DNA of 64,000 nt from Antedon mediterranea (Eukaryota > Echinodermata > Crinoidea > Comatulida > Antedonidae). A model generated the notes under the pieces. The model was not told where the DNA came from and did no database searches. It was given only the letters and a program-made list of their open reading frames with translations. A program made the translations under genes and the position numbers. The DNA lies in NCBI RefSeq assembly GCF_964355755.1, contig NC_092672.1:31988501-32052500 (forward strand), read 5' to 3'. This document shows positions 1 to 64,000 of this stretch, piece after piece. Each line of letters starts with the position of its first letter. Position 1 is the stretch's first letter.

Positions 1-413
1 CAAAAAAGAATCACAGGCTGGCCGTGTGTTTGACGACCCCTTTAGATAATTATTAGATGACAGGAATGATGATCTATTTAATAACAATGAAAAAACTATT
101 ATCATACAGTAGCATCAATATTAGGAGACACTTTTTGTACACAACAGAGTGTGGCTTAATAGTGTTAAAACATATCAATTCAATTCAATTTAACATTTAT
201 TTCTTCCTTCAAGAAAATGAGGTAAAACATAATAAATTCCAGTAAAATATATATAGTTCGTTTGATAGTGAAGTACCCCAAAACTAGGTTTACTGTATAT
301 TATTATTGAAAAAAATATTGATATATTAAATAACAATGGAATAAAATAATGAAATGACAATAAATCTATTTTTCATATTTAAAATAATTCATAAATCCAT
401 AAAAATTACTCAC

Positions 414-3400
414 TTTTTTAACAGGATTTTTGTAAACTTTTTATGTTTGCGGTTAAAATCAACAATTTTTCGATGAATATAAACAAACAAAGCGCCTCCA
501 AATCCACAAACCACACTGTGAGAGAAAAAAAAATTGCATGATGACAAAATCAGTTTCAGGAAAGTATGTCACTACAGGTCAATTGACACAGACGATTTGG
601 TAACGAAAAAAATAGAATCCATGTTTTTCCTTATGACCATTTACACAATATGTGGAGTGGATGATCGGTTTCCGCACAGGATAGAGACAGATTCTACGTG
701 GGACAAGCTACCGTTACCGGTCGTCTGTGTAAATTGGCCTTAAAGGCAAAGTACGGGAAAACATTTTTATCGATCATACATTCCAATAATTATCGATCTA
801 TAGTGAAAAATGACTGTACTTGAGCTTTAAGTTGTGCCGACATCATATTACATATATTAAACTTACCCAATGAAAGAAAAAGCAATTAACTCTTGTGGAT
901 CAAAAGGAAAATCAACTCGAAAATTTGTTTTAAACAATGCAGTGATTGTCTCTGAAAGAAGAAAAGAACAAAATTAATTTAAAAAAATGTATATTAACAT
1001 AATATATTTCATTGTAATTCAATAAAATAATTTAATCATTATACTTACAAATGTTGAAATATATTTTTTAACAAGTTAAATAATATAAAAGTGAGTGTTT
1101 TTTTGTTACAACAGAGCTTAAAAAGACAGCAGCGTTGGCATTTGGTGATAGGTATACATACGTTTTAAACAAAAAGACTAAAAAACTGTAAAATTATCAA
1201 AATACAAAGATACTATATAATGGTATTAATAAAAAAAAAGCAAAATTCTAATATTAAACTTCTACTTTTAAATTTTGATTTTAAAAAAATAATTTAATTT
1301 TGGTTATTTGTAAATAATGATTGCTTTTTTTACACTAAAATACAACTTTCATTATGAACAACTTAATAAGTGAAGTGAATCGTAGAGTTGAACGTTTTCT
1401 TAAGCACTTCATGTCATCTTCTTCAAGTTTTTTTTATCAGCAGATGAATAAATCTCAACACATTCAACTCTCCACGGCGACTTTAAATCTAAATTAACAT
1501 AACATAAGCTCCCCATGCATATCATTGTCAATTACAATATGTACAGTAGGCCTAACTGTTCTGATATTTGTAGCAGCCAGACATAAGAGGGCTGTTACGA
1601 TTTCCTATCTTGGCAGGGCAAGCTCAGGCGCATGTTGTTAGATTACCTTAACCTTCTCCCCTTTGACCCCCTTCCGCACTCTCCCCCACTCTACAACACT
1701 ATCAAACTTCACAAAAAAAAGTGATATGCCAAATATGGTAGTGATATGCCAAATATGGTAGTGATATGCCAAATATGGTAGTGATGCCAAATATGGTAGT
1801 GATATGCCAAATATGGTAGTGATATGACATCATCATGTCTATATATGGGCACATCACATGAAGTTTAATACCTTCTTCCTGATTCCACACTGCAAGAAGT
1901 CTGAATACAAAAGCACCGCACACAGCACCAAAGAACCCACGCCAGTAATTCCTAACAGCAAAATATGTTGAAGTTACTTCTATACTAAAAAGAACGCCAC
2001 CTATCGGTGCGGCAAAGTTGCACGATACGCCAACAGCACAGGCTGCAGCAAGCATCTCGATGTTCCGAGATTCATTCTGAAAATATTAAAATATTCATCA
2101 TAATAAAAGTGAAGTTATATAGTGGATAGAATCTGGAAGTAAACTTTATTTTAATTCAAATTTGTTTAAATTTATTATAGGAAACTTTCATACCTGTAAT
2201 TTTGTGTGAACCTCGGGAATGTGTAATGTCTATACAGGTAGTTATAATTTTATGTTATCTCACAGTTTCACAGTCACTTTTATAATAGAACCCCTCCATT
2301 GGGACACCCATATTTAGGGGATTTTTTCCCATGAAACAAACAATGGAAATTATTATGTTTAAACACTACAGTGAATTCTTTCAGGTACATACCTATAAAG
2401 AAGATATTTTTTTGGGTCTCAAAGATGTCTCCTTAATAGACGTTATACTGTATTACTGATTAAACCTTAAATTTAACTTTGTTTTTTTCATTATTCATAA
2501 TTATTTTCTTTATATAAAAATATATAAAAAATAATAAAGAATTACAACAAATACATTTTGAATATATAGATATATAAAATATTAAATAAGCAACTTCTTA
2601 AAATCAAATTAATTTCATCTGTTATGCTGTATTTTAAAATAAACAAACTTTTATCAAATTGTAATGTTAGAAAACTGAACACAAACAAATCGAACATGCT
2701 ATAGTGTTTTTGGAAAAAAGCTATTTCAAACCTATAGCTAATAACAGCACACCAACACAGTTTATTTATAAACTACTAAAGTTGAATTCCAAAAAAGATG
2801 ATATCACTCTGATAATCTATTTCTATAGACAAATGTTTTGTATAATATACCAATAAGTAGGTACTTAAAAGCTTACACTATTCATTTAAAGAAAATATCT
2901 AAAATTGATACCAAAACTAATCAATGTAGGAAAAAACACAATTAAACTTAGAAGAGTAATATAATATTACTATTAATATCAACACTAGGAATAATTTATA
3001 GGGTTTTTATTTCTGAACAGCAAAAGAATAATTGATTTTATATATTGTAACATGCATTTCTGTATCTGCATGCAATTTAATACACAACACTGGATTTGAA
3101 CCTATGCATTTAATGGTTTAGTAGGTAGAGCACAACGCAGCTACACTACAAAGGGACGTGTATCACAATGTCACCCTTACACTTACTACGTTCCTACTTC
3201 GACTTGGTCGCTGCCGAGTCTCTTGCTAGAGACAAAAACCGCAAAAAGATGAGAGGAAAAAGTTGCAAAGCGATTCCAAGAAAACACATTCCATGGTAAA
3301 AAATTAATCAATGAACACTTGTTTTAAAAAACATGTTTCAGAAAAAAATTTCATGATTAATAAATATATTTTATATTGATCCCATACAATTTAAACAAAT

Positions 3401-6400
3401 TTGGGCAAAAAAATATTTTGTTATAATCATCAAGAAAACAGTATAATTAACTCATTTAAATGTTGGATAAAGTAGAAAAGATATAAAAATATAGACAGAA
3501 TTGGAAAAAATTATTTAGAAAAAGAAACATTTTTTAAACTTACCTCATATATACCTTTAAATGTTACAATAAATTTACTTAGAAGAGTTGATACGATGCT
3601 AGCAATGTGAACAAAAGGGCCCTGAAAAAAAAAACAAACAGATTCGGATTGGTGGTGAGGTACTGTAATTACAAAAGGGTGAAGATTGAGCACATTTTTA
3701 ACATCCTGTTCACATGACAAACGCAAGCTGCTCTTCATAATGCTTGGTTCACACTAGAGATGCAACGCTTAGACGTAAGTGATAATTTGGTTCCTCTGCA
3801 TCATCTTCTTTTTGGTTATCTTAGGATATTTTATGAACCGTTTTTGTGTTTAAAGTGCTAAAGAAACATTGTATTTATAATTAGGTGCTATAGACAACCA
3901 TTAATATCATCATTTGACCAATCACAAGCGATGGTTTATTCAAACTGTCGCTTGTCATTGGTTAACTCCTTTTGCATTGTGTTTCTAGTGGGAAGCAACA
4001 TTTTTTTGGAAGTAAATTTGTTTTCTTTTGTGGCTTGAACCACAACTTTTATTACATTTTATCATTTTTATAGAATTATAAATTGATTTTGATTTGAATA
4101 AATTGATCAAATTTCATTTATGAACAACAATATTTAAAGCATCCTTCAATTTTCACTTTTTTTTCTTTTTCACTATTTTTTTTATTTTTCTCTTTTTCTC
4201 TATACATAATTAATTCAAATCTTTGGGAGTGAAAATGGTTTTTTTTCATACCAAAATAATGATGGTGTCTTTTAGGAATTGAACCAAGAACCAGGATCAT
4301 TAGGCAAACAATTCAAATAAAGCTACAACTCCTCTTGGTATTAATGAGTATCAGAATAGTCAATTAAATTCTATGAATTCTCAAGAGATTTTATCTGATC
4401 AGTGTAATTAATTGATTCCTAAATTAGGTATCTCATTAGTAGTATTGACATTTAAATTTTCAAGATTTCTAGAGATCTGATTAAATAGAATAAATTAATT
4501 TTAAGTGCTTCTTAAAGTGAGAATACCCAAGGCAAGACATTTCTAGAGATAATTTAATACCTAATTACATAATAAAAAATAATTTATAGTGATTCCTAAG
4601 GAGAGTATCTCATTAGAAAAGACATTTAACTTTAGATTTCTAGAGAGTATAGGGAGCATGTATTGATGTCACTACAAGGTCACATGATACCTGTTCTGTA
4701 ATCTGACAATTAACAATGTAATGCTTATTTAGATAAGTTTACGGAAATAAAGACATGGATATAAACATCAGAGTACCATAGTATATCATTTTCATTACTA
4801 AATCATTTTCAGTATTAATTACAAAACGATGAATGCTTATTGTCAATTACTGATTATTATTATTCTAAGCATCAAAACGGCAGACTGTAATTTATTTTTA
4901 AAATCCAATAATGTAAAAAAACAAATCAATTATTACATTACCATCCAATCATAAATGCTGATGCACATTGTAATACTTAGTAGCAATGAAAAAAAATTAA
5001 TCAATTTTGTCAAGCAAATCATCCATCCTTTTATCATGACTGTATACAACTACTGTAGCTAGCTAAGTACAATTACCCTTTGAACAATTATCTTCCCAGG
5101 ACAAATACCCTCTACAATAAATACCACTCTAACTACCACCTGGAAAAATACCTAAAGAACAACTACCTCCCCTAGGACAAATACTTACCCAGGTAACTGC
5201 TGCACCACATGGACAACTACTGTACCCCCAGATTGTTACCTCTAGGACAAATACCTCCCTAGGACAATTATCTTTTTGGAGAACTACTTCCTTTCGCCCA
5301 CATTTTCATTTATGCCTTCATCATACCATACAGATAGTATAATATCTCTATGATCATACTCCAAAATAAAATGTACCTCTTTCCCGAGTGGAAGACCGCT
5401 GCCAACTGACGTAGCAAGGCCAACTACTTTCGCAATTAACGTTTTGAAAGTCAAATATTCTTTTAAAACTACACCTCGTAGAATTGTTTTCATTTCTGGA
5501 ATACCAGACCCTGAAGAAAAAAATAAAATACAATATTTAAATTGATGGTTTTCAGAAACTGTGGAATACTGTACATGAACTATGAACCAACAGAGCAGGC
5601 CAACTACACCAGAGGGAGATGGTCCGCACTCTTGTCAAGTATTTCAAGTTTAAGTTCAAGTTTCATAACAATTATTTAAAGATGATTAAGTACAATGCAA
5701 TAAAATAATCATATAAGGTCAGAGTTTAAAGGTCAGAGTTATAGGTCAGAGTTTAAAGGTCAGAGTTTGAAGGCAGATGCCCGGAAAGATGAAGGGAAAA
5801 ACATCTTGTGTTGGGCGAGCCTTTAAATAAAGAATTAATAAACAAATAAAATAGAAAAAAAAACTGTAACATTTCACTATGGAGGTTATTTGAACTACCT
5901 CCATGAATTGTGCATGTACAGTATTGACAGGCATCATAGAGCAAATGGAGTGAGTGGCCGAGCGGTTAAGACAGTGGAACGTGCTTTATGGCAAGAATTC
6001 GAGGCTCACTCACTCCATGGTTCTAGTGGTAAAACGAATCTTCTTGGATAAGGACTATAAACCATAGGCTCAGTGTACACAAAGTGCTTGTGTGCACTTT
6101 AAAAGAAACTAGGACATCTAGAGACTTCAGACGAGTAGGGTTACCAGTCACTGTCGTGAACAGAATGTTGTTGAAAAGGTGTAACATCTCGTCCATAGCG
6201 CCATGAGCGATATTGCGCAAATTTCATTATCATGATGGCAGAATTCATATCTTCTTTACAGTGCACAACTACTTTAATAAACCAAATTATAATAAAAATC
6301 ATGTAGATATATTATTACATTATTACAGTACCCTATTGTCCTAAAACAAAATTGAGAAACTTACCCACAGCCTGGGGCGCCACTAAATGTCCGAACCCTG

Positions 6401-9400
6401 CTGAAAATACGACGAATATGATTGGATAAAAGCACCAGGCAAGGTACTGTAAGAATGGATGACCAGACAGCTCACGATATACCCAGATATGAGCTGAAAA
6501 AAAACATTAAAAATGTGAAAACCAGAATTTATCCCAGATGGTCAGTTTTACTTAATAAGAGAGTTTTGTGTATTTTTCAACTACTACAGTATAATAATTA
6601 TTAATATTATATATTATTTATTTAAATCTATAATAAAATGGAAATATTTGTCAAATTTTAAACATGCTTTTAGAAGAACGTAAAACATACTGTACATAAA
6701 TGATAGTTGATATTGATACCCAGTTTGATTTTTTCTCACCCAGGGCCTTGAATATTTAATTTCCTGAATAATAATTTTAGTGCATTTATTGTTCAATGTG
6801 TGAAACTTGAAACAAATTCTTTTTTTCTTTTTTTCCCTCTCTTTCATCTCAGTGACTCAACAGGATGGATGATTTAGACATCAACATGAGACATACAAAC
6901 ATAACAACACTTCGGTAGAATTTCAGCATTAAATGTTTTATATTGGAAAATGGGATTGTATAAAAAGTCTCATTCGTTCAGTACTAATAAAATAACAACA
7001 TAATTTAGCATAAGTCTACATCAATGGCTAAGTGTATATAATATAGTACAGGATGATTTTTAAAATTTTAGCTATGAATATAGGAGATAAATTTTAAAAA
7101 CACATGATCAGATAAAATGACATTTACAAGAATTTTAGCAGGCTAGTAATATAATACTACTAAATATAACTGATCACTAAGCTTTGTCTACACTATCAAA
7201 CTTATAATTTGAAAAAAAGTGTGATGTGCTCAAATATGGTAGTGATATGACATCATCAAGTCCAGATATGAGTACATCACATTTTTTTGTCACATAAAGT
7301 TTGATAGACAGATAGACAGAATACTTTTGAGAAACCCTTCTTTTAGATATCAACTATTCAAAAGGCATCCCTATTATTAAGGGGACACTTTGTTGGGTCT
7401 GGAAGATGTCCCCTTATACTGTAGATACAATATTCCACTGATAGCAGATTTGATTAAGCACAATATTATTAAATAACACTTTCATTTTGAAATTTAAGAT
7501 GCCAGGGAACAACGCAAGTATTCAAATCATACCGAATCTGGGCGAGATGTGAAGGCAGCTTTAAGGGAACTCTTTGTTGGGTCTTAAAGATGTCCCCTTT
7601 ATAGGTATTCTACTGATATCATTATCAGATTATATTTAAGCACAATTATTATTATTATTAATAAAACTTTCATTTTGAAATTTAAGATGTCAGGGAACAA
7701 CGCAAGTATTCAAATCATACCGAATCTGGGCGCGATGTAACAGCAGCTTTAAGGGGACTCTTTGTTGGGTCTTAAAGATGTCCCCTTTATAGGTATTCTA
7801 CTGATATCATTATCAGATTATATTTAAGCACAATTATTATTATTATTAATAAAACTTTCATTTTGAAATTTAAGATGTCAGGGAACAACGCAAGTATTCA
7901 AATCATACCGAATCTGGGCGCGATGTAACAGCAGCTTTAAGGGGACTCTTTGTTGGGTCTTAAAGATGTCCCCTTTATAGGTATTCTACTGATATCATTA
8001 TCAGATTATATTTAAGCACAATTATTATTATTATTAATAAAACTTTCATTTTGAAATTTAAGATGTCAGGGAACAACGCAAGTATTCAAATCATACCGAA
8101 TCTGGGCGCGATGTAACAGCAGCTTTAAGGGGACTCTTTGTTGGGTCTTAAAGATGTCCCCTTTATAGGAATTCTACTGATATCAATCAGATTATATTTA
8201 AGCACAATTATTATTATTAATAAAACTTTAATTTTGAAATTTAAGATGTCAGGGAACAATGCAAGTATTCAAATCTGGGTGCGATGTGAAAGCAGCTCTT
8301 AGGGGACTCTTTGTTGGGTCTTGAAGATGTCCCCTGTATTCTACTGATCAGGTATTATTAAGCACAATATTATTTATATTAATAAAACTTTCATTTTGAA
8401 ATTTAAGATGTCAGGGAACAATGCAAGTATACCAGCTAAAAAAATTGTATACATTGATTGTGATCATTGAGACCATGTTTAATCATTGACCCACAATGTA
8501 TTCTAGGGTTTTTGCCGATAAAGAAAGTAAAAAATGCATTTTCATTGTAATTAATATTGATCCATTCGCGACCATTTAACAAACACATTGCAACCATAAA
8601 AAGCATAATCATTTTACTACTCTATCTGTGTTTAAAATTCTAGGCCTACGCTGTAGCCACCAGTACAGTTGGTAAGGTTTCAACCTGACCACTTTTTCAC
8701 CGAGGCCTTTGACAACCCAGTGGCTTGAACAGAGATTGTTCATTTTTCTTTCTTGTGGCTACATCACTGTATTTAGCATATTCTACAAAACATCTGAACA
8801 CTTAATTTTGACCATTTATTCACTGTACAATAATCAGAGGGTAGTATAAAGCCTGCTAAAATTAAGATGGTAAAATAATCAATTGGTATTAAATTGTAAT
8901 TCATGAATAGAAGGAAACTATGCATTGGTAATCAATTATTATACAAACTTCCATGCTGTGTTAAACCGAGGGAGGCTTAACACAAGGTTTATACACTTTT
9001 TCAGTGAGCTAATTTCCATGACTTTTCGAGCCAAAATTCCATGACAGTTTTTACAATAACTGATGTAGACCTACATACAGTAAGGTTGAAAAATATAATA
9101 CTTGTGTTTAAATTTATCCTACTGTAAATTTGGTGGAAATTTTCTAGCTGTAATAAAATGTTACTGTATAAAAATAAATATATTTAGTTTTACTGTACAA
9201 AATACATAGACAAAATTTGGCACAATTGGCTTATACAGTACAATGTTAGGGTTGCATTAACAATGGAATTGACAATGTAATTATCCTACATTAGGTGGTG
9301 AGATTATAATCAAACATGGAATTACAGTATACTCAGATATATTCGGTGTATTAATGGTGTCCATTAAAAAAGCAAATTTTCTTCATTTATGTATTATTGA

Positions 9401-12400
9401 TGAATTCTACTTATTATCATTAGTGTGAAAATGCTTTGAAATTCATACAAAATATAAATAAACTATGTCTCTATAGATTAAAGGCTTACATTATCCGCAT
9501 CAAAGTCAAAGTGTGTGATATTTTGACTAACTGGTCTTTTGAGAATACTAGATCACGGCAGCTAATAGATGTTTATGTTCCTAATTCTCACTGTACAGTT
9601 TGTGTAAACATGGTGTTTAATCAACACAGCATAGCGTGGATTTACACTACTGTTGGTCTTAATAATATATAGGAATTTGTCAATATGAATGAGAATGTGT
9701 GTAAGAAAGGCTGGTGTCTGAATTTCTTTTCGGAATCAAAGTTTATAATTGAAATATTATTACGGTATTATGATCATACTATTTCCAAATTATGATTGAT
9801 AAGTGAAATAACTCTACTGTAGGTGAGAAGAACTGTACATTAAAAAAAATGCACTTAAATTAAAAGTGAAAAAACCAAAATATCATATTTATTAATACAT
9901 CATATCATTCATATTGACAGTACATCAACCCAAGTATCATATCGATCAGTTGATACATATCGATGCCTATCAATACATCAATACATATCGATATCAATCA
10001 TAATGATCAATACATATCAATTATTATGAAACAATTTTTAGAATTTTGAATAATATAATCAACTAACATTAACAATATAAAAAAAAAGACGGAGACTTCA
10101 TGCCACAAATAATTCTCTTATACCAAATGATCCGGTTTCACAAGAAACATTAAAATGTCATTCACTGTTTATGATCGTAACAAGACTATTATTTCCTTTC
10201 CTTACCTGTTTGAAACTTTGCTATTGTGTAGTCAAGTCCAAAGGACAAAAGAGCCATTAGGATTCCAAGAAGGAAGAGAAAGATCCAGTCTTCTCCAATT
10301 TTACCAAACGTCCAATCACGAATCCAAATTAAGTTTGCTGAGGAAAAAATGAATGATAAAGAAAATTAGGATTTAAACAACGATGAATACGGATACTGTA
10401 TTAAAAGTCCTTCACATTTGTTCCGACACGGTTTTGTTTCAGTGAATAGAATGTCAAAGTTTTATTTTCATGACGCTCAACACGTCTATGTGCGAATCGG
10501 TGTGCATAACTACGTGAAAACGAAACATCGATTTAATTCTGTGTCGGAACAGGTGTGAAAAACCCTTTAAGCTCTGTCTACACTATTAAACATCCCATCA
10601 TGCAACTGGTTTTATAGTGAAATCAGTTGGCACAGTTGATAGTGTCCTGGTTGCTTGACTATGAGTCCGTGCCACTCAAAAACATTAAATTAACTTACCA
10701 AAGAATGGTTCTTTTTTCAAACACATGAATTTAGGTAATCCACAACGAACCAAAATCAATCTTAACATGAATCTAGGTGAAAAATGTTCTGGAAAGCGTG
10801 CAAAACATCCGGAACCAAAACAGAGACAGCAGAAGATTATTGATTAGTATCTTTACCTTGTTGTGAAATATTTGTCAAAATATTAGAATACGAAACTTAG
10901 CCAATTATGAACCAAATACAAACAGACACCGCAGAAGACGACGGGTTATTATCTTTACCTCGGTGTAAGTCTAGAATACCGAACTTAGCTAATTATGACT
11001 GCCACAAGAGTTATCGGCAGACGGAATAAAACTTTCATCAGCTAATCCAGAACACATAAATTTAGAAACGGTTAACCAATTTGGAAGGTTTGAAAAAACA
11101 AACAGTATGAATTCCTTCACAGACAGCTGGTGGGCAGAAGCTCCACAATTTAGCAACATAACACCTCAGTTTAAAAAAGTAAGATATTCCCCAATGGAAT
11201 TGATAATATTATTACGAATTGAAAATCAATATTTGGTTTGTAGAATAGACGTAATTCCAACGTCATTAGAAGTTTTTTTTGGACACAAATAGAATGTCCC
11301 GGAAGGTGAATGTTTAATTGTCGATGGATGATGTATCGTTGAGTGAAACAAGAAAGATGGCAACATATTCAGAGTTAATATTTTATCTCGACTAAAATTA
11401 AGTAGGTTGGTATAAACTTTCCAAAGGTATGTTTTTCATTAAAAAGTAAATTTAAGTGTCGGTATCTCTTTATGAAGTCGCTGTGTGAAAAGAAAAGAAT
11501 GTTATGATATAAGGCTTGGTTCCCACTGGGACGAGATGGCATATGCACATAGCAAGTAAGGTGACCAACCACAAGCGACAGTTCGGATGATCCGTCGCAT
11601 CGTGATTGGTTAAATTGCTTTTGGCAATGATTGAAAATGATACTGATTTGTAAAATCAATATCATCTATTATACTACAGTGTGTAGTGTCATTAAACAGT
11701 GTTTATGTACAATACTCAGTATACATGTAATACAGAAAAACTCATAAGGGGACACATTAGGATTTAACAAACATTTGTTGTCCTCTAATAGGATGTTCCC
11801 TGAACGTGGGTAATCATCATAATGTCAAAAAGAAGACTGACACAGGCTTTAATACAACTTTGTCTTGCAATCATCTACAGTATGTACACCTTTTAATTAA
11901 TGTTCTACTCATGATTAACGACTTGATAAGCGCTATGCAAACAACATAATTGTGGTAATGTTTACAGGCTTCATAATGCAATTTTAGAATATTGGATAGA
12001 ATGATTTATGTAAAGCTTGCTGTTATGCTAGTTCTACAGCTGCATGTTGTCTAGATTAACCTTTCCTAAGAGACTACTACCATTAATGAGTTTACCAACT
12101 GCAGTTGCAACAAGTATTTAGTAATAACATTCATACTCGTACAGTAATTTGTTTTCATTTATCCATTTAAACTACAGTAAAAACTGTATCACTATCAGTG
12201 TTGTAACAGTACAACATGCATAGTAGCACTGTGATGAGTGAGTATTGATAGTGCAGTTCCAGGGTATTAGGTACAAAACTTATTATTTGGAATAACAAAT
12301 GATTTTTACCAATGTCTTTAAAATTATATGGGATTATCCTCAATCTAAAATAATTTGAATTTGAAAAACATCAAGTATTTCATATTTTTTTCTTTTTTTA

Positions 12401-13726
12401 AATTAATCTGGTTCCTGTTTTGTACACTAACGATTGAAAAAAAACAAACAAAACTAATGGTTGAAAGTTATCACCCAAATCAAAATTCTTAATTTTGCTA
12501 AAAAGTCAAATTAAGAGTCTAAAAATTTTTATCAATTATGTATTTTTTTATATACCATACAATACTGTAAATAGTTATTTATTTGCAATAAATCAGTTTC
12601 AAAATTATAAATAATTTATTTTTTTCTTACAGAAATTCTTGTATTTCTTAAAAATATATTTCTATTCCAAATAAAGTTTTTATAAAATGTTGAATACTAA
12701 ATAATTATGAAAAAATGTGGTGTAAAAAATTGACCACATACTGAAGAAATACCGACAATACACATAATATTAATAATAAATTACTATTTCTTTCTACTGC
12801 ACCTAATTAATAAGTACAACTAATGCAAACACAGAACTTTAAAAATCTATGTAATCAAGATGGCATGATTGAAATATAATTAAAGATTAAAACTTTACAC
12901 TTTCATTTTCAAATTCAATATTGATTTCACAATTATGATTTGACGTCATTAACAATTAATATGTTATGCATTAACAACCGTAGAAATGTCATGGATATAT
13001 ACGAGATAACAACCATTGGTGCGGCTGGCCAAATATATGTCTCGTTTTCCTGAAATTGCTTGCATAAATGATAATATTTTTGAATATTCAAATAAAAATA
13101 GTTTTTCTTACTTTTACATTTCTGGCAACATGTGTCATCTCGGTATTCCCTAAATTCATCCTCTTTTGATTTTCGTTGACGTTCAACTCGTAATCTTGCG
13201 GCTTCTGACCTTGCAAATTGACCTAGTTCCTTAGTGTACCTGCCATGCATCTACATTATATGGATTTCGTCAAAATTAATCAATATTATTATATTTTAAT
13301 AATTTTAAATTTGGTTAAAATTAGAGTTTGCAGCAGCAGTGCAGAGCAGGCAATAAATAACACAATCGGAATAAATATCATCTTCAATAATAAAAGACGT
13401 TGATAAATTGATTTATGGATTTGTATGTTTTAAAGATATGATGATCATGTGTTTGACAAAAAAAAGGACGAATTGACTTGACTTTCTCTAAATTTGGACA
13501 TCAAAGATACCCAAACACGTCGTTCATGCTGTGCACATGACAGGAAGAGTGAAAGTAGCCTACGCATATAGAGTTGATTTATACTATTCAAAAAAATGAT
13601 ATTTGTTCATATAATTGCCTCATATTGTGGGTAGTATTTAAAAGAGTGTATACAAGTTGTTGCTTTTAAAAATCTTACCAGAGTTTGCTCGTATCCGAGC
13701 TGTTTTTGTTCCGGTTGTAACGCCAT
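414..13726 (-). CDS. CLCN2: CLC-2-type voltage-gated chloride channel, 5' part (nine exons, continues off the left edge)
   Basis: Plasma-membrane chloride channel of the CLC-1/2/K group. Exons, 5' to 3': 13726-13679, 13250-13112, 10337-10206, 6493-6365, 5510-5377, 3621-3544, 2076-1872, 951-867, 515-414. All have GT/AG borders and the phases agree, giving 350 codons plus two bases. The start ATG follows an in-frame TGA. Its first residues (LGYEQTL, then [10 protein letters not shown] across the first junction) match the CLC-2 N terminus. Pore motifs are intact: GSGIPEM (150-156) and GKEGPFVH (from 192), which holds the gating glutamate E194 and is split by an intron. The residue after SIE (254) is Val, where CLC proton exchangers have the proton glutamate, so a channel is expected. 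The second half of the membrane region and the CBS domains lie beyond the window. Which CLC-1/2/K paralogue it is cannot be settled from this half; CLC-2 fits best. The gene shares a divergent promoter region with REV1. Confidence 0.95.
1540..1660 (+). repeat. Dispersed ~200-bp repeat, fragment (also at 32553 and 62381)
   Basis: Shares GCAGCCAGACATAA, then CCTATCTTGG and GTTAGATTACCTTA in the same order as the copies at 32553-32736 and 62381-62590. It lies in channel intron 7. No open frame is conserved among the copies and I do not recognise the family. Confidence 0.6.
1693..1870 (-). mobile_element. Copy of the CTGTCTACACTATCAAAC inverted-repeat element abutting the exon 7 donor
   Basis: The sequence carries CACTATCAAACTT at one end and, at the other, ATGTGATGTGCCCATATATAGACATG read on the minus strand in pieces. 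This matches the core of the dispersed element at 34400, 53029 and elsewhere. Inside it the phrase GTGATATGCCAAATATGGTA is repeated five times (about 1720-1820), an internal amplification not seen in the other copies. Confidence 0.7.
1872..2076 (-). CDS. CLCN2: CLC channel exon 7 (pore helices, channel-type FSIEVTST motif)
   Basis: This exon encodes residues 221-289, from NESRNIEML to AVWNQEE, and is the best-conserved stretch seen. The motif FSIEVTST has Val after the glutamate, typical of channels and not of exchangers. The donor GT (1871-1870) is followed within a few bases by the end of a transposon-like repeat (see 1693-1870), so the start of this intron is made of repeat sequence. Confidence 0.95.
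3741..4005. mobile_element. Inverted-repeat element with GCTTGGTTC...CACTAG ends
   Basis: Begins GCTTGGTTCACACTAGAG and ends CTAGTGGGAAGCAAC, roughly inverted. Internal ACCAATCACAAGCGA / CGCTTGTCATTGGTTAAC is also inverted. The same ends occur at 36071-36196 (well preserved) and 11514-11665 (one end). A short non-autonomous DNA transposon is the likely explanation. Confidence 0.6.
4320..4640. repeat. Degenerate direct repeats in channel intron 5
   Basis: Phrases such as GATTCCTAA..GTATCTCATTAG, GACATTTAA and TTTCTAGAGA recur two to four times with drift. This is an old tandem repeat with no coding sense. Confidence 0.4.
5090..5285. repeat. Degenerate minisatellite (AGGACAAATACCTCC-like units)
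   Basis: The phrase (C)TAGGACAAATACCT or a near variant recurs five or more times at irregular spacing, just downstream (on the minus strand) of the channel exon that ends at 5377. It is intronic and not coding. Confidence 0.5.
5947..6016 (+). tRNA. tRNA-like sequence (Leu/Ser-type 5' half), probably SINE or relic
   Basis: A 70-nt unit. GGAGTGAG pairs perfectly over 8 bp with CTCACTCC at its end. It carries a strong A-box, GTGGCCGAGCGGTTAAGAC, typical of tRNA-Leu/Ser. The B-box region (GAATTCGAGGC) is poor, no Leu/Ser long variable arm is present and no clear anticodon loop can be drawn. A related copy lies inverted at 14937-15025. I infer a tRNA-derived repeat or decayed tRNA, not a working gene. 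Confidence 0.4.
7179..7321. mobile_element. CTGTCTACACTATCAAAC element copy 2
   Basis: Left end AAGCTTTGTCTACACTATC; right end CACATAAAGTTTGATAGACAG. The core holds AAATATGGTAGTGATATGAC. It lies in channel intron 3, immediately before the 188-bp array. Confidence 0.75.
7330..8430. repeat. 188-bp tandem array (about six units)
   Basis: The phrase AAGGGGACTCTTTGTTGGGT (first copies AAGGGGACACTTTG and AAGGGAACTC) starts at 7379, 7563, 7751, 7939, 8127 and 8301. Spacing is therefore 184, 188, 188, 188 and 174. The middle units are almost identical and the edges more worn. Each unit includes an inverted GGGGAC...GTCCCC segment that also occurs singly elsewhere (2287, 11745, 17446, 57645, 62815). 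It lies in channel intron 3 and is non-coding. Confidence 0.9.
8440..10205. other. Rest of channel intron 3: no gene seen
   Basis: AT-rich, with no exon-like segment on either strand. Around 8660-8690 is a copy of ACAGTTGGTAAGGTTTCAAC, also found at the end of the 20-bp array at 45600. Around 9900-10020 ATACATATCGAT-like phrases recur. Confidence 0.5.
10338..13111. other. Channel intron 2: no gene, three repeat relics
   Basis: Contains a worn element with AAGCTCTGTCTACACTATTAAAC at 10567-10645, one end of the GCTTGGTTCCCACT element at 11514-11665, and a GGGGACACATT..GTCCTC segment at 11745-11815. The rest is AT-rich with no supportable exon. Confidence 0.5.
13679..13726 (-). CDS. CLCN2: CLC channel first coding exon (16 codons)
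   Basis: A short start exon, ATG at 13726-13724, ending in CTG before a GTAAG donor. It encodes [16 protein letters not shown]. The CLC-2 family has a matching YEQTL followed by M-x-GRYT, which is what the join to the exon at 13250 gives. An in-frame TGA lies nine codons upstream (bases about 13752-13750), so the start is well supported. Confidence 0.85.
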
Positions 13727-14396
13727 TTTCGATGTTTTGGCTGCCTGTCAAAATCAAAGTAAATACTGCCACCATCGGTCTTACTTCTGTGGTGTGTGGA
13801 ATTCCCTTCTCCCCCATCGATATAAATGGAACAGTCTAAAAACGTAAACATAGGATTTGAGCCAAGGAATTTCTCAAGTCTGTACTCGCGCGAATTTTGT
13901 TAATCTGTAATATCAGTGTATTTCTGTCAAATTATTATGCATACTATGTAAGTTTAATAATTGTGCGCTAATATCCCTGTTAAAATGTTTCCTAGCCCCC
14001 GTTTAAGCGTTAAACTAAGTAATAGGCCTAGCTAGGCCTAGGGGCTAGCTAGGCTAGCTAGATTTCAACCAAGGGCCAGGCCAAGCCAGATCATGGCTGA
14101 AAAAGGTGGGGAGGGGAGCAACATAGAGATATTCACTATAATATCTCTATGGGAGCAAGGAGCGGGTGTGGGGTCTACAGTAACCAAAGAGTTGCAATTC
14201 CCTGGCCTAACTAAAGAGTAGAACTTAAAAGTGTGATAAAGTGTTTATGTAAATTAGTAAAATTTTTGACTACCCCAATAATAATAGCTAGCATAGGCCT
14301 ACCTTAAACTATTATTAATCAAAATAAGGTCTAGTAGTGCTTGACTTCCATTTAAAAAAATACATTTTGATTGTTTGATTACTTTTCACAGCTGAC
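13727..14396. promoter_or_regulatory. Divergent promoter region between the channel gene and REV1
   Basis: The two start codons are 670 bp apart on opposite strands. A TTTTCACAG acceptor at 14383-14391, six bases before the REV1 ATG, implies a non-coding REV1 first exon inside this region; GTAAGT at 13948 is a candidate donor. A perfect 12-bp inverted repeat (CATAGAGATATT, 6-nt loop) lies at 14122-14151, and AGGCCTAG/GCTAGCTAG tracts at 14025-14062. No TATA box can be assigned. Confidence 0.5.
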
Positions 14397-17300
14397 ATGT
14401 CACGAAGAGGAACTGGACAGAAACGTGGAGGCCAAGATGACGGTTGGGGTGCTTTAGTACGATTCTTCTTTCATATTTTGGTTTAGTAAGAATAAACAAA
14501 GAACATGCACTCATTATTCAATTTAACCTTGTAATGTATTCGAAATGTTCATCTGGTTTTGGATATTCATGAATTATTCATTCTTTTTGATCAATCAAAT
14601 TTTGTTATTATTATGTAAATCATTCTTTTTTTTTTACTCAGCATAGTTAAATCCCTTGCAGACATAAACTCTTCAATTGTTCCACTCTAAATTAACATTT
14701 TTCCTTTCATTTCCTCATAGGGCGGCTATATAGCAGCCAAGCAACATAAGCTTGACAAGCAGTTTACAAAAGAACAGCCACGAAACCGGGAAATTTCTTG
14801 CGCTGGATCCACTATCTTTGAGGGCGTTGCAATCCATGTGAATGGCTACACAGGTATCTGGTAGAACCCCTATTAAAGGGAAACCTTCAAGGCCCTAACA
14901 TATTTTCCGAGAAGACTTGTTCTACCAACAGAACCATAGAGCAAGTGAAGCTTGAACCCTTGCCGATGTTATGGCTAGTTATTATGGTTCCACTGTCTTA
15001 ACCGCTTGGCCACTTACCCTAGTCTGTGTGAGCCTAGATCCTTTTAAAAACAAGTTCTGGTAAAATTATACTTTTACTATACAACTTAATTACAGTATAT
15101 TATTGTTCTTGATATAGTGCCATCTTTAGATGAACTCAAAAGACTAATGATGATTCATGGAGGGAAGTTTGTACACTACTATCGAAAGACACAAGTGACA
15201 CACATCATCGCTACCAACTTGCCACATGCCAAGATTAGGAAGCTCAGCAATGAAAAAGTTATCAGGCCAGAGTGGATTCTGGACAGGTGAATCAAATTAT
15301 AGAGAGTTTTTGATGTTAAACCTGTTTAATCCAACAGGAGTTTACGGGGGTCATGACTGTGACAACCGACAACACATCAATTGACCTGACTGTCGGTATT
15401 CTCAAATTGAAAGATCCCTAATAATAATGTATCTATAAACCAGTTTGTGAACTTTAAAGAACAAACTGTATTCAAATTACATTCCCCCACCCCCCTGAAA
15501 AAAAAAATTGTTTTTTTCTAGGGAAGTGAATAACTTCTTAGGCCTATTCAAAGTCTGATTTATTAATCTTCATTTTAAATCATGTTTTTAAAGGACAATA
15601 CATTTAAATGTAGATATTAGTGTTTTGATACAGTCAAAGATGTAATATATGTTTCAAAATTATATTTGCAGTATCAAAGCAGGCCGTCGGTTATCATGTG
15701 ACTCTTACCAGCTCTATGAAAACAGAACATCTCTACAAAAGTCGTTATCTTTTCAACAAAATTCTGTAAACTATACAACAAATCATGACGATTTGCCAAA
15801 AGACACTGACACTGAAGAAGTAAATCATATTGACATTTGTAATGCATTGCCCAGCAAGCAGAATCTGGAAGGCACAACAGAATTGGAATATCCCAATCAG
15901 AATACTGAAGATAGTCATCAAAAATATGTGGAGAGTACCAAGAAATTGCCATCACCACCAAGTGATGTTAAAAAAACCTCTCCAGCAAAAGCTGGTGATC
16001 CAAGATTTGTTGCAGAGTTTTATAATAATTCTAGACTTCACCACATATCCAGCTGGGGAGCTGAGTTTAAAGAACTTGTGATGCAGTTGCAAAAACAAGG
16101 CGATGGAACATTTCCAGCAAGAGATTCCTTAAGGAATAATGTTAGAGAAGGTTGTCTAGATCAAGAAGATGTTTTGGAAGAAGATGATTCTCTTGGAGAG
16201 GAAGATAACATGAAGCCACCAAAATTGATGAGTCATAAGCCTGATTCATTCACTAAGAAGAAAGAGTCTGAACGCTACATTATGCATGTGGACATGGACT
16301 GCTTCTTTGTATCGGTTGGATTGATCAATCGGCCAGAGTTACGAGGAAAACCAGTTGCTGTCACTCACTCTCGTGGCAATGGCATGCAGCAAGTCAATCT
16401 TGAAGCCAAGAAATATGAAATGGATTACTATCAAAACAAGTATGGGAAAACAATGATGGATGACACAAAGACGTCGGATGGAAGTAAAAGTAACCCTGGT
16501 GTGTTTAATTCTGCTGCAGAGATTGCATCCTGTAGCTATAAAGCAAGAGCAGCTGGTGTACGGAATGGTATGTTTATGGGAGAAGCAAAAAAGCGGTGTC
16601 CATCGATTCAGACAATACCATATGATTTTGATATGTACAAAGAAGTGGCACAAAAGCTATATGGTATTGTTGCCAGGTAATTTTAAGTTTAGTTTACCTG
16701 GATAAACCGAACTTAGCCTTATTCTCCTTGAAAAGTGAGATATACTTAAAAGTAGATAATTCATTGACAACCCCTCTCCCTAATTGGTACAGTCCACAAA
16801 CTATTAATGCCGTATTTAATTGTTTATTATGTGATTGTACAAGGAATATAATTTATTTGATTGTTTCATTCTACAGTAGAACTATTAAGCGATTGAGTGG
16901 CAGTGACAGAGCTACTGTGACCTGATGGAGAGATAACACTCAAAATGACCTAGCACAGGTCAGAGTTCATAACATTGACTTATAAAACAATATTTTATTC
17001 TAAATCACAGATACACTCATGATATCGAAGCCGTCAGTTGTGACGAGATGTTTGTTGACATCACTGAGTTGCTAAGTGACACCATGGCAACCCCTCTTGA
17101 GTTTGCATCCTTGTTACGTGATGAAGTTTACAAAGAAACAAAGTGCAACGCTTCAATTGGTATAGGTATGTTGTTTATTTTTCCTGAAAATCAAAATCCT
17201 GGTGTTTTGACACAATCTAAATTTAAACTTGTAGTGGTCATGGAACAATATTCAAAATACTAAAACTAGATAAATTTTTGTACTCTTTCAGCTCATAATA

Positions 17301-20300
17301 TCCTGTTGGCAAGAATGTCCACTAGAATTGCTAAACCAAACGGACAGCATCTCTTGGAAACCAATCAAGAAATGGAATTTATCAAAACACAACCTGTTGG
17401 AAATCTACCAGGTACAGAAATTGGAAGTACAGTACAGTATTCATTAGAACTCCTTAGAGAACCCAAATTGCACTGAGTGATACCCATATTAAAGGGATAA
17501 TTTTCTGTCAACACAGAAACATGGAGAAATATGTGATTTAACACTACGACCTACCACTATTCAGGGGACATCCCTATTAAGGGGACACTTGGTTTGGTCC
17601 CGAAGGTGTCCCTTTAATAAGGTTCTATTGTATAGAAACATCTTGATTAAAAACCAGTATCTTTATGTATAACCTTTTTACACCACACACACTAACATTA
17701 TCTTTGAAGGAGTTGGTTGGTCTACAAAGAGGCGCTTAGAAGCTCTCAAAGTTACTACGTGTGAAGATTTGCAACATGTAACCATGCTCAAATTACAAAG
17801 AGAATTTGGTGCAAAGACTGGTGAACATCTGTACAATCTCTGTCGAGGTAAAGATGAGCGTGCCATACAAGTGGAGAAGCAAAGGAAGTCTGTGTCTGCA
17901 GAAATAAATTATGGAATTAGATTCACCAAGGTATGTATGTCAGTGGTATAATATTTTCCTGATTTCCATAACCTCAAACTTTAATTTATTTCATTTTCAT
18001 ATAATACCTTTTTTACTCTTGTAAATGGCCATGTTTTTTAGATAGATTTCTTTGTGAGATTTTCGCCAATTATAGGATGGTTATAATAATATAATTATCA
18101 GGCTTATAGACTATGTCTCATTTGAGGTTTCCAGTTAAAGAGTTGTGAGTTACAACCCTGGAACTAGGTCAGGATTGAACCCTAGACACTTGGGATTGGG
18201 AACCACCAAGTACAGCTCCACTACTAAGCTTCACTTCTGAAGATATGTTGTTTTTTTTTTACAGGAAAGTGAATCTATAGCTTTTATGAGTGAGGTCACA
18301 GAAGAGGTACATCGTCGTCTACTCAAAATATCTATGAAAGGCAAACTTATCACTTTAAAGATGAAGGTTCGAAAACCAGGAGCTCCAAAGGAGTCCTCCA
18401 AGTTCCTAGGCCATGGAATCTGCAACAATGTAGCCAAATCTGTCAACTTAGCGCAGGCCACAAATGACTTGAATGTGCTCAAGGAAGTAGTTTTAGGCCT
18501 GCTTAGGCAGATAAAGATTGAGCCTAGTGACATGAGAGGAGTAAGTGAATAAACCAAACAAATTTAAATGTAACAATTATTTGCTTGTACCTTACCTATG
18601 GCCAGGACAAAATTCCAGCAAATTCAATTCCATAATCGTTCTATTGCTCTAGGCTTCACATCACTATAATCAACTTCTCTACTGTACTACTCTATATTTT
18701 AAAATCAACTCTCTATTTCTGTTTGAAGGTTGGTGTTCAAATAAACAAACTTGTTCCAGAATCTGGAGATCAAAGACATCCTGCTGCAATAGGAACTAAA
18801 TCCCTCAAAGACTTTGTAACAACTGGTAACAAAACACCATCCGTGTTTCCAATTCCTGATGTTCAACCAGCTGTCAAGAAGTCTGCACCAAAGACAATGA
18901 TGAACTTTCTTCAAAAGCAGATTGACAACACAAATGTGATCCCAAAAGAGGTTGCTATACCAGACAAGCTACCTACTGAAACATCAAACATCGGTGGTGA
19001 AGATATTCTACCGAAGTTGCCAACATTGATGCCATCTCCAGCAAAAGAGGAACCAGTTACAAAGTCAGACTTCTATCCATCTTCTATAGCTGATGTAAGA
19101 TGGAATTAATTAATTGATTAATGGTGTAGCCTAGTGCATACTAGGGTAATTAAATGTACATCCTCATTTGTGTTGGGTGTAGCTACAGTATAATCTTCCA
19201 CAGTTTACTTAACACTGGTTTATTTTCCCAAATACATATAATCACCTTAAAAACTGAGTATAAGTAACTGTAAAAAAACTACAAACTCTTCTCAATCATA
19301 TGTTTACTGTATTTTCATTTCTTTAAAGATTGACGCATCAGTCTTGGATGCACTTCCACCAGACATAAAGCTTCAAATCAAAAACAGCTTTTTACCCTCA
19401 AAAACAAATATGAACCACAAGCCTACGTTGACGAGTACACCAGTTCCTGGTAAACTACTAAAACCAGACTACAATCAACCAACAACTTCAAGAACTGCTA
19501 TTCAATCAGGGCATACTTCACCAAAGAAAGAAGAGTTACTGGATGTAGATCCTAGTATTCTTAAGGAATTGCCTGAAGATATTGTACAGGAGCTTCTGGC
19601 CAATAAAAAGAGTAGGATGCAAGAGAAGAAAGCATCAGAAGGACCAGTTGAAGCACTTCCTAACCTCTCTCAGGTGACATTTTTGTTGTTAAAAGTTTTA
19701 GGTTTCGGTAAAAATTGATTGTTTGGTAATCTCATGTTAATATTTTTGTCTGTACAGATTGAACCATCATGTTTGGATGCCCTACCACCAGACATAAAGC
19801 TTCAAATCCAAAACAGCTTTTTACCAACAAAAACAAATATAAACCATAAGCCTACGTTGACGAGTACACCAGTTCCTGTCAAACTCCCAAAACCAGACTA
19901 CGACCAACCAACAACTTCAAGAACTGCTATGCAATCAGGACATGCTTCACCAAAGAAAGAAGAGTTACTGGATGTAGATCCAAGCATTCTTAAGGAATTA
20001 CCAGACGATATTGTACAAGAGCTTCTGGCCAATAAAAAGAGTAGGATGCAAGAGAAGAAAGCATCAGAAGGACCAGTTGAAGCACTTCCTAACCTCTCTC
20101 AGGTGAAAATATTTGTTTGTTTCAAATTTTTAGTTTGGAAAAAAATGTTAACTAGATCAAATACCTATACCCTTCAGTGAAGTGGGTACCTTTCCTCCAG
20201 CCAGCTCTGGTACTTGATAACCTTCCTACAAATGTCATATAAACCTTCCCATTTTGATACCCTACTGTATGTGTATGGATGCATGATGTTGGGATAATTT

Positions 20301-21341
20301 TTATGACGAACAAACATACACACTCTCTCTATTATAATTAAATCTTTTTTTTTTCTACAGATTGAACCATCGTGTTTGGATGCCCTACCACCAGACATGA
20401 AGGAAGAATTAAAAAAGGCATATTTACAAAAAGAGTTAAAACATGAACAACTCATCAATGAACAAAGTCCAGTCAAACTGTTTCCACCTAAGCCTAGTCT
20501 GACCAAACACTCGCCATCTCCACGCAAACTTACACCAGGGAAACTCAGCCCCTTTGCTGTCAAGCGGAGAGGTAGACCAAAGAAAACAAGTCCTAGGAAA
20601 CTGTTTGAAAAGAATCAACCAAAGATTAACGCTATGATAAAAAGTAGTCCAATTAAAGAAAACAAAATTATCAATGATACTAATAAACCCGATGGCAATA
20701 ATCATAATGATATCAATAAACCAAAGGATAACAAAGTTGCAGAACAAATTGAAGTCAAAGATAATGATGTAAAGAAAAAGAAAGATGAAGAAGGAACACA
20801 GAGAGCAAATCTTAATGGAGCCTTTGAAGTAGAGGAGGTGAAGGCTCTTATTGTAGAGTGGATTGAAACTAGCGAGTTCCCTCGCGATGATGATCTAGGT
20901 CTGGTGGTATCATTCCTCCAAGAGTTGGTCTTGGAAAGGAATCTGGTGAAAGTAGATCTTCTTTTGAAGGCTTTGAAAAGGTAAGCCTTTCAACCTTCAT
21001 TTAATTTTCAGTTTATTAATGAATCAACCTCTTTTCTTGACCTCCTTCAGTCAGATATCTCTCACTGTCTTCATTCCAGTAATTCCAGTGCATTGATCCC
21101 TTTGTAGATCAATGCAAAGCTATTCTGGGGTTGGGTGCAGGTGAACGGTTGAAGTATATGCTGTACAATGATCTAAACTATCACCACCTTACTACACCAA
21201 TCTGCCAACCTCTTTTTTTTGTTTTCTAGGTACACTAACAAAACGGGTGAAGACAAATGGAAGAAAGCTTACACAACTGCTTTGGCACTTGTACAAGACC
21301 GAGTTTGTCAAGTTTACAACAGCCAGTTAAAAATAAGTTGA
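14397..21341 (+). CDS. REV1: REV1 Y-family DNA polymerase (deoxycytidyl transferase), complete, 13 coding exons
   Basis: Nuclear translesion-synthesis scaffold that inserts dCMP opposite damaged or missing bases and recruits Pol zeta and other Y-family polymerases. Exons: 14397-14456, 14721-14853, 15118-15286, 15672-16676, 17011-17165, 17292-17411, 17710-17930, 18265-18540, 18729-19094, 19329-19673, 19758-20102, 20361-20980, 21230-21341; 1308 codons plus stop (human about 1250). Order: BRCT (about 35-122); SRLHHIS with the dCTP-pairing Arg (242); metal site DMD (328, 330); SCDE (465-468); palm, fingers, thumb and little-finger region; UBM segments in exons 10-12; C-terminal REV7/polymerase-binding domain. 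The exon 1 donor (TTA before GTACGA) is weak but is the one that keeps frame and the DGW..GGY motif. Extra length comes mainly from a duplicated UBM exon. AATAAA at 21613-21618 is a candidate poly(A) signal. Confidence 0.97.
14721..15286 (+). CDS. REV1: REV1 exons 2-3, BRCT domain
   Basis: Exons 14721-14853 and 15118-15286 encode GGYIAAK through ..STIFEGVAIHVNGYT, LKRLMMIHGGKF, HYYRKTQVTHIIATNLP and VIRPEWILDS. These are the standard BRCT landmarks, including the GG turn and the Trp near the end. In REV1 this domain binds DNA ends and PCNA. The domain closes in the first residues of exon 4 (SIKAGR). Confidence 0.95.
14937..15025 (-). repeat. tRNA-derived fragment in REV1 intron 2
   Basis: On the minus strand GTGGCCAAGCGGTTAAGAC AGTGGAAC matches the A-box side of the tRNA-like unit at 5947, and GGGTTCAAGC nearby resembles a B-box. 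The order and spacing suggest a second, more worn copy of the same tRNA-derived repeat. Confidence 0.45.
15672..16676 (+). CDS. REV1: REV1 exon 4: linker, dCTP-template Arg region and first catalytic motif
   Basis: One 1005-bp exon holds the poorly conserved acidic linker, the NSRLHHISSW segment, the palm metal motif HVDMDCFFVSVG and the AEIASCSYKARAAGVRNGM finger motif. This is the largest coding exon in the window; the continuous frame has 335 codons here. It ends on a split Arg codon before GTAATT. Confidence 0.95.
17446..17634. repeat. Single GGGGACA/TGTCCCC repeat in REV1 intron 6
   Basis: Contains CTATTAAGGGGACACTTGG, then GAAGGTGTCCCTTTAATAAG, an inverted pair found also at 2287-2450, 7379 onward, 11745, 34586, 57645-57965 and 62815-62945. 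Confidence 0.6.
18103..18230. repeat. Dispersed repeat shared with 24625-24770
   Basis: Both copies hold TCTCATTTGAGG, GAGTTACAACCCT, ACTAGGTCAGGA and TGAACCCT followed by CAGCTCTAC or CAGCTCCAC. On the minus strand AGGGTTCAATCCTG resembles a B-box, so a SINE is possible. This copy sits in REV1 intron 7, just before exon 8. Confidence 0.6.
19329..20102 (+). CDS. REV1: REV1 exons 10 and 11: tandemly duplicated ubiquitin-binding exon
   Basis: Exons 19329-19673 and 19758-20102 are both exactly 345 bp and both in phase 0. Their 115-residue products differ at 12 positions and their last ~90 bp are identical. Each begins with a UBM (SVLDALPPDIKLQI or SCLDALPPDIKLQI, compare human SVLEALPPDL) and carries a second UBM-like SILKELP(E/D)DIVQEL. 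The first ~38 bp of exon 11 match exon 12 better than exon 10. The frame stays open in both, so both are probably used; either could be skipped without a frameshift. Confidence 0.9.
20361..21341 (+). CDS. REV1: REV1 exons 12-13: last UBM and C-terminal interaction domain
   Basis: Exon 20361-20980 opens with a fifth UBM-like segment (SCLDALPPDMKEELKKAYL, like human UBM2). A Lys/Pro/Asn-rich basic linker (RRGRPKK) follows, then the four-helix C-terminal domain (EVKALIVEWIETSEFP ... LVKVDLLLKALKR). Exon 21230-21341 finishes that domain (KWKKAYTTALALVQDRV) and ends in TGA. The domain binds REV7 and the other translesion polymerases. Confidence 0.93.
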
Positions 21342-22071
21342 TATTAATTCACCAACATCTGTTGAGATTTTTTAAAATCCTTGGGATAGGTTAAGGGATT
21401 ACCTACGTAAATATAATATTTGAGTAGGCCTAAAAATGTGAATGAAATTCTATATATGGAATATTTATACAGTATAACAAAATATATTTTTTTATAGAAA
21501 AGATCTTATAAGTGTATTAAAAGATAACATATTATGTTAATTACATAAAATAAGTATTTTTTTCAAGATATTGCTATTTAAAAAAAATTGTTTTCAAAAA
21601 TTTAAGATCATGAATAAATTTGAAAATGGAAGTACAGTACTGTATGTAGTCTTTTTGTGCAAGACAATCCAAGACAGGATTTGTTGAAAAAATGCATATA
21701 AAACAAAACCAAAAGTATATAAAACAATTTCTTTTTATTTTACAAAAAGCAAGGAAGTTTCTTTCATCCATTTTATATGTACAAACTCTCTTCTCTTAAT
21801 ATAACAATGAAAAAATCTTTATATAAAATTGTTATATTTAGTCTTCTCCACAAAACCATGAGTTACTAAAAGCTTTATTGTTTGTCCAGCATAAATACAC
21901 ATGATCATTATTCATCTACAATTTTTTTTCTCACAAAAAGATGGAATTAAAAATGTAGTAGAAATTCTCAGTTATCCTATCTATGATCAATGATTATCTT
22001 CTCCCCGCACACCCCACAAAAATGTGGTGCATGTATTCACTTTATTTAGTTACTGTACCAATCGTTCCCTT

Positions 22072-22211
22072 AAGCTCTGTCGTCTACACTATTAAACTAG
22101 TTTGTAAAAAAAATGTGCACAAACCTGGTAGTGATATTATATCACCATGTCCATATATGGGCACATCACATTTTTTGGTCACATGCAGTTTGATAGTGTA
22201 GACAAGGCTTT
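22072..22211. mobile_element. CTGTCTACACTATCAAAC element copy 3
   Basis: Ends AAGCTCTGTCGTCTACACT (with a 3-bp insertion) and TTGATAGTGTAGACAAGGCTT, inverted. The core CCATATATGGGCACATCACA is typical of the family. Confidence 0.85.
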
Positions 22212-22468
22212 AGAGGGAGATAGATGATTAAAATATATTTTAAAAGATTAATCATTTATAGTAGTATTAATTTAACTAAAAAATTACAACAAATCGGCTT
22301 TATAGCTTTAAACACAAAGTTGGCTAGGCTAACTAAACAAATATACAAATATACATTAGAGAACCTTCGTAGTAATGTAATATGAAAACAGCTCAACGAA
22401 TCTTGCCAATTAAATGCCATTGTGATAACTTCCGTAACTACAACATTTCCAGAATCATTTTAGACTTC

Positions 22469-22613
22469 AGCTTTGTCTACACTATCAAACTAGTATGACA
22501 ACAAAAATTGTGATGTTTTGTCCAAATATGGTAGTGATATGATTTCATTGTGTCCATATATAGGCACATAACATTTATTTGTCACAAAGTTTGATAGTGT
22601 AGACAGAGCTTTA
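22469..22613. mobile_element. CTGTCTACACTATCAAAC element copy 4
   Basis: Ends AGCTTTGTCTACACTATC and GATAGTGTAGACAGAGCTTT, inverted, ~145 bp, about 260 bp from the previous copy. Confidence 0.85.
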
Positions 22614-23719
22614 AAGATTGCTTTCGTTAATCTAGATTTGAGTACCTATATAGAGCTAGATCCTTGTACAGTAACCTCACTATGAATGGTTGGCTACATT
22701 TCTTTTGAGAATGTTTTAATTAGCAAACAGACATGGTTGAAAGCATGTTTTTTTGTTTGCGAAACATATTTTCTACAATAAAATTTCTACTTTTTGTAAA
22801 AAATTAATACTGTATTAAAAAGTAATTTGAAAAAACAAATGTAAAAAGGTAAATGATATAAAAATTGTGTATCGCAAGGTATGTAATGTAGACTATATGC
22901 ACAACTTATTGAAGCAACTTTATATATACACTGAAACAAGATGCCTGCGGAGACTGAGGTTCACATTCAAGTTCGATTTCCTTGAAATTCTAATTTAGAA
23001 GCAATAGGAATTTGCATATTAATTTTAAACAGGTTTTAATGTAAAAATTACAAATCCATCTACTCTATAAATATATAAATGTGGCTATACTAATCCAAGT
23101 ATATAACAGTATAAATTGACCTTTATTTATAATGCTAAATGTACTTGTATAATCATGTTATTGAACACACAAAGTAGCGAAAAATTACTGATTTGAGCTT
23201 TTAATATTATGCCAGTAAATTGTATTTTGATTCAAGAATGAACAGTTTTATCTAAAACTATAGGTAAATATATAAACTGATAACATATAATTGGAGACTT
23301 ATAGTAGAGATACAGTATATAAGCGACCTTTTTGTTTTCACAGCATGTCACTATTGAGTCTAACAGTCATTCTGTGCATTCTTTATATGTTTTGAGAATT
23401 CACAGAATGACTTTTTGACTCAAATGTGGTGTAGTGCATCTTGAAAATGAAGGGTCTATAATTTATATAGACAATCTTAAAGCATGTTACGACAAAGTAA
23501 TGGCCTACAGGAAAGGAAGGATTGAACTATGACCTCTCAATGTATAATATAGCATACCTCAGATTTTTCATTACTGTTTTTCAATAATCTAAATGTGTCA
23601 TTACTGTTTTTTTTTTACTTATTTTCTTTTGGACGTAAATAAATGTCTTTTGAATTGAATTGAAAAAGTGTAAATATTGATGGGAATGTGCCACGATTAA
23701 AAAGGATTGCAACTCAATT

Positions 23720-23866
23720 TGCAGCTCAAGTCACAGCGAATACTTCAGCCAATGTTGCAGCTGCTGTTGTAGCTCAAGTCGCAGCTAATACTTCAGCCAA
23801 TGTTGCAGCTGCTGTTGTAGCTCCAGTCACAGCTAATATTCAGCCAATGTTGCAGCTTCATGTGCA
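23720..23866 (-). repeat. 48-bp tandem repeat (three units) just after the p53-family stop codon
   Basis: AGCTCAAGTC starts at 23723 and 23771 and AGCTCCAGTC at 23819, a strict 48-bp period. The array is 12 bp past the stop of the minus-strand gene and so is probably in its 3' UTR. The plus-strand open frame here (Ala/Val-rich, 23688-23951) is a by-product of the period being a multiple of three. Confidence 0.8.
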
Positions 23867-23877
23867 GCTAAAATCAA

Positions 23878-24580
23878 TCAACGCTCTTCTTCATCTCCTC
23901 TCTCGTCTTCCTCCTCTTCGACCAGGAATGAAAAGGTTTGCTTCAATGTAAATCTCGTTGCTAAGAACCCTGGGAAGTCACTCCCGCGCATACTTGATGA
24001 AATGCTGCTTCCTGTTTGGATGGTCGGTGTTGATGAGAGATTTAACTGGTCACTGCTTCGCACGTTGATGATGGCACGACGGATTGTGTCTCGTTTATTT
24101 TCTGGAATCCCTAAATCAGCAATATCCTATAAAAAAAAGACACATAAATAGAAAACTTAAGCTCTGTCTACTATCAAAATTTATGTGACAAAAAATGTGA
24201 TGTGCCCATATATGGACATGATGATGTTATATCACTCATCATAGGGCACAGACAGAGCCTTAGAGAATTTCTGACTTTTGCTAAGGTTCAATACATTGGA
24301 TCAATTTTGCTTTTTTTGAACTCAGGCTAATTGATTATTAAGCAAACATGTCAACCACAAAACCACAATTCCAGTACTAAAACTAAAATGCAACTACCCA
24401 AGCTACAGTGGTAATACCAAAAGATATACCTCCAACTACATTACAACTATCCAAGCCAAGTGGTTTCCCCCCATTGTGCTTACCTGTGGAGTCTGAATTT
24501 CTTCAAGTTGGTAGAGATACATTATGTTTTGATCATGAAAGTACTTGGTACATTCTTCACATCCAATGGACAATAACCAA
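23878..24580 (-). CDS. p53-family last two exons: SAM domain and inhibitory tail
   Basis: Exon 24580-24484 encodes WLLSIGCEECTKYFHDQN..YLYQLEEIQ; exon 24126-23878 begins DIADLGIPENKRDTIRRAI. Together they make the five-helix SAM fold found in p63 and p73 but not in vertebrate p53. RFTLKQTFSF then matches the p63/p73 inhibitory segment (RFTLRQTISF). The protein ends in an acidic run of Glu/Asp and a TGA at 23880-23878. An inverted-repeat element lies between the two exons. Confidence 0.95.
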
Positions 24581-27500
24581 CTACGATAAAAAAAAATAAC
24601 AACTATTTTAACAAGATTCAGTACATGTGTTCAGTCTCATTTGAGGCTTGAGAGAGTGGATTGAAAGAGTTGCGAGTTACAACCCTAGCACTAGGTCAGG
24701 AATGAACCCTGGATCTTGGGATTGAAAAAGCATGTTACAACTACTATGCAACAGCTCTACTACGTTTTCATAAATTCCCAATTGGAATAATGTAATTGTT
24801 GATATCATTAATAGTAACATGAGACAGAGGTCGAAGTTCAGAGTTTAAGGTTCAGGTACAAATGTGTGTCCTATTTAATATAACTACCTTGCTATACTCA
24901 TAGTAGCTTGTGCGTAGTGCTGTCCTTGCCCCTCCCTTTTGACTGGCGTCGACTCTGGATGCTCTTGGCTAGACGAAACCTCATTACAAGTCAAATCCAT
25001 TGGAGTCGTTGTATTCGTTCTGGCTGCCGCACTTGTCGTAGGTTGTGCCGAATCTGCAAAATCTGCTCCAGTATGTTGAACTGGTAACGTTACTATATGT
25101 TGGAATGACGGCAAACTACCAAAAGACGGGAATGATGGCATGGAAGGCATGGGATTCAGGGCCGGGCCGTTGGGAAATGAACTAAGCGTCGGCGCTTGTG
25201 ACTGTTTAGAAGACCTAAAAAGATAAAAACAATGCAAGAATTATTTACACACATTTGTATTCTTCTTTCACAGAACAAGGAATGTGTGATTACATTTAAC
25301 CAGCCTTTAGTTAGGGGGAGTATTTCGAACCTTCCTTTTCTTGAAGTGACCTTTCAAACTAGAGACAGAAACAGCAACATAACCGCAGCAACAAAACAGC
25401 AACACGGCAGCAGCAACATCAACAAAAATATGTAGCAACACAGCAGCAACTACAAAGCCGGCAACATAACAGCAACTACAAAAGCAGCAACACAGCATCA
25501 GCAACATCAACTAAAATGGTAGCAGCACAGCAGCAACATCAACTACAAAGGCAGCAACATAACAGCAACTAAAAAGGCAGCAACACAACAGCAACTACAA
25601 AGGCAGCAACATAACAGCAACTACAAAGGCAGCAACATAACAGCAGCAACAGCAACTACAAAGGCAGCAACACAACAGCAACTACAAAGGCAGCAACATA
25701 ACAGCAACTACAAAGGCAGCAACATAACAGCAGCAACAGCAACTACAAAGGCAGCAACACAACAGCAGCAACTACAAAGGCAGCAACACAACAGCAGCAA
25801 CAACAAAGGCAGCAACACAACAGCAGCAACTACAAAGGCAGCAACACAACAGCAGCAACAACAAAGGCAGCAACATAACAGCAGCAACACAACAGCAGCA
25901 ACTACAAAGGCAGCAACACAACAGCAGCAACAGCAACAACAAAGGCAGCAACACAACAGCAGCAACAACAAAGGCAGCAACACAACAGCAGCAACAACAA
26001 AGGCAGCAACATAACAGCAGCAACAACAAAGGCAGCAACATAACAGCAGCAACAACAAAGGCAGCAACACAACAGCAGCAACAACAAAGGCAGCAACACA
26101 ACAGCAGCAACAACAAAGGCAGCAACACAACAGCAGCAACAACAAAGGCAGCAACACAACAGCAGCAACATTAACTACAAACACAGCAATGCTAACAAAA
26201 AATACAGAAATGAGAATACACTTCTCTTCTCCTTCACAATAGTTTATTTTAATTAATTAAATATATTAGTAAATTATTTTACACAACCACCCACCTCATC
26301 CCTTCCCAATACCCATTTCTTTGCCATTCCAACCTTCCCTTTTCAAATATCTCCTTCTAGGCTATAACAGCCTTTCCCTTCCCCGTATCAACTTTCCCCT
26401 TTTTATTATTCATTTTTAGGCTATTCCAGCCTAGTATCTTGATCCACTTATTATAAGCCACCGTCAAATAATATTCCCTTCCCTCAACCATCCCATAATT
26501 TCCCTTCTTAGCCATCCCAATATCCTCCTCACTAGCTATCCCATTCTCCTATTCAGTTATCTTCCCTGTCCATGCCCAGCACACACAAATTAGTACTATA
26601 TAAAACAATCTACCAACTATAAAACCTAACTACATTGTAAATTCTGATCTACAGAAAACTACAAATAAATGAGGTTGTTTAATTAATTAAATCCTGGTTA
26701 ATAACTAACTACACATCATAAAATGATTTCAGATGCACTTTAAATAACCCAGTAAACCTTTCGGAAAATCTTTTTGGAAAAAAACATCTGAACACAACAT
26801 CTTAAACTAATTAGGTATTTTGTCCAATGCCTAGTTAAAACATACATACTGTATATTTGAATAATAGGTACACATTATAAACAACATTACTAAAATTCAG
26901 AATGTTGAAATATAAAAAAGTGGATATTTCTACGTTAATAAACAATAAATTTAACATAATTAAGGTAACACAAATGCATAGGTTATCACAATTCTACTAA
27001 AGCAAGTAATACCTAGGATACCCACTTACCTAACAATCAAAACTTTCTTAAAATCAAAATGCAACATTACCCATTTTAGCTCAACACAAAAATGTTTTTG
27101 TTGTTTTTTAACACCATAAACACCAATTACAGGGTGATAAACAATTATTAATTAATATGGAATATACCATATAAAAATATTGAAAAATTGAAATAAACTA
27201 TGATACATTATAGCCTACACATTTCATCAATTTGTCCAAATAAGGGAATTCATTTTACACAGTATAAAAATAAAAAACACAATTTGTACAAACATTAAAA
27301 CAATAGATTAATTAAGTGATATAAAATGAAATATAAAAATACAATTGAGAAATGCGACTGCATAATTATTTCATTTACAAAAATAAAAGATCAGTCCATC
27401 TTTTTACAGAAAAACTGTAGTTTGACAAAACAAATAATTTGTACTCATGCTATTATTGGTCAATGTTATTATAGACCAAGAACAGTGTTCTCCCGAAACA

Positions 27501-30500
27501 GGATTTGCCCGCAAGATTTGCCGGAATAAATTGTCTCCAACCGGTATAAAAAATTAAAGAGAAAATAAAAATAAAAATCAAATGTAGACATAAAAGAAAC
27601 ACATATCTACTAATACTAGTGGTAGGTTAGGCCTACTGTAGCCATTAAAAACAAACAAGAGCTGTCAGAGGCTACAGTATATTTTTGTCAATTTGCCGGA
27701 CTTCTATATTAGGAGAACACTGAAGAAGTAAGTATTTTTTCCAAAATTACTGTGTAACTAGTGAACATAGTTTCAACACTTTCAACTAGTAGCAGTAGCA
27801 ATTATGAAAAATTCACTAGCAAACTGCTTGTCCAGTTGGTTTGCTAGGGTGAATTTGGTAACTGGTTTTGTCAGTGAAAGAGATATTAGTCAGGCCTTGT
27901 CTTTTAAGGCGATCACACTCCTAAACTGCCCTTGAGGAGTGCAATTTACAACACGCTTTAAATTTGGTAAACTTCTACACACCACCAAAATACAAACAGA
28001 ACACACCCCTGAATGTATTGAGGAGTGCAATTTATAGCACACCTATAATTTTCAAAAGACAAGGCCTGATTAGTAGTACAAGCACAACAAGGCTATAGCA
28101 ATTAGTATGTGTACATTTCTAGTAAATGTTACTATACCTAATAAAAGAACCGTTACATAACATAAAATGTACGCTATATTACTAACCAGTGTTGCACATA
28201 AATCCTTAAGTAAGCAAGCTTGCTTTCTGGTAGTTTTGGGCCATAAATGTGAAAATATAGGGCCTAGCCTCCTTGACTATGGGCAATATGCACTGCATTT
28301 CATTTCAAATCCTGTAAACTTTCATATACCCGCATTTCTGTTTTTTCTTTTCTTAATTGTACGCATGATTTACGTATGACTCTACAGCTAACTATGTCGG
28401 TCAGTTGGTCGGTAAACACTAACTCAAATTTAAGCACGCAACTGCAGCCATATCTATGGTCTTGCTTTGTATAAAAAATAATTATGAATTTTTAGTTTTT
28501 GAATGAATGATTAATGCCCTATTTTATTTAAAATATATGCATTTACCTTTTAACATTTTTAGAAAATTTAGTTTAATTTACTACATAATTATATTATATT
28601 TACATAACTAATTATGAATTAAACCTGATTTTACAAGCAATAACCCACCCATCCCTTCCCATCCTTGACAGAATAGCACTTGACTGATGCCCATCCCTCA
28701 CCATCCCTTAACCCCTAACATTTAATAACTCCTTAAGAAACTTGAATACAACCCTTAACTCTTCCTCTCATATCTGAGGTTATTATTACACTGAAAATCT
28801 AGCACAAGGTAATCTGGTGCATAAAAAGTCAAGGTGTTCAGGCATGCAATTAAATTGTGTTCATTGGTTAACGTAAAAATCACGGTCATGTCTGTTCATC
28901 TGTCAACCAGGATCCAATCAAAAACAAAGAAACATGTTTGTAAATCAATACTCTACAGCTTGCAGTACGGACTGTAGATGGCGTATTAGCTAAATAATAA
29001 ACACAAACTATATACGCTGCGTGCATAACGCTTCCGTTATTAAAAATGCGAGTTTGAACAAATCCTAAACCTCTTAAGTGTAAGAATTTCAGCCTTGAGA
29101 TTTTTTTTTGTAACCTTTGACCTGGAGTTTTTGAACAACTTGGAAACTTAATTTCTGGAATGCGTCGAATGGATAATAGCATGTTTGATATCAGATGGGC
29201 GGAGCTTATTTGACACATGTCAATCAATCAAATCACTATTCTCTTTCTTTATCCTCTTTAATCTGAAAAATTTGCAAAAATAAGAATAATTTTAGAGATG
29301 TTCAAACCAATTTCAATCATCAATTTTTTTAGTACATTTCTTTTAAACTTAGTTTTGGAAAAAGGTAAAAAATTGAAATTACCTTTAAAAATTGTTCTTT
29401 ATGAAAGAGGATAGGCTTGATTGATTTCAGGTGAAAAATATGACCTTATCATAGAATCTGATAAAAGCTGACTGGATGTCATGATCAGCTACTTTTTACA
29501 TGATTTAATTGTCTTAATGCAGTAAAATAAAAAACTATTTTTTTCTGCACTTTCACCAAAATATCTTGAGGCCTCACGATGCCCACTGATGACTGTGCAG
29601 TGCAATTAAAAGAATCTTACTGTTAAAGCTATGTGAGACAACATTGCTAAAAGGTGGTCTTTTGGTTAGGTGCTCTGCATGTACTTGCTAGTTTTGGGTT
29701 CAACCCATTTGTTTTTAATAGTTCCATTGCACTTAATCCTATTGGCCAATACTGTACCACACCATATCACGATCTGTATGTCAGCAAGTTTATAATAATA
29801 CCCTGGATTTATAAAGCGCCTGATGTTGTGTAAACTATATGTTTTATCTTGCTAAGCTTATCATAATGATATATGATATTGATATGAACATATCTATTGT
29901 TTTTACTACCTACTACTATTGAAAATGAAACCTAAGTGAGCGATCTAGCTTCAATTTCACCGTTTACTTAACTAATTGCAATGTGTCCTGTTTCTCCAAT
30001 GCTATAAGATGGTCAGAGTTCACAAGTAATTTCAATGTTGCTTTTTTCTAAACACAAAATACATCATAACATGGTTGTTATGTTATTAATACCTGGTTGT
30101 TTACTACCAATATCAATATTGCGGTTTTCACACAACACCAATATACAACCTTAAATTATCTTATAATAATGAACTTTTTATTTTCACTAACACACATCAC
30201 TCAATACTGACACTCAAAGACATACAAAAAGACCACTACAGTGACCAATTGACCAATCTGAATGCATGTTTGACCATACATGGTATTTTAAGTCGATTTT
30301 ACCGATATTGACCGAAAATCCAAAAATTACGGAGCTTTTTTTCGAAAAATTTCCAAATCATAGTATATTGAACTGAAGAATCCAGAATGTTGATGTTTAA
30401 AATACTGTTTTATACTAACTTTATTTTGTGCACGAGATGAAAACTAAAGTTTGTAACACCAAAACGACCACGTAAAAAAAATGCATTGGCGTTTTCAAAC

Positions 30501-33500
30501 GTATTTTCATTAGTTTGTGAATTCCGGTTTTTGGAATACATTCTGGCAATTTCAGAAAGTTTGGTTTCAAGAGGAGTTGGTTCGAATCAATACTTACTCT
30601 TTTTTAAGATGTCTGTGTATACCACTGGACTGCCTCCTTAGATCTGGTGGTATACTTCTCATCAACTCCAGGGCCTCGTTTATTTTTTTCAACATTTCAT
30701 AATTCTCTCTTCCTTTAACCTACAATTAATAATATAATTTTGTAATATTAATGTAATTATAATGTTAATGTATTATAGTATATTAAAAAAAAACAATGTT
30801 GTCTCAATGCACTGTGGACTAGGATTACACTTTTCAATTACATGCTTTCCCCCCACCCCCAAGAACCATGTCAAGTCGGGGATGCTAACCACAGTGCTAT
30901 TTCGTCTGTCCACAACATTGGCTGTGTGATCTACGTACACTACTCGTTAACTATGTACTGTAAACCACTGGCGGATCCAAGATTTGGCAGCGCAGGTGAA
31001 GGCGGCGCCTAAAAACTGTGAAATGAATTGCAGAGTTTAAATTGATATCTTATCTTTTGCATTCTATTTTCGAAATTGTGGGAGGGCCTGGGTCACCTGG
31101 CCCCAGCCTTGAATCTGCCCCTATAAACTGTATATCAATTGATTATTATTCCTTAATCCTAGTTTGCTTTTGTCGGCTACTTACTGTAATAGTAAACAAT
31201 TCATCATCTGCATTTAATTTTCTTTTCTTGCCAACTTGCGAAATTGTTTTTGTTTGTGTCGTTGTCACTTTTGCTATAAATAATAAAACAATTAGTTATG
31301 ACTAGGATAAAATCTTTTTTTTAAATTTGTATTTATCTGAAGAGATGGTCTTTGCAGATGGTCTTTGAACATAGCATAGTCAAATTTGTGGGTAAGCATC
31401 ATGCTACTGTTCCATTCAAATAATAAATTTTCTTTCTCGCACAATAAAGTAAAGTTCACTATCATATATTATTTATCAATTTTAACAAACTTTGAAATAA
31501 TTAAGTTTATCTTACTTCTTTTGTTCGTTCCCTTGTCTTTCAATCTCTTTTCTTTATTAGACTCGGCCTCATCATTCTTCCGGTCTCTTCCTGGACAAGC
31601 ACATGGCCGGATTTCAATTACTCGCCTTCCCAATGTAGTACCGCTGAATGAAAGAAATGAAAACAGAGAATTAAAACTTTTAAAGCTAAATCATATCAAA
31701 CCAATAATAATAATAGTTCATTCTTATATAGTGCATGTAAGCAAGCTCTCAATGCGGGTGTACATAAATTAAAATAGACGAGAAGTGGCAATAATTTAAA
31801 TTAATGAAAAAAGGAAAGATTTCAACTGGGTCTTGAAAGAGTAGTACACTCTGATTGAAAACTGGTAGGGAATTCTACAGAGTTGGATATAAAATAATTA
31901 TATACAGAATGTAATCAAAGAGATTAAGATATGATCATAAAGCAGCCAGTATCAAGTCTAGTGACAATAAACATTCTGCTGTATCGTGTCTGGTGACTAA
32001 CCCTTTGAATAATCTCTTAATATATATCCCACATGGAACAAACATTGCTATCAAGTTAACATAGTCAACGCATATGACTTTTGTATTAACAATAAATGAA
32101 AATCCAATACTAAAAAACCAACCTTTGATCTTCTAATGTAAAGATCAGCATAGCAGGTCTCCTGTTCATCCCGCCAACACACGAAATGGTGCATTTAAAA
32201 GTAAATAAATACGTTGTGAAATCGGCCCCAACCTGCGGGTTTTCGTAAGGCACCCGGATGCTAAGACGTCCTGTGCCCGGATCCTGGCAGTATTCCGCCT
32301 GTTTGTGCTCGCATATAAGTAGATGTTTAGCACACGGTTCTGTCGCAATAAAAAAAAAATGTGTAAAGCTTTGTCTACACTATCAAACTTTATGTGCATT
32401 ATGGGAGTATGTTTCCATACAAGTTTGATCCAAAAATGGCCGGGGTAATAATATGTACAGTACTTAGGTTTCACAACATTATAAATAATTTACTAGACTA
32501 GACTTTAAATCTTGAGCCAACCCAAATAATCATACTAAGGCAATCTAAGAGGATGCTGAGCTCTGAAGATCAAAGAGTATATCTGTGGCTGCAACACGAT
32601 TAGTTCCAGTGCATGCAACAGAGAATACATAGTGTAGTACTGTTGGTAATTGTCGCAGCCAGACATAAGATCAAAGAACTGTTCCTATCTTGGACAGGCG
32701 AGTTCTGTGTCCTGTTAGATTGCCTTGGTCATACTATACCTTTCGAGTCCTCTCCAGTATGGTTAGGACACCTTTTAACGATTTCTTGTACATGTGCAGG
32801 CTTCTTAAACACAGGCATCACACGAATGTAAAACTGCTCCCTCTGTTTTAGTTCCGCCTTAAACTGGATGGGAAATGATTTATCCTTATCTGCATACAGT
32901 TTGTTCAGGCGGCTAGAAAACTACGAAAATAATTAATATTTTTAGTGTAACTCCCTAGTTTACTGGAAATTTAGATCTTACCAAGAAGGACACAAAGAGA
33001 TGGCTACTTATAATAGTTTTCTGGTTTCATTACCATGTACAAAGGGCATTTATCTACTCAGATCCAAGAAGTTCCATCCAAAGGTATGACAAGAAAGTCT
33101 CCAAAGTAACTCCCTAGATTACTGGAAATTCAGATTAGACAAGAAAGTCTGCAAATGTATACTTACCGTCCAACTTGCACTCTTTGCCACTGTCTGGGCA
33201 TGCTGCCCCATGTAAATCTGGAAATTAGCATTTCCAGGGTAGTCAGTACTAGAAAGAACACAAAAAAAAGGCAAAATATAAACTTGGCGAGGTAATAAGG
33301 CATATATCTATTACTTTATGGCTCAAAATTCATGCCAGAAAACCAGAAATTTGCTAGTAGATTTGTTCATAGCTTTATGGTTTATTACAATAAAATATAT
33401 TGACATTTCAGAATCAAGTACGATTTAATCAAATCACAAATGATCTTTCAGGCAAAATGCCAATAGCAAATTTCATCATTAGTAGTATAATACACTGACA

Positions 33501-36500
33501 AATGGTGTACATAGATACATTAGCATTAAATAAGTGGAGTGCAGTTGATTTAGTCAATGCAAAAATGGATTTTAAGATTGATCGAGCCTTAGTAAAGCAT
33601 AGAGTACTGTAACATATTAGAAAGTACGTAAAATGTGGGATTCCATGGTTTTTAGTTTGTTGTTGTTAAATTGCACCTTTAATGTAAGAAAATAAAACTA
33701 TTTATGTAAAAAATTATTAAAAATGATTTCATGTGTACGTAAAATCCAGGAAACGTAAAATCAGGGTACATAAAACAATGGTTCTACTGTAATCCCTTTC
33801 TTCTGTCATTGTCTGTATGTCTCTCAACATTCTGTTATACTTACTTTGAGGGTATAAACTGTGAGGCCGCCCCACACGGTGAGTACGGTGGGGGCGGCAT
33901 GGCGTCCCCTTGTTGGTAATTAGCATCACCTCCTCCTCCTCCTGGTGAAACAGCGTTCATACTCAACACGTTTGATGGTGGCTGCAAAAAAATAATAAAT
34001 CCTCAATCAATTATCATAATCTGTAAACCAAAACTACAATAGCATACATCATTAGGAAGTATAATATATTAACAAATGTCATTGTTTTAACTACATGAAA
34101 ATAAAAATAAATGATCTCCAATACAGGGAAAAATTTCATTTGAAAATTTTGTTTAGCAAAATTGCTAATCAAACTGATTTTTTAGTCAAGAAATATAGTT
34201 TTGTATTGTATTTTTTGCTACACAATTGTAGAAATGTGTTAGCAAAAAGGTTGTTTTGTATAGCTTTTTGCTATGTTACACTGGCGAAATTATTCCCTGT
34301 CAATATCAAACAGAATAGGAGAAAACCCAAAATTAATTAATTATTCGCCCTCAGAACATTGTGAATGGCGATCATATGATATAACTTTAAATTAAATTCT
34401 ATGGCTGAATAAAAAAAAGTGATGTGCCCATACATAGACATGATGATGTCCTATTACTACCATATTTGGGTATATCACTGTTATATTTGGGTATATCACT
34501 GCCATATTTGGGCACATCACATTTTTTTGTCAAACTAGTTTGATAGTGTAGACAGAGCTTAAGACTAGTCAATATACAACCCTGGGAGATTTTGTTGGGT
34601 CCAGAGATATCCCCATAAAAAACCTTTAGCTAGTTAAAAATACTCTATGACTTTACTAAGTCAAAAATCTAGTTTATCATTTATCACTGTCTTGGCCGCC
34701 ACGATTTAACACTTTAATACAATAACCAGAAATGAATCATTTAGAAAAAATTGAATACAATTACAATGAAGCAATTATTATTTTTGTTGTTAATAACTCA
34801 ATGTCATAATGCATTACAGCAAATTATATCAATATCATATAACTGCCAAATTTTTTAGGGGGCAACATTAAATAAAATTGTATATAACCTTCTCTATGTT
34901 ATTAACTCAAAATAATTGTGAAATACACGCTCTATGTTTATTTTTTCGCCAAATTGAATTAGGCTTTCCTGTACTACATCAACCATAAAATACCAATAAC
35001 CACAGGTTTAGGTTAATAATGCTGAAATTAAATAAAGGCTATTTTCCCCTCAAAACAGGCAATTTAATTTTTTTTTATACATGTAAAATAATTTTAACTT
35101 TGAAACCATAAATCAATTTTTAAAGATGTATTTTGAAAGTTAATAAAAATCAGACTAGGTCATTTTGTAGCTTCTTTCTAATTAAAAAAAACTCAAAAAT
35201 GTTTTCACGAAAACTCCACCAAAAACTGACTGGCAGCAAATTTTACTATTTTTTTACTTTAAAGCCCCCTTCCCTACGTTTTTTAGATCTAATTTAAGAT
35301 CACAAACTATATTTAATGTAAAAATAATACTATATGGTCCTATTGTGATAACTTTTTTCGTCTTTAAACGGTTAAAAATGTGAAAAATAAGTCGATTCTA
35401 ATAATTATAGCGGCCCGCTATAAATCCCAAAATGCATTGCGCGCGGATTGATATTTTTGTTTTTCACCTGTAATTCGCCCACTTTTCGATCGATCGTGAG
35501 GCCAAAACAAATGGAAGACTCCTAACTTTTCAGCGAAAATACCGGGTTTTCCCCAATTTGTATCAACGGAGTCTGCCAAAAATAGAAAGACAATTAATGC
35601 AGCAACTATACAACGTCAGGCTAGGTGTATAGCTAGCGTATGATGTTCGTACGTTACCGATGTTTACCAGCTAGGCCTACAAAACTAAGCCTAGCTAGGC
35701 TAGGCCTAAGACCGTCCACGAGAGGTCGATCGCCGCAAGCTACTTAGGTAGTGCATTGTTTCTCACTTTTTATCATAATTTACCATAAAACGTACATTTA
35801 AGACAAGGAATGACATGGTTTAATGTTTTTAAAGTGATATATATGTATTATTTTCCAAAAAACGTCCAAAATTGCAGGGAAGGGGTCTTTAAATTAAAGT
35901 TTGTTCAGATAAATCTGTTTTCCATCCAATTTTTGGTCAAAGTGAATAACTATTATGTGACATTAAATTGGCATATTCAACAAAAAAAAGTTTTAAAAAT
36001 TATTTTTTCAGGAAACAATATATCTTTAATGAATAAGAAAAGTATTTAAAGTAGGGTCATACTAAATTACTAAAGCTTGGTTCCCACTATTGTTGATGCA
36101 ATGCAAGCAAGTTGACCAATGACAAGTCAAATCCAACAGTTATGATTGGTCAAATATAACTTATATTGTGCTTACGTCTCTAGTGGGAACCAAGCATGAA
36201 CACCTATACTTATAATTGGTACATAATAAAACATCATCATAAATAAAATTTGTAAAAAATATTTGGATGACATTAATAAAGTACTGTAGATTATTAAACT
36301 TGTTACATGCAAAAAAACTACCTACCAATTAGAAAAATGACCAACAAGAAAATTGAGGTCCCACTCACAGACAGACCAACATCTCGTGGTAAAACTATCG
36401 GCGGGAATGGGACGCCAAAAATAAAAGACAACTACTTACTTGACTGATCATGTGGTGTTTCATTATTATTGCGAAATAGCACTAACATAGGAAACTGGGT

Positions 36501-38238
36501 TCAACTCTCAAAAGGCAGTTAATTATCCAAGATGTGTCCCAAATTAGAGCCTTATTGAGGGACGTGTGTCTCATGACAGAATAACAAAGTACTATCTTGC
36601 AAAAAAACTAACAAAATTCTATGAATTTCGCAAGTGTCAACAATTTATTTTCGTTATGATGAAAGAAATAGGGTTTTCGAGCATATGCTTTAAATCAATG
36701 TATTAACTTTCAAAGCTAAAAACAAGGTTTCAGCCAATCTCTTCCAACAGTAAGCTACAAGAACAGACAGGCCCAGGTTATTCCATTTTAACTACAGGGT
36801 AGTCACATATAAAACTATGACTCATCAGATTATGGACAGATTCCAATTTGCAAGTCTGAACTTGCCTGGGTTAGTCTATTTTCAGACAGGGATGATGAAA
36901 TATTAATCTAGGTTGAATCATAATACCTTTAGTGAATCATCACTATAAATAACACAGAACTAACTCTAAAGATAATTATTCAACTACCCTTGAAACCAGA
37001 AGCTTACAATTAACAAATGAGCTGACCGATTCCTTAGATCAAAATTATAATGTGAACTATATTTGACATTAATTATGCGTACAGTTTTGAAGCAGACGAC
37101 AATAGATACATGTACTGTTTAATAGCAGACAACGTCAATACAATCGGTAACCTAATGAATACGATCTGAGCATGTGCAAAAAGCATAATACTGTCTGGGA
37201 ATCATTTTGTATGCTGTTTTTTTTAATGATTAATATTTAAAAAAAGTACTGAAATATATTCAAAATGATTCTACAAATTGAATACTAAAAACTTCTAGCT
37301 CAATTCATAATTTTTCAAATGGTATTTTTAAATATTAATGATGAAATACCAAAATGATGTTTTTGTTTATTTTAAATTTTAAGTCATTTTCAGATATAAA
37401 TATAAACAATATTATTAGATGAACACTACCAAAATGTTTCTGGGAGTTTGAGGATCAGATGTGGCTGGATTATATGTACCCAATTGATTAACTTTCTTTA
37501 TGCATTTATATATTTATTTTCTATTTAATGTTTTTTTTATTTATTTTATTGAAGCACCGCCATTGTGGCACTAAGCACCACTGATTTAATTCCAAATAAA
37601 TAAAACAAATAAATAAATTATGAAAAATATATCAGCTTTATATTGGATTTAAAAACTAGACTTGCACCTTTTGAAATTGAAGCAAATTTGATAAATAAAA
37701 TATGTAGTTTTAAACATGGTATGTAGAGGGAATGAAAACATAATGGAATCATACCCACCATATTCAAAATGTTAACAATTAAAAAAAACATAAAAATTTT
37801 ATGAAAATGTTTAATAATTGATGACAAAATGTTTACTTACCGAGTAGTTTTGTGACTGAAAGTCGGACGAGTTCATCATCGAAAGAAAATGTGGATGTAC
37901 ATTTGGCTGGAGGTCATATAGGACACCATCCAACTGCAAATTTTCCTCTAAGCACCTGTTCACACTGTTTGGATCGTTTATTTCATTATAATTATAGCTA
38001 ATTGGTTCTGCAAGCGTTGGTGTCATAGTACTAAAATAAATTGAATATGATTTTAAAAATGTATAAATAAATATTGTTCAAAAACCTTCTACGTCCTTGC
38101 ATTGGGTCCAAGTGGGAACTCAGCTTTATCAATCAGCGCTAGTACTTACCCGTTTTGCGTTACCTCACCAAGCTGGTTCCATAACGCATTAAACAACACT
38201 GGCATCTCATTTTGTTGGGGTTGAAAGTCTTCAGCCAT
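23878..38238 (-). CDS. p53/p63/p73-family transcription factor, complete, 12 coding exons
   Basis: Sequence-specific tetrameric transcription factor; the single gene looks p63/p73-like (full-length with SAM). Exons, 5' to 3': 38238-38150, 38030-37841, 33981-33845, 33248-33167, 32920-32740, 32339-32123, 31643-31516, 31234-31185, 30719-30598, 25214-24888, 24580-24484, 24126-23878; 622 codons plus stop (human p73 636, TAp63 680). Segments: transactivation FNALWNQL (16-23); PPPPY (122-126); DNA-binding domain about 140-330 with zinc ligands C217, H220, C276, C280 and DNA-contact R286 (human R248) and R311 (human R273); basic GKKRKL; tetramerisation 359-398; Pro/Ser linker; SAM about 508-565; inhibitory RFTLKQTFSF (598-607); acidic tail. 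All hot-spot positions are intact, so it should work. An acceptor at 38271 implies a non-coding first exon. Confidence 0.97.
24159..24263. mobile_element. CTGTCTACACTATCAAAC element copy 5, in the SAM intron
   Basis: Ends TTAAGCTCTGTCTACTATC and GGGCACAGACAGAGCCTTA. It is shortened (~105 bp) and begins 33 bp upstream of the acceptor of the last p53-family exon. Confidence 0.75.
24625..24770. repeat. Dispersed repeat, second copy of the 18103-18230 family
   Basis: Shares TCTCATTTGAGGCTTGAG, GAGTTACAACCCTAGCA and CAGGAATGAACCCTGGA with the REV1 intron 7 copy, in the same order and orientation. Confidence 0.6.
25370..26180. repeat. CAG/CAA minisatellite, 29-bp period in its core
   Basis: From 25370 to about 25860 units of CAGCAACTACAAAGGCAGCA type vary in length. 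From about 26000 the period is exactly 29 bp (AGGCAGC at 26001, 26030, 26059, 26088). Because 29 is not a multiple of three and the minus strand lacks stops, long Leu/Cys/Val/Ala open frames appear in all three minus frames; these are not genes. The array lies in the 5.4-kb p53-family intron 9. Confidence 0.9.
29218..29262 (-). CDS. Possible alternative last exon of the p53-family gene
   Basis: After TTTTTCAG the sequence continues in the right phase from the tetramerisation exon: E-LKRIKKENSDLID then TGA. This would give a short isoform of about 413 residues lacking SAM and the inhibitory tail, like the shorter C-terminal isoforms of vertebrate p63/p73. Support is only an acceptor, matching phase and a basic-acidic tail; 14 codons are too few to judge conservation. 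Confidence 0.25.
29651..29715 (+). tRNA. tRNA-like relic
   Basis: GTGGTCTTTTGGTTAGGTGC resembles a tRNA 5' half (A-box region) and GGGTTCAACCC is a good B-box at tRNA-like distance. Stems cannot be completed, so this is a decayed tRNA or SINE piece. Confidence 0.3.
30598..30719 (-). CDS. p53-family tetramerisation exon
   Basis: Encodes VKGRENYEMLKKINEALELM, then RSIPPDLRRQSSGIHRHLKK. This matches the p63/p73 pattern RGRE.YEMLLKIKESLELM, a beta strand plus helix that forms the tetramer. It ends in phase 2 with GA; two acceptors downstream (29262 and 25214) could complete the codon. Confidence 0.95.
31516..33248 (-). CDS. p53-family DNA-binding domain exons
   Basis: Exons 33248-33167, 32920-32740, 32339-32123 and 31643-31516. 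Landmarks in order: TDYPG, SASWTFSSRLNKLY, VMPVFKK, EIVKRCPNH, VPYENPQVG, CTISCVGGMNRRP, ACPGRDRK. The Arg after EIVK is the human R175 position. The exon 3' end at 32123 uses a weak donor (GTTGGT). Repeats crowd two of these exons: one ends 25 bp from the acceptor of 32339 and one reaches within about 10 bp of the donor of 32740. Confidence 0.97.
32365..32465. mobile_element. CTGTCTACACTATCAAAC element, one end, next to a p53-family acceptor
   Basis: AAAGCTTTGTCTACACTATC at 32365 is the family's terminal repeat; the right half is lost. It begins only 25 bp upstream (minus strand) of the acceptor of exon 32339-32123, so the pyrimidine tract and probable branch region lie beside or in the element. 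Confidence 0.7.
32553..32736 (+). repeat. Dispersed ~200-bp repeat ending at a p53-family donor
   Basis: Same sequence family as 62381-62590: GATGCTGAGCTCTGAAGATC, ATCTGTGGCTGCAACAC, GCAGCCAGACATAA, then GTCCTGTTAGATTGCCTT. The copy overlaps or stops at the donor region of exon 32920-32740, which lies on the other strand. Confidence 0.6.
34400..34562. mobile_element. CTGTCTACACTATCAAAC element copy 7
   Basis: Right end GTTTGATAGTGTAGACAGAG is intact. The left end is worn after AAAAAAGTGATGTGCCCATA. The phrase CATATTTGGG(T/C)ATATCAC occurs three times inside. Confidence 0.75.
35118..36025. mobile_element. Nested inverted-repeat elements in p53-family intron 2
   Basis: Outer ends TTTTTAAAGATGTATTTTG and CAATATATCTTTAATG are inverted and resemble pairs at 58631-58805 and near 51790. 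Inner ends TTTAAAGCCCCCTTCCCT (from about 35260) and AGGGAAGGGGTCTTTAAA (to about 35895) are also inverted. The inside is unusually CpG-rich with AGCGGCCCGCTATAAATC at 35409 and AGGCCTAG tracts at 35670-35710. This looks like one DNA transposon inside another, not host coding sequence. Confidence 0.6.
36071..36196. mobile_element. GCTTGGTTCCCACTA inverted-repeat element
   Basis: AAGCTTGGTTCCCACTATTG at the left and CTCTAGTGGGAACCAAGC at the right are perfect inverted ends over about 14 bp. It is about 125 bp long with no open frame, and is the best-kept member of the family seen at 3741 and 11514. Confidence 0.85.
36197..37840. other. Remainder of p53-family intron 2: no gene seen
   Basis: AT-rich sequence with no exon-like segment or recognisable element on either strand. 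This is where a second (Delta-N type) promoter lies in vertebrate p63/p73, but I see no start exon that splices in frame to 33981. Confidence 0.4.
37841..38238 (-). CDS. p53-family exons 1-2: transactivation segment
   Basis: Exon 38238-38150 starts MAEDFQPQQ and contains FNALWNQL, matching the F-x3-W-x2-L pattern with which p53 binds MDM2 and TAF9/p300. Exon 38030-37841 is not conserved with vertebrates at sequence level that I can see; it is Asn/Leu/Asp-rich. CAG before 38271 marks the 5' UTR acceptor 33 bp upstream of the ATG. Confidence 0.9.
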
Positions 38239-39577
38239 GCTTGTCGTATTAACGGTCAAAGGTCATAGGACCTGCTAGAAGAGAATTTTTCAGTTTAATT
38301 TTAAAAGAATTGCAAAAACCAGAATATCAGCAATGCTGCTTTTTAGCTATGAAATTCTTATATCAAAACGTATTAATTCAGTCGCACTCTACTAGCCTAG
38401 GCCTACTATACTATCTATGCCTCTACTACAAGTCCAGAGTAAAGAGAGAGCAGAGACTAGTATAGTGCTACAGCTAGGCTTAGACTCTAGAGTACTGTAG
38501 CCTAGGATAGTACTAGAGAGTAATAGTAGGTAGCCAGCTAGCCTGTTTGTTTATTAAAATTATAATACTAGGCCCTAGAGGACTAGGCTAGGCCTAGTCT
38601 AATTAATAGCTTTCAAAAACACGAAATTTATATTCAATCAAATTAATACAATACTAATAATATAGGCCTATATACTTTAATCTAGAAACAGACGTATCAT
38701 ATTTTCAATAGGTTAGGCTGAGTGACGTAAAGTAGTAAGTCGAAATGTTAAAAGTGCTAGGCCAAACCACAAAATGCTGATGGCGGCGGTTTTGTTATGG
38801 AAATCCCCACCCAGGTTAGCACTTTACGATCGCCAAACGTTTGCTCCTTCACCACGTGCTAACCAAATTATTGTCAAAATACTCCAAAATTTAACTTGAA
38901 TAATAAACAAACTCTTAATAAACATTTTACACAGATACATTGGATTAATTCGGTTAACAATTCATAAGCTACCATACCTTAATTAACTAAAAAATGACTT
39001 TATAAGACCATCTCAGCCCCTCAAACAATAATATCGGTTCTGGCATGCGCATTGTTATGATCTCAACATCTAGGCCTAGGCTATAAATAACTTTTTAGTA
39101 AAGACACATCATCAATATTAAAAATACTGTCATTAAACACCATTTAAATATTTTTTTCTCTAACAAAATTTATAAATTATACAATGGTTATATTTTTAAC
39201 ATTTTTTTTCATTGCAAACCATTATTTTTTAACGATTTTGTTGAACTTTCTTTGTTGTTTTGGATTTCCTCGCTTGACTGGGCACGCGACGTGTTCATGC
39301 AGTTTTCGCATTCGATCGGTCTTTCACTAAAAAAGACTTTTTTTTGGGGCGCTTATACAAATGTTCCATGTTAGGTTAGGTTATAGCCTAGTTGTCTCAT
39401 TCTGAGTCTGAACTTTTCGTACGACGTACGTGCAAATCACTTTATTTATGAATTAAAATACGTTTTAATTTTACAATAATATAAAACAACGCAACATTTG
39501 TAGAAAATAGAAAAAATACCTATCGAATATTTATTAGAGGTCACTTTGAGGTCAAAATAGTAAAAACAACAACAATC
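38239..39577. promoter_or_regulatory. Divergent promoter region between the p53-family gene and TTC36
   Basis: The two start codons are 1.34 kb apart on opposite strands. The minus-strand gene has a 5' UTR acceptor at 38271, so its first exon and start site lie inside this region, probably near the GC-richer patch at 38755-38860 (GATGGCGGCGG). AGGCCTAG-like tracts fill 38390-38670. ACGTACG/CGACGTACG motifs occur at 39415-39430. Confidence 0.4.
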
Positions 39578-41126
39578 ATGCAATCTGTCCGCGATGAGGC
39601 TGTTTTGAATGCAATTTTTAATCCCTTGTTCCCAGTTCCCACAAAACAAACAGAAGATGAGATAATAGAGAAAGGTATGCAACATAATTAACTTATATGG
39701 TTTCTTCTTTTTATTTTATTTCGACAAACATTTCATAAAGAAATTTGGGTCCGAAATGGGCCCAGCTAGGCCTAGCTAGCCTGGCCTCTACTACTTTACT
39801 AGATCAAAATGTACTCTACAAACACTACTAAGTACACGGACTTATTTACTACCTGCCCGGTCGACCCTAACTATCAATGTTGACCAACCTACCAGCATTA
39901 TGCTTTAATTAAATTCTGAATTTTATTAATTCAAATGTAGACTCGTTGGGTTGTTTTACTAATTATTATTCGTCTAAATATTACTAGTAGGTCTACTGAT
40001 TATTGTATTTAAAAAATACAATTAATTAGCCTAGCTAGGCCGTACTATGTTTTATTTATATATATATATTGTATATATATAATATGAATGAAGCAGAAGA
40101 AAGACAATTTTGGTTTAAAAAATTCTATTTTGTGTACAAATGCAGGATTTAAACAGTCATATTATTTATGGTGATATGTTTGAAAAAAAGTTTGAATATA
40201 ATAATTGCAAATACATGCAAAATAACTAGGCCTAATACCAATAAATGATTATGTACATTTATTTTGTATTTTGCATAGAAGAAGAAAATGAAGAGGTAAC
40301 AAAAGTAAAACAATTCGAATTGGAAGGAGTACATGCCGCAGAGAAGGGAGACCTCTATGCTGCATTAACCGCTTTCCATAAAGCTGTGGAGCTTATGCCA
40401 GAGAGGGCGTCCTGCTACAATAATAGAGCTCAAGCCCTTCGATTGAAAGGTGACATTAAAGGTGAAAAATAAAATAAACATTGCGGTAAACATTTCTCAA
40501 CTTTTTATTGTATGCTCATGAAATCTACAAATCTATTTAAATTTTACAAAAATTGTGATAAAACATTAAGAAAATAAATTAACATCACGAGTGATCATTA
40601 AAATTAAATTTTCCAATACCCCCATATGCCTATAACAGCATTTAAAAAGTCTTTCCAGAATGTATTTTAAGTGTAGAGAGGCACTAGTATATGTCAACAG
40701 ACAATTCTTGGTCTTTTCTCCATTATTTTCTGATGGTTGTTACATATATTGCTGTGTATTTCTTCTCTTTCTATTTTATTTTATTTATCTATGGACAGTT
40801 TGTCTGAAATAAATTTTGAATGAATTATTCAACTTAAAATAATATATAAAACTATCATTTCAGGAGCTGTTGAAGACCTAGAAATGGCAATTAAACTAAG
40901 CAACGGTAGTGGAAAGGCTGCATGTCAGGCTTACATTCAACGTGGTCTGATTCGAAAACTACAGGGTGAAGAAGAGCCTGCACTGAATGACTTTAAGAAA
41001 GCTTCGAACCTAGGCAGCGAGTTTGCTAAGGCGCAAGTGGTGCAAATGAATCCATACGCCGCAATGTGCAATCAAATGTTAACAGACGTTTTACAACAGC
41101 TGAAGTCTGGACAATATCAAGATTGA
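39578..41126 (+). CDS. TTC36: TTC36 tetratricopeptide repeat protein, complete, three exons
   Basis: Small TPR protein, known in vertebrates as HBP21 and proposed to partner Hsp70 or stabilise HPD. Exons 39578-39674, 40279-40461 and 40864-41126 join in phase to 180 codons plus stop (human 189). Family landmarks are all present: AVLNAIFNP near the start, [51 protein letters not shown] and the characteristic [11 protein letters not shown] end. Three TPR units cover about residues 45-150. The first exon is very close to the divergent promoter shared with the p53-family gene. No canonical AATAAA is seen soon after the stop. Confidence 0.97.
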
Positions 41127-41382
41127 TTGAAAATATGTAATGTTTTTTGCTAACCATTGTGTATTTTTTTATTATACACAGCATTACGTATAACATCAAC
41201 TCTCCTCCAAAACAGACAACTTTCCAAACACTAATGTCTTGCCAATAAGAGTATCCTAAGTATATCAAAGATTATTAAAAGATAAGATATATTATTCTTA
41301 TATAAGTAAATATTTTTAGTTGTGGATAAATTAATATTAATAGTTCTTTGAATGAAAAAAATGCAGTTGTTTGGTACCCTTT

Positions 41383-41460
41383 TAACCTTCTCGTGCCAAA
41401 AATATTTTTTGGTTGAACCAAATCTAGAGTATACAGTTTATTTGCCAAAGTACTCAAATG
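41383..41460 (+). repeat. Direct repeat, left copy, flanking the MTHFR fragment
   Basis: TTGGTTGAACCAAATCTAGA, then GTATACAGTTTATTTGCC and AAAGTACTCAAATGT. A near-identical run is at 43108-43187. The MTHFR-derived sequence begins immediately after this copy. Confidence 0.85.
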
Positions 41461-41605
41461 TGAAGTTTGTACGCCACTAGCTTCTCGCAGTTCATCACCT
41501 GTCTTTACTCGCCTTATCGATAAAATAAACCAACGTATTGCACTCAATGAAAGGTAGTTTTTTCCACCCAGGACAGCAAATAGAGCTGTCAATTTAGTAT
41601 GGAGG
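41460..41605 (+). pseudogene. Decayed copy of the 3' half of MTHFR exon 1
   Basis: Nearly identical to 44446-44592. It keeps TGTACGCCACTAGCTTCTC and the exon's GTAAAGG donor, but the Trp codon of ERW is TAG and nine bases (three codons) are missing right after it. The start codon part is absent. Flanking intron sequence is also copied (AAGCTTCTATT at 41630). Confidence 0.9.
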
Positions 41606-42165
41606 TAAAGGCTTATTAAGCTTCTATTTAAAAAATAATTTGTGTTAAGTTAATTTTAACATTTTAGTAATAGGTCCTACTACTAGGCCTACACTTTATA
41701 AACATGCATTGTTGTATAATTATAAAATTATTGGGTTTTTTTGTTCCTAATTTATTTAATAGATTTTCAAATTTCATTTCATTATTTATTTGGTCTATTT
41801 AAGTATATACAAAACAAAACAAAACTGAAATTGGGGAGAACAGGGTCAACCTAAGTGAACTGAATCACTGTAGCTGAGCCGGTTGACCCAACCCCAAAAC
41901 AGTTTACACATAAAAGACAAAATACAGTTACAGCGAATCAAAATGAATATGAACTTTTCTAATGAAAGCTGATGGGCTTTCTAGGACTGCAGCATCTGTC
42001 AACGGTCTGGGAAGCTGGTAACCTGATTGCTGTAGAATGGAAAAAAGATAATCTTAGAAATAAAATAGAGGCCTATTCTATTGCAATTTTGAAAAAGTTG
42101 AATTTGCAGTAATTGTTAGATCATGCTTTTAAAAAAAATAGAACCAGCAAACCTCAGCTAAAGGC

Positions 42166-42558
42166 CCATTCACACTAGGACGATAACGATCGACGATAAT
42201 AGACAATAATTTGCATTTTTCATACATAAAATAAAAGAAATATAAAACCTTTTCATTCTAGAACTATAGAATAACCATCTATGCTTCCTTTGATGAAAAT
42301 TATATTTTCACACGTCCAATCAAATGACGTCATGATTAAGAGCAATAATATCGTGACAATACAACGATTTTATTGTTTTTATGTATCATGACGTCATTTG
42401 ATTGGAATTTTAAAAATATTATTTTTATCAAAGACAGCATAAATGATTATCCTATAGTCCTAGAACGAAACCCTTTCTAATTTCTTTAGTTTTATGTTAA
42501 AAAAATGCATGCTTATATATTTATCGTCGATCGTTATCGTCCTAGTGTGAATGGGACT
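42166..42558. mobile_element. Foldback inverted-repeat element inside the MTHFR fragment
   Basis: Left end CCCATTCACACTAGGACGAT AACGATCGACGATAA is the exact inverse of the right end, over about 35 bp. The interior is also loosely palindromic (CAATCAAATGACGTCATGA and TCATGACGTCATTTGATTGG), so the whole 390 bp can fold. No open frame. It interrupts the copied MTHFR intron; the true intron lacks it. Confidence 0.9.
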
Positions 42559-42706
42559 TAATTCTGTTTTGTTTTTTATTTGAATATGGTTTCTACAGTG
42601 AAATTAAGACCCTGATTCATCATTTCATAATAAAAAATTACAATATAATTTCCAAATCAATAACTATATGAAATTAATCCTTGTTTATTACTTGAATTGT
42701 GTTCAG

Positions 42707-42946
42707 ATTTGACAAGTTCTTCATTCATTCATTCACTTTTTTGCGATGTAACATGGCACCCAGCTGGCAATCCAGAGGGCGACTCTGCAACTAGTTCTTT
42801 TACTATTGCTAGTTTCGCACTTAATTATTGCGGATTGGACACCATGTTCCATTTGACGTGCGCAGGACAGACGAAGGAGAAAATAAGAAACACAATCCGA
42901 AGAGCGAAGGCTATTGGTATTAAGAGTGTTTTAGCACTGAGAGGAG
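42707..42946 (+). pseudogene. Decayed copy of MTHFR exon 2
   Basis: Matches 45013-45251 along its whole length, including acceptor and donor, but is 240 not 239 bp. A CATTCATTCATT run replaces the 11 bases after AAGTTCTT, which shifts the frame before the catalytic DVTWHPAG part. With exon 1 copy this makes a non-coding fragment. Confidence 0.92.
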
Positions 42947-43107
42947 GTAAATTCAATACAGGGTTTTATCTCTTATTTAAACGAAGTGGGTGACTCACTT
43001 TTTTTTCTCATTTATTAAGACAATGCCACTTTGTGATTGTGCAAAGCACAAAATGATCAGAAAATTGTATCTGATATCTTTAAAACTACTGTACATTTGA
43101 ACGAAAA

Positions 43108-43187
43108 GTGCCACCTTCTAGTGCCAAAAATAGTTTTGGTTGAACCAAATCTGGAGTATACAGTTTATTTGCTAAAGTACTCAAATG
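43108..43187 (+). repeat. Direct repeat, right copy
   Basis: GTGCCAAAAATAGTTTTGGT TGAACC and AGTATACAGTTTATTTGCTA match 41383-41460 with few changes. The two copies bracket the duplicated MTHFR piece. Confidence 0.85.
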
Positions 43188-43539
43188 TTATAATATTAGA
43201 GTATATTTAATAAAATAAGTATTTATTTGGACTTTAATGTATTTGTCTCTTTAGCGCAATGGCGATTTTTTGTGACATTAATGTTTTGATTCCATAATGT
43301 TTTTGGTAAATATATTATGAAAGTTGTTCAAATCACAAACAAAAAATTAAAGTTCATTATGGTTTAGCAAGAAAGGGTAAATCATGAGGAATAAATAAAG
43401 GAAGAACTCGTATTTTAGTCCTGGTTTTGGTGTGTGAGCACCAAAGATTTTATAATAGCGTACCTTCCTTATTACCACACTTCTCTCTCTGGTGAGCACT
43501 CATATTTTATGTAGTGAGCCCTCTATTCTACCAACAATC

Positions 43540-43793
43540 TAAATAAGATGATGAAACTGCGTGCAAATGATGATGAGTGAAAAGTGATTGACCAATCACA
43601 TCAGTTGATTGTAGAAACGTAACGTGTTTGGATTGGTGGATAAGAAACGCATGGTCGGTCACGTCGAACAACGACGTTGGCGATGATGGAATTTTTGTAA
43701 ACAACAACACACGTACGTACGACGTACACTACTCTGAGTGAGAGAGTATTCTTCAATTCACAAAATTCTTTCATAAAAACGTGCGCGAGAGCG
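43540..43793 (+). promoter_or_regulatory. Probable MTHFR promoter and non-coding first exon
   Basis: Two CCAAT-type boxes in opposite orientations (GACCAATCA at 43590, GGATTGGTGG at 43631) lie upstream of a GC-richer patch with ACGTACGTACGACGTACAC. GCGCGAGAGCG at 43783-43793 is followed by GTGAGT, a good donor; the matching acceptor TTTTTTAG at 44297 lies 14 bases before the MTHFR ATG. Start site not determined. Confidence 0.5.
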
Positions 43794-43799
43794 GTGAGT

Positions 43800-44297
43800 A
43801 AACGTACAAGGAAATTCTTTACATAATCTTTTCTAATAAGTTGTTTTGTATAATCTATTTAAAAATTATTATAAGGAGGACATTAAAAAGAGATTTATGA
43901 ATGAGGAAATTACACTGATTTTCGCTACTTAATAATTCAAGAAAAGTTTAAAACTAGGCTAGCCTAGCCTAGTTAGTAGTACAGTAGTAGGCCTAGTTAA
44001 TAGGCGCGGCCAGCAGCCTGACCAGACCAGATAAAGACAACAGGCGATTCGTAGTGTGTGGTGGGCCAGAGATCTTTGTTTGGTATGTATTTTAACTAGG
44101 CCATAGGCCTACGCTAGGAATTACATTCACTGTACAACAAGTCTGCCTACTGTCTCTAGGCCTAGGCCTATTACTAACGAAGACTAAGGCATATTTAGGT
44201 AAAAATAAAATAGAAGATCTAGGCCTAGGTTTAGGCCTAGCTAGGCTAGGCGCTCAAGCACAATTTAACAGATTTTTATTTTGAAAATTTTTTTTAG
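43800..44297. other. Presumed MTHFR 5' UTR intron
   Basis: Contains several AGGCCTAG-CTAGGC tracts (43955-43990, 44155-44170, 44218-44250) and nothing coding. Confidence 0.45.
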
Positions 44298-44311
44298 ATA
44301 AATCAAGAACA

Positions 44312-47300
44312 ATGGCTGAAATCCAGGAAGTAAATGGACCTGTAGGCCTTTCAGATCTGAAAGCTTTGCAATTTGATAAAAATACATGGCCCAGAGATCT
44401 GACACGGCAGAGTAGCAGTACAAGTGGCGTTAGCAGTGAGGGTTGTACGCCACTAGCTTCTCGCAGTTCATCACCTGTCTTTACACGCCTTATCGATAAG
44501 ATAAACCAACGTATTGCACTTAATGAAAGGTGGTTTTCAATAGAATTTTTCCCACCCAGGACGGCAAATGGAGCTGTCAATTTATTATCGAGGTAAAGGC
44601 TTTATTATTATATTAAGCTTCTATTAAAGATTTATTTATATTAATTTAATTTTAACATTATAATAATAGGCCCTACTACTGTATAAATATGAATTTTTGT
44701 ATAATTATAAAATTGTTTTTTTGTTGTTAATAATATAATATTCAGCTTTATTTAAAACAGATTTTAAAATTGATAATCTTTAAAAAAAAATATTGTAATT
44801 TTGAAAATTGTGCCAAAAAAGTTGAATCATGTTAGATCATGCTTTTAAAAAAAATACAACCAGCAAACATCAGTTTTTTATTTCTATTATTGTTTCTATG
44901 GGCCTTGATGATGAACATTGACCTTCATTAATTTCATAACAAAAAATTACAATTAATCACCTGACCTCCAAATCAATAACTATGAAATTCTTGTTTATTG
45001 AATTGTGTTCAGATTTGACAAGTTCTTGGAAGGAGGCCCACTTTTTTGCGATGTAACATGGCACCCAGCTGGCAATCCAGAGGGTGACTCTGCAACTAGT
45101 TCTTTGACTATTGCCAGTTCCGCACTTAATTATTGCGGATTGGACACCATGCTCCATTTGACGTGCGCACGACAGACGAAGGAGAAAATAAGAAACACGC
45201 TCCGACGAGCAAAGGATCTTGGTATTAAGAGTGTTTTGGCACTGAGAGGAGGTAATACAATCACAGGTTTTATCTCCGAACAATGTATCTAAACAAAGTT
45301 GCTGACTCACTTTTTTTTCTCCAATGACCCACAAAATGATTGGAATTGTATCTGGGAATCTAAAAATACACTTGGAAGAAGGGGTTGTCGGTTGGGAGTA
45401 ATATATCGACATGACTGGATGTACTGTACTGAAAAAGTTTATGAATGTGAAAGTTGCCTGGTCTGGGATGGGTGTTTCTTCAGTTTAAAAAAAAAATTTA
45501 ATTATAATAATTTTTTTCACTTTTTAGTTTTACTTAACTGTATACTTGTAATAGTTAAGATAGTAGGGAAATATGTACTATAGTTTAGGAAATACTTATC
45601 AGCTGTTAGTGATGAACAGTTGGTCAAGGTGATGTACAGTTGGTCAAGGTGATGTACAGTTGGTCAAGGTGATGTACAGTTGGTCAAGCTGATGTACAGT
45701 TGGTCAAGCTGATGTACAGTTGGTCAAGGTTTCAACCTGACCACCAATTGACCAATTAATATTCCTACCACAGAAACATTCATAGGATTAATATAATTAC
45801 TGACGGTGTAAAGTTCTGTCTACACTTGCAAACTAGTTTGTGATTTGCCCAAATATGGTAGTGATATGAAATCATCATGATTGTCCATATATGGGCACAT
45901 CAAATTTGTTTGTCACATAAAGTTTGATAGTGTAGACAGAGCTTTAGAATATTTGAACCTGCAGAAGGATTTTATTGGTTCCTAATGTAATTTTAATCTT
46001 TCTTTAGACGCCCCAGATGGTGATGAGTGGACGTTTAATTCGGACGGTTTCAATTACGCAACAGACTTAGTTAAATTCATCAGACAAGAGTTTGGTGATT
46101 TCTTTGTCATCTGTGTGGCAGGTGAGTGCATTTTTATCTTCAGTCTGTTTCCACTACAGTAGGTAATTTTTTATCGTAAATTGAAAGTGCCAGCTTACAG
46201 ATATTCATATTTTAATTTTCAAAATCCCTTTCTGCGACGAATTCGTAGTATTTTGAGTTTTTCTCTTCAGCGAAATTAGTTTATATAAAAACGAGTTATG
46301 AGCGGTCATGAGCACTCATGCGAATCCAAAAAAAGCATGCGATGGATATGAAAACTGCACCTATTAGCTCTTGTGGGGAAAGGGTAGCGTGATTTTGTTT
46401 TTTGGATTCACCTAGTGGAAAATAGACTTCAACTATATCTATATAGTAACTGTACGATTGTTGCGCATCGAAGAATGTACCATATTTTTAGGCAGAATAC
46501 AAAAATTGAAGGTACAGAAAAATTAATTCTGATTCAAGAAACAAGACTTTAAAAAAATTTGAAATTAATTAGAATAAACTTGGTGTTTGCCACAAAGCTG
46601 AAATAATTTATAGAATTATAATATTAGGAATTTTCTGCAGTTTTTGCCTGTTAATCGCTGTACACAACAACATATACTGTACTGGAAAAGTAGAGAGGGT
46701 GCACTATATTTTGGCTTGATGCTTTAATATCTGAATGCCAAAATTGGGAAACTATTTTTATGAGTCAGTACTTTTTTATGGTTTGAAGGACCAAAATTTG
46801 TCTAGTTTATTCTTGAAATTGATGTACTGAGCATTGACAACCTCTTCATACAGAAGAAAATTTCCCTTGCTCTTATCTTGAAAATTTGGTTTGTAGATTT
46901 TGTATTATATTCATGTATTGACGTACAACCAGTCGTGCCTTTGAATATTTCAATAACATGTTGATGTATTTATACAAAGTGTTTTGCTTTGTTCGTGTCT
47001 TGATGTTATTGATATTATTATTGATGTTACTTGTACTTTTTCGCCAAATAAGAGAATAATGAATATTTCAATAACCAAGCATATTGTAGTTTGATAAAGG
47101 TAATTTATATGACGCAAATATATAGGGAATGAAAAAGAATTTCTGTGAAAAACACCCAAAATATGACCTTTTCCAGCTCAATGACAGTGATGTAACAAAG
47201 ATTACCATTTCACCCAAGTGCATAGTTGATTTATAAAAGATTTCTCCTTTGCTTTTGTGTAAAGAAATTCTATGGTCTTATGTTGTATTATAAGGTTGAC

Positions 47301-50240
47301 CTTGATTCAAGGTGGGGTGATTTTATGCTGTTTGTTTATCTTTTTGAGATTTGATAAAAGGTATCTATACTAATAATAGACTGTATGGTGTGACATTGAG
47401 TATGTGCGTGCCAGCAGTTTAATAACAGCTGCCTTACCCTATCATACATTAGACGGACGCATTATAAAATGATACAAATACATGTTCAATTCAAGTATTT
47501 TATTCTATCAAGCACTCTGGCTCGAAAATTGTTTTGTTTGTCATGTACTGTATATAAAACATAAGTTTTGTGGTTTTATTCTCTTTGGATCATCCAAAAG
47601 AAAATGTTATGAATAATATACAGAGATCCAGATAAATCTTTACACCAACTAAAAATATGATGATGAAATGCTAAAATACAAACAGCACGACAACACAGGG
47701 TAAAATACAAAAGCAACAAATACAAAAATTACATAAAAAGGTTAAACATGGCAGTAATAGTATAAAATATGATGAAAATGTAAATGTATAAAAATTTGAT
47801 AAAAGCTTGTTCACCTGACAAAATTTGCATTAAAAAGCCTCATGGCAGATTGGAGAAAAGAAGTTCGTAATCTATTAGTTTTCATATTAAAACATAATTA
47901 ATACCCTTTTGTTCATTTCAAAAGAAAATATTCTCCTGTAATTTATTTGGCTATAAAATAAGTTGATTGCAATATTTAATAATGATACATTGCAATAAAG
48001 TATGAAAAATTCTATTATAGGACATTATAATTTACCATTGTTCATTTCAAAGGAAAATGTTGCCTTTATTAAATTATAGGGATGTTTCAAAGGTTTCTCA
48101 TGTAATGTAATTTGAACAAAATAAGTTGATTGCAATATTTGATAATGATACATTGCAATAAAGTATGAAAAATTCTATTATAGGACATTATAATTTACCA
48201 TTGTTCATTTCAAAGGAAAATGTTGCCTTTATTAAATTATAGGGATGTTTAAAAGGTTTCTCATGTAATGTAATTTGAACAAAATAAGTTGATTGCAATA
48301 TTTAATAATGATACATTGCAATAAAGTATAAAAAATTCTATTATAGGACAATATAATTTACCATTGTTCATTTCAAAGGAAAATGTTGCCTTTATTAAAT
48401 TATAGGGATGTTTAAAAGGTTTCTCATGTAATGTAATTTGAACAAAATAAGTTGATTGCAATATTTGATAATGATACATTGCAATAAAGTATAAAAAATT
48501 CTATTATAGGACATTATAATTTACCATTGTTCATTTCAAAGGAAAATGTTGCCTTTATTAAATTATAGGGATGTTTCAAAGGTTTCTCATGTAATGTAAT
48601 TTGAACAAAATAAGTTGATTGCAATATTTGATAATGATACATTGCAATAAAGTATGAAAAATTCTATTAAAGGACATTATAATTTAATTATAATAGAGGT
48701 CAGGGTTTTTACAATTTAAAAATGTGTTTTTTTATTGTAAAAAAATGAATTTTATTCCTTAGGGTACCCCCACGGCCACCCAGAAGCTGAAAGTTTTGAT
48801 AAGGATATTCTGCACTTAAAACAGAAAGTAGACGCCGGTGCGGACTTCATCATTACGCAACTTTTTTTCCAGGCCAGTACGTTTTTAAAGTTTTTAAGTG
48901 CCTGTCGCCAAGCCGGAATAACAGTGCCTATTATACCAGGAATTCTACCCATTCAGGTACAGTAAATGTTCGTATTTATTAACTGTAGACAAAATAATGT
49001 AATAAAACGAAGATGATCTATATTATTTTTCCGTTATTAAAATTGCCAATGCTTTAGTTTATTTTATTATTATTAAATTATTATATTATTTGATAAGAAA
49101 TCGTGATTGTTAAATTGTAATAAAGAAAGTTTAAAATAAACTATACAACAATTATTAACATAATTTTATATTAAATTTTATATATTTGATGTCTATATCA
49201 TAAAATTATACTGTATATTTAATTTTTTTATATTATTACAATTGCATGATAAAACATTTCTATTTTTATTTTATGTGGTACCTTTTTGTAAAAATTCATA
49301 TATTAATAAATATTTATGATTTTTAATCATATTTATGTTTTTTTAATTTATATCAACAATATTTTATGAGGGTTGTCCATCCAGCCGAAGCTGATCATTA
49401 GGAACCCTCACAAAAATACAATATCATATATAAAATTCTAATTTTCCATATGTTGTCATTTTTAATGTATTTTTAAAGCATTTTGACATCTGGTGTTTGA
49501 TAAATATATATTTTATCTTTTAAATGTTCAAATCAATATCCTTTGAAAAGAACGAAATATCTTATTTTTACTTTTGTATTATTTGTGAAATTTTCCTGCT
49601 ATTTTCACATTGAACTGTTTCCCAGAGTGTAGTGTTATTGAAAGTCAGCTGTGGATGGAATTTTCCGTCATGTGTGTAGCGATAAAGGTTTCATGCTTTA
49701 CAATACTGCCGGTAAATTGATTGTAGTATACGACGTTTTCACTGCTGGTCTATGCTAATATATTCACACTGTAGTATTGATGAATTTATTAAATCTTCCG
49801 GCACAGAACAAATTGTAAACCGCCCGGTGATGTACTGAAAATGAATTAATTAGAAAAGATGCCGTCTCGGTACTTTATTGTGTTTTTATCCTATGATTTT
49901 ATGTCGGAATAAAGAAATAAATAAATAAATAATAAAAGATGAGATCTTCAAGAATATGTTTTTATTCACGATATGTTAATTTATTATGTGTTTGCATTTC
50001 CATTCATCTTTCATGTTTATGCGTATTTAATGGAACCACCCTCGTAAAATATTGTTGAAATAAAATAAATTTTACTTTAATACAGGGATATCATTCGCTG
50101 AAAAACCTTGTGAAATTGTCGGGACTGCAAGTACCAAAATATATCATTGACGTAGTTGAACCAATCAAAGATAATGATGAGGCAATCAGAAATTACGGCA
50201 TTCACCTTTCAACCCAGATATGTCGAGAACTCTTTGATAG
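44312..50240 (+). CDS. MTHFR: MTHFR exons 1-5: FAD/folate catalytic barrel
   Basis: These exons encode about residues 1-327, the TIM-barrel catalytic part, from the serine-rich head to [14 protein letters not shown] and [14 protein letters not shown]. The N-terminal acidic residue of FFPPR (Glu of IEFFPP) is the expected catalytic glutamate. All five are free of stops and frame breaks, unlike the copies at 41460 and 42707. Confidence 0.95.
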
Positions 50241-53200
50241 GTACGAATATTAATTAGTTTTACTTAATAATTCAAGATTTGCTATCCTCTCTCTGATTGT
50301 TAGTTGACCTGGATAATTCCCAGGGTACCATTTAGAGGTCACCCGAGTGTTATGGAATTTTCCATCATGATTGCTTATTCCTAAGATTTTCTATCCTCTT
50401 TTTTTTTTGCTATTTATAAAGTTTGCCCATGTGTTTCCATCATGCTGCTTATGTGTCAAGTTTGCTATCCTCTTTAGTTGACCTGGATAATTCCCAGGGT
50501 ATCATTTTAGGATTACTGCTGATACATATTGTGGAACTTTCCATCATGTAACATTACTAACAAGTTTTAGGATGAAAACAAATATTTGAAAGAAAAGCAA
50601 ACACTTTATTTAGCATTATCATTTGCAAATAATGAACATGGAGGTTGTAGCACCAAATTCTAGAGGGTAATTCATTTATTATTAATTGATGGTTGACTTT
50701 CACTAGTTGACCTTGACTTTGCTGGTTGACTTTGTTAGTTGACCATCGTTTGTGGTTCGATTTGATTTAATAGTTTACTTTGGTTTATTGATTAATGGCT
50801 GACCATTGGTTTAACCATGGAGGTATAATCTATTTTTATACCTCCATGGTTTAACAGTTGACTGTGGCTTTGATAGTTGACCATGGCTTTGGGGGTTAAC
50901 CATTGGTTTAATGGCTCATCATTGGTTGACCTTGGCATTTTTGTTTGACCATGGCTTTGATGATGGTTGACTATGGCTTTGATCATTGACCATTGGTTTA
51001 TTAGTTAAACATGGCTTTGATCTTTGATGACCATTGGATTAATGGTGGACCTTTGACTTTTTGTTAGAATAGATTGACTTTGACCATGGGTTGACAATTA
51101 CTTATTTTTTCTTATCTTTCAGTGGCCATGTTTTAGGACTTCATTTCTACACCTTAAACAGAGAAATCGCCACAAGAGAAATTGCCAAAAACCTTGGACT
51201 GTGGTGTAATGAGCTACAAAGACCATTACCATGGAAACCAACAGCCAATCACACTAGAGTAAAAGAGGATGTTCGTCCAATATTTTGGGCAACTCGTCCA
51301 AAAAGTTATGTATATAGGTAGGTGATTAGCTTTCCCAGTATCCTCATAGGCCTCTCGATACCAGAAAGTTTTCGTAATAGTTGCTAAATTACTAAATAAT
51401 TATTAGATTATTATTAATGGTAAATATCGTAAAAATATATAAAGCCATTTTGAAGGGTACCTGCACTTTTTCCATCACGTTGCTGTTGTGTAGTTGATTC
51501 TCTAGTTGTAATATAATAACTCTATGCCTTAAAGAAGAAAGTCCCCCTAAAAAAAAAAATTAGTTTTTTAATGTTTTTGATAAAAATGTCATTTTAATAT
51601 CACATAATAGTTGGATATCACAAAAATTTGATTTAAAAAATGTATTTACCTGAAAAAACTGTAATTTAACGGAAAAAATAATCAAAGTCAATTGGTTTTT
51701 CTTGAATTTAACAATCTATTTTTTTATTTTTTTTCCTCTATGGAATTTAACTTTATTAAGGTATTTTTATATTAATCTTCATTTTTCATGTTTTTGGGAG
51801 ACAATACATCTTTAATTAATGTTGTCATCTAACGTTCATAGATGTTATTGGCTTCTTATTTTTTTTTATTTCAACCATATTTAAAGAGGGTAACCATTTT
51901 AGTTTAGCCCAGTGGGATAACTGATATTCAGGGGCCCTCTTTAATAACATTAAAATACATTGCAACAATTTATATGAAAAAAATATAATCATATTCCGTT
52001 GATTGTTTTATTTGATTTAGAACTCAGGATTGGGATGAGTTTCCAAACGGTCGCTGGGGTAACTCTAACTCGCCAGCGTTTGGGGAGATGAAAGACTATT
52101 ATCTGTTTTACCTGCGAAGCAATGCTACAAAGGACCAGATGATAAAGCAGTGGGGGGAAGAGCTTACGTGTGAACAAGACGTCTTTGATGTCTTCTCATG
52201 CTATCTGTCAGGTGAACCTAATAGATATGGCAACAAGGTAAAGCTAAATAATTTTACTAATGTTGATGTTTGATTTTGTTAGGAACAGATGTTGAAATGA
52301 AAATGTTGTATTGAAATGGTGCCTGTCATTTCAGGAGGTTTCGGTTTTTAGTGGTATTTTACAGAGAAGAACAGTATATCACTATTTGAGAAAAAAATAA
52401 CGGGAGAGGGAAGCTGCATAAATTTTATTTGCACATGGCACAGTACTGTATATACAGTGTCGCATGTGTACCACATGTGCTGCCTGTATCTTAAACCCTA
52501 ACCTAACTGTCCATGATACAGGCTGCACATGTGATACACTGTGACACTTTATTACAGCTTATTGTACTGGACGTGAATGTCATTTGTGGTACAGCACAAA
52601 GCATCTGATGTATGGCTGTACTTTTTATTATTATTAATGAACTATAACATTTATAGGTAACGCGCATCCCGTGGAATGACGACGAGATCGCTCCCGAGAC
52701 TCAACGCCTTTGTAAGAATCTGGTGGAGTTGAATAAACAAGGAATCCTGACAATCAACTCACAACCAAATGTCAATGGAGAGGACTCCACAGATCCAGTA
52801 GTTGGATGGGGCCCTCCAGGGGGCTTTGTCTATCAGAAGGTATGCTTCTCATAATACTAACTGTACAAATATGGCAATGATATGCTTAAATATGGTAGTG
52901 ATATGCTTAAATATGGTAGTGATATGACGTCAACATGTCCATATATGGGCACATCAAATTTCTTTGTCACATTAAGTTTGATAGTGTAGACAGAGCAGAG
53001 AGAAGAAATTATGATGTGGGATTATACTAAAGCTCTGTCTACACTATCAAACCTCATCTGACAAAAAAATGTAATGTGCCTATTATGGACATGATGATGT
53101 CATATCACTACCATATTTAAGCATATCACTGCCATATTTGGGCTCATCACACTGTTTTTGTCAAACTAGTTTGATAGTGTAGACAGAGCTTAAGTCATGT

Positions 53201-56200
53201 AGGATAATATTATTAGCAAATGTTCTTTTTTCTTTGTAGGCCTATCTAGAGTTCTTTACATCTAGGGATAATATGGAAGCGTTACTAGAAGTGCTACGAG
53301 ACTACCCTCAGGTTAATTTCCATATCATCAACCACACAGTAAGTCTGATTTTTATACGGGGTACCCGAGTCTAGTACTCTCTCATCTTCTTCTCTTCTTC
53401 TTCTTCCATTGGACACTATCGAGTAAAAAGTGCGATTTATAAAGTACTACTCCTCCCTTATTAGTTGTAGTATTGAGCTGGGATTTGGCATGAATATACT
53501 ACAGGGACATGTCCTCAAAGGTATAGAGCCGGATTTTTAAATTTCAAACCGGATGCAGCCATATGACGTCTCGAAGATGGTACCGTATAGCCGTATTTGG
53601 TAGCGAGGTTATTGATGTGTATATGACGTCACATCCCGTCTTATGACGTCATTACAGCTTTTTTTGCTGTACCCCGAGTATCGCACATTCGTGCTTGTTT
53701 CTTACAAGCAGTACAAATGGGTACATTAAGGAATTGCCAAAATATGCTTATTATTAATATTTCAAGTGTTCTTTAGTTGAAAAAAGTCTCCCTTTAAATA
53801 TAATATCCCTTTCATATCACCTTGCCAAATTCTGGAGTTTCCACAGAGCTTGACGGCACACCATACAAAACACTGGTTAACAACCGCTCTGTGTTTTCCT
53901 AGGAACGGTTTTATTGTAAAATATTTCTTTATTTTAAGTTCAGGTCTAATTTATATGGTACAATTTCCTTCCATATACAATGTAGTTTGATATCATGATT
54001 CATTTTACCAGGGCACCGAAAACATCAGAAATTCCGATGAGTTCAAGCCGATTGCGGTCACCTGGGGCGTGTTCCCAGGGGCCGAGATCATCCAGCCCAC
54101 GGTTGTTGACACTATTAGTTTCCAGTATTGGAAGGTTTGTGATCTGTTCTTGTTAACTTACTTCCTCCCTCTGCTAATATGGAAGCATGATGATGCACTA
54201 TGATGTATTATATCAAATAATTTAAATTGACATTTGACCTGGCCGTGTGCTATAAATAGATTTTTTAATCTATTGCAAATTAAAATTGTAAATACAAAAT
54301 GTATCTCAAAAGCAACTTTGTGTTGTTATGGTAACAAAAACACATTCATTTTAGATTTTTTTTCTTCATATTTGTTGCGTCTCTGCAATAGTAAAACCAA
54401 AGCCTTTTTAAATTACAATAAAATTAAATTACAGTAAAATTATTAATTTTTAATATCCAAAATTAAATTTTAGTTTATTAGTATATTTTATGCTCATCAT
54501 GCTTCCAAATTATAACATTATGAAATTAAAAAAAAATATTTTTATTAAATTATTTTGAAATACCACAAAAAAGGACATTTTTTATATGATTTTTCATGAT
54601 TTCTCATATTATTGATCACAAAGTTTTATTATTGAATTTTGATAAAAAAAATATTTTATTCAATCATTTTGAAAAAAAAAAGAAAGAAAAATTTTCAATT
54701 TTCATGATTACTGAATGGCCAAATTTGATTAAAAAACTTCAAATTTAATAACTTCAAATTAATTATTAAATATGGTATAATACTGACTTGGTTGAGGTTT
54801 ACTAATAATGGTTATTTAAAAAAGGCAAAATTATTAACTTGCTTCAATATTTTATATTTTATTTGCATAGGTGCATGGACTATACATTTTTTAAATAAAA
54901 TTGAAAGTGAAAAAAATAACACAATTTTGAAAAAGAAAAAATCTTTAATTTCACATATTCGATTAATTTGACAAATTTTATTTTTTATCATAAATATTTA
55001 ATTACATTATAAATAATATTTGTATTATTCATTGATTGGTAAAGGTATAATAAATATATTGTTTGTATTTTTGTTTGTAAATGTAAATAAATTGCTAAAT
55101 TTCCCATTTTTTTTCCCAGTTTTATAAACATTTGCAAAGCTTGATATCTACACTGGCTACAATTTGCCAATTATGATTTCATTTCAAATAATTTATTTAC
55201 AAACAATATATTTATTATTTATTTGTTGCATGTTAATTTGTATGACATAACATGATGCGATTTTTTTTCTGTTCTGAACATTTACAGCAACTGACTGTGT
55301 TTCAGCGTATCAACATCTGGTGTTTTTTTTTCAGTGTTTTTACAAAAAATTAATGTTTGATATCTCTAAAGAGGGCCAAAGGTCATAGTTTATTTTGGGA
55401 TAAAAAAACTTTTCAAATGGCTTTAAATTTTAGTGTATATTTTACAATGCAAATAAACATTAAAATAAGTTTCTTTTGTTTTAGTGTTTATATACATTGT
55501 ATAAGGTATAGCAAGGCCTGTCGTAAAAAAAAGTGTTTTTATTTCATGTAAATCTCTGCCTTATAGTGCTTTTTATAGATGTTAAACCCACTTTGACTTT
55601 TGACCCAACAAATATATATTTTAGATCTTTGGAAAATCATAATTCAGATTTTTAACAAAATATCAAATAATAAAATGTAATTTGTAAATTAATCTGTAAA
55701 TGCAAAATTAATATTTTATAAATTGTAAGTGTCTGGAAAAATTAAAAAATTAACTTAAAAATGAATTTCATAATTTTACAAGATTTTAAAATGTGTTTGT
55801 TAAAGTCAAAGGTCGTGAAACAGAAAGGATTATTAAAGCAAAAAATTAGCTTGCACTAATCAAGCAATTATTATAAACTTAAACTTAAATTAAAAATTAG
55901 ATTATAATTAGACAGCACAATATATACAATGATAGTCCTTTCTGTTTTGTAATGCACAATTCCAAGAATAAGGTATTTTTCTGAATAATATCAACAATTT
56001 ACACTTGTAGTTTAATTAAATACTTTTAAAAATGAATTTATAAATTGTAGTATTACAAACACTATTATTTTAACGTGCACCGCTTAAAAATAAATTTGGT
56101 GTCCGCTGTTTTTAAGCCAAATAAACAAAAGTGGATGAGCGTATTAAGAGACGCCTTAAAAAAAAATTCAGAAAAATACTTTTGTTGGGTTGTTAAAATT

Positions 56201-59200
56201 AAATGGATAAGTAGTGTGAGTGGGGGTGTGTGTGTGTGCCACGAAACTTGCGTGAAGCCGTCCGTCCGGGAAGGTCATGTGAGGTCAGCATCGTCTCTAC
56301 AGGTATATTTAGTATCGCTGTTAATTGTTTAAATTTATAGTAAATATTTCATTCAACATTTATTTAAATTGCTATAAAATAATATATAAAAACTGAAATT
56401 AAAATCATAAAATTTCAACTATTTTACTTATTTGGGTAAATACTGGTATATATATTAAAAACAAATAATATGACATAAAATGTATATTTAAATCAAGGAC
56501 TTAAGTTGTTAAATAGTGTATCAATATTTTTAAATATGTTAAATTATTAATTCTCTTTCAAATTTAAAAGTTTTAATTAAAACTTTATTACACTAAATTC
56601 CCAAACTTACTCTTAAATTTGATTAACAACATTGCTATATTTCCAATTCACTGGCAACCTACCTGAAAAAATTTGTGATCAAAGCCAAAAAATTGTGGAC
56701 TAAAATGAGAAAAGATTCTGAGGGGTGTTTTGCACTATATCTTATATCATGGAGCATTAGCTCAGAAGGCTAGAGCGTGCAGTCCTTTAGGATTGTGCAG
56801 GTCGAAGGTTCGAATCCCTCATGCACCTGATTAAGATCTGAAGACAAACCTCGGAATCTGACTCTTATGACAAAAATTATCTGTGAAAAATCTGAAATGA
56901 ATTAGCTTGTGGATTGGTATATATGATATAATTGGTATACAGAATAAACAAAATTATTGCTGAAATTAGAATTCTAAAAATATCAAAAAGTACAAAACAT
57001 ATCTATAAAAAAAAACTTATTTTGGCACATAATGTATAATATAGATTGAATGTTTTCCAAATTTGAATCATAAACCTTCTGCCAAATGTGTTTTATTAAT
57101 AATAAATTATAATATGATTTCCATTTAAGCTTTTGCCAACTCTTGTTTGAGTCTAGGCCGTTCCGCCTGAACTTGTCCTTACTGTGGATAGTTTGAAGGT
57201 TCGAACCCTTCATTCTCAAACTATGAGTAAAGCTTAATTTACATATTAATTTGCATATAATTTACATAATAATATTTTCTGAATAATTAATATATTTTTT
57301 TAATAATCGGCAATTATTCTCCAATTTGGATAATTAAAATATTTAATGTTTCTTTGTAAATTAACAATTAAATTTTAAGTAAATACTAAAAACTAAAATA
57401 ATAATACAAGTTAATGATAAATTAATGATAAATACTTATTTTACGATATTTATGATGAAATAGTATGTGTAGATAAAATCTGTAGATAAGTAATTAAGGT
57501 TTATATTGTAATGATTGAATAATCTCGTACCAATATAAGAACAATTGACTAAATTACATTTGAATAATAAAAATATATAATAATACAGTAAATAATACTA
57601 TGGAGTATGTAAAACAACTCATCACAATAAAGGTCTGAATACAGTAAAACCCTTTAAAGAGACCCAACATGTTCCGCCATGATATGGGGTGTCCCCTGAA
57701 TAGAGGTGTCGCATAAATAGGGGTGTCCCCTGAATAGGGGTTAGCTGTAGTGCTGAAATATATATTGCCCCTTGTTCGTTTTACCGGAAAATGTCCCCTT
57801 TATTGGGGTGTCCCCTGAATAGGGGTGTCCCCTGAATAGGGGTGTCCCCTTAATAAGGGTGCTTCCTAAATACGGGTTAGCTGTAGTGTTAAATATTTCA
57901 CATTGTGTTTTTCATTGATAAGTGTGCCCTTAATAGAGGTTGTCCCAAAGAAGGTTCTCTACTGTATTACAAAATTACTGACTCCACACACAATTTGATA
58001 TTCAATCATTTCAATATGAAAGGGTGATAATTATTAGTTAAGTTAAACGTTGTTGTCTAATGATTATCTGTGCACACATGACTTATTGGTAGTGGTCTAC
58101 TATAAGGTAATTGAGTCACATGTTCATAAAACATTTTTTACAAAGTACTGCCTGATTACCTAATTTATTGTGTATACTTTATAATCAAGTTTTTCGTTTA
58201 AGAAAGTATTTTGACTAAAATGACAGGAAAGTATTAAAGTATAGTATTTTGTCATTAATATTTCATGAACATGTAACTTTATTACTTTTAGTTGATTATT
58301 ACTAACATTTTTTATGGTGCATTTCCCTGTTTTATTTAAATATTATATTTTACAGATGAAAAAAAAAATGGTTTTATAAAACTTAAGAATAATGCTTTTG
58401 TTTGATGGCTATCAGCTCATTGGCTAGCAACTTGACTTGTTGCTAGCTGATTGGCTAACAGTTTGACATGCTGGTAGCTGATTGGCTAACAGCTTGGCTT
58501 GCTGGTAGCTGATTGGCTAACAGCTTGACTTGCTGGTAGAAGATTGGCTAACAGCTTGACTTGTTGGTAGCCGATTGGCTAGCAGCTTGAATGACTTAAG
58601 TTTCATTCCAAATTCCATCATCCTTGTTTTAAAGGTGTATTGTCTTAAAAAATTAAGTTAAAAAGTAATTTCATCAATAACAATTTTATGAAGATATGTT
58701 GTTTTTACTTTGAAAAAACACTGATTCTTTTCCATAGTAATATGTTTATCATTAATAATGATAAACAGTTTTTCAGCTAAATTTCAAGAAAACAATTCAT
58801 CTTTAGTAGTAATATATTCTTATCTACTACAAAAGCATTATTCTAAATTTTTTGACACCAGATTAAACTATTAAAAACTAATTTTTTAGTAATAATATTA
58901 ACATAGTCTATTCTCTTCCATAATAGGATGAAGCATTTGGCCTGTGGAAAGAAAAGTGGGCCAAGATTTACCCAGAGATGTCAGTGTCTCGTCAGATAAT
59001 AAATCATATACATGATACGTATTATCTGGTTAACTTGGTGGACAATCATTATCCTAAAGGAAATGTCCTTTTCGAAATACTTCAAAAGATGTTGAAGAGC
59101 AAAGGTAATACTAAAAGGTCAATAGTGTCCATCGATGAACTCGACGGTGCTAAGAAAATAAAGGTTAGTTTTATAAATTTTTATTTTTTTAATTTTTATA

Positions 59201-59562
59201 CACATCCACAGCAAGTAACTCGCCTATTACAAAATGGATTAACTATTTTATAACTTATCGGGCTTATAAACTAAGTCTCATTTAAGGCTTAGCAAGTTTC
59301 ACACTATCAAACTAGTTTGAAAAAAAAAAGTGTGCCCAAATATGGTAGTGATATGACATGTCCATATATTGGCATATCACATTTTTTTAGTCACATAAAG
59401 TTTGATCGTGTAGACAGAGCTTTAGGGCAAAACACTGGACTACTTGACCTCTGACACAAAGCTGCTATTAGTTATTTTTTTTAAAACTTGAAATTAAATC
59501 TGTTTTTTATGTAACAGTATCTTTATCTTTTATTTTTGCAGATGGATGAAGAAATGAATTGA
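44312..59562 (+). CDS. MTHFR: 5,10-methylenetetrahydrofolate reductase, complete, 12 coding exons
   Basis: Cytosolic FAD enzyme that reduces 5,10-methylene-THF to 5-methyl-THF with NADPH, supplying methyl groups for homocysteine remethylation. Exons: 44312-44592, 45013-45251, 46008-46121, 48763-48956, 50086-50240, 51123-51317, 52021-52237, 52657-52839, 53240-53338, 54012-54134, 58927-59163, 59542-59562; 685 codons plus stop (human 656). Landmarks: Ser-rich N-terminal segment (SSSTSGVSS, as in the phosphorylated tail of human MTHFR), [38 protein letters not shown] (strand with the human Ala222Val site; Ala here), HFYTLNRE, then the regulatory half with [70 protein letters not shown] and NLVDNHYP. 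So it is the eukaryotic, AdoMet-regulated form. The 4.8-kb intron 10 is the largest. AATAAA at 60671-60676 is a candidate poly(A) signal. Confidence 0.97.
45600..45735 (+). repeat. 20-bp tandem repeat (six units) in MTHFR intron 2
   Basis: GATGTACAGTTGGTCAAGGT repeated about six times, with CAAGCT in two units. The array runs into TTCAACCTGACCAC, which also occurs beside CAGTTGGTAAGG at 8665. Confidence 0.9.
45810..45946. mobile_element. CTGTCTACACTATCAAAC element copy 8
   Basis: Ends AAAGTTCTGTCTACACTTG and GTTTGATAGTGTAGACAGAG, inverted. It sits about 60 bp upstream of the acceptor of MTHFR exon 3. Confidence 0.85.
46122..47930. other. First part of MTHFR intron 3: no gene seen
   Basis: AT-rich sequence with no exon-like segment and no repeat that I recognise. 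Confidence 0.45.
47935..48690 (+). repeat. 163-bp tandem array (about five units) in MTHFR intron 3
   Basis: ATAAGTTGATTGCAATATTT starts at 47958, 48121, 48284, 48447 and 48610, an exact 163-bp period. The last four units are almost identical; the first is diverged and the last is cut short. It ends about 75 bp before the exon 4 acceptor. AT-rich, non-coding. Confidence 0.93.
50640..51090 (+). repeat. Degenerate TTGACCATGG(T/C)TTTGA minisatellite in MTHFR intron 5
   Basis: Phrases such as GTTGACCATGGCTTTGA and GACCATTGGTTTAATGG recur through 450 bp up to the exon 6 acceptor. At 50811-50854 TTAACCATGGAGGTATA faces its inverse TATACCTCCATGGTTTAA, giving a long hairpin. Confidence 0.8.
51123..59562 (+). 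CDS. MTHFR: MTHFR exons 6-12: barrel end and AdoMet-binding regulatory domain
   Basis: Exons from 51123 carry the last barrel strand ([10 protein letters not shown]), the linker, and the whole regulatory domain that binds S-adenosylmethionine in animals. The last coding exon is only 21 bp (59542-59562: MDEEMN and TGA) and was chosen because the preceding exon ends in frame at a GTTAGT donor and a TTTTTGCAG acceptor sits before it; without splicing the reading would continue into VSFINFYFF, which is not family-like. Confidence 0.9.
52465..52540. repeat. Inverted repeat in MTHFR intron 7
   Basis: GTACCACATGTGCTGCCTGT (then ATC) faces GATACAGGCTGCACATGTGA (then TAC) with about 25 bp between: a 23-bp stem with two mismatches. 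Confidence 0.7.
52856..52998. mobile_element. CTGTCTACACTATCAAAC element copy 9
   Basis: Right end TTTGATAGTGTAGACAGAG intact; left end worn. Starts 17 bp after the donor of MTHFR exon 8. Only about 30 bp separates it from the next copy. Confidence 0.8.
53029..53193. mobile_element. CTGTCTACACTATCAAAC element copy 10, the best-kept
   Basis: Left end AAGCTCTGTCTACACTATC; right end GATAGTGTAGACAGAGCTTA: perfect inverted ends over about 24 bp, ~165 bp in total. It is adjacent to copy 9 in MTHFR intron 8. Confidence 0.9.
54135..56740. other. First part of MTHFR intron 10: AT-rich, no gene
   Basis: Long A/T runs and no exon-like segment. One GTGTGTGTGTG tract at 56225-56240. Confidence 0.45.
56751..56828 (+). 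tRNA. tRNA-like sequence with abnormal anticodon arm
   Basis: GGAGCAT pairs with ATGCACC (6 of 7), the D-arm GCTC/GAGC is perfect with a 9-nt loop, and GGTTCGAATCC is a perfect B-box in a T-arm with one mismatch. In place of a 5-bp stem and 7-nt loop the middle forms a 9-bp stem (three G-T pairs) with a TTTA loop, so no normal anticodon can be read. It lies inside MTHFR intron 10. A tRNA pseudogene or tRNA-derived repeat is most likely. Confidence 0.45.
57184..57226 (+). repeat. tRNA T-arm relic
   Basis: GAAGGTTCGAACCCTTC is a perfect tRNA T-arm (5-bp stem, 7-nt loop), flanked by AGTTTGA / TCAAACT. No other tRNA arm can be built next to it. Confidence 0.4.
57640..57966 (+). repeat. TGTCCCCTGAATAGGGG cluster
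   Basis: GGTGTCCCCTGAATAGGGG occurs several times in a row, with GTTAGCTGTAGTG twice. It is the same sequence class as the GGGGACA repeats in the channel and REV1 introns, here expanded. Confidence 0.7.
58425..58590 (+). repeat. 31-bp tandem repeat in MTHFR intron 10
   Basis: AGCTGATTGGCTAACAG starts at 58445, 58476 and 58507, with worn units on both sides (about six in total), giving a 31-bp period with TTGACTTGCTGGT between. Confidence 0.85.
58631..58805. mobile_element. Inverted-repeat element (TTTAAAGGTGTATTGTC ends)
   Basis: TTTTAAAGGTGTATTGTCTT at the left and AAAACAATTCATCTTTAG at the right are loosely inverted. The end resembles the outer ends of 35118-36025. It lies about 120 bp before MTHFR exon 11. 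Confidence 0.5.
59296..59424. mobile_element. CTGTCTACACTATCAAAC element copy 11, in MTHFR intron 11
   Basis: Ends TTTCACACTATCAAACTAG and AGTTTGATCGTGTAGACAGA, inverted. Core AAATATGGTAGTGATATGAC as in the others. Confidence 0.8.
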
Positions 59563-61841
59563 GATGTCGAATAAAATGTTGAATAATCGCACTTAAATAT
59601 TGCATTTAAATCTGGTGGTGGCACTGCTAGAAACATTTGAACACCTTAAACGTTGCTTAAATAATGAGCTCCAATTTTCAAGTACAGTATTACACAATGT
59701 TGAAAACCTTTAAAGCATTATAAATGGATTTGTTATTGATGAACTATGCTGTAGCAGTCACTACATACTTGAAGCATTGATGATGTTGATTGGAGGAATT
59801 CAAATACTGTATAGACATGCTTAATGCTTAGTATCAGTTGAATATTTGTGGTGTGGTTGTGGACGAATATTTCAAAGTAAAATGGTGTAAAACCAGTTAC
59901 AGCCAGATTAGAAATGTTTTACTCCATCTTGAGGCTGAATACCTAGAAAAACATTCAATTTATAATGGTGCTTTACTTAAGTCACAACACAGAAAGAAGA
60001 AAGCACAATTTAGTTGAATACAACTCATAGTTTTTTTAATTACTACTTAAATGTGGAATGAGATCAAAGTTGAATGTTGCTGTTTGTGAATATGTTACAA
60101 TATAGTTGTTTTATGACCTTATGTAAATGTTGTTTACATAGATTGTTCTTTTTTGTGGGGTGGGGGGGGGGGGGTGGGCGGAGGTGTGTTTACACTTTTG
60201 TGTTTTGCTGATTTGATACTATTTTTGTGGTTATATTTTCGATAATGAATCATATTATCAAAGAGTTGTGATCCATTAGAATCAAATGTATTTATTTCAA
60301 ATAAGTATGTATGTATATCTTGCTTATTGTAAACATACTGCCTATTATAAGTCACAGGTGCAATGTTGGTGGTACAACACTTACTGGTATTTAATTTGCC
60401 AATTTAAAATCTTGGTTATTTCATAATTTATTTTCATAAATAGAATTTTAGGTATTTATACGCGATATGATAAGATTGGTCACTCTCTGTCACATAGTTG
60501 CGCTTTACTGCCAGTCGCTGCCACAAGGGGAATTCCAACGATTGTCTGGTTTTGTTTTGGTTGTGTTGTCTGAAAATTATTTCTCCTTTAAACAGTTTTA
60601 TGGAGACCAATTTTAAATTGTCTGTGTATTTTTTATACTGCTTTTTATTTAAAATTTGCATTGCTATTTAAATAAACTGCCAACATTTTAATGTCCTAAT
60701 TTGTTGATTTACTAATTTTTTTTTACGGAATAGATAAAATACTGTAATACTGTAAAATATAAATAATTGAATTATTTTAAATATCAACTATTATTTATAA
60801 TACAGAGTACTATATTGCATGTGTAAGGGTTTGTTTATTCTTTAAACAATTTTTGGGTTGAAATAATATATAGTACAAAAACAAGGTTACCAACGTGTTT
60901 AAAAACATCATACTACTCACTATTTAACATTACGATGTAATGTATTTGTTTTTTATATCGAACATTAGTTATTTTTTGTCACAACTAAAAATACAGACCC
61001 ATATACAAGGTTTTTGTTTATTTTAGATTGTTGTTTTTTATTTTAGTTGTATATATGTAGAACAAAAAACAAGGTTGAAATAAATTTGAAGTTACAAAAT
61101 AGTTTTATGTAGCAATTTCTTTAAGTCACATTGTTGTTGTTAAATTATGTATATAAACGTAGTCTAGCTTTAGACCGCAATTTATTATTTGTAATTTCAA
61201 ACACATTTTTCCACAAATGGGCTTCCTTATGCTTGGGCTGGATTGAAAACAAAATGGCCACCACTGTATCTGAAGATGAATGGAAGGTCATGCATTGGCA
61301 CATATTTCGTTTATCAGGCTTTTTATATATATTTATCAGTATTATATTAGACCACATTTACACTTCGATTTGGGCTGCCCCGGAACGCTCCTGGGTCGGC
61401 AATTGATAAGTGTAAACATTTCATAAAGTTAGGCTGGCAGATGCGGACCTGAACCACATCTCGAGGTGGGTCTGGGCCGGCTTGAGAAAATGATTTAAAT
61501 CAATCCTCAAGGATGGAACACAAATGTAAACGTGCTGTATCAGGCCCAAACAATTTAATTTGAACCCAATCCTGGAGTGGCCTAGGATACAATCCTGTAG
61601 CGGCCTAAGACCCAATCATAAGTGTAAATGGGATCCTTGACATGAATTAATTCATACATCATACTTTGATAGCTTACACATTTATTCACACACCGCCAAG
61701 TCGATGACCAACCGATGTTTGAACGTTGACATAATAAATGAACATAATTATACAATAAAATTAATTTATAAAAATTCTACATTCCTAAAGATTGGCAATA
61801 AATTGCACTATCTAATCAATGATAGTTCATTATCCCATGCA
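59563..61841. other. Convergent intergenic region between MTHFR and SCO1
   Basis: Holds the MTHFR 3' UTR (to about 60690, AATAAA at 60671-60676), a poly-G tract at 60157-60180, an inverted-repeat element at 61345-61640 and a candidate poly(A) signal for SCO1 on the minus strand (AATAAA at 61686-61681). No coding exon seen. Confidence 0.5.
61345..61640. mobile_element. Inverted-repeat element with (C)CCATTTACACTT..GATTGGG ends
   Basis: Left CCACATTTACACTTCGATTT and right AATCATAAGTGTAAATGGGA are inverted. Internal GGCCTAGGATACAATCCTG / CCAATCCTGGAGTGGCC are also repeated. A second copy of the left end and its flank (CAGTATTATATCAGACCTGA, then TTTACACTTACGATTT) lies at 62028-62068. Confidence 0.6.
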
Positions 61842-63853
61842 TTAGTGCATGTTCTTGTATTTCCTCATATGCGATGCAATACTACCGGCTATTTCATCTT
61901 GCAACTTGTTTTGGCCGTAATAATCTATAAACTGACCATCCGGGTCAAGAAGGTACATGATGATTGTATGGTCAACCTGAGAAAAAAATTATTTAGAATT
62001 ATCTCATTTACTTTTTATATACATGTATCAGTATTATATCAGACCTGATTTACACTTACGATTTATACTCACTCCTGAGGACGATCAAAGTATATTAATC
62101 GAAACGTCGAGAAACTCAACAGTTCTTTTCAGAACTAATATACGTGATGTACCCGCCGCAAACTTTATATCAATATTTCATTTGAGTTAGTATATTTCCC
62201 CGACATTTCAACTGATTTTCCGTATCACGTTAATGTACTATGCAATTTACCACTTGGCTACTACTGTAGCACCCTCTATGTTTAGCTGTATTATATTAAA
62301 ATATAGCACCCTCTATGGTTTGGTCACACAGTTTTCTGATATTTCATTTTTCAAGTTTGAAGTAAAGTACCTCTAACAACAGGATGCTGAGCTCTGAAGA
62401 TCTAAGGGTTTATCTGTGGCTGCAACACAATCGGTTTAACAGACACCGTATGCCGTGGGGGAATATGTACATAGTACAGTACTGTTGGTATTTGTTGCAG
62501 CCAGACATAAAATCAAAGGACTGCTACGAGTTCCTATCTTTGCAAGATGAGCTTAGTGTCCTGTTGTTAGATTGCCTTAATTGTACTAATTAGTTACTTG
62601 CTCTTCATTGTTATTAATAACTTACAATGTAATCATTGTCCTCATCTTTAGGCCCCTGACTGAAATAAACTCTGAAGTTCTTCGCTGCTTCTTTCACCTG
62701 TTCATTTGTTCCAGTTAAACCAATAAATTTTGGGCTAAATTCTAGAAAAAAATGAAAAATATAATTATTTTATTAATTACAGAATTTTTAGACAGGAACT
62801 TCAGATAACAAAACTGTTAAGGAAACACTTTTAGGACTCAAAATCAATTTGCTTTTAAAGGTTGTTGTTGTTAAAACATACCCTCATTTCATCAAGAAAG
62901 TGTCCCCTTAATAGCGTTGTTGTTCCAAAGGAGTCGTTTTACTGTATTTAATGTTTTGTTTCTAATTTATCATATAGTCAATGTTATCTCAGAAGCATGA
63001 TGAACGTATTGTTTGATGTGATCTGACCTTTGACATAAGCAGCAATTGTTTTGATATCATCCCTCTCTGGATCAATTGTAATAAACAGCGGAACGACATT
63101 TGGTAAATTGCGACTCTCATCTGTAAACAAAATTATGATATTGAACTGATATTATACTAAGAAAGCTAGTAACTATTAGTTACAGTCCCAAACTAGTATT
63201 AGTTAAAGTCTGTAACTATTAGTTATAGCCTCAAACTATTAGTTAAAGTCACTAACTATTAGTTACCGCCACAAACTATTAGTTACAGTCACTAACTATT
63301 AGTTACAACCCCAAACTATTAGTTACAGCCCCAAACTAGTAGTTATCAGTAACTATTAGTTACAGCTCCAAACTATTAGTTTAAGTCACTAACTATTAGT
63401 TACAGCTCCAATCTATTAGTTACAGCCCTAAAGTATTAGTTACAGCCCTAAACTATTAGTTACAGCCTTAAATTATTAGTTAAAGTCAGTAACTATTAGT
63501 TACAGCTCCAAACTATCAGTTAAAGTCACTAACTATTAGTTACAGCCTAAACTTTTAGTTAAAGTCACTAACTATGATGATTGAACGAGCACTTTATGAA
63601 TACTGTATAATAACAAGTTTTATTTCGGTTATGCTTTATTGATCGTAGTACATACCAATTTTATTTACAACATCCACCATCTTCTCTAGTTCATCAGGAC
63701 AGATGTCAGGACAATGAGTGAAGCCAAAGTACAATAGTACCCATTGGCCAAGGTAATCTTTGTTTGTCTTTGGATTTCCTTCATGATCAACCAATGAGAA
63801 CGGCCCTCCTATAGCCGCTTTACCAAGAGATCTTGATCGTTCCTTTTCAAGAG
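61842..63853 (-). CDS. SCO1: SCO1/SCO2-type copper chaperone for cytochrome c oxidase, last four exons
   Basis: Mitochondrial inner-membrane protein that delivers copper to the CuA site of COX2. Exons, 5' to 3': 63853-63656, 63120-63028, 62741-62626, 61976-61842; about 180 residues of the thioredoxin-like domain, in phase, with the stop TAA at 61844-61842. Landmarks: [32 protein letters not shown] (copper-binding CxxxC), [30 protein letters not shown] (the copper His is the H of VDHT), DYYGQN. The N-terminal targeting peptide and membrane segment lie beyond 64000; the last ~25 bases do not give a convincing next exon. SCO1 and SCO2 are not separable in invertebrates from this part. Confidence 0.95.
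62073..62110 (+). repeat. CTGAGGACGAT..ATCGAAACGTCG motif (hammerhead-like, Penelope-type repeat end?)
   Basis: CTGAGGA (62075-62081) fits the hammerhead core CUGANGA. GAT/ATC can pair as a short stem, then GAAAC follows at 62101. No closing stems or cleavage site are seen nearby, so at best it is a remnant. Such CTGA(N)GA...GAAACGTCG phrases are common in animal retroelement tails. Confidence 0.3.
62381..62590 (+). repeat. Dispersed ~200-bp repeat, longest copy, in SCO1 intron
   Basis: GATGCTGAGCTCTGAAGATC, CTGTGGCTGCAACAC, GCAGCCAGACATAA and CCTGTTGTTAGATTGCCTTA occur in the same order as at 32553-32736 and, in part, 1540-1660. This copy has an open frame of 69 codons, but it is not kept in the others. 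Confidence 0.7.
63160..63565 (+). repeat. AACTATTAGTTA(C/A)AG tandem repeat in SCO1 intron
   Basis: AACTATTAGTTACAG(C/T)CC and AACTATTAGTTAAAGTCACT alternate about twenty times with a 17-22 bp spacing. It lies between the exons at 63028-63120 and 63656-63853. Confidence 0.9.
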
Positions 63854-64000
63854 CTGAAATTGATTATTTGTAATAATAATTCTAAATAACTTAACTTTAA
63901 CTACAGTTTGTTTAAGTTCTAGCAACATTACACAAACCAAATATTGTTAATAGCACAGATTTACATTTAGGAATAGCAGCTTCAGTGGCCACCCCAATTT

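Follow-up and report, generated by a model that had tools for sequence, protein, structure and literature searches.

The regions around human TP53, TP63 and TP73 represent one paralogous block derived from the vertebrate genome duplications, as published in 2017 (PMC5543598). The limits of this paralogon are 5.01-8.10 Mb on chromosome 17, 144.91-187.25 Mb on chromosome 3 and 0.76-11.92 Mb on chromosome 1, and in Trichoplax the p53-family gene shares one scaffold with VAMP2 (PMC5543598). At the level of whole chromosomes, comparison of amphioxus with other lineages revealed that linkage is conserved while gene order is for the most part scrambled (PMC7269912), and annelids and outgroups display macrosynteny without microsynteny across bilaterians (PMC11371463).

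The window analyzed here is a stretch of 64 kb (G000:C3:31,988,501-32,052,500) from an assembly of 354 Mb in 18 contigs, in which chromosome C3 measures 38.96 Mb and holds 11% of the genome bases. Six named genes had been proposed to lie within it, and Pfam and PDB comparisons confirmed that all of them are real. From left to right they are a CLC-2-type channel (minus strand), REV1 (plus), a p53-family gene (minus), a TTC36-like gene (plus), MTHFR (plus) and SCO1 (minus).

The p53-family gene extends over positions 24896..38247 of the minus strand, as deduced from PF00870, PF07710, PDB matches and coding segments. Exons of the DNA-binding domain were located at 32738-32893, 32113-32379 and 31511-31642 with a candidate at 33147-33221, and the joined exons matched PF00870 with 1.4e-46 over profile positions 39-192 of 193. 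The tetramerisation domain is present downstream on the minus strand near 30,700 (motif at about 30657-30734; PF07710, 5e-14). A putative C-terminal exon was assigned to 24896-25213 and a TAD-like FxxLWxxL peptide, MPVLFNALWNQLGEVTQ, is proposed at 38155-38247, both on the minus strand. The top PDB matches were Alvinella p53 (7PC6) followed by p63, p73 and p53. A PF00870 search of the whole assembly revealed no second p53-family gene. No SAM domain of the p63/p73 type was detected 3' of the tetramerisation motif on the minus strand between 22,000 and 31,800, a search that an intron-split SAM domain would escape; this domain is usual in p53-family genes of annelids, molluscs and deuterostomes (PMC5543598). 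Adjoining the putative C-terminal exon, a tandem array with a unit of 26-29 bases (ACAGCAGCAACTACAAAGGCAGCAACACA) occupies 25434-26169 within the p53 gene region.

The chloride channel gene is partial (1765..5634, minus strand), as it is truncated by the left edge of the window, and another exon was found at C3:31,986,577-31,986,780. Its exons in the window lie on the minus strand at about 5365-5517 (containing GSGIPE), 3514-3753 (GPFVH) and 1765-2085. The gene matched PF00654 with 2.6e-29, and the top PDB matches were CLC-2, then CLC-1 and CLC-K, with CLC-3, -7 and -6 far lower, which assigns it to the CLC-2/1/K type. An extra fragment at G000:C3:31921418-31921531 (PF00654 positions 298-336), about 65 kb to the left of these exons, could represent a distant last exon or, alternatively, a second copy.

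REV1 (15646..20981, plus strand) was identified by PF00817, by a REV1_C match at its 3' end slightly below threshold (26.0 versus a cut-off of 26.5 bits) and by REV1 as top PDB match (3e-51). Its catalytic exons start at 15646, and more 5' exons probably lie upstream. Positions 19310-20146 of the gene contain a recent tandem duplication of two stretches of about 406 bases that are 89% identical, and a related third stretch starts at 20364. The duplicated stretches encode near-identical peptides resembling ubiquitin-binding motifs.

Two coding segments on the plus strand at 40278..41123 form a gene matching TPR families of Pfam. The TPR domains identify its product as a TPR protein; for its apparent similarity to human TTC36, we call the gene TTC36-like. 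MTHFR (44285..59250, plus strand) contains both of its domains (PF02219 and PF21895), and its best PDB matches are eukaryotic MTHFRs (5.6e-114). Directly upstream, the 5' part of the gene has been partially duplicated in tandem: the region 41460-43009 aligns with 44436-45321 and looks like a partial copy; the pieces are 79-85% identical by blastn and 91-94% identical in ungapped blocks. SCO1 (61872..63863, minus strand) matched PF02630 with 1.4e-45, and SCO1 was its top PDB match (2e-77), ahead of SCO2.

Outside these six genes, the right flank carries an SLC33A1-type gene (PF13000), an amino-acid permease and an LRR gene resembling PPP1R7. Just left of the window lie two long, almost identical coding segments (L027 3780-5204 and L028 4958-6529) that contain NHL-like repeats, appear TRIM-like by eye and are surrounded by duplicated and retroelement-like sequence.

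The original prediction was that this stretch preserves the neighbourhood of the single ancestral p53-family gene, from which each human paralogue kept a different member. Human REV1 (2q11) and TTC36 (11q23) map outside the 17p13, 3q26-29 and 1p36 segments, and with no human counterparts there both genes depart from the predicted pattern. In human, MTHFR is located near 11.8 Mb of chromosome 1 and CLCN2 near 184.3 Mb of chromosome 3. Published data place CLCN2 at 3q27.1 (PMC10118774), MTHFR at 1p36.22 (PMC10779094), SCO1 inside the chromosome 17 interval 9.68-10.8 Mb (PMC1687196), and TP53, TP63 and TP73 at 7.66 Mb on chromosome 17, 189.6 Mb on chromosome 3 and 3.65 Mb on chromosome 1, respectively (PMC5543598). 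The separations of SCO1 from TP53, CLCN2 from TP63 and MTHFR from TP73 thus amount to roughly 3, 5 and 8 Mb. The predicted human bands were about right, but given these coordinates a shared band means megabases between the genes. SCO1 falls outside the published chromosome 17 block of the TP53 paralogon.

Of the five named neighbours, three have counterparts in the three human segments. Assuming that these segments hold 3-8% of genes, the probability of this outcome is about 0.0003-0.005, and the set therefore exceeds genome-wide chance. Independence of the genes is presumed in this calculation, an assumption that fails if all of the chromosome is related to the human segments. Once chromosome-wide linkage is allowed for, three of five need not exceed expectation: with an assumed 0.3-0.6 of the conserved C3 genes in the segments, the probability rises to 0.16-0.68, and should much of the conserved gene content of C3 map there, three such neighbours are expected. 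Fourteen 10-kb pieces spaced along C3 contained very few conserved genes; most of their content was repeats, lineage-specific genes and a Helitron-like element.

Linkage along the chromosome was analyzed by searching the whole genome for seven families of our own choice, each represented in the human TP53/TP63/TP73 paralogon. Human DVL, mitofusin, enolase, CAMTA, SKI, ATP13A and FXR genes are positioned within its 1p36, 3q26-29 and 17p13 parts. All except FXR had a match on C3; as this chromosome makes up 11% of the genome, a binomial calculation by length gives a P of about 1e-5 for six families out of seven. DVL (Dishevelled) was found at 29.47 Mb, mitofusin at 0.66 Mb, enolase at 11.15 Mb, CAMTA at 8.16 Mb and ATP13A-type P5-ATPases at 10.2, 10.9 and 33.3 Mb. 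SKI lies at 32.44 Mb, about 0.4 Mb from the window; reading of all three loci led us to judge this one to be SKI and its relatives on C5 and C11 to be DACH and SKOR. Contrary to C3 linkage, FXR is located on C5, and a weaker enolase-like match as well as one more P5-ATPase are located on C4. Two control enzymes, FTHFS and PGI, whose human members lie outside the paralogon, mapped to C10 and C8; only these two controls were run. Two further genes join the families on C3. A 14-3-3 gene closest to epsilon resides at 1.0 Mb, and human YWHAE lies in 17p13. A CLC-6-type gene resides at 10.48 Mb, 21.5 Mb from MTHFR; Gaughan 2000, as its title in the reference list of PMC10779094 states, reported linkage of MTHFR and CLCN6 in human and mouse. 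The closeness of MTHFR to a CLC gene in the window was considered as a relic of this linkage and rejected, as the channel in the window is of the CLC-2 type and the CLC-6-type gene is far away.

The family matches on C3 are scattered from 0.66 to 33.3 Mb. Together with the gap between the CLC-6-type gene and MTHFR, this scatter indicates that the relation to the human segments concerns the whole chromosome and that order has been lost. We consider it very likely that the window sits on a chromosome derived from an ancestral linkage group that was later multiplied in vertebrates, with scrambled order. C3 (39 Mb) would descend, at least partly, from one ancestral animal linkage group, which two vertebrate genome duplications would have multiplied into the 17p13, 3q26-29 and 1p36 paralogon with TP53, TP63 and TP73. 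The separate vertebrate copies would then have retained different single-copy neighbours, while C3 would have stayed single, leaving one p53-family gene linked to families that are split over three human chromosomes. Chromosome membership would have been conserved as internal rearrangements shuffled gene order, and the closeness of CLC-2, p53, MTHFR and SCO1 may be a local product of this shuffling that needs no function. The linkage of the listed families on C3 and their spread are direct observations; from them we infer the ancestry of C3 and the duplications and losses that followed. With chromosome-wide linkage and scrambled order, several such neighbours in 64 kb are unremarkable.

A different explanation is ancestral microsynteny, in which CLC-2, p53, MTHFR and SCO1 were adjacent in the ancestor, perhaps kept together by shared regulation, and each vertebrate p53 paralogue later retained different members. 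The presence of all these genes within 64 kb, with another paralogon family, SKI, so close by, is what such a history would leave behind. Taken as a whole it is unlikely, as the human counterparts are megabases apart with many genes in between, the CLC-6/MTHFR linkage is stretched on C3, REV1 and TTC36 break the pattern, and order is generally lost over such time (PMC7269912, PMC11371463). The human distances and the arrangement on C3 demonstrate that gene order and adjacency were not retained in the vertebrate copies. It appears more doubtful still that the four genes form an ancient tight block that was maintained by regulation in invertebrates and split among the TP53, TP63 and TP73 regions. 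That the genes lie within 64 kb provides no evidence of a preserved local neighbourhood; the scattering of the other families argues against such preservation. Pure coincidence, by which the shared neighbours are meaningless and C3 is unrelated to the human p53 segments, might draw on the two misfits among the five neighbours and on FXR, but is hardly credible with six of seven paralogon families on C3 and both controls elsewhere.

The proposed descent of C3, at least in part, from one ancestral linkage group retains the original prediction at the level of the chromosome, where it is strengthened by the paralogon families, the epsilon-like 14-3-3 gene and the CLC-6-type gene, but not at the scale of a 64-kb neighbourhood. 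Were the tight cluster to prove old, this would suggest a regulatory block around the p53 gene that has so far gone unsuspected. Among open-licence papers searched for the gene set together and for p53-family synteny in invertebrates, we found no report of the six-gene cluster in 64 kb, a silence that does not show that the cluster is unreported.

Like the human TP53/TP63/TP73 paralogon, C3 points to one ancestral segment with a single p53-family gene and common neighbours. It differs from the published paralogon in that the single-copy state is seen here on a chromosome-scale assembly and with other families, and in that SCO1 lies beyond the chromosome 17 block. As in the ancestral linkage groups described for chordates and bilaterians (PMC7269912, PMC11371463), chromosome membership is kept and order is scrambled. 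The pattern is already known at a scale of tens of megabases, from which the 64-kb stretch is not singled out, and this genome is another example: a clear and easily explained case of one ancestral chromosome underlying the three human p53-family regions.
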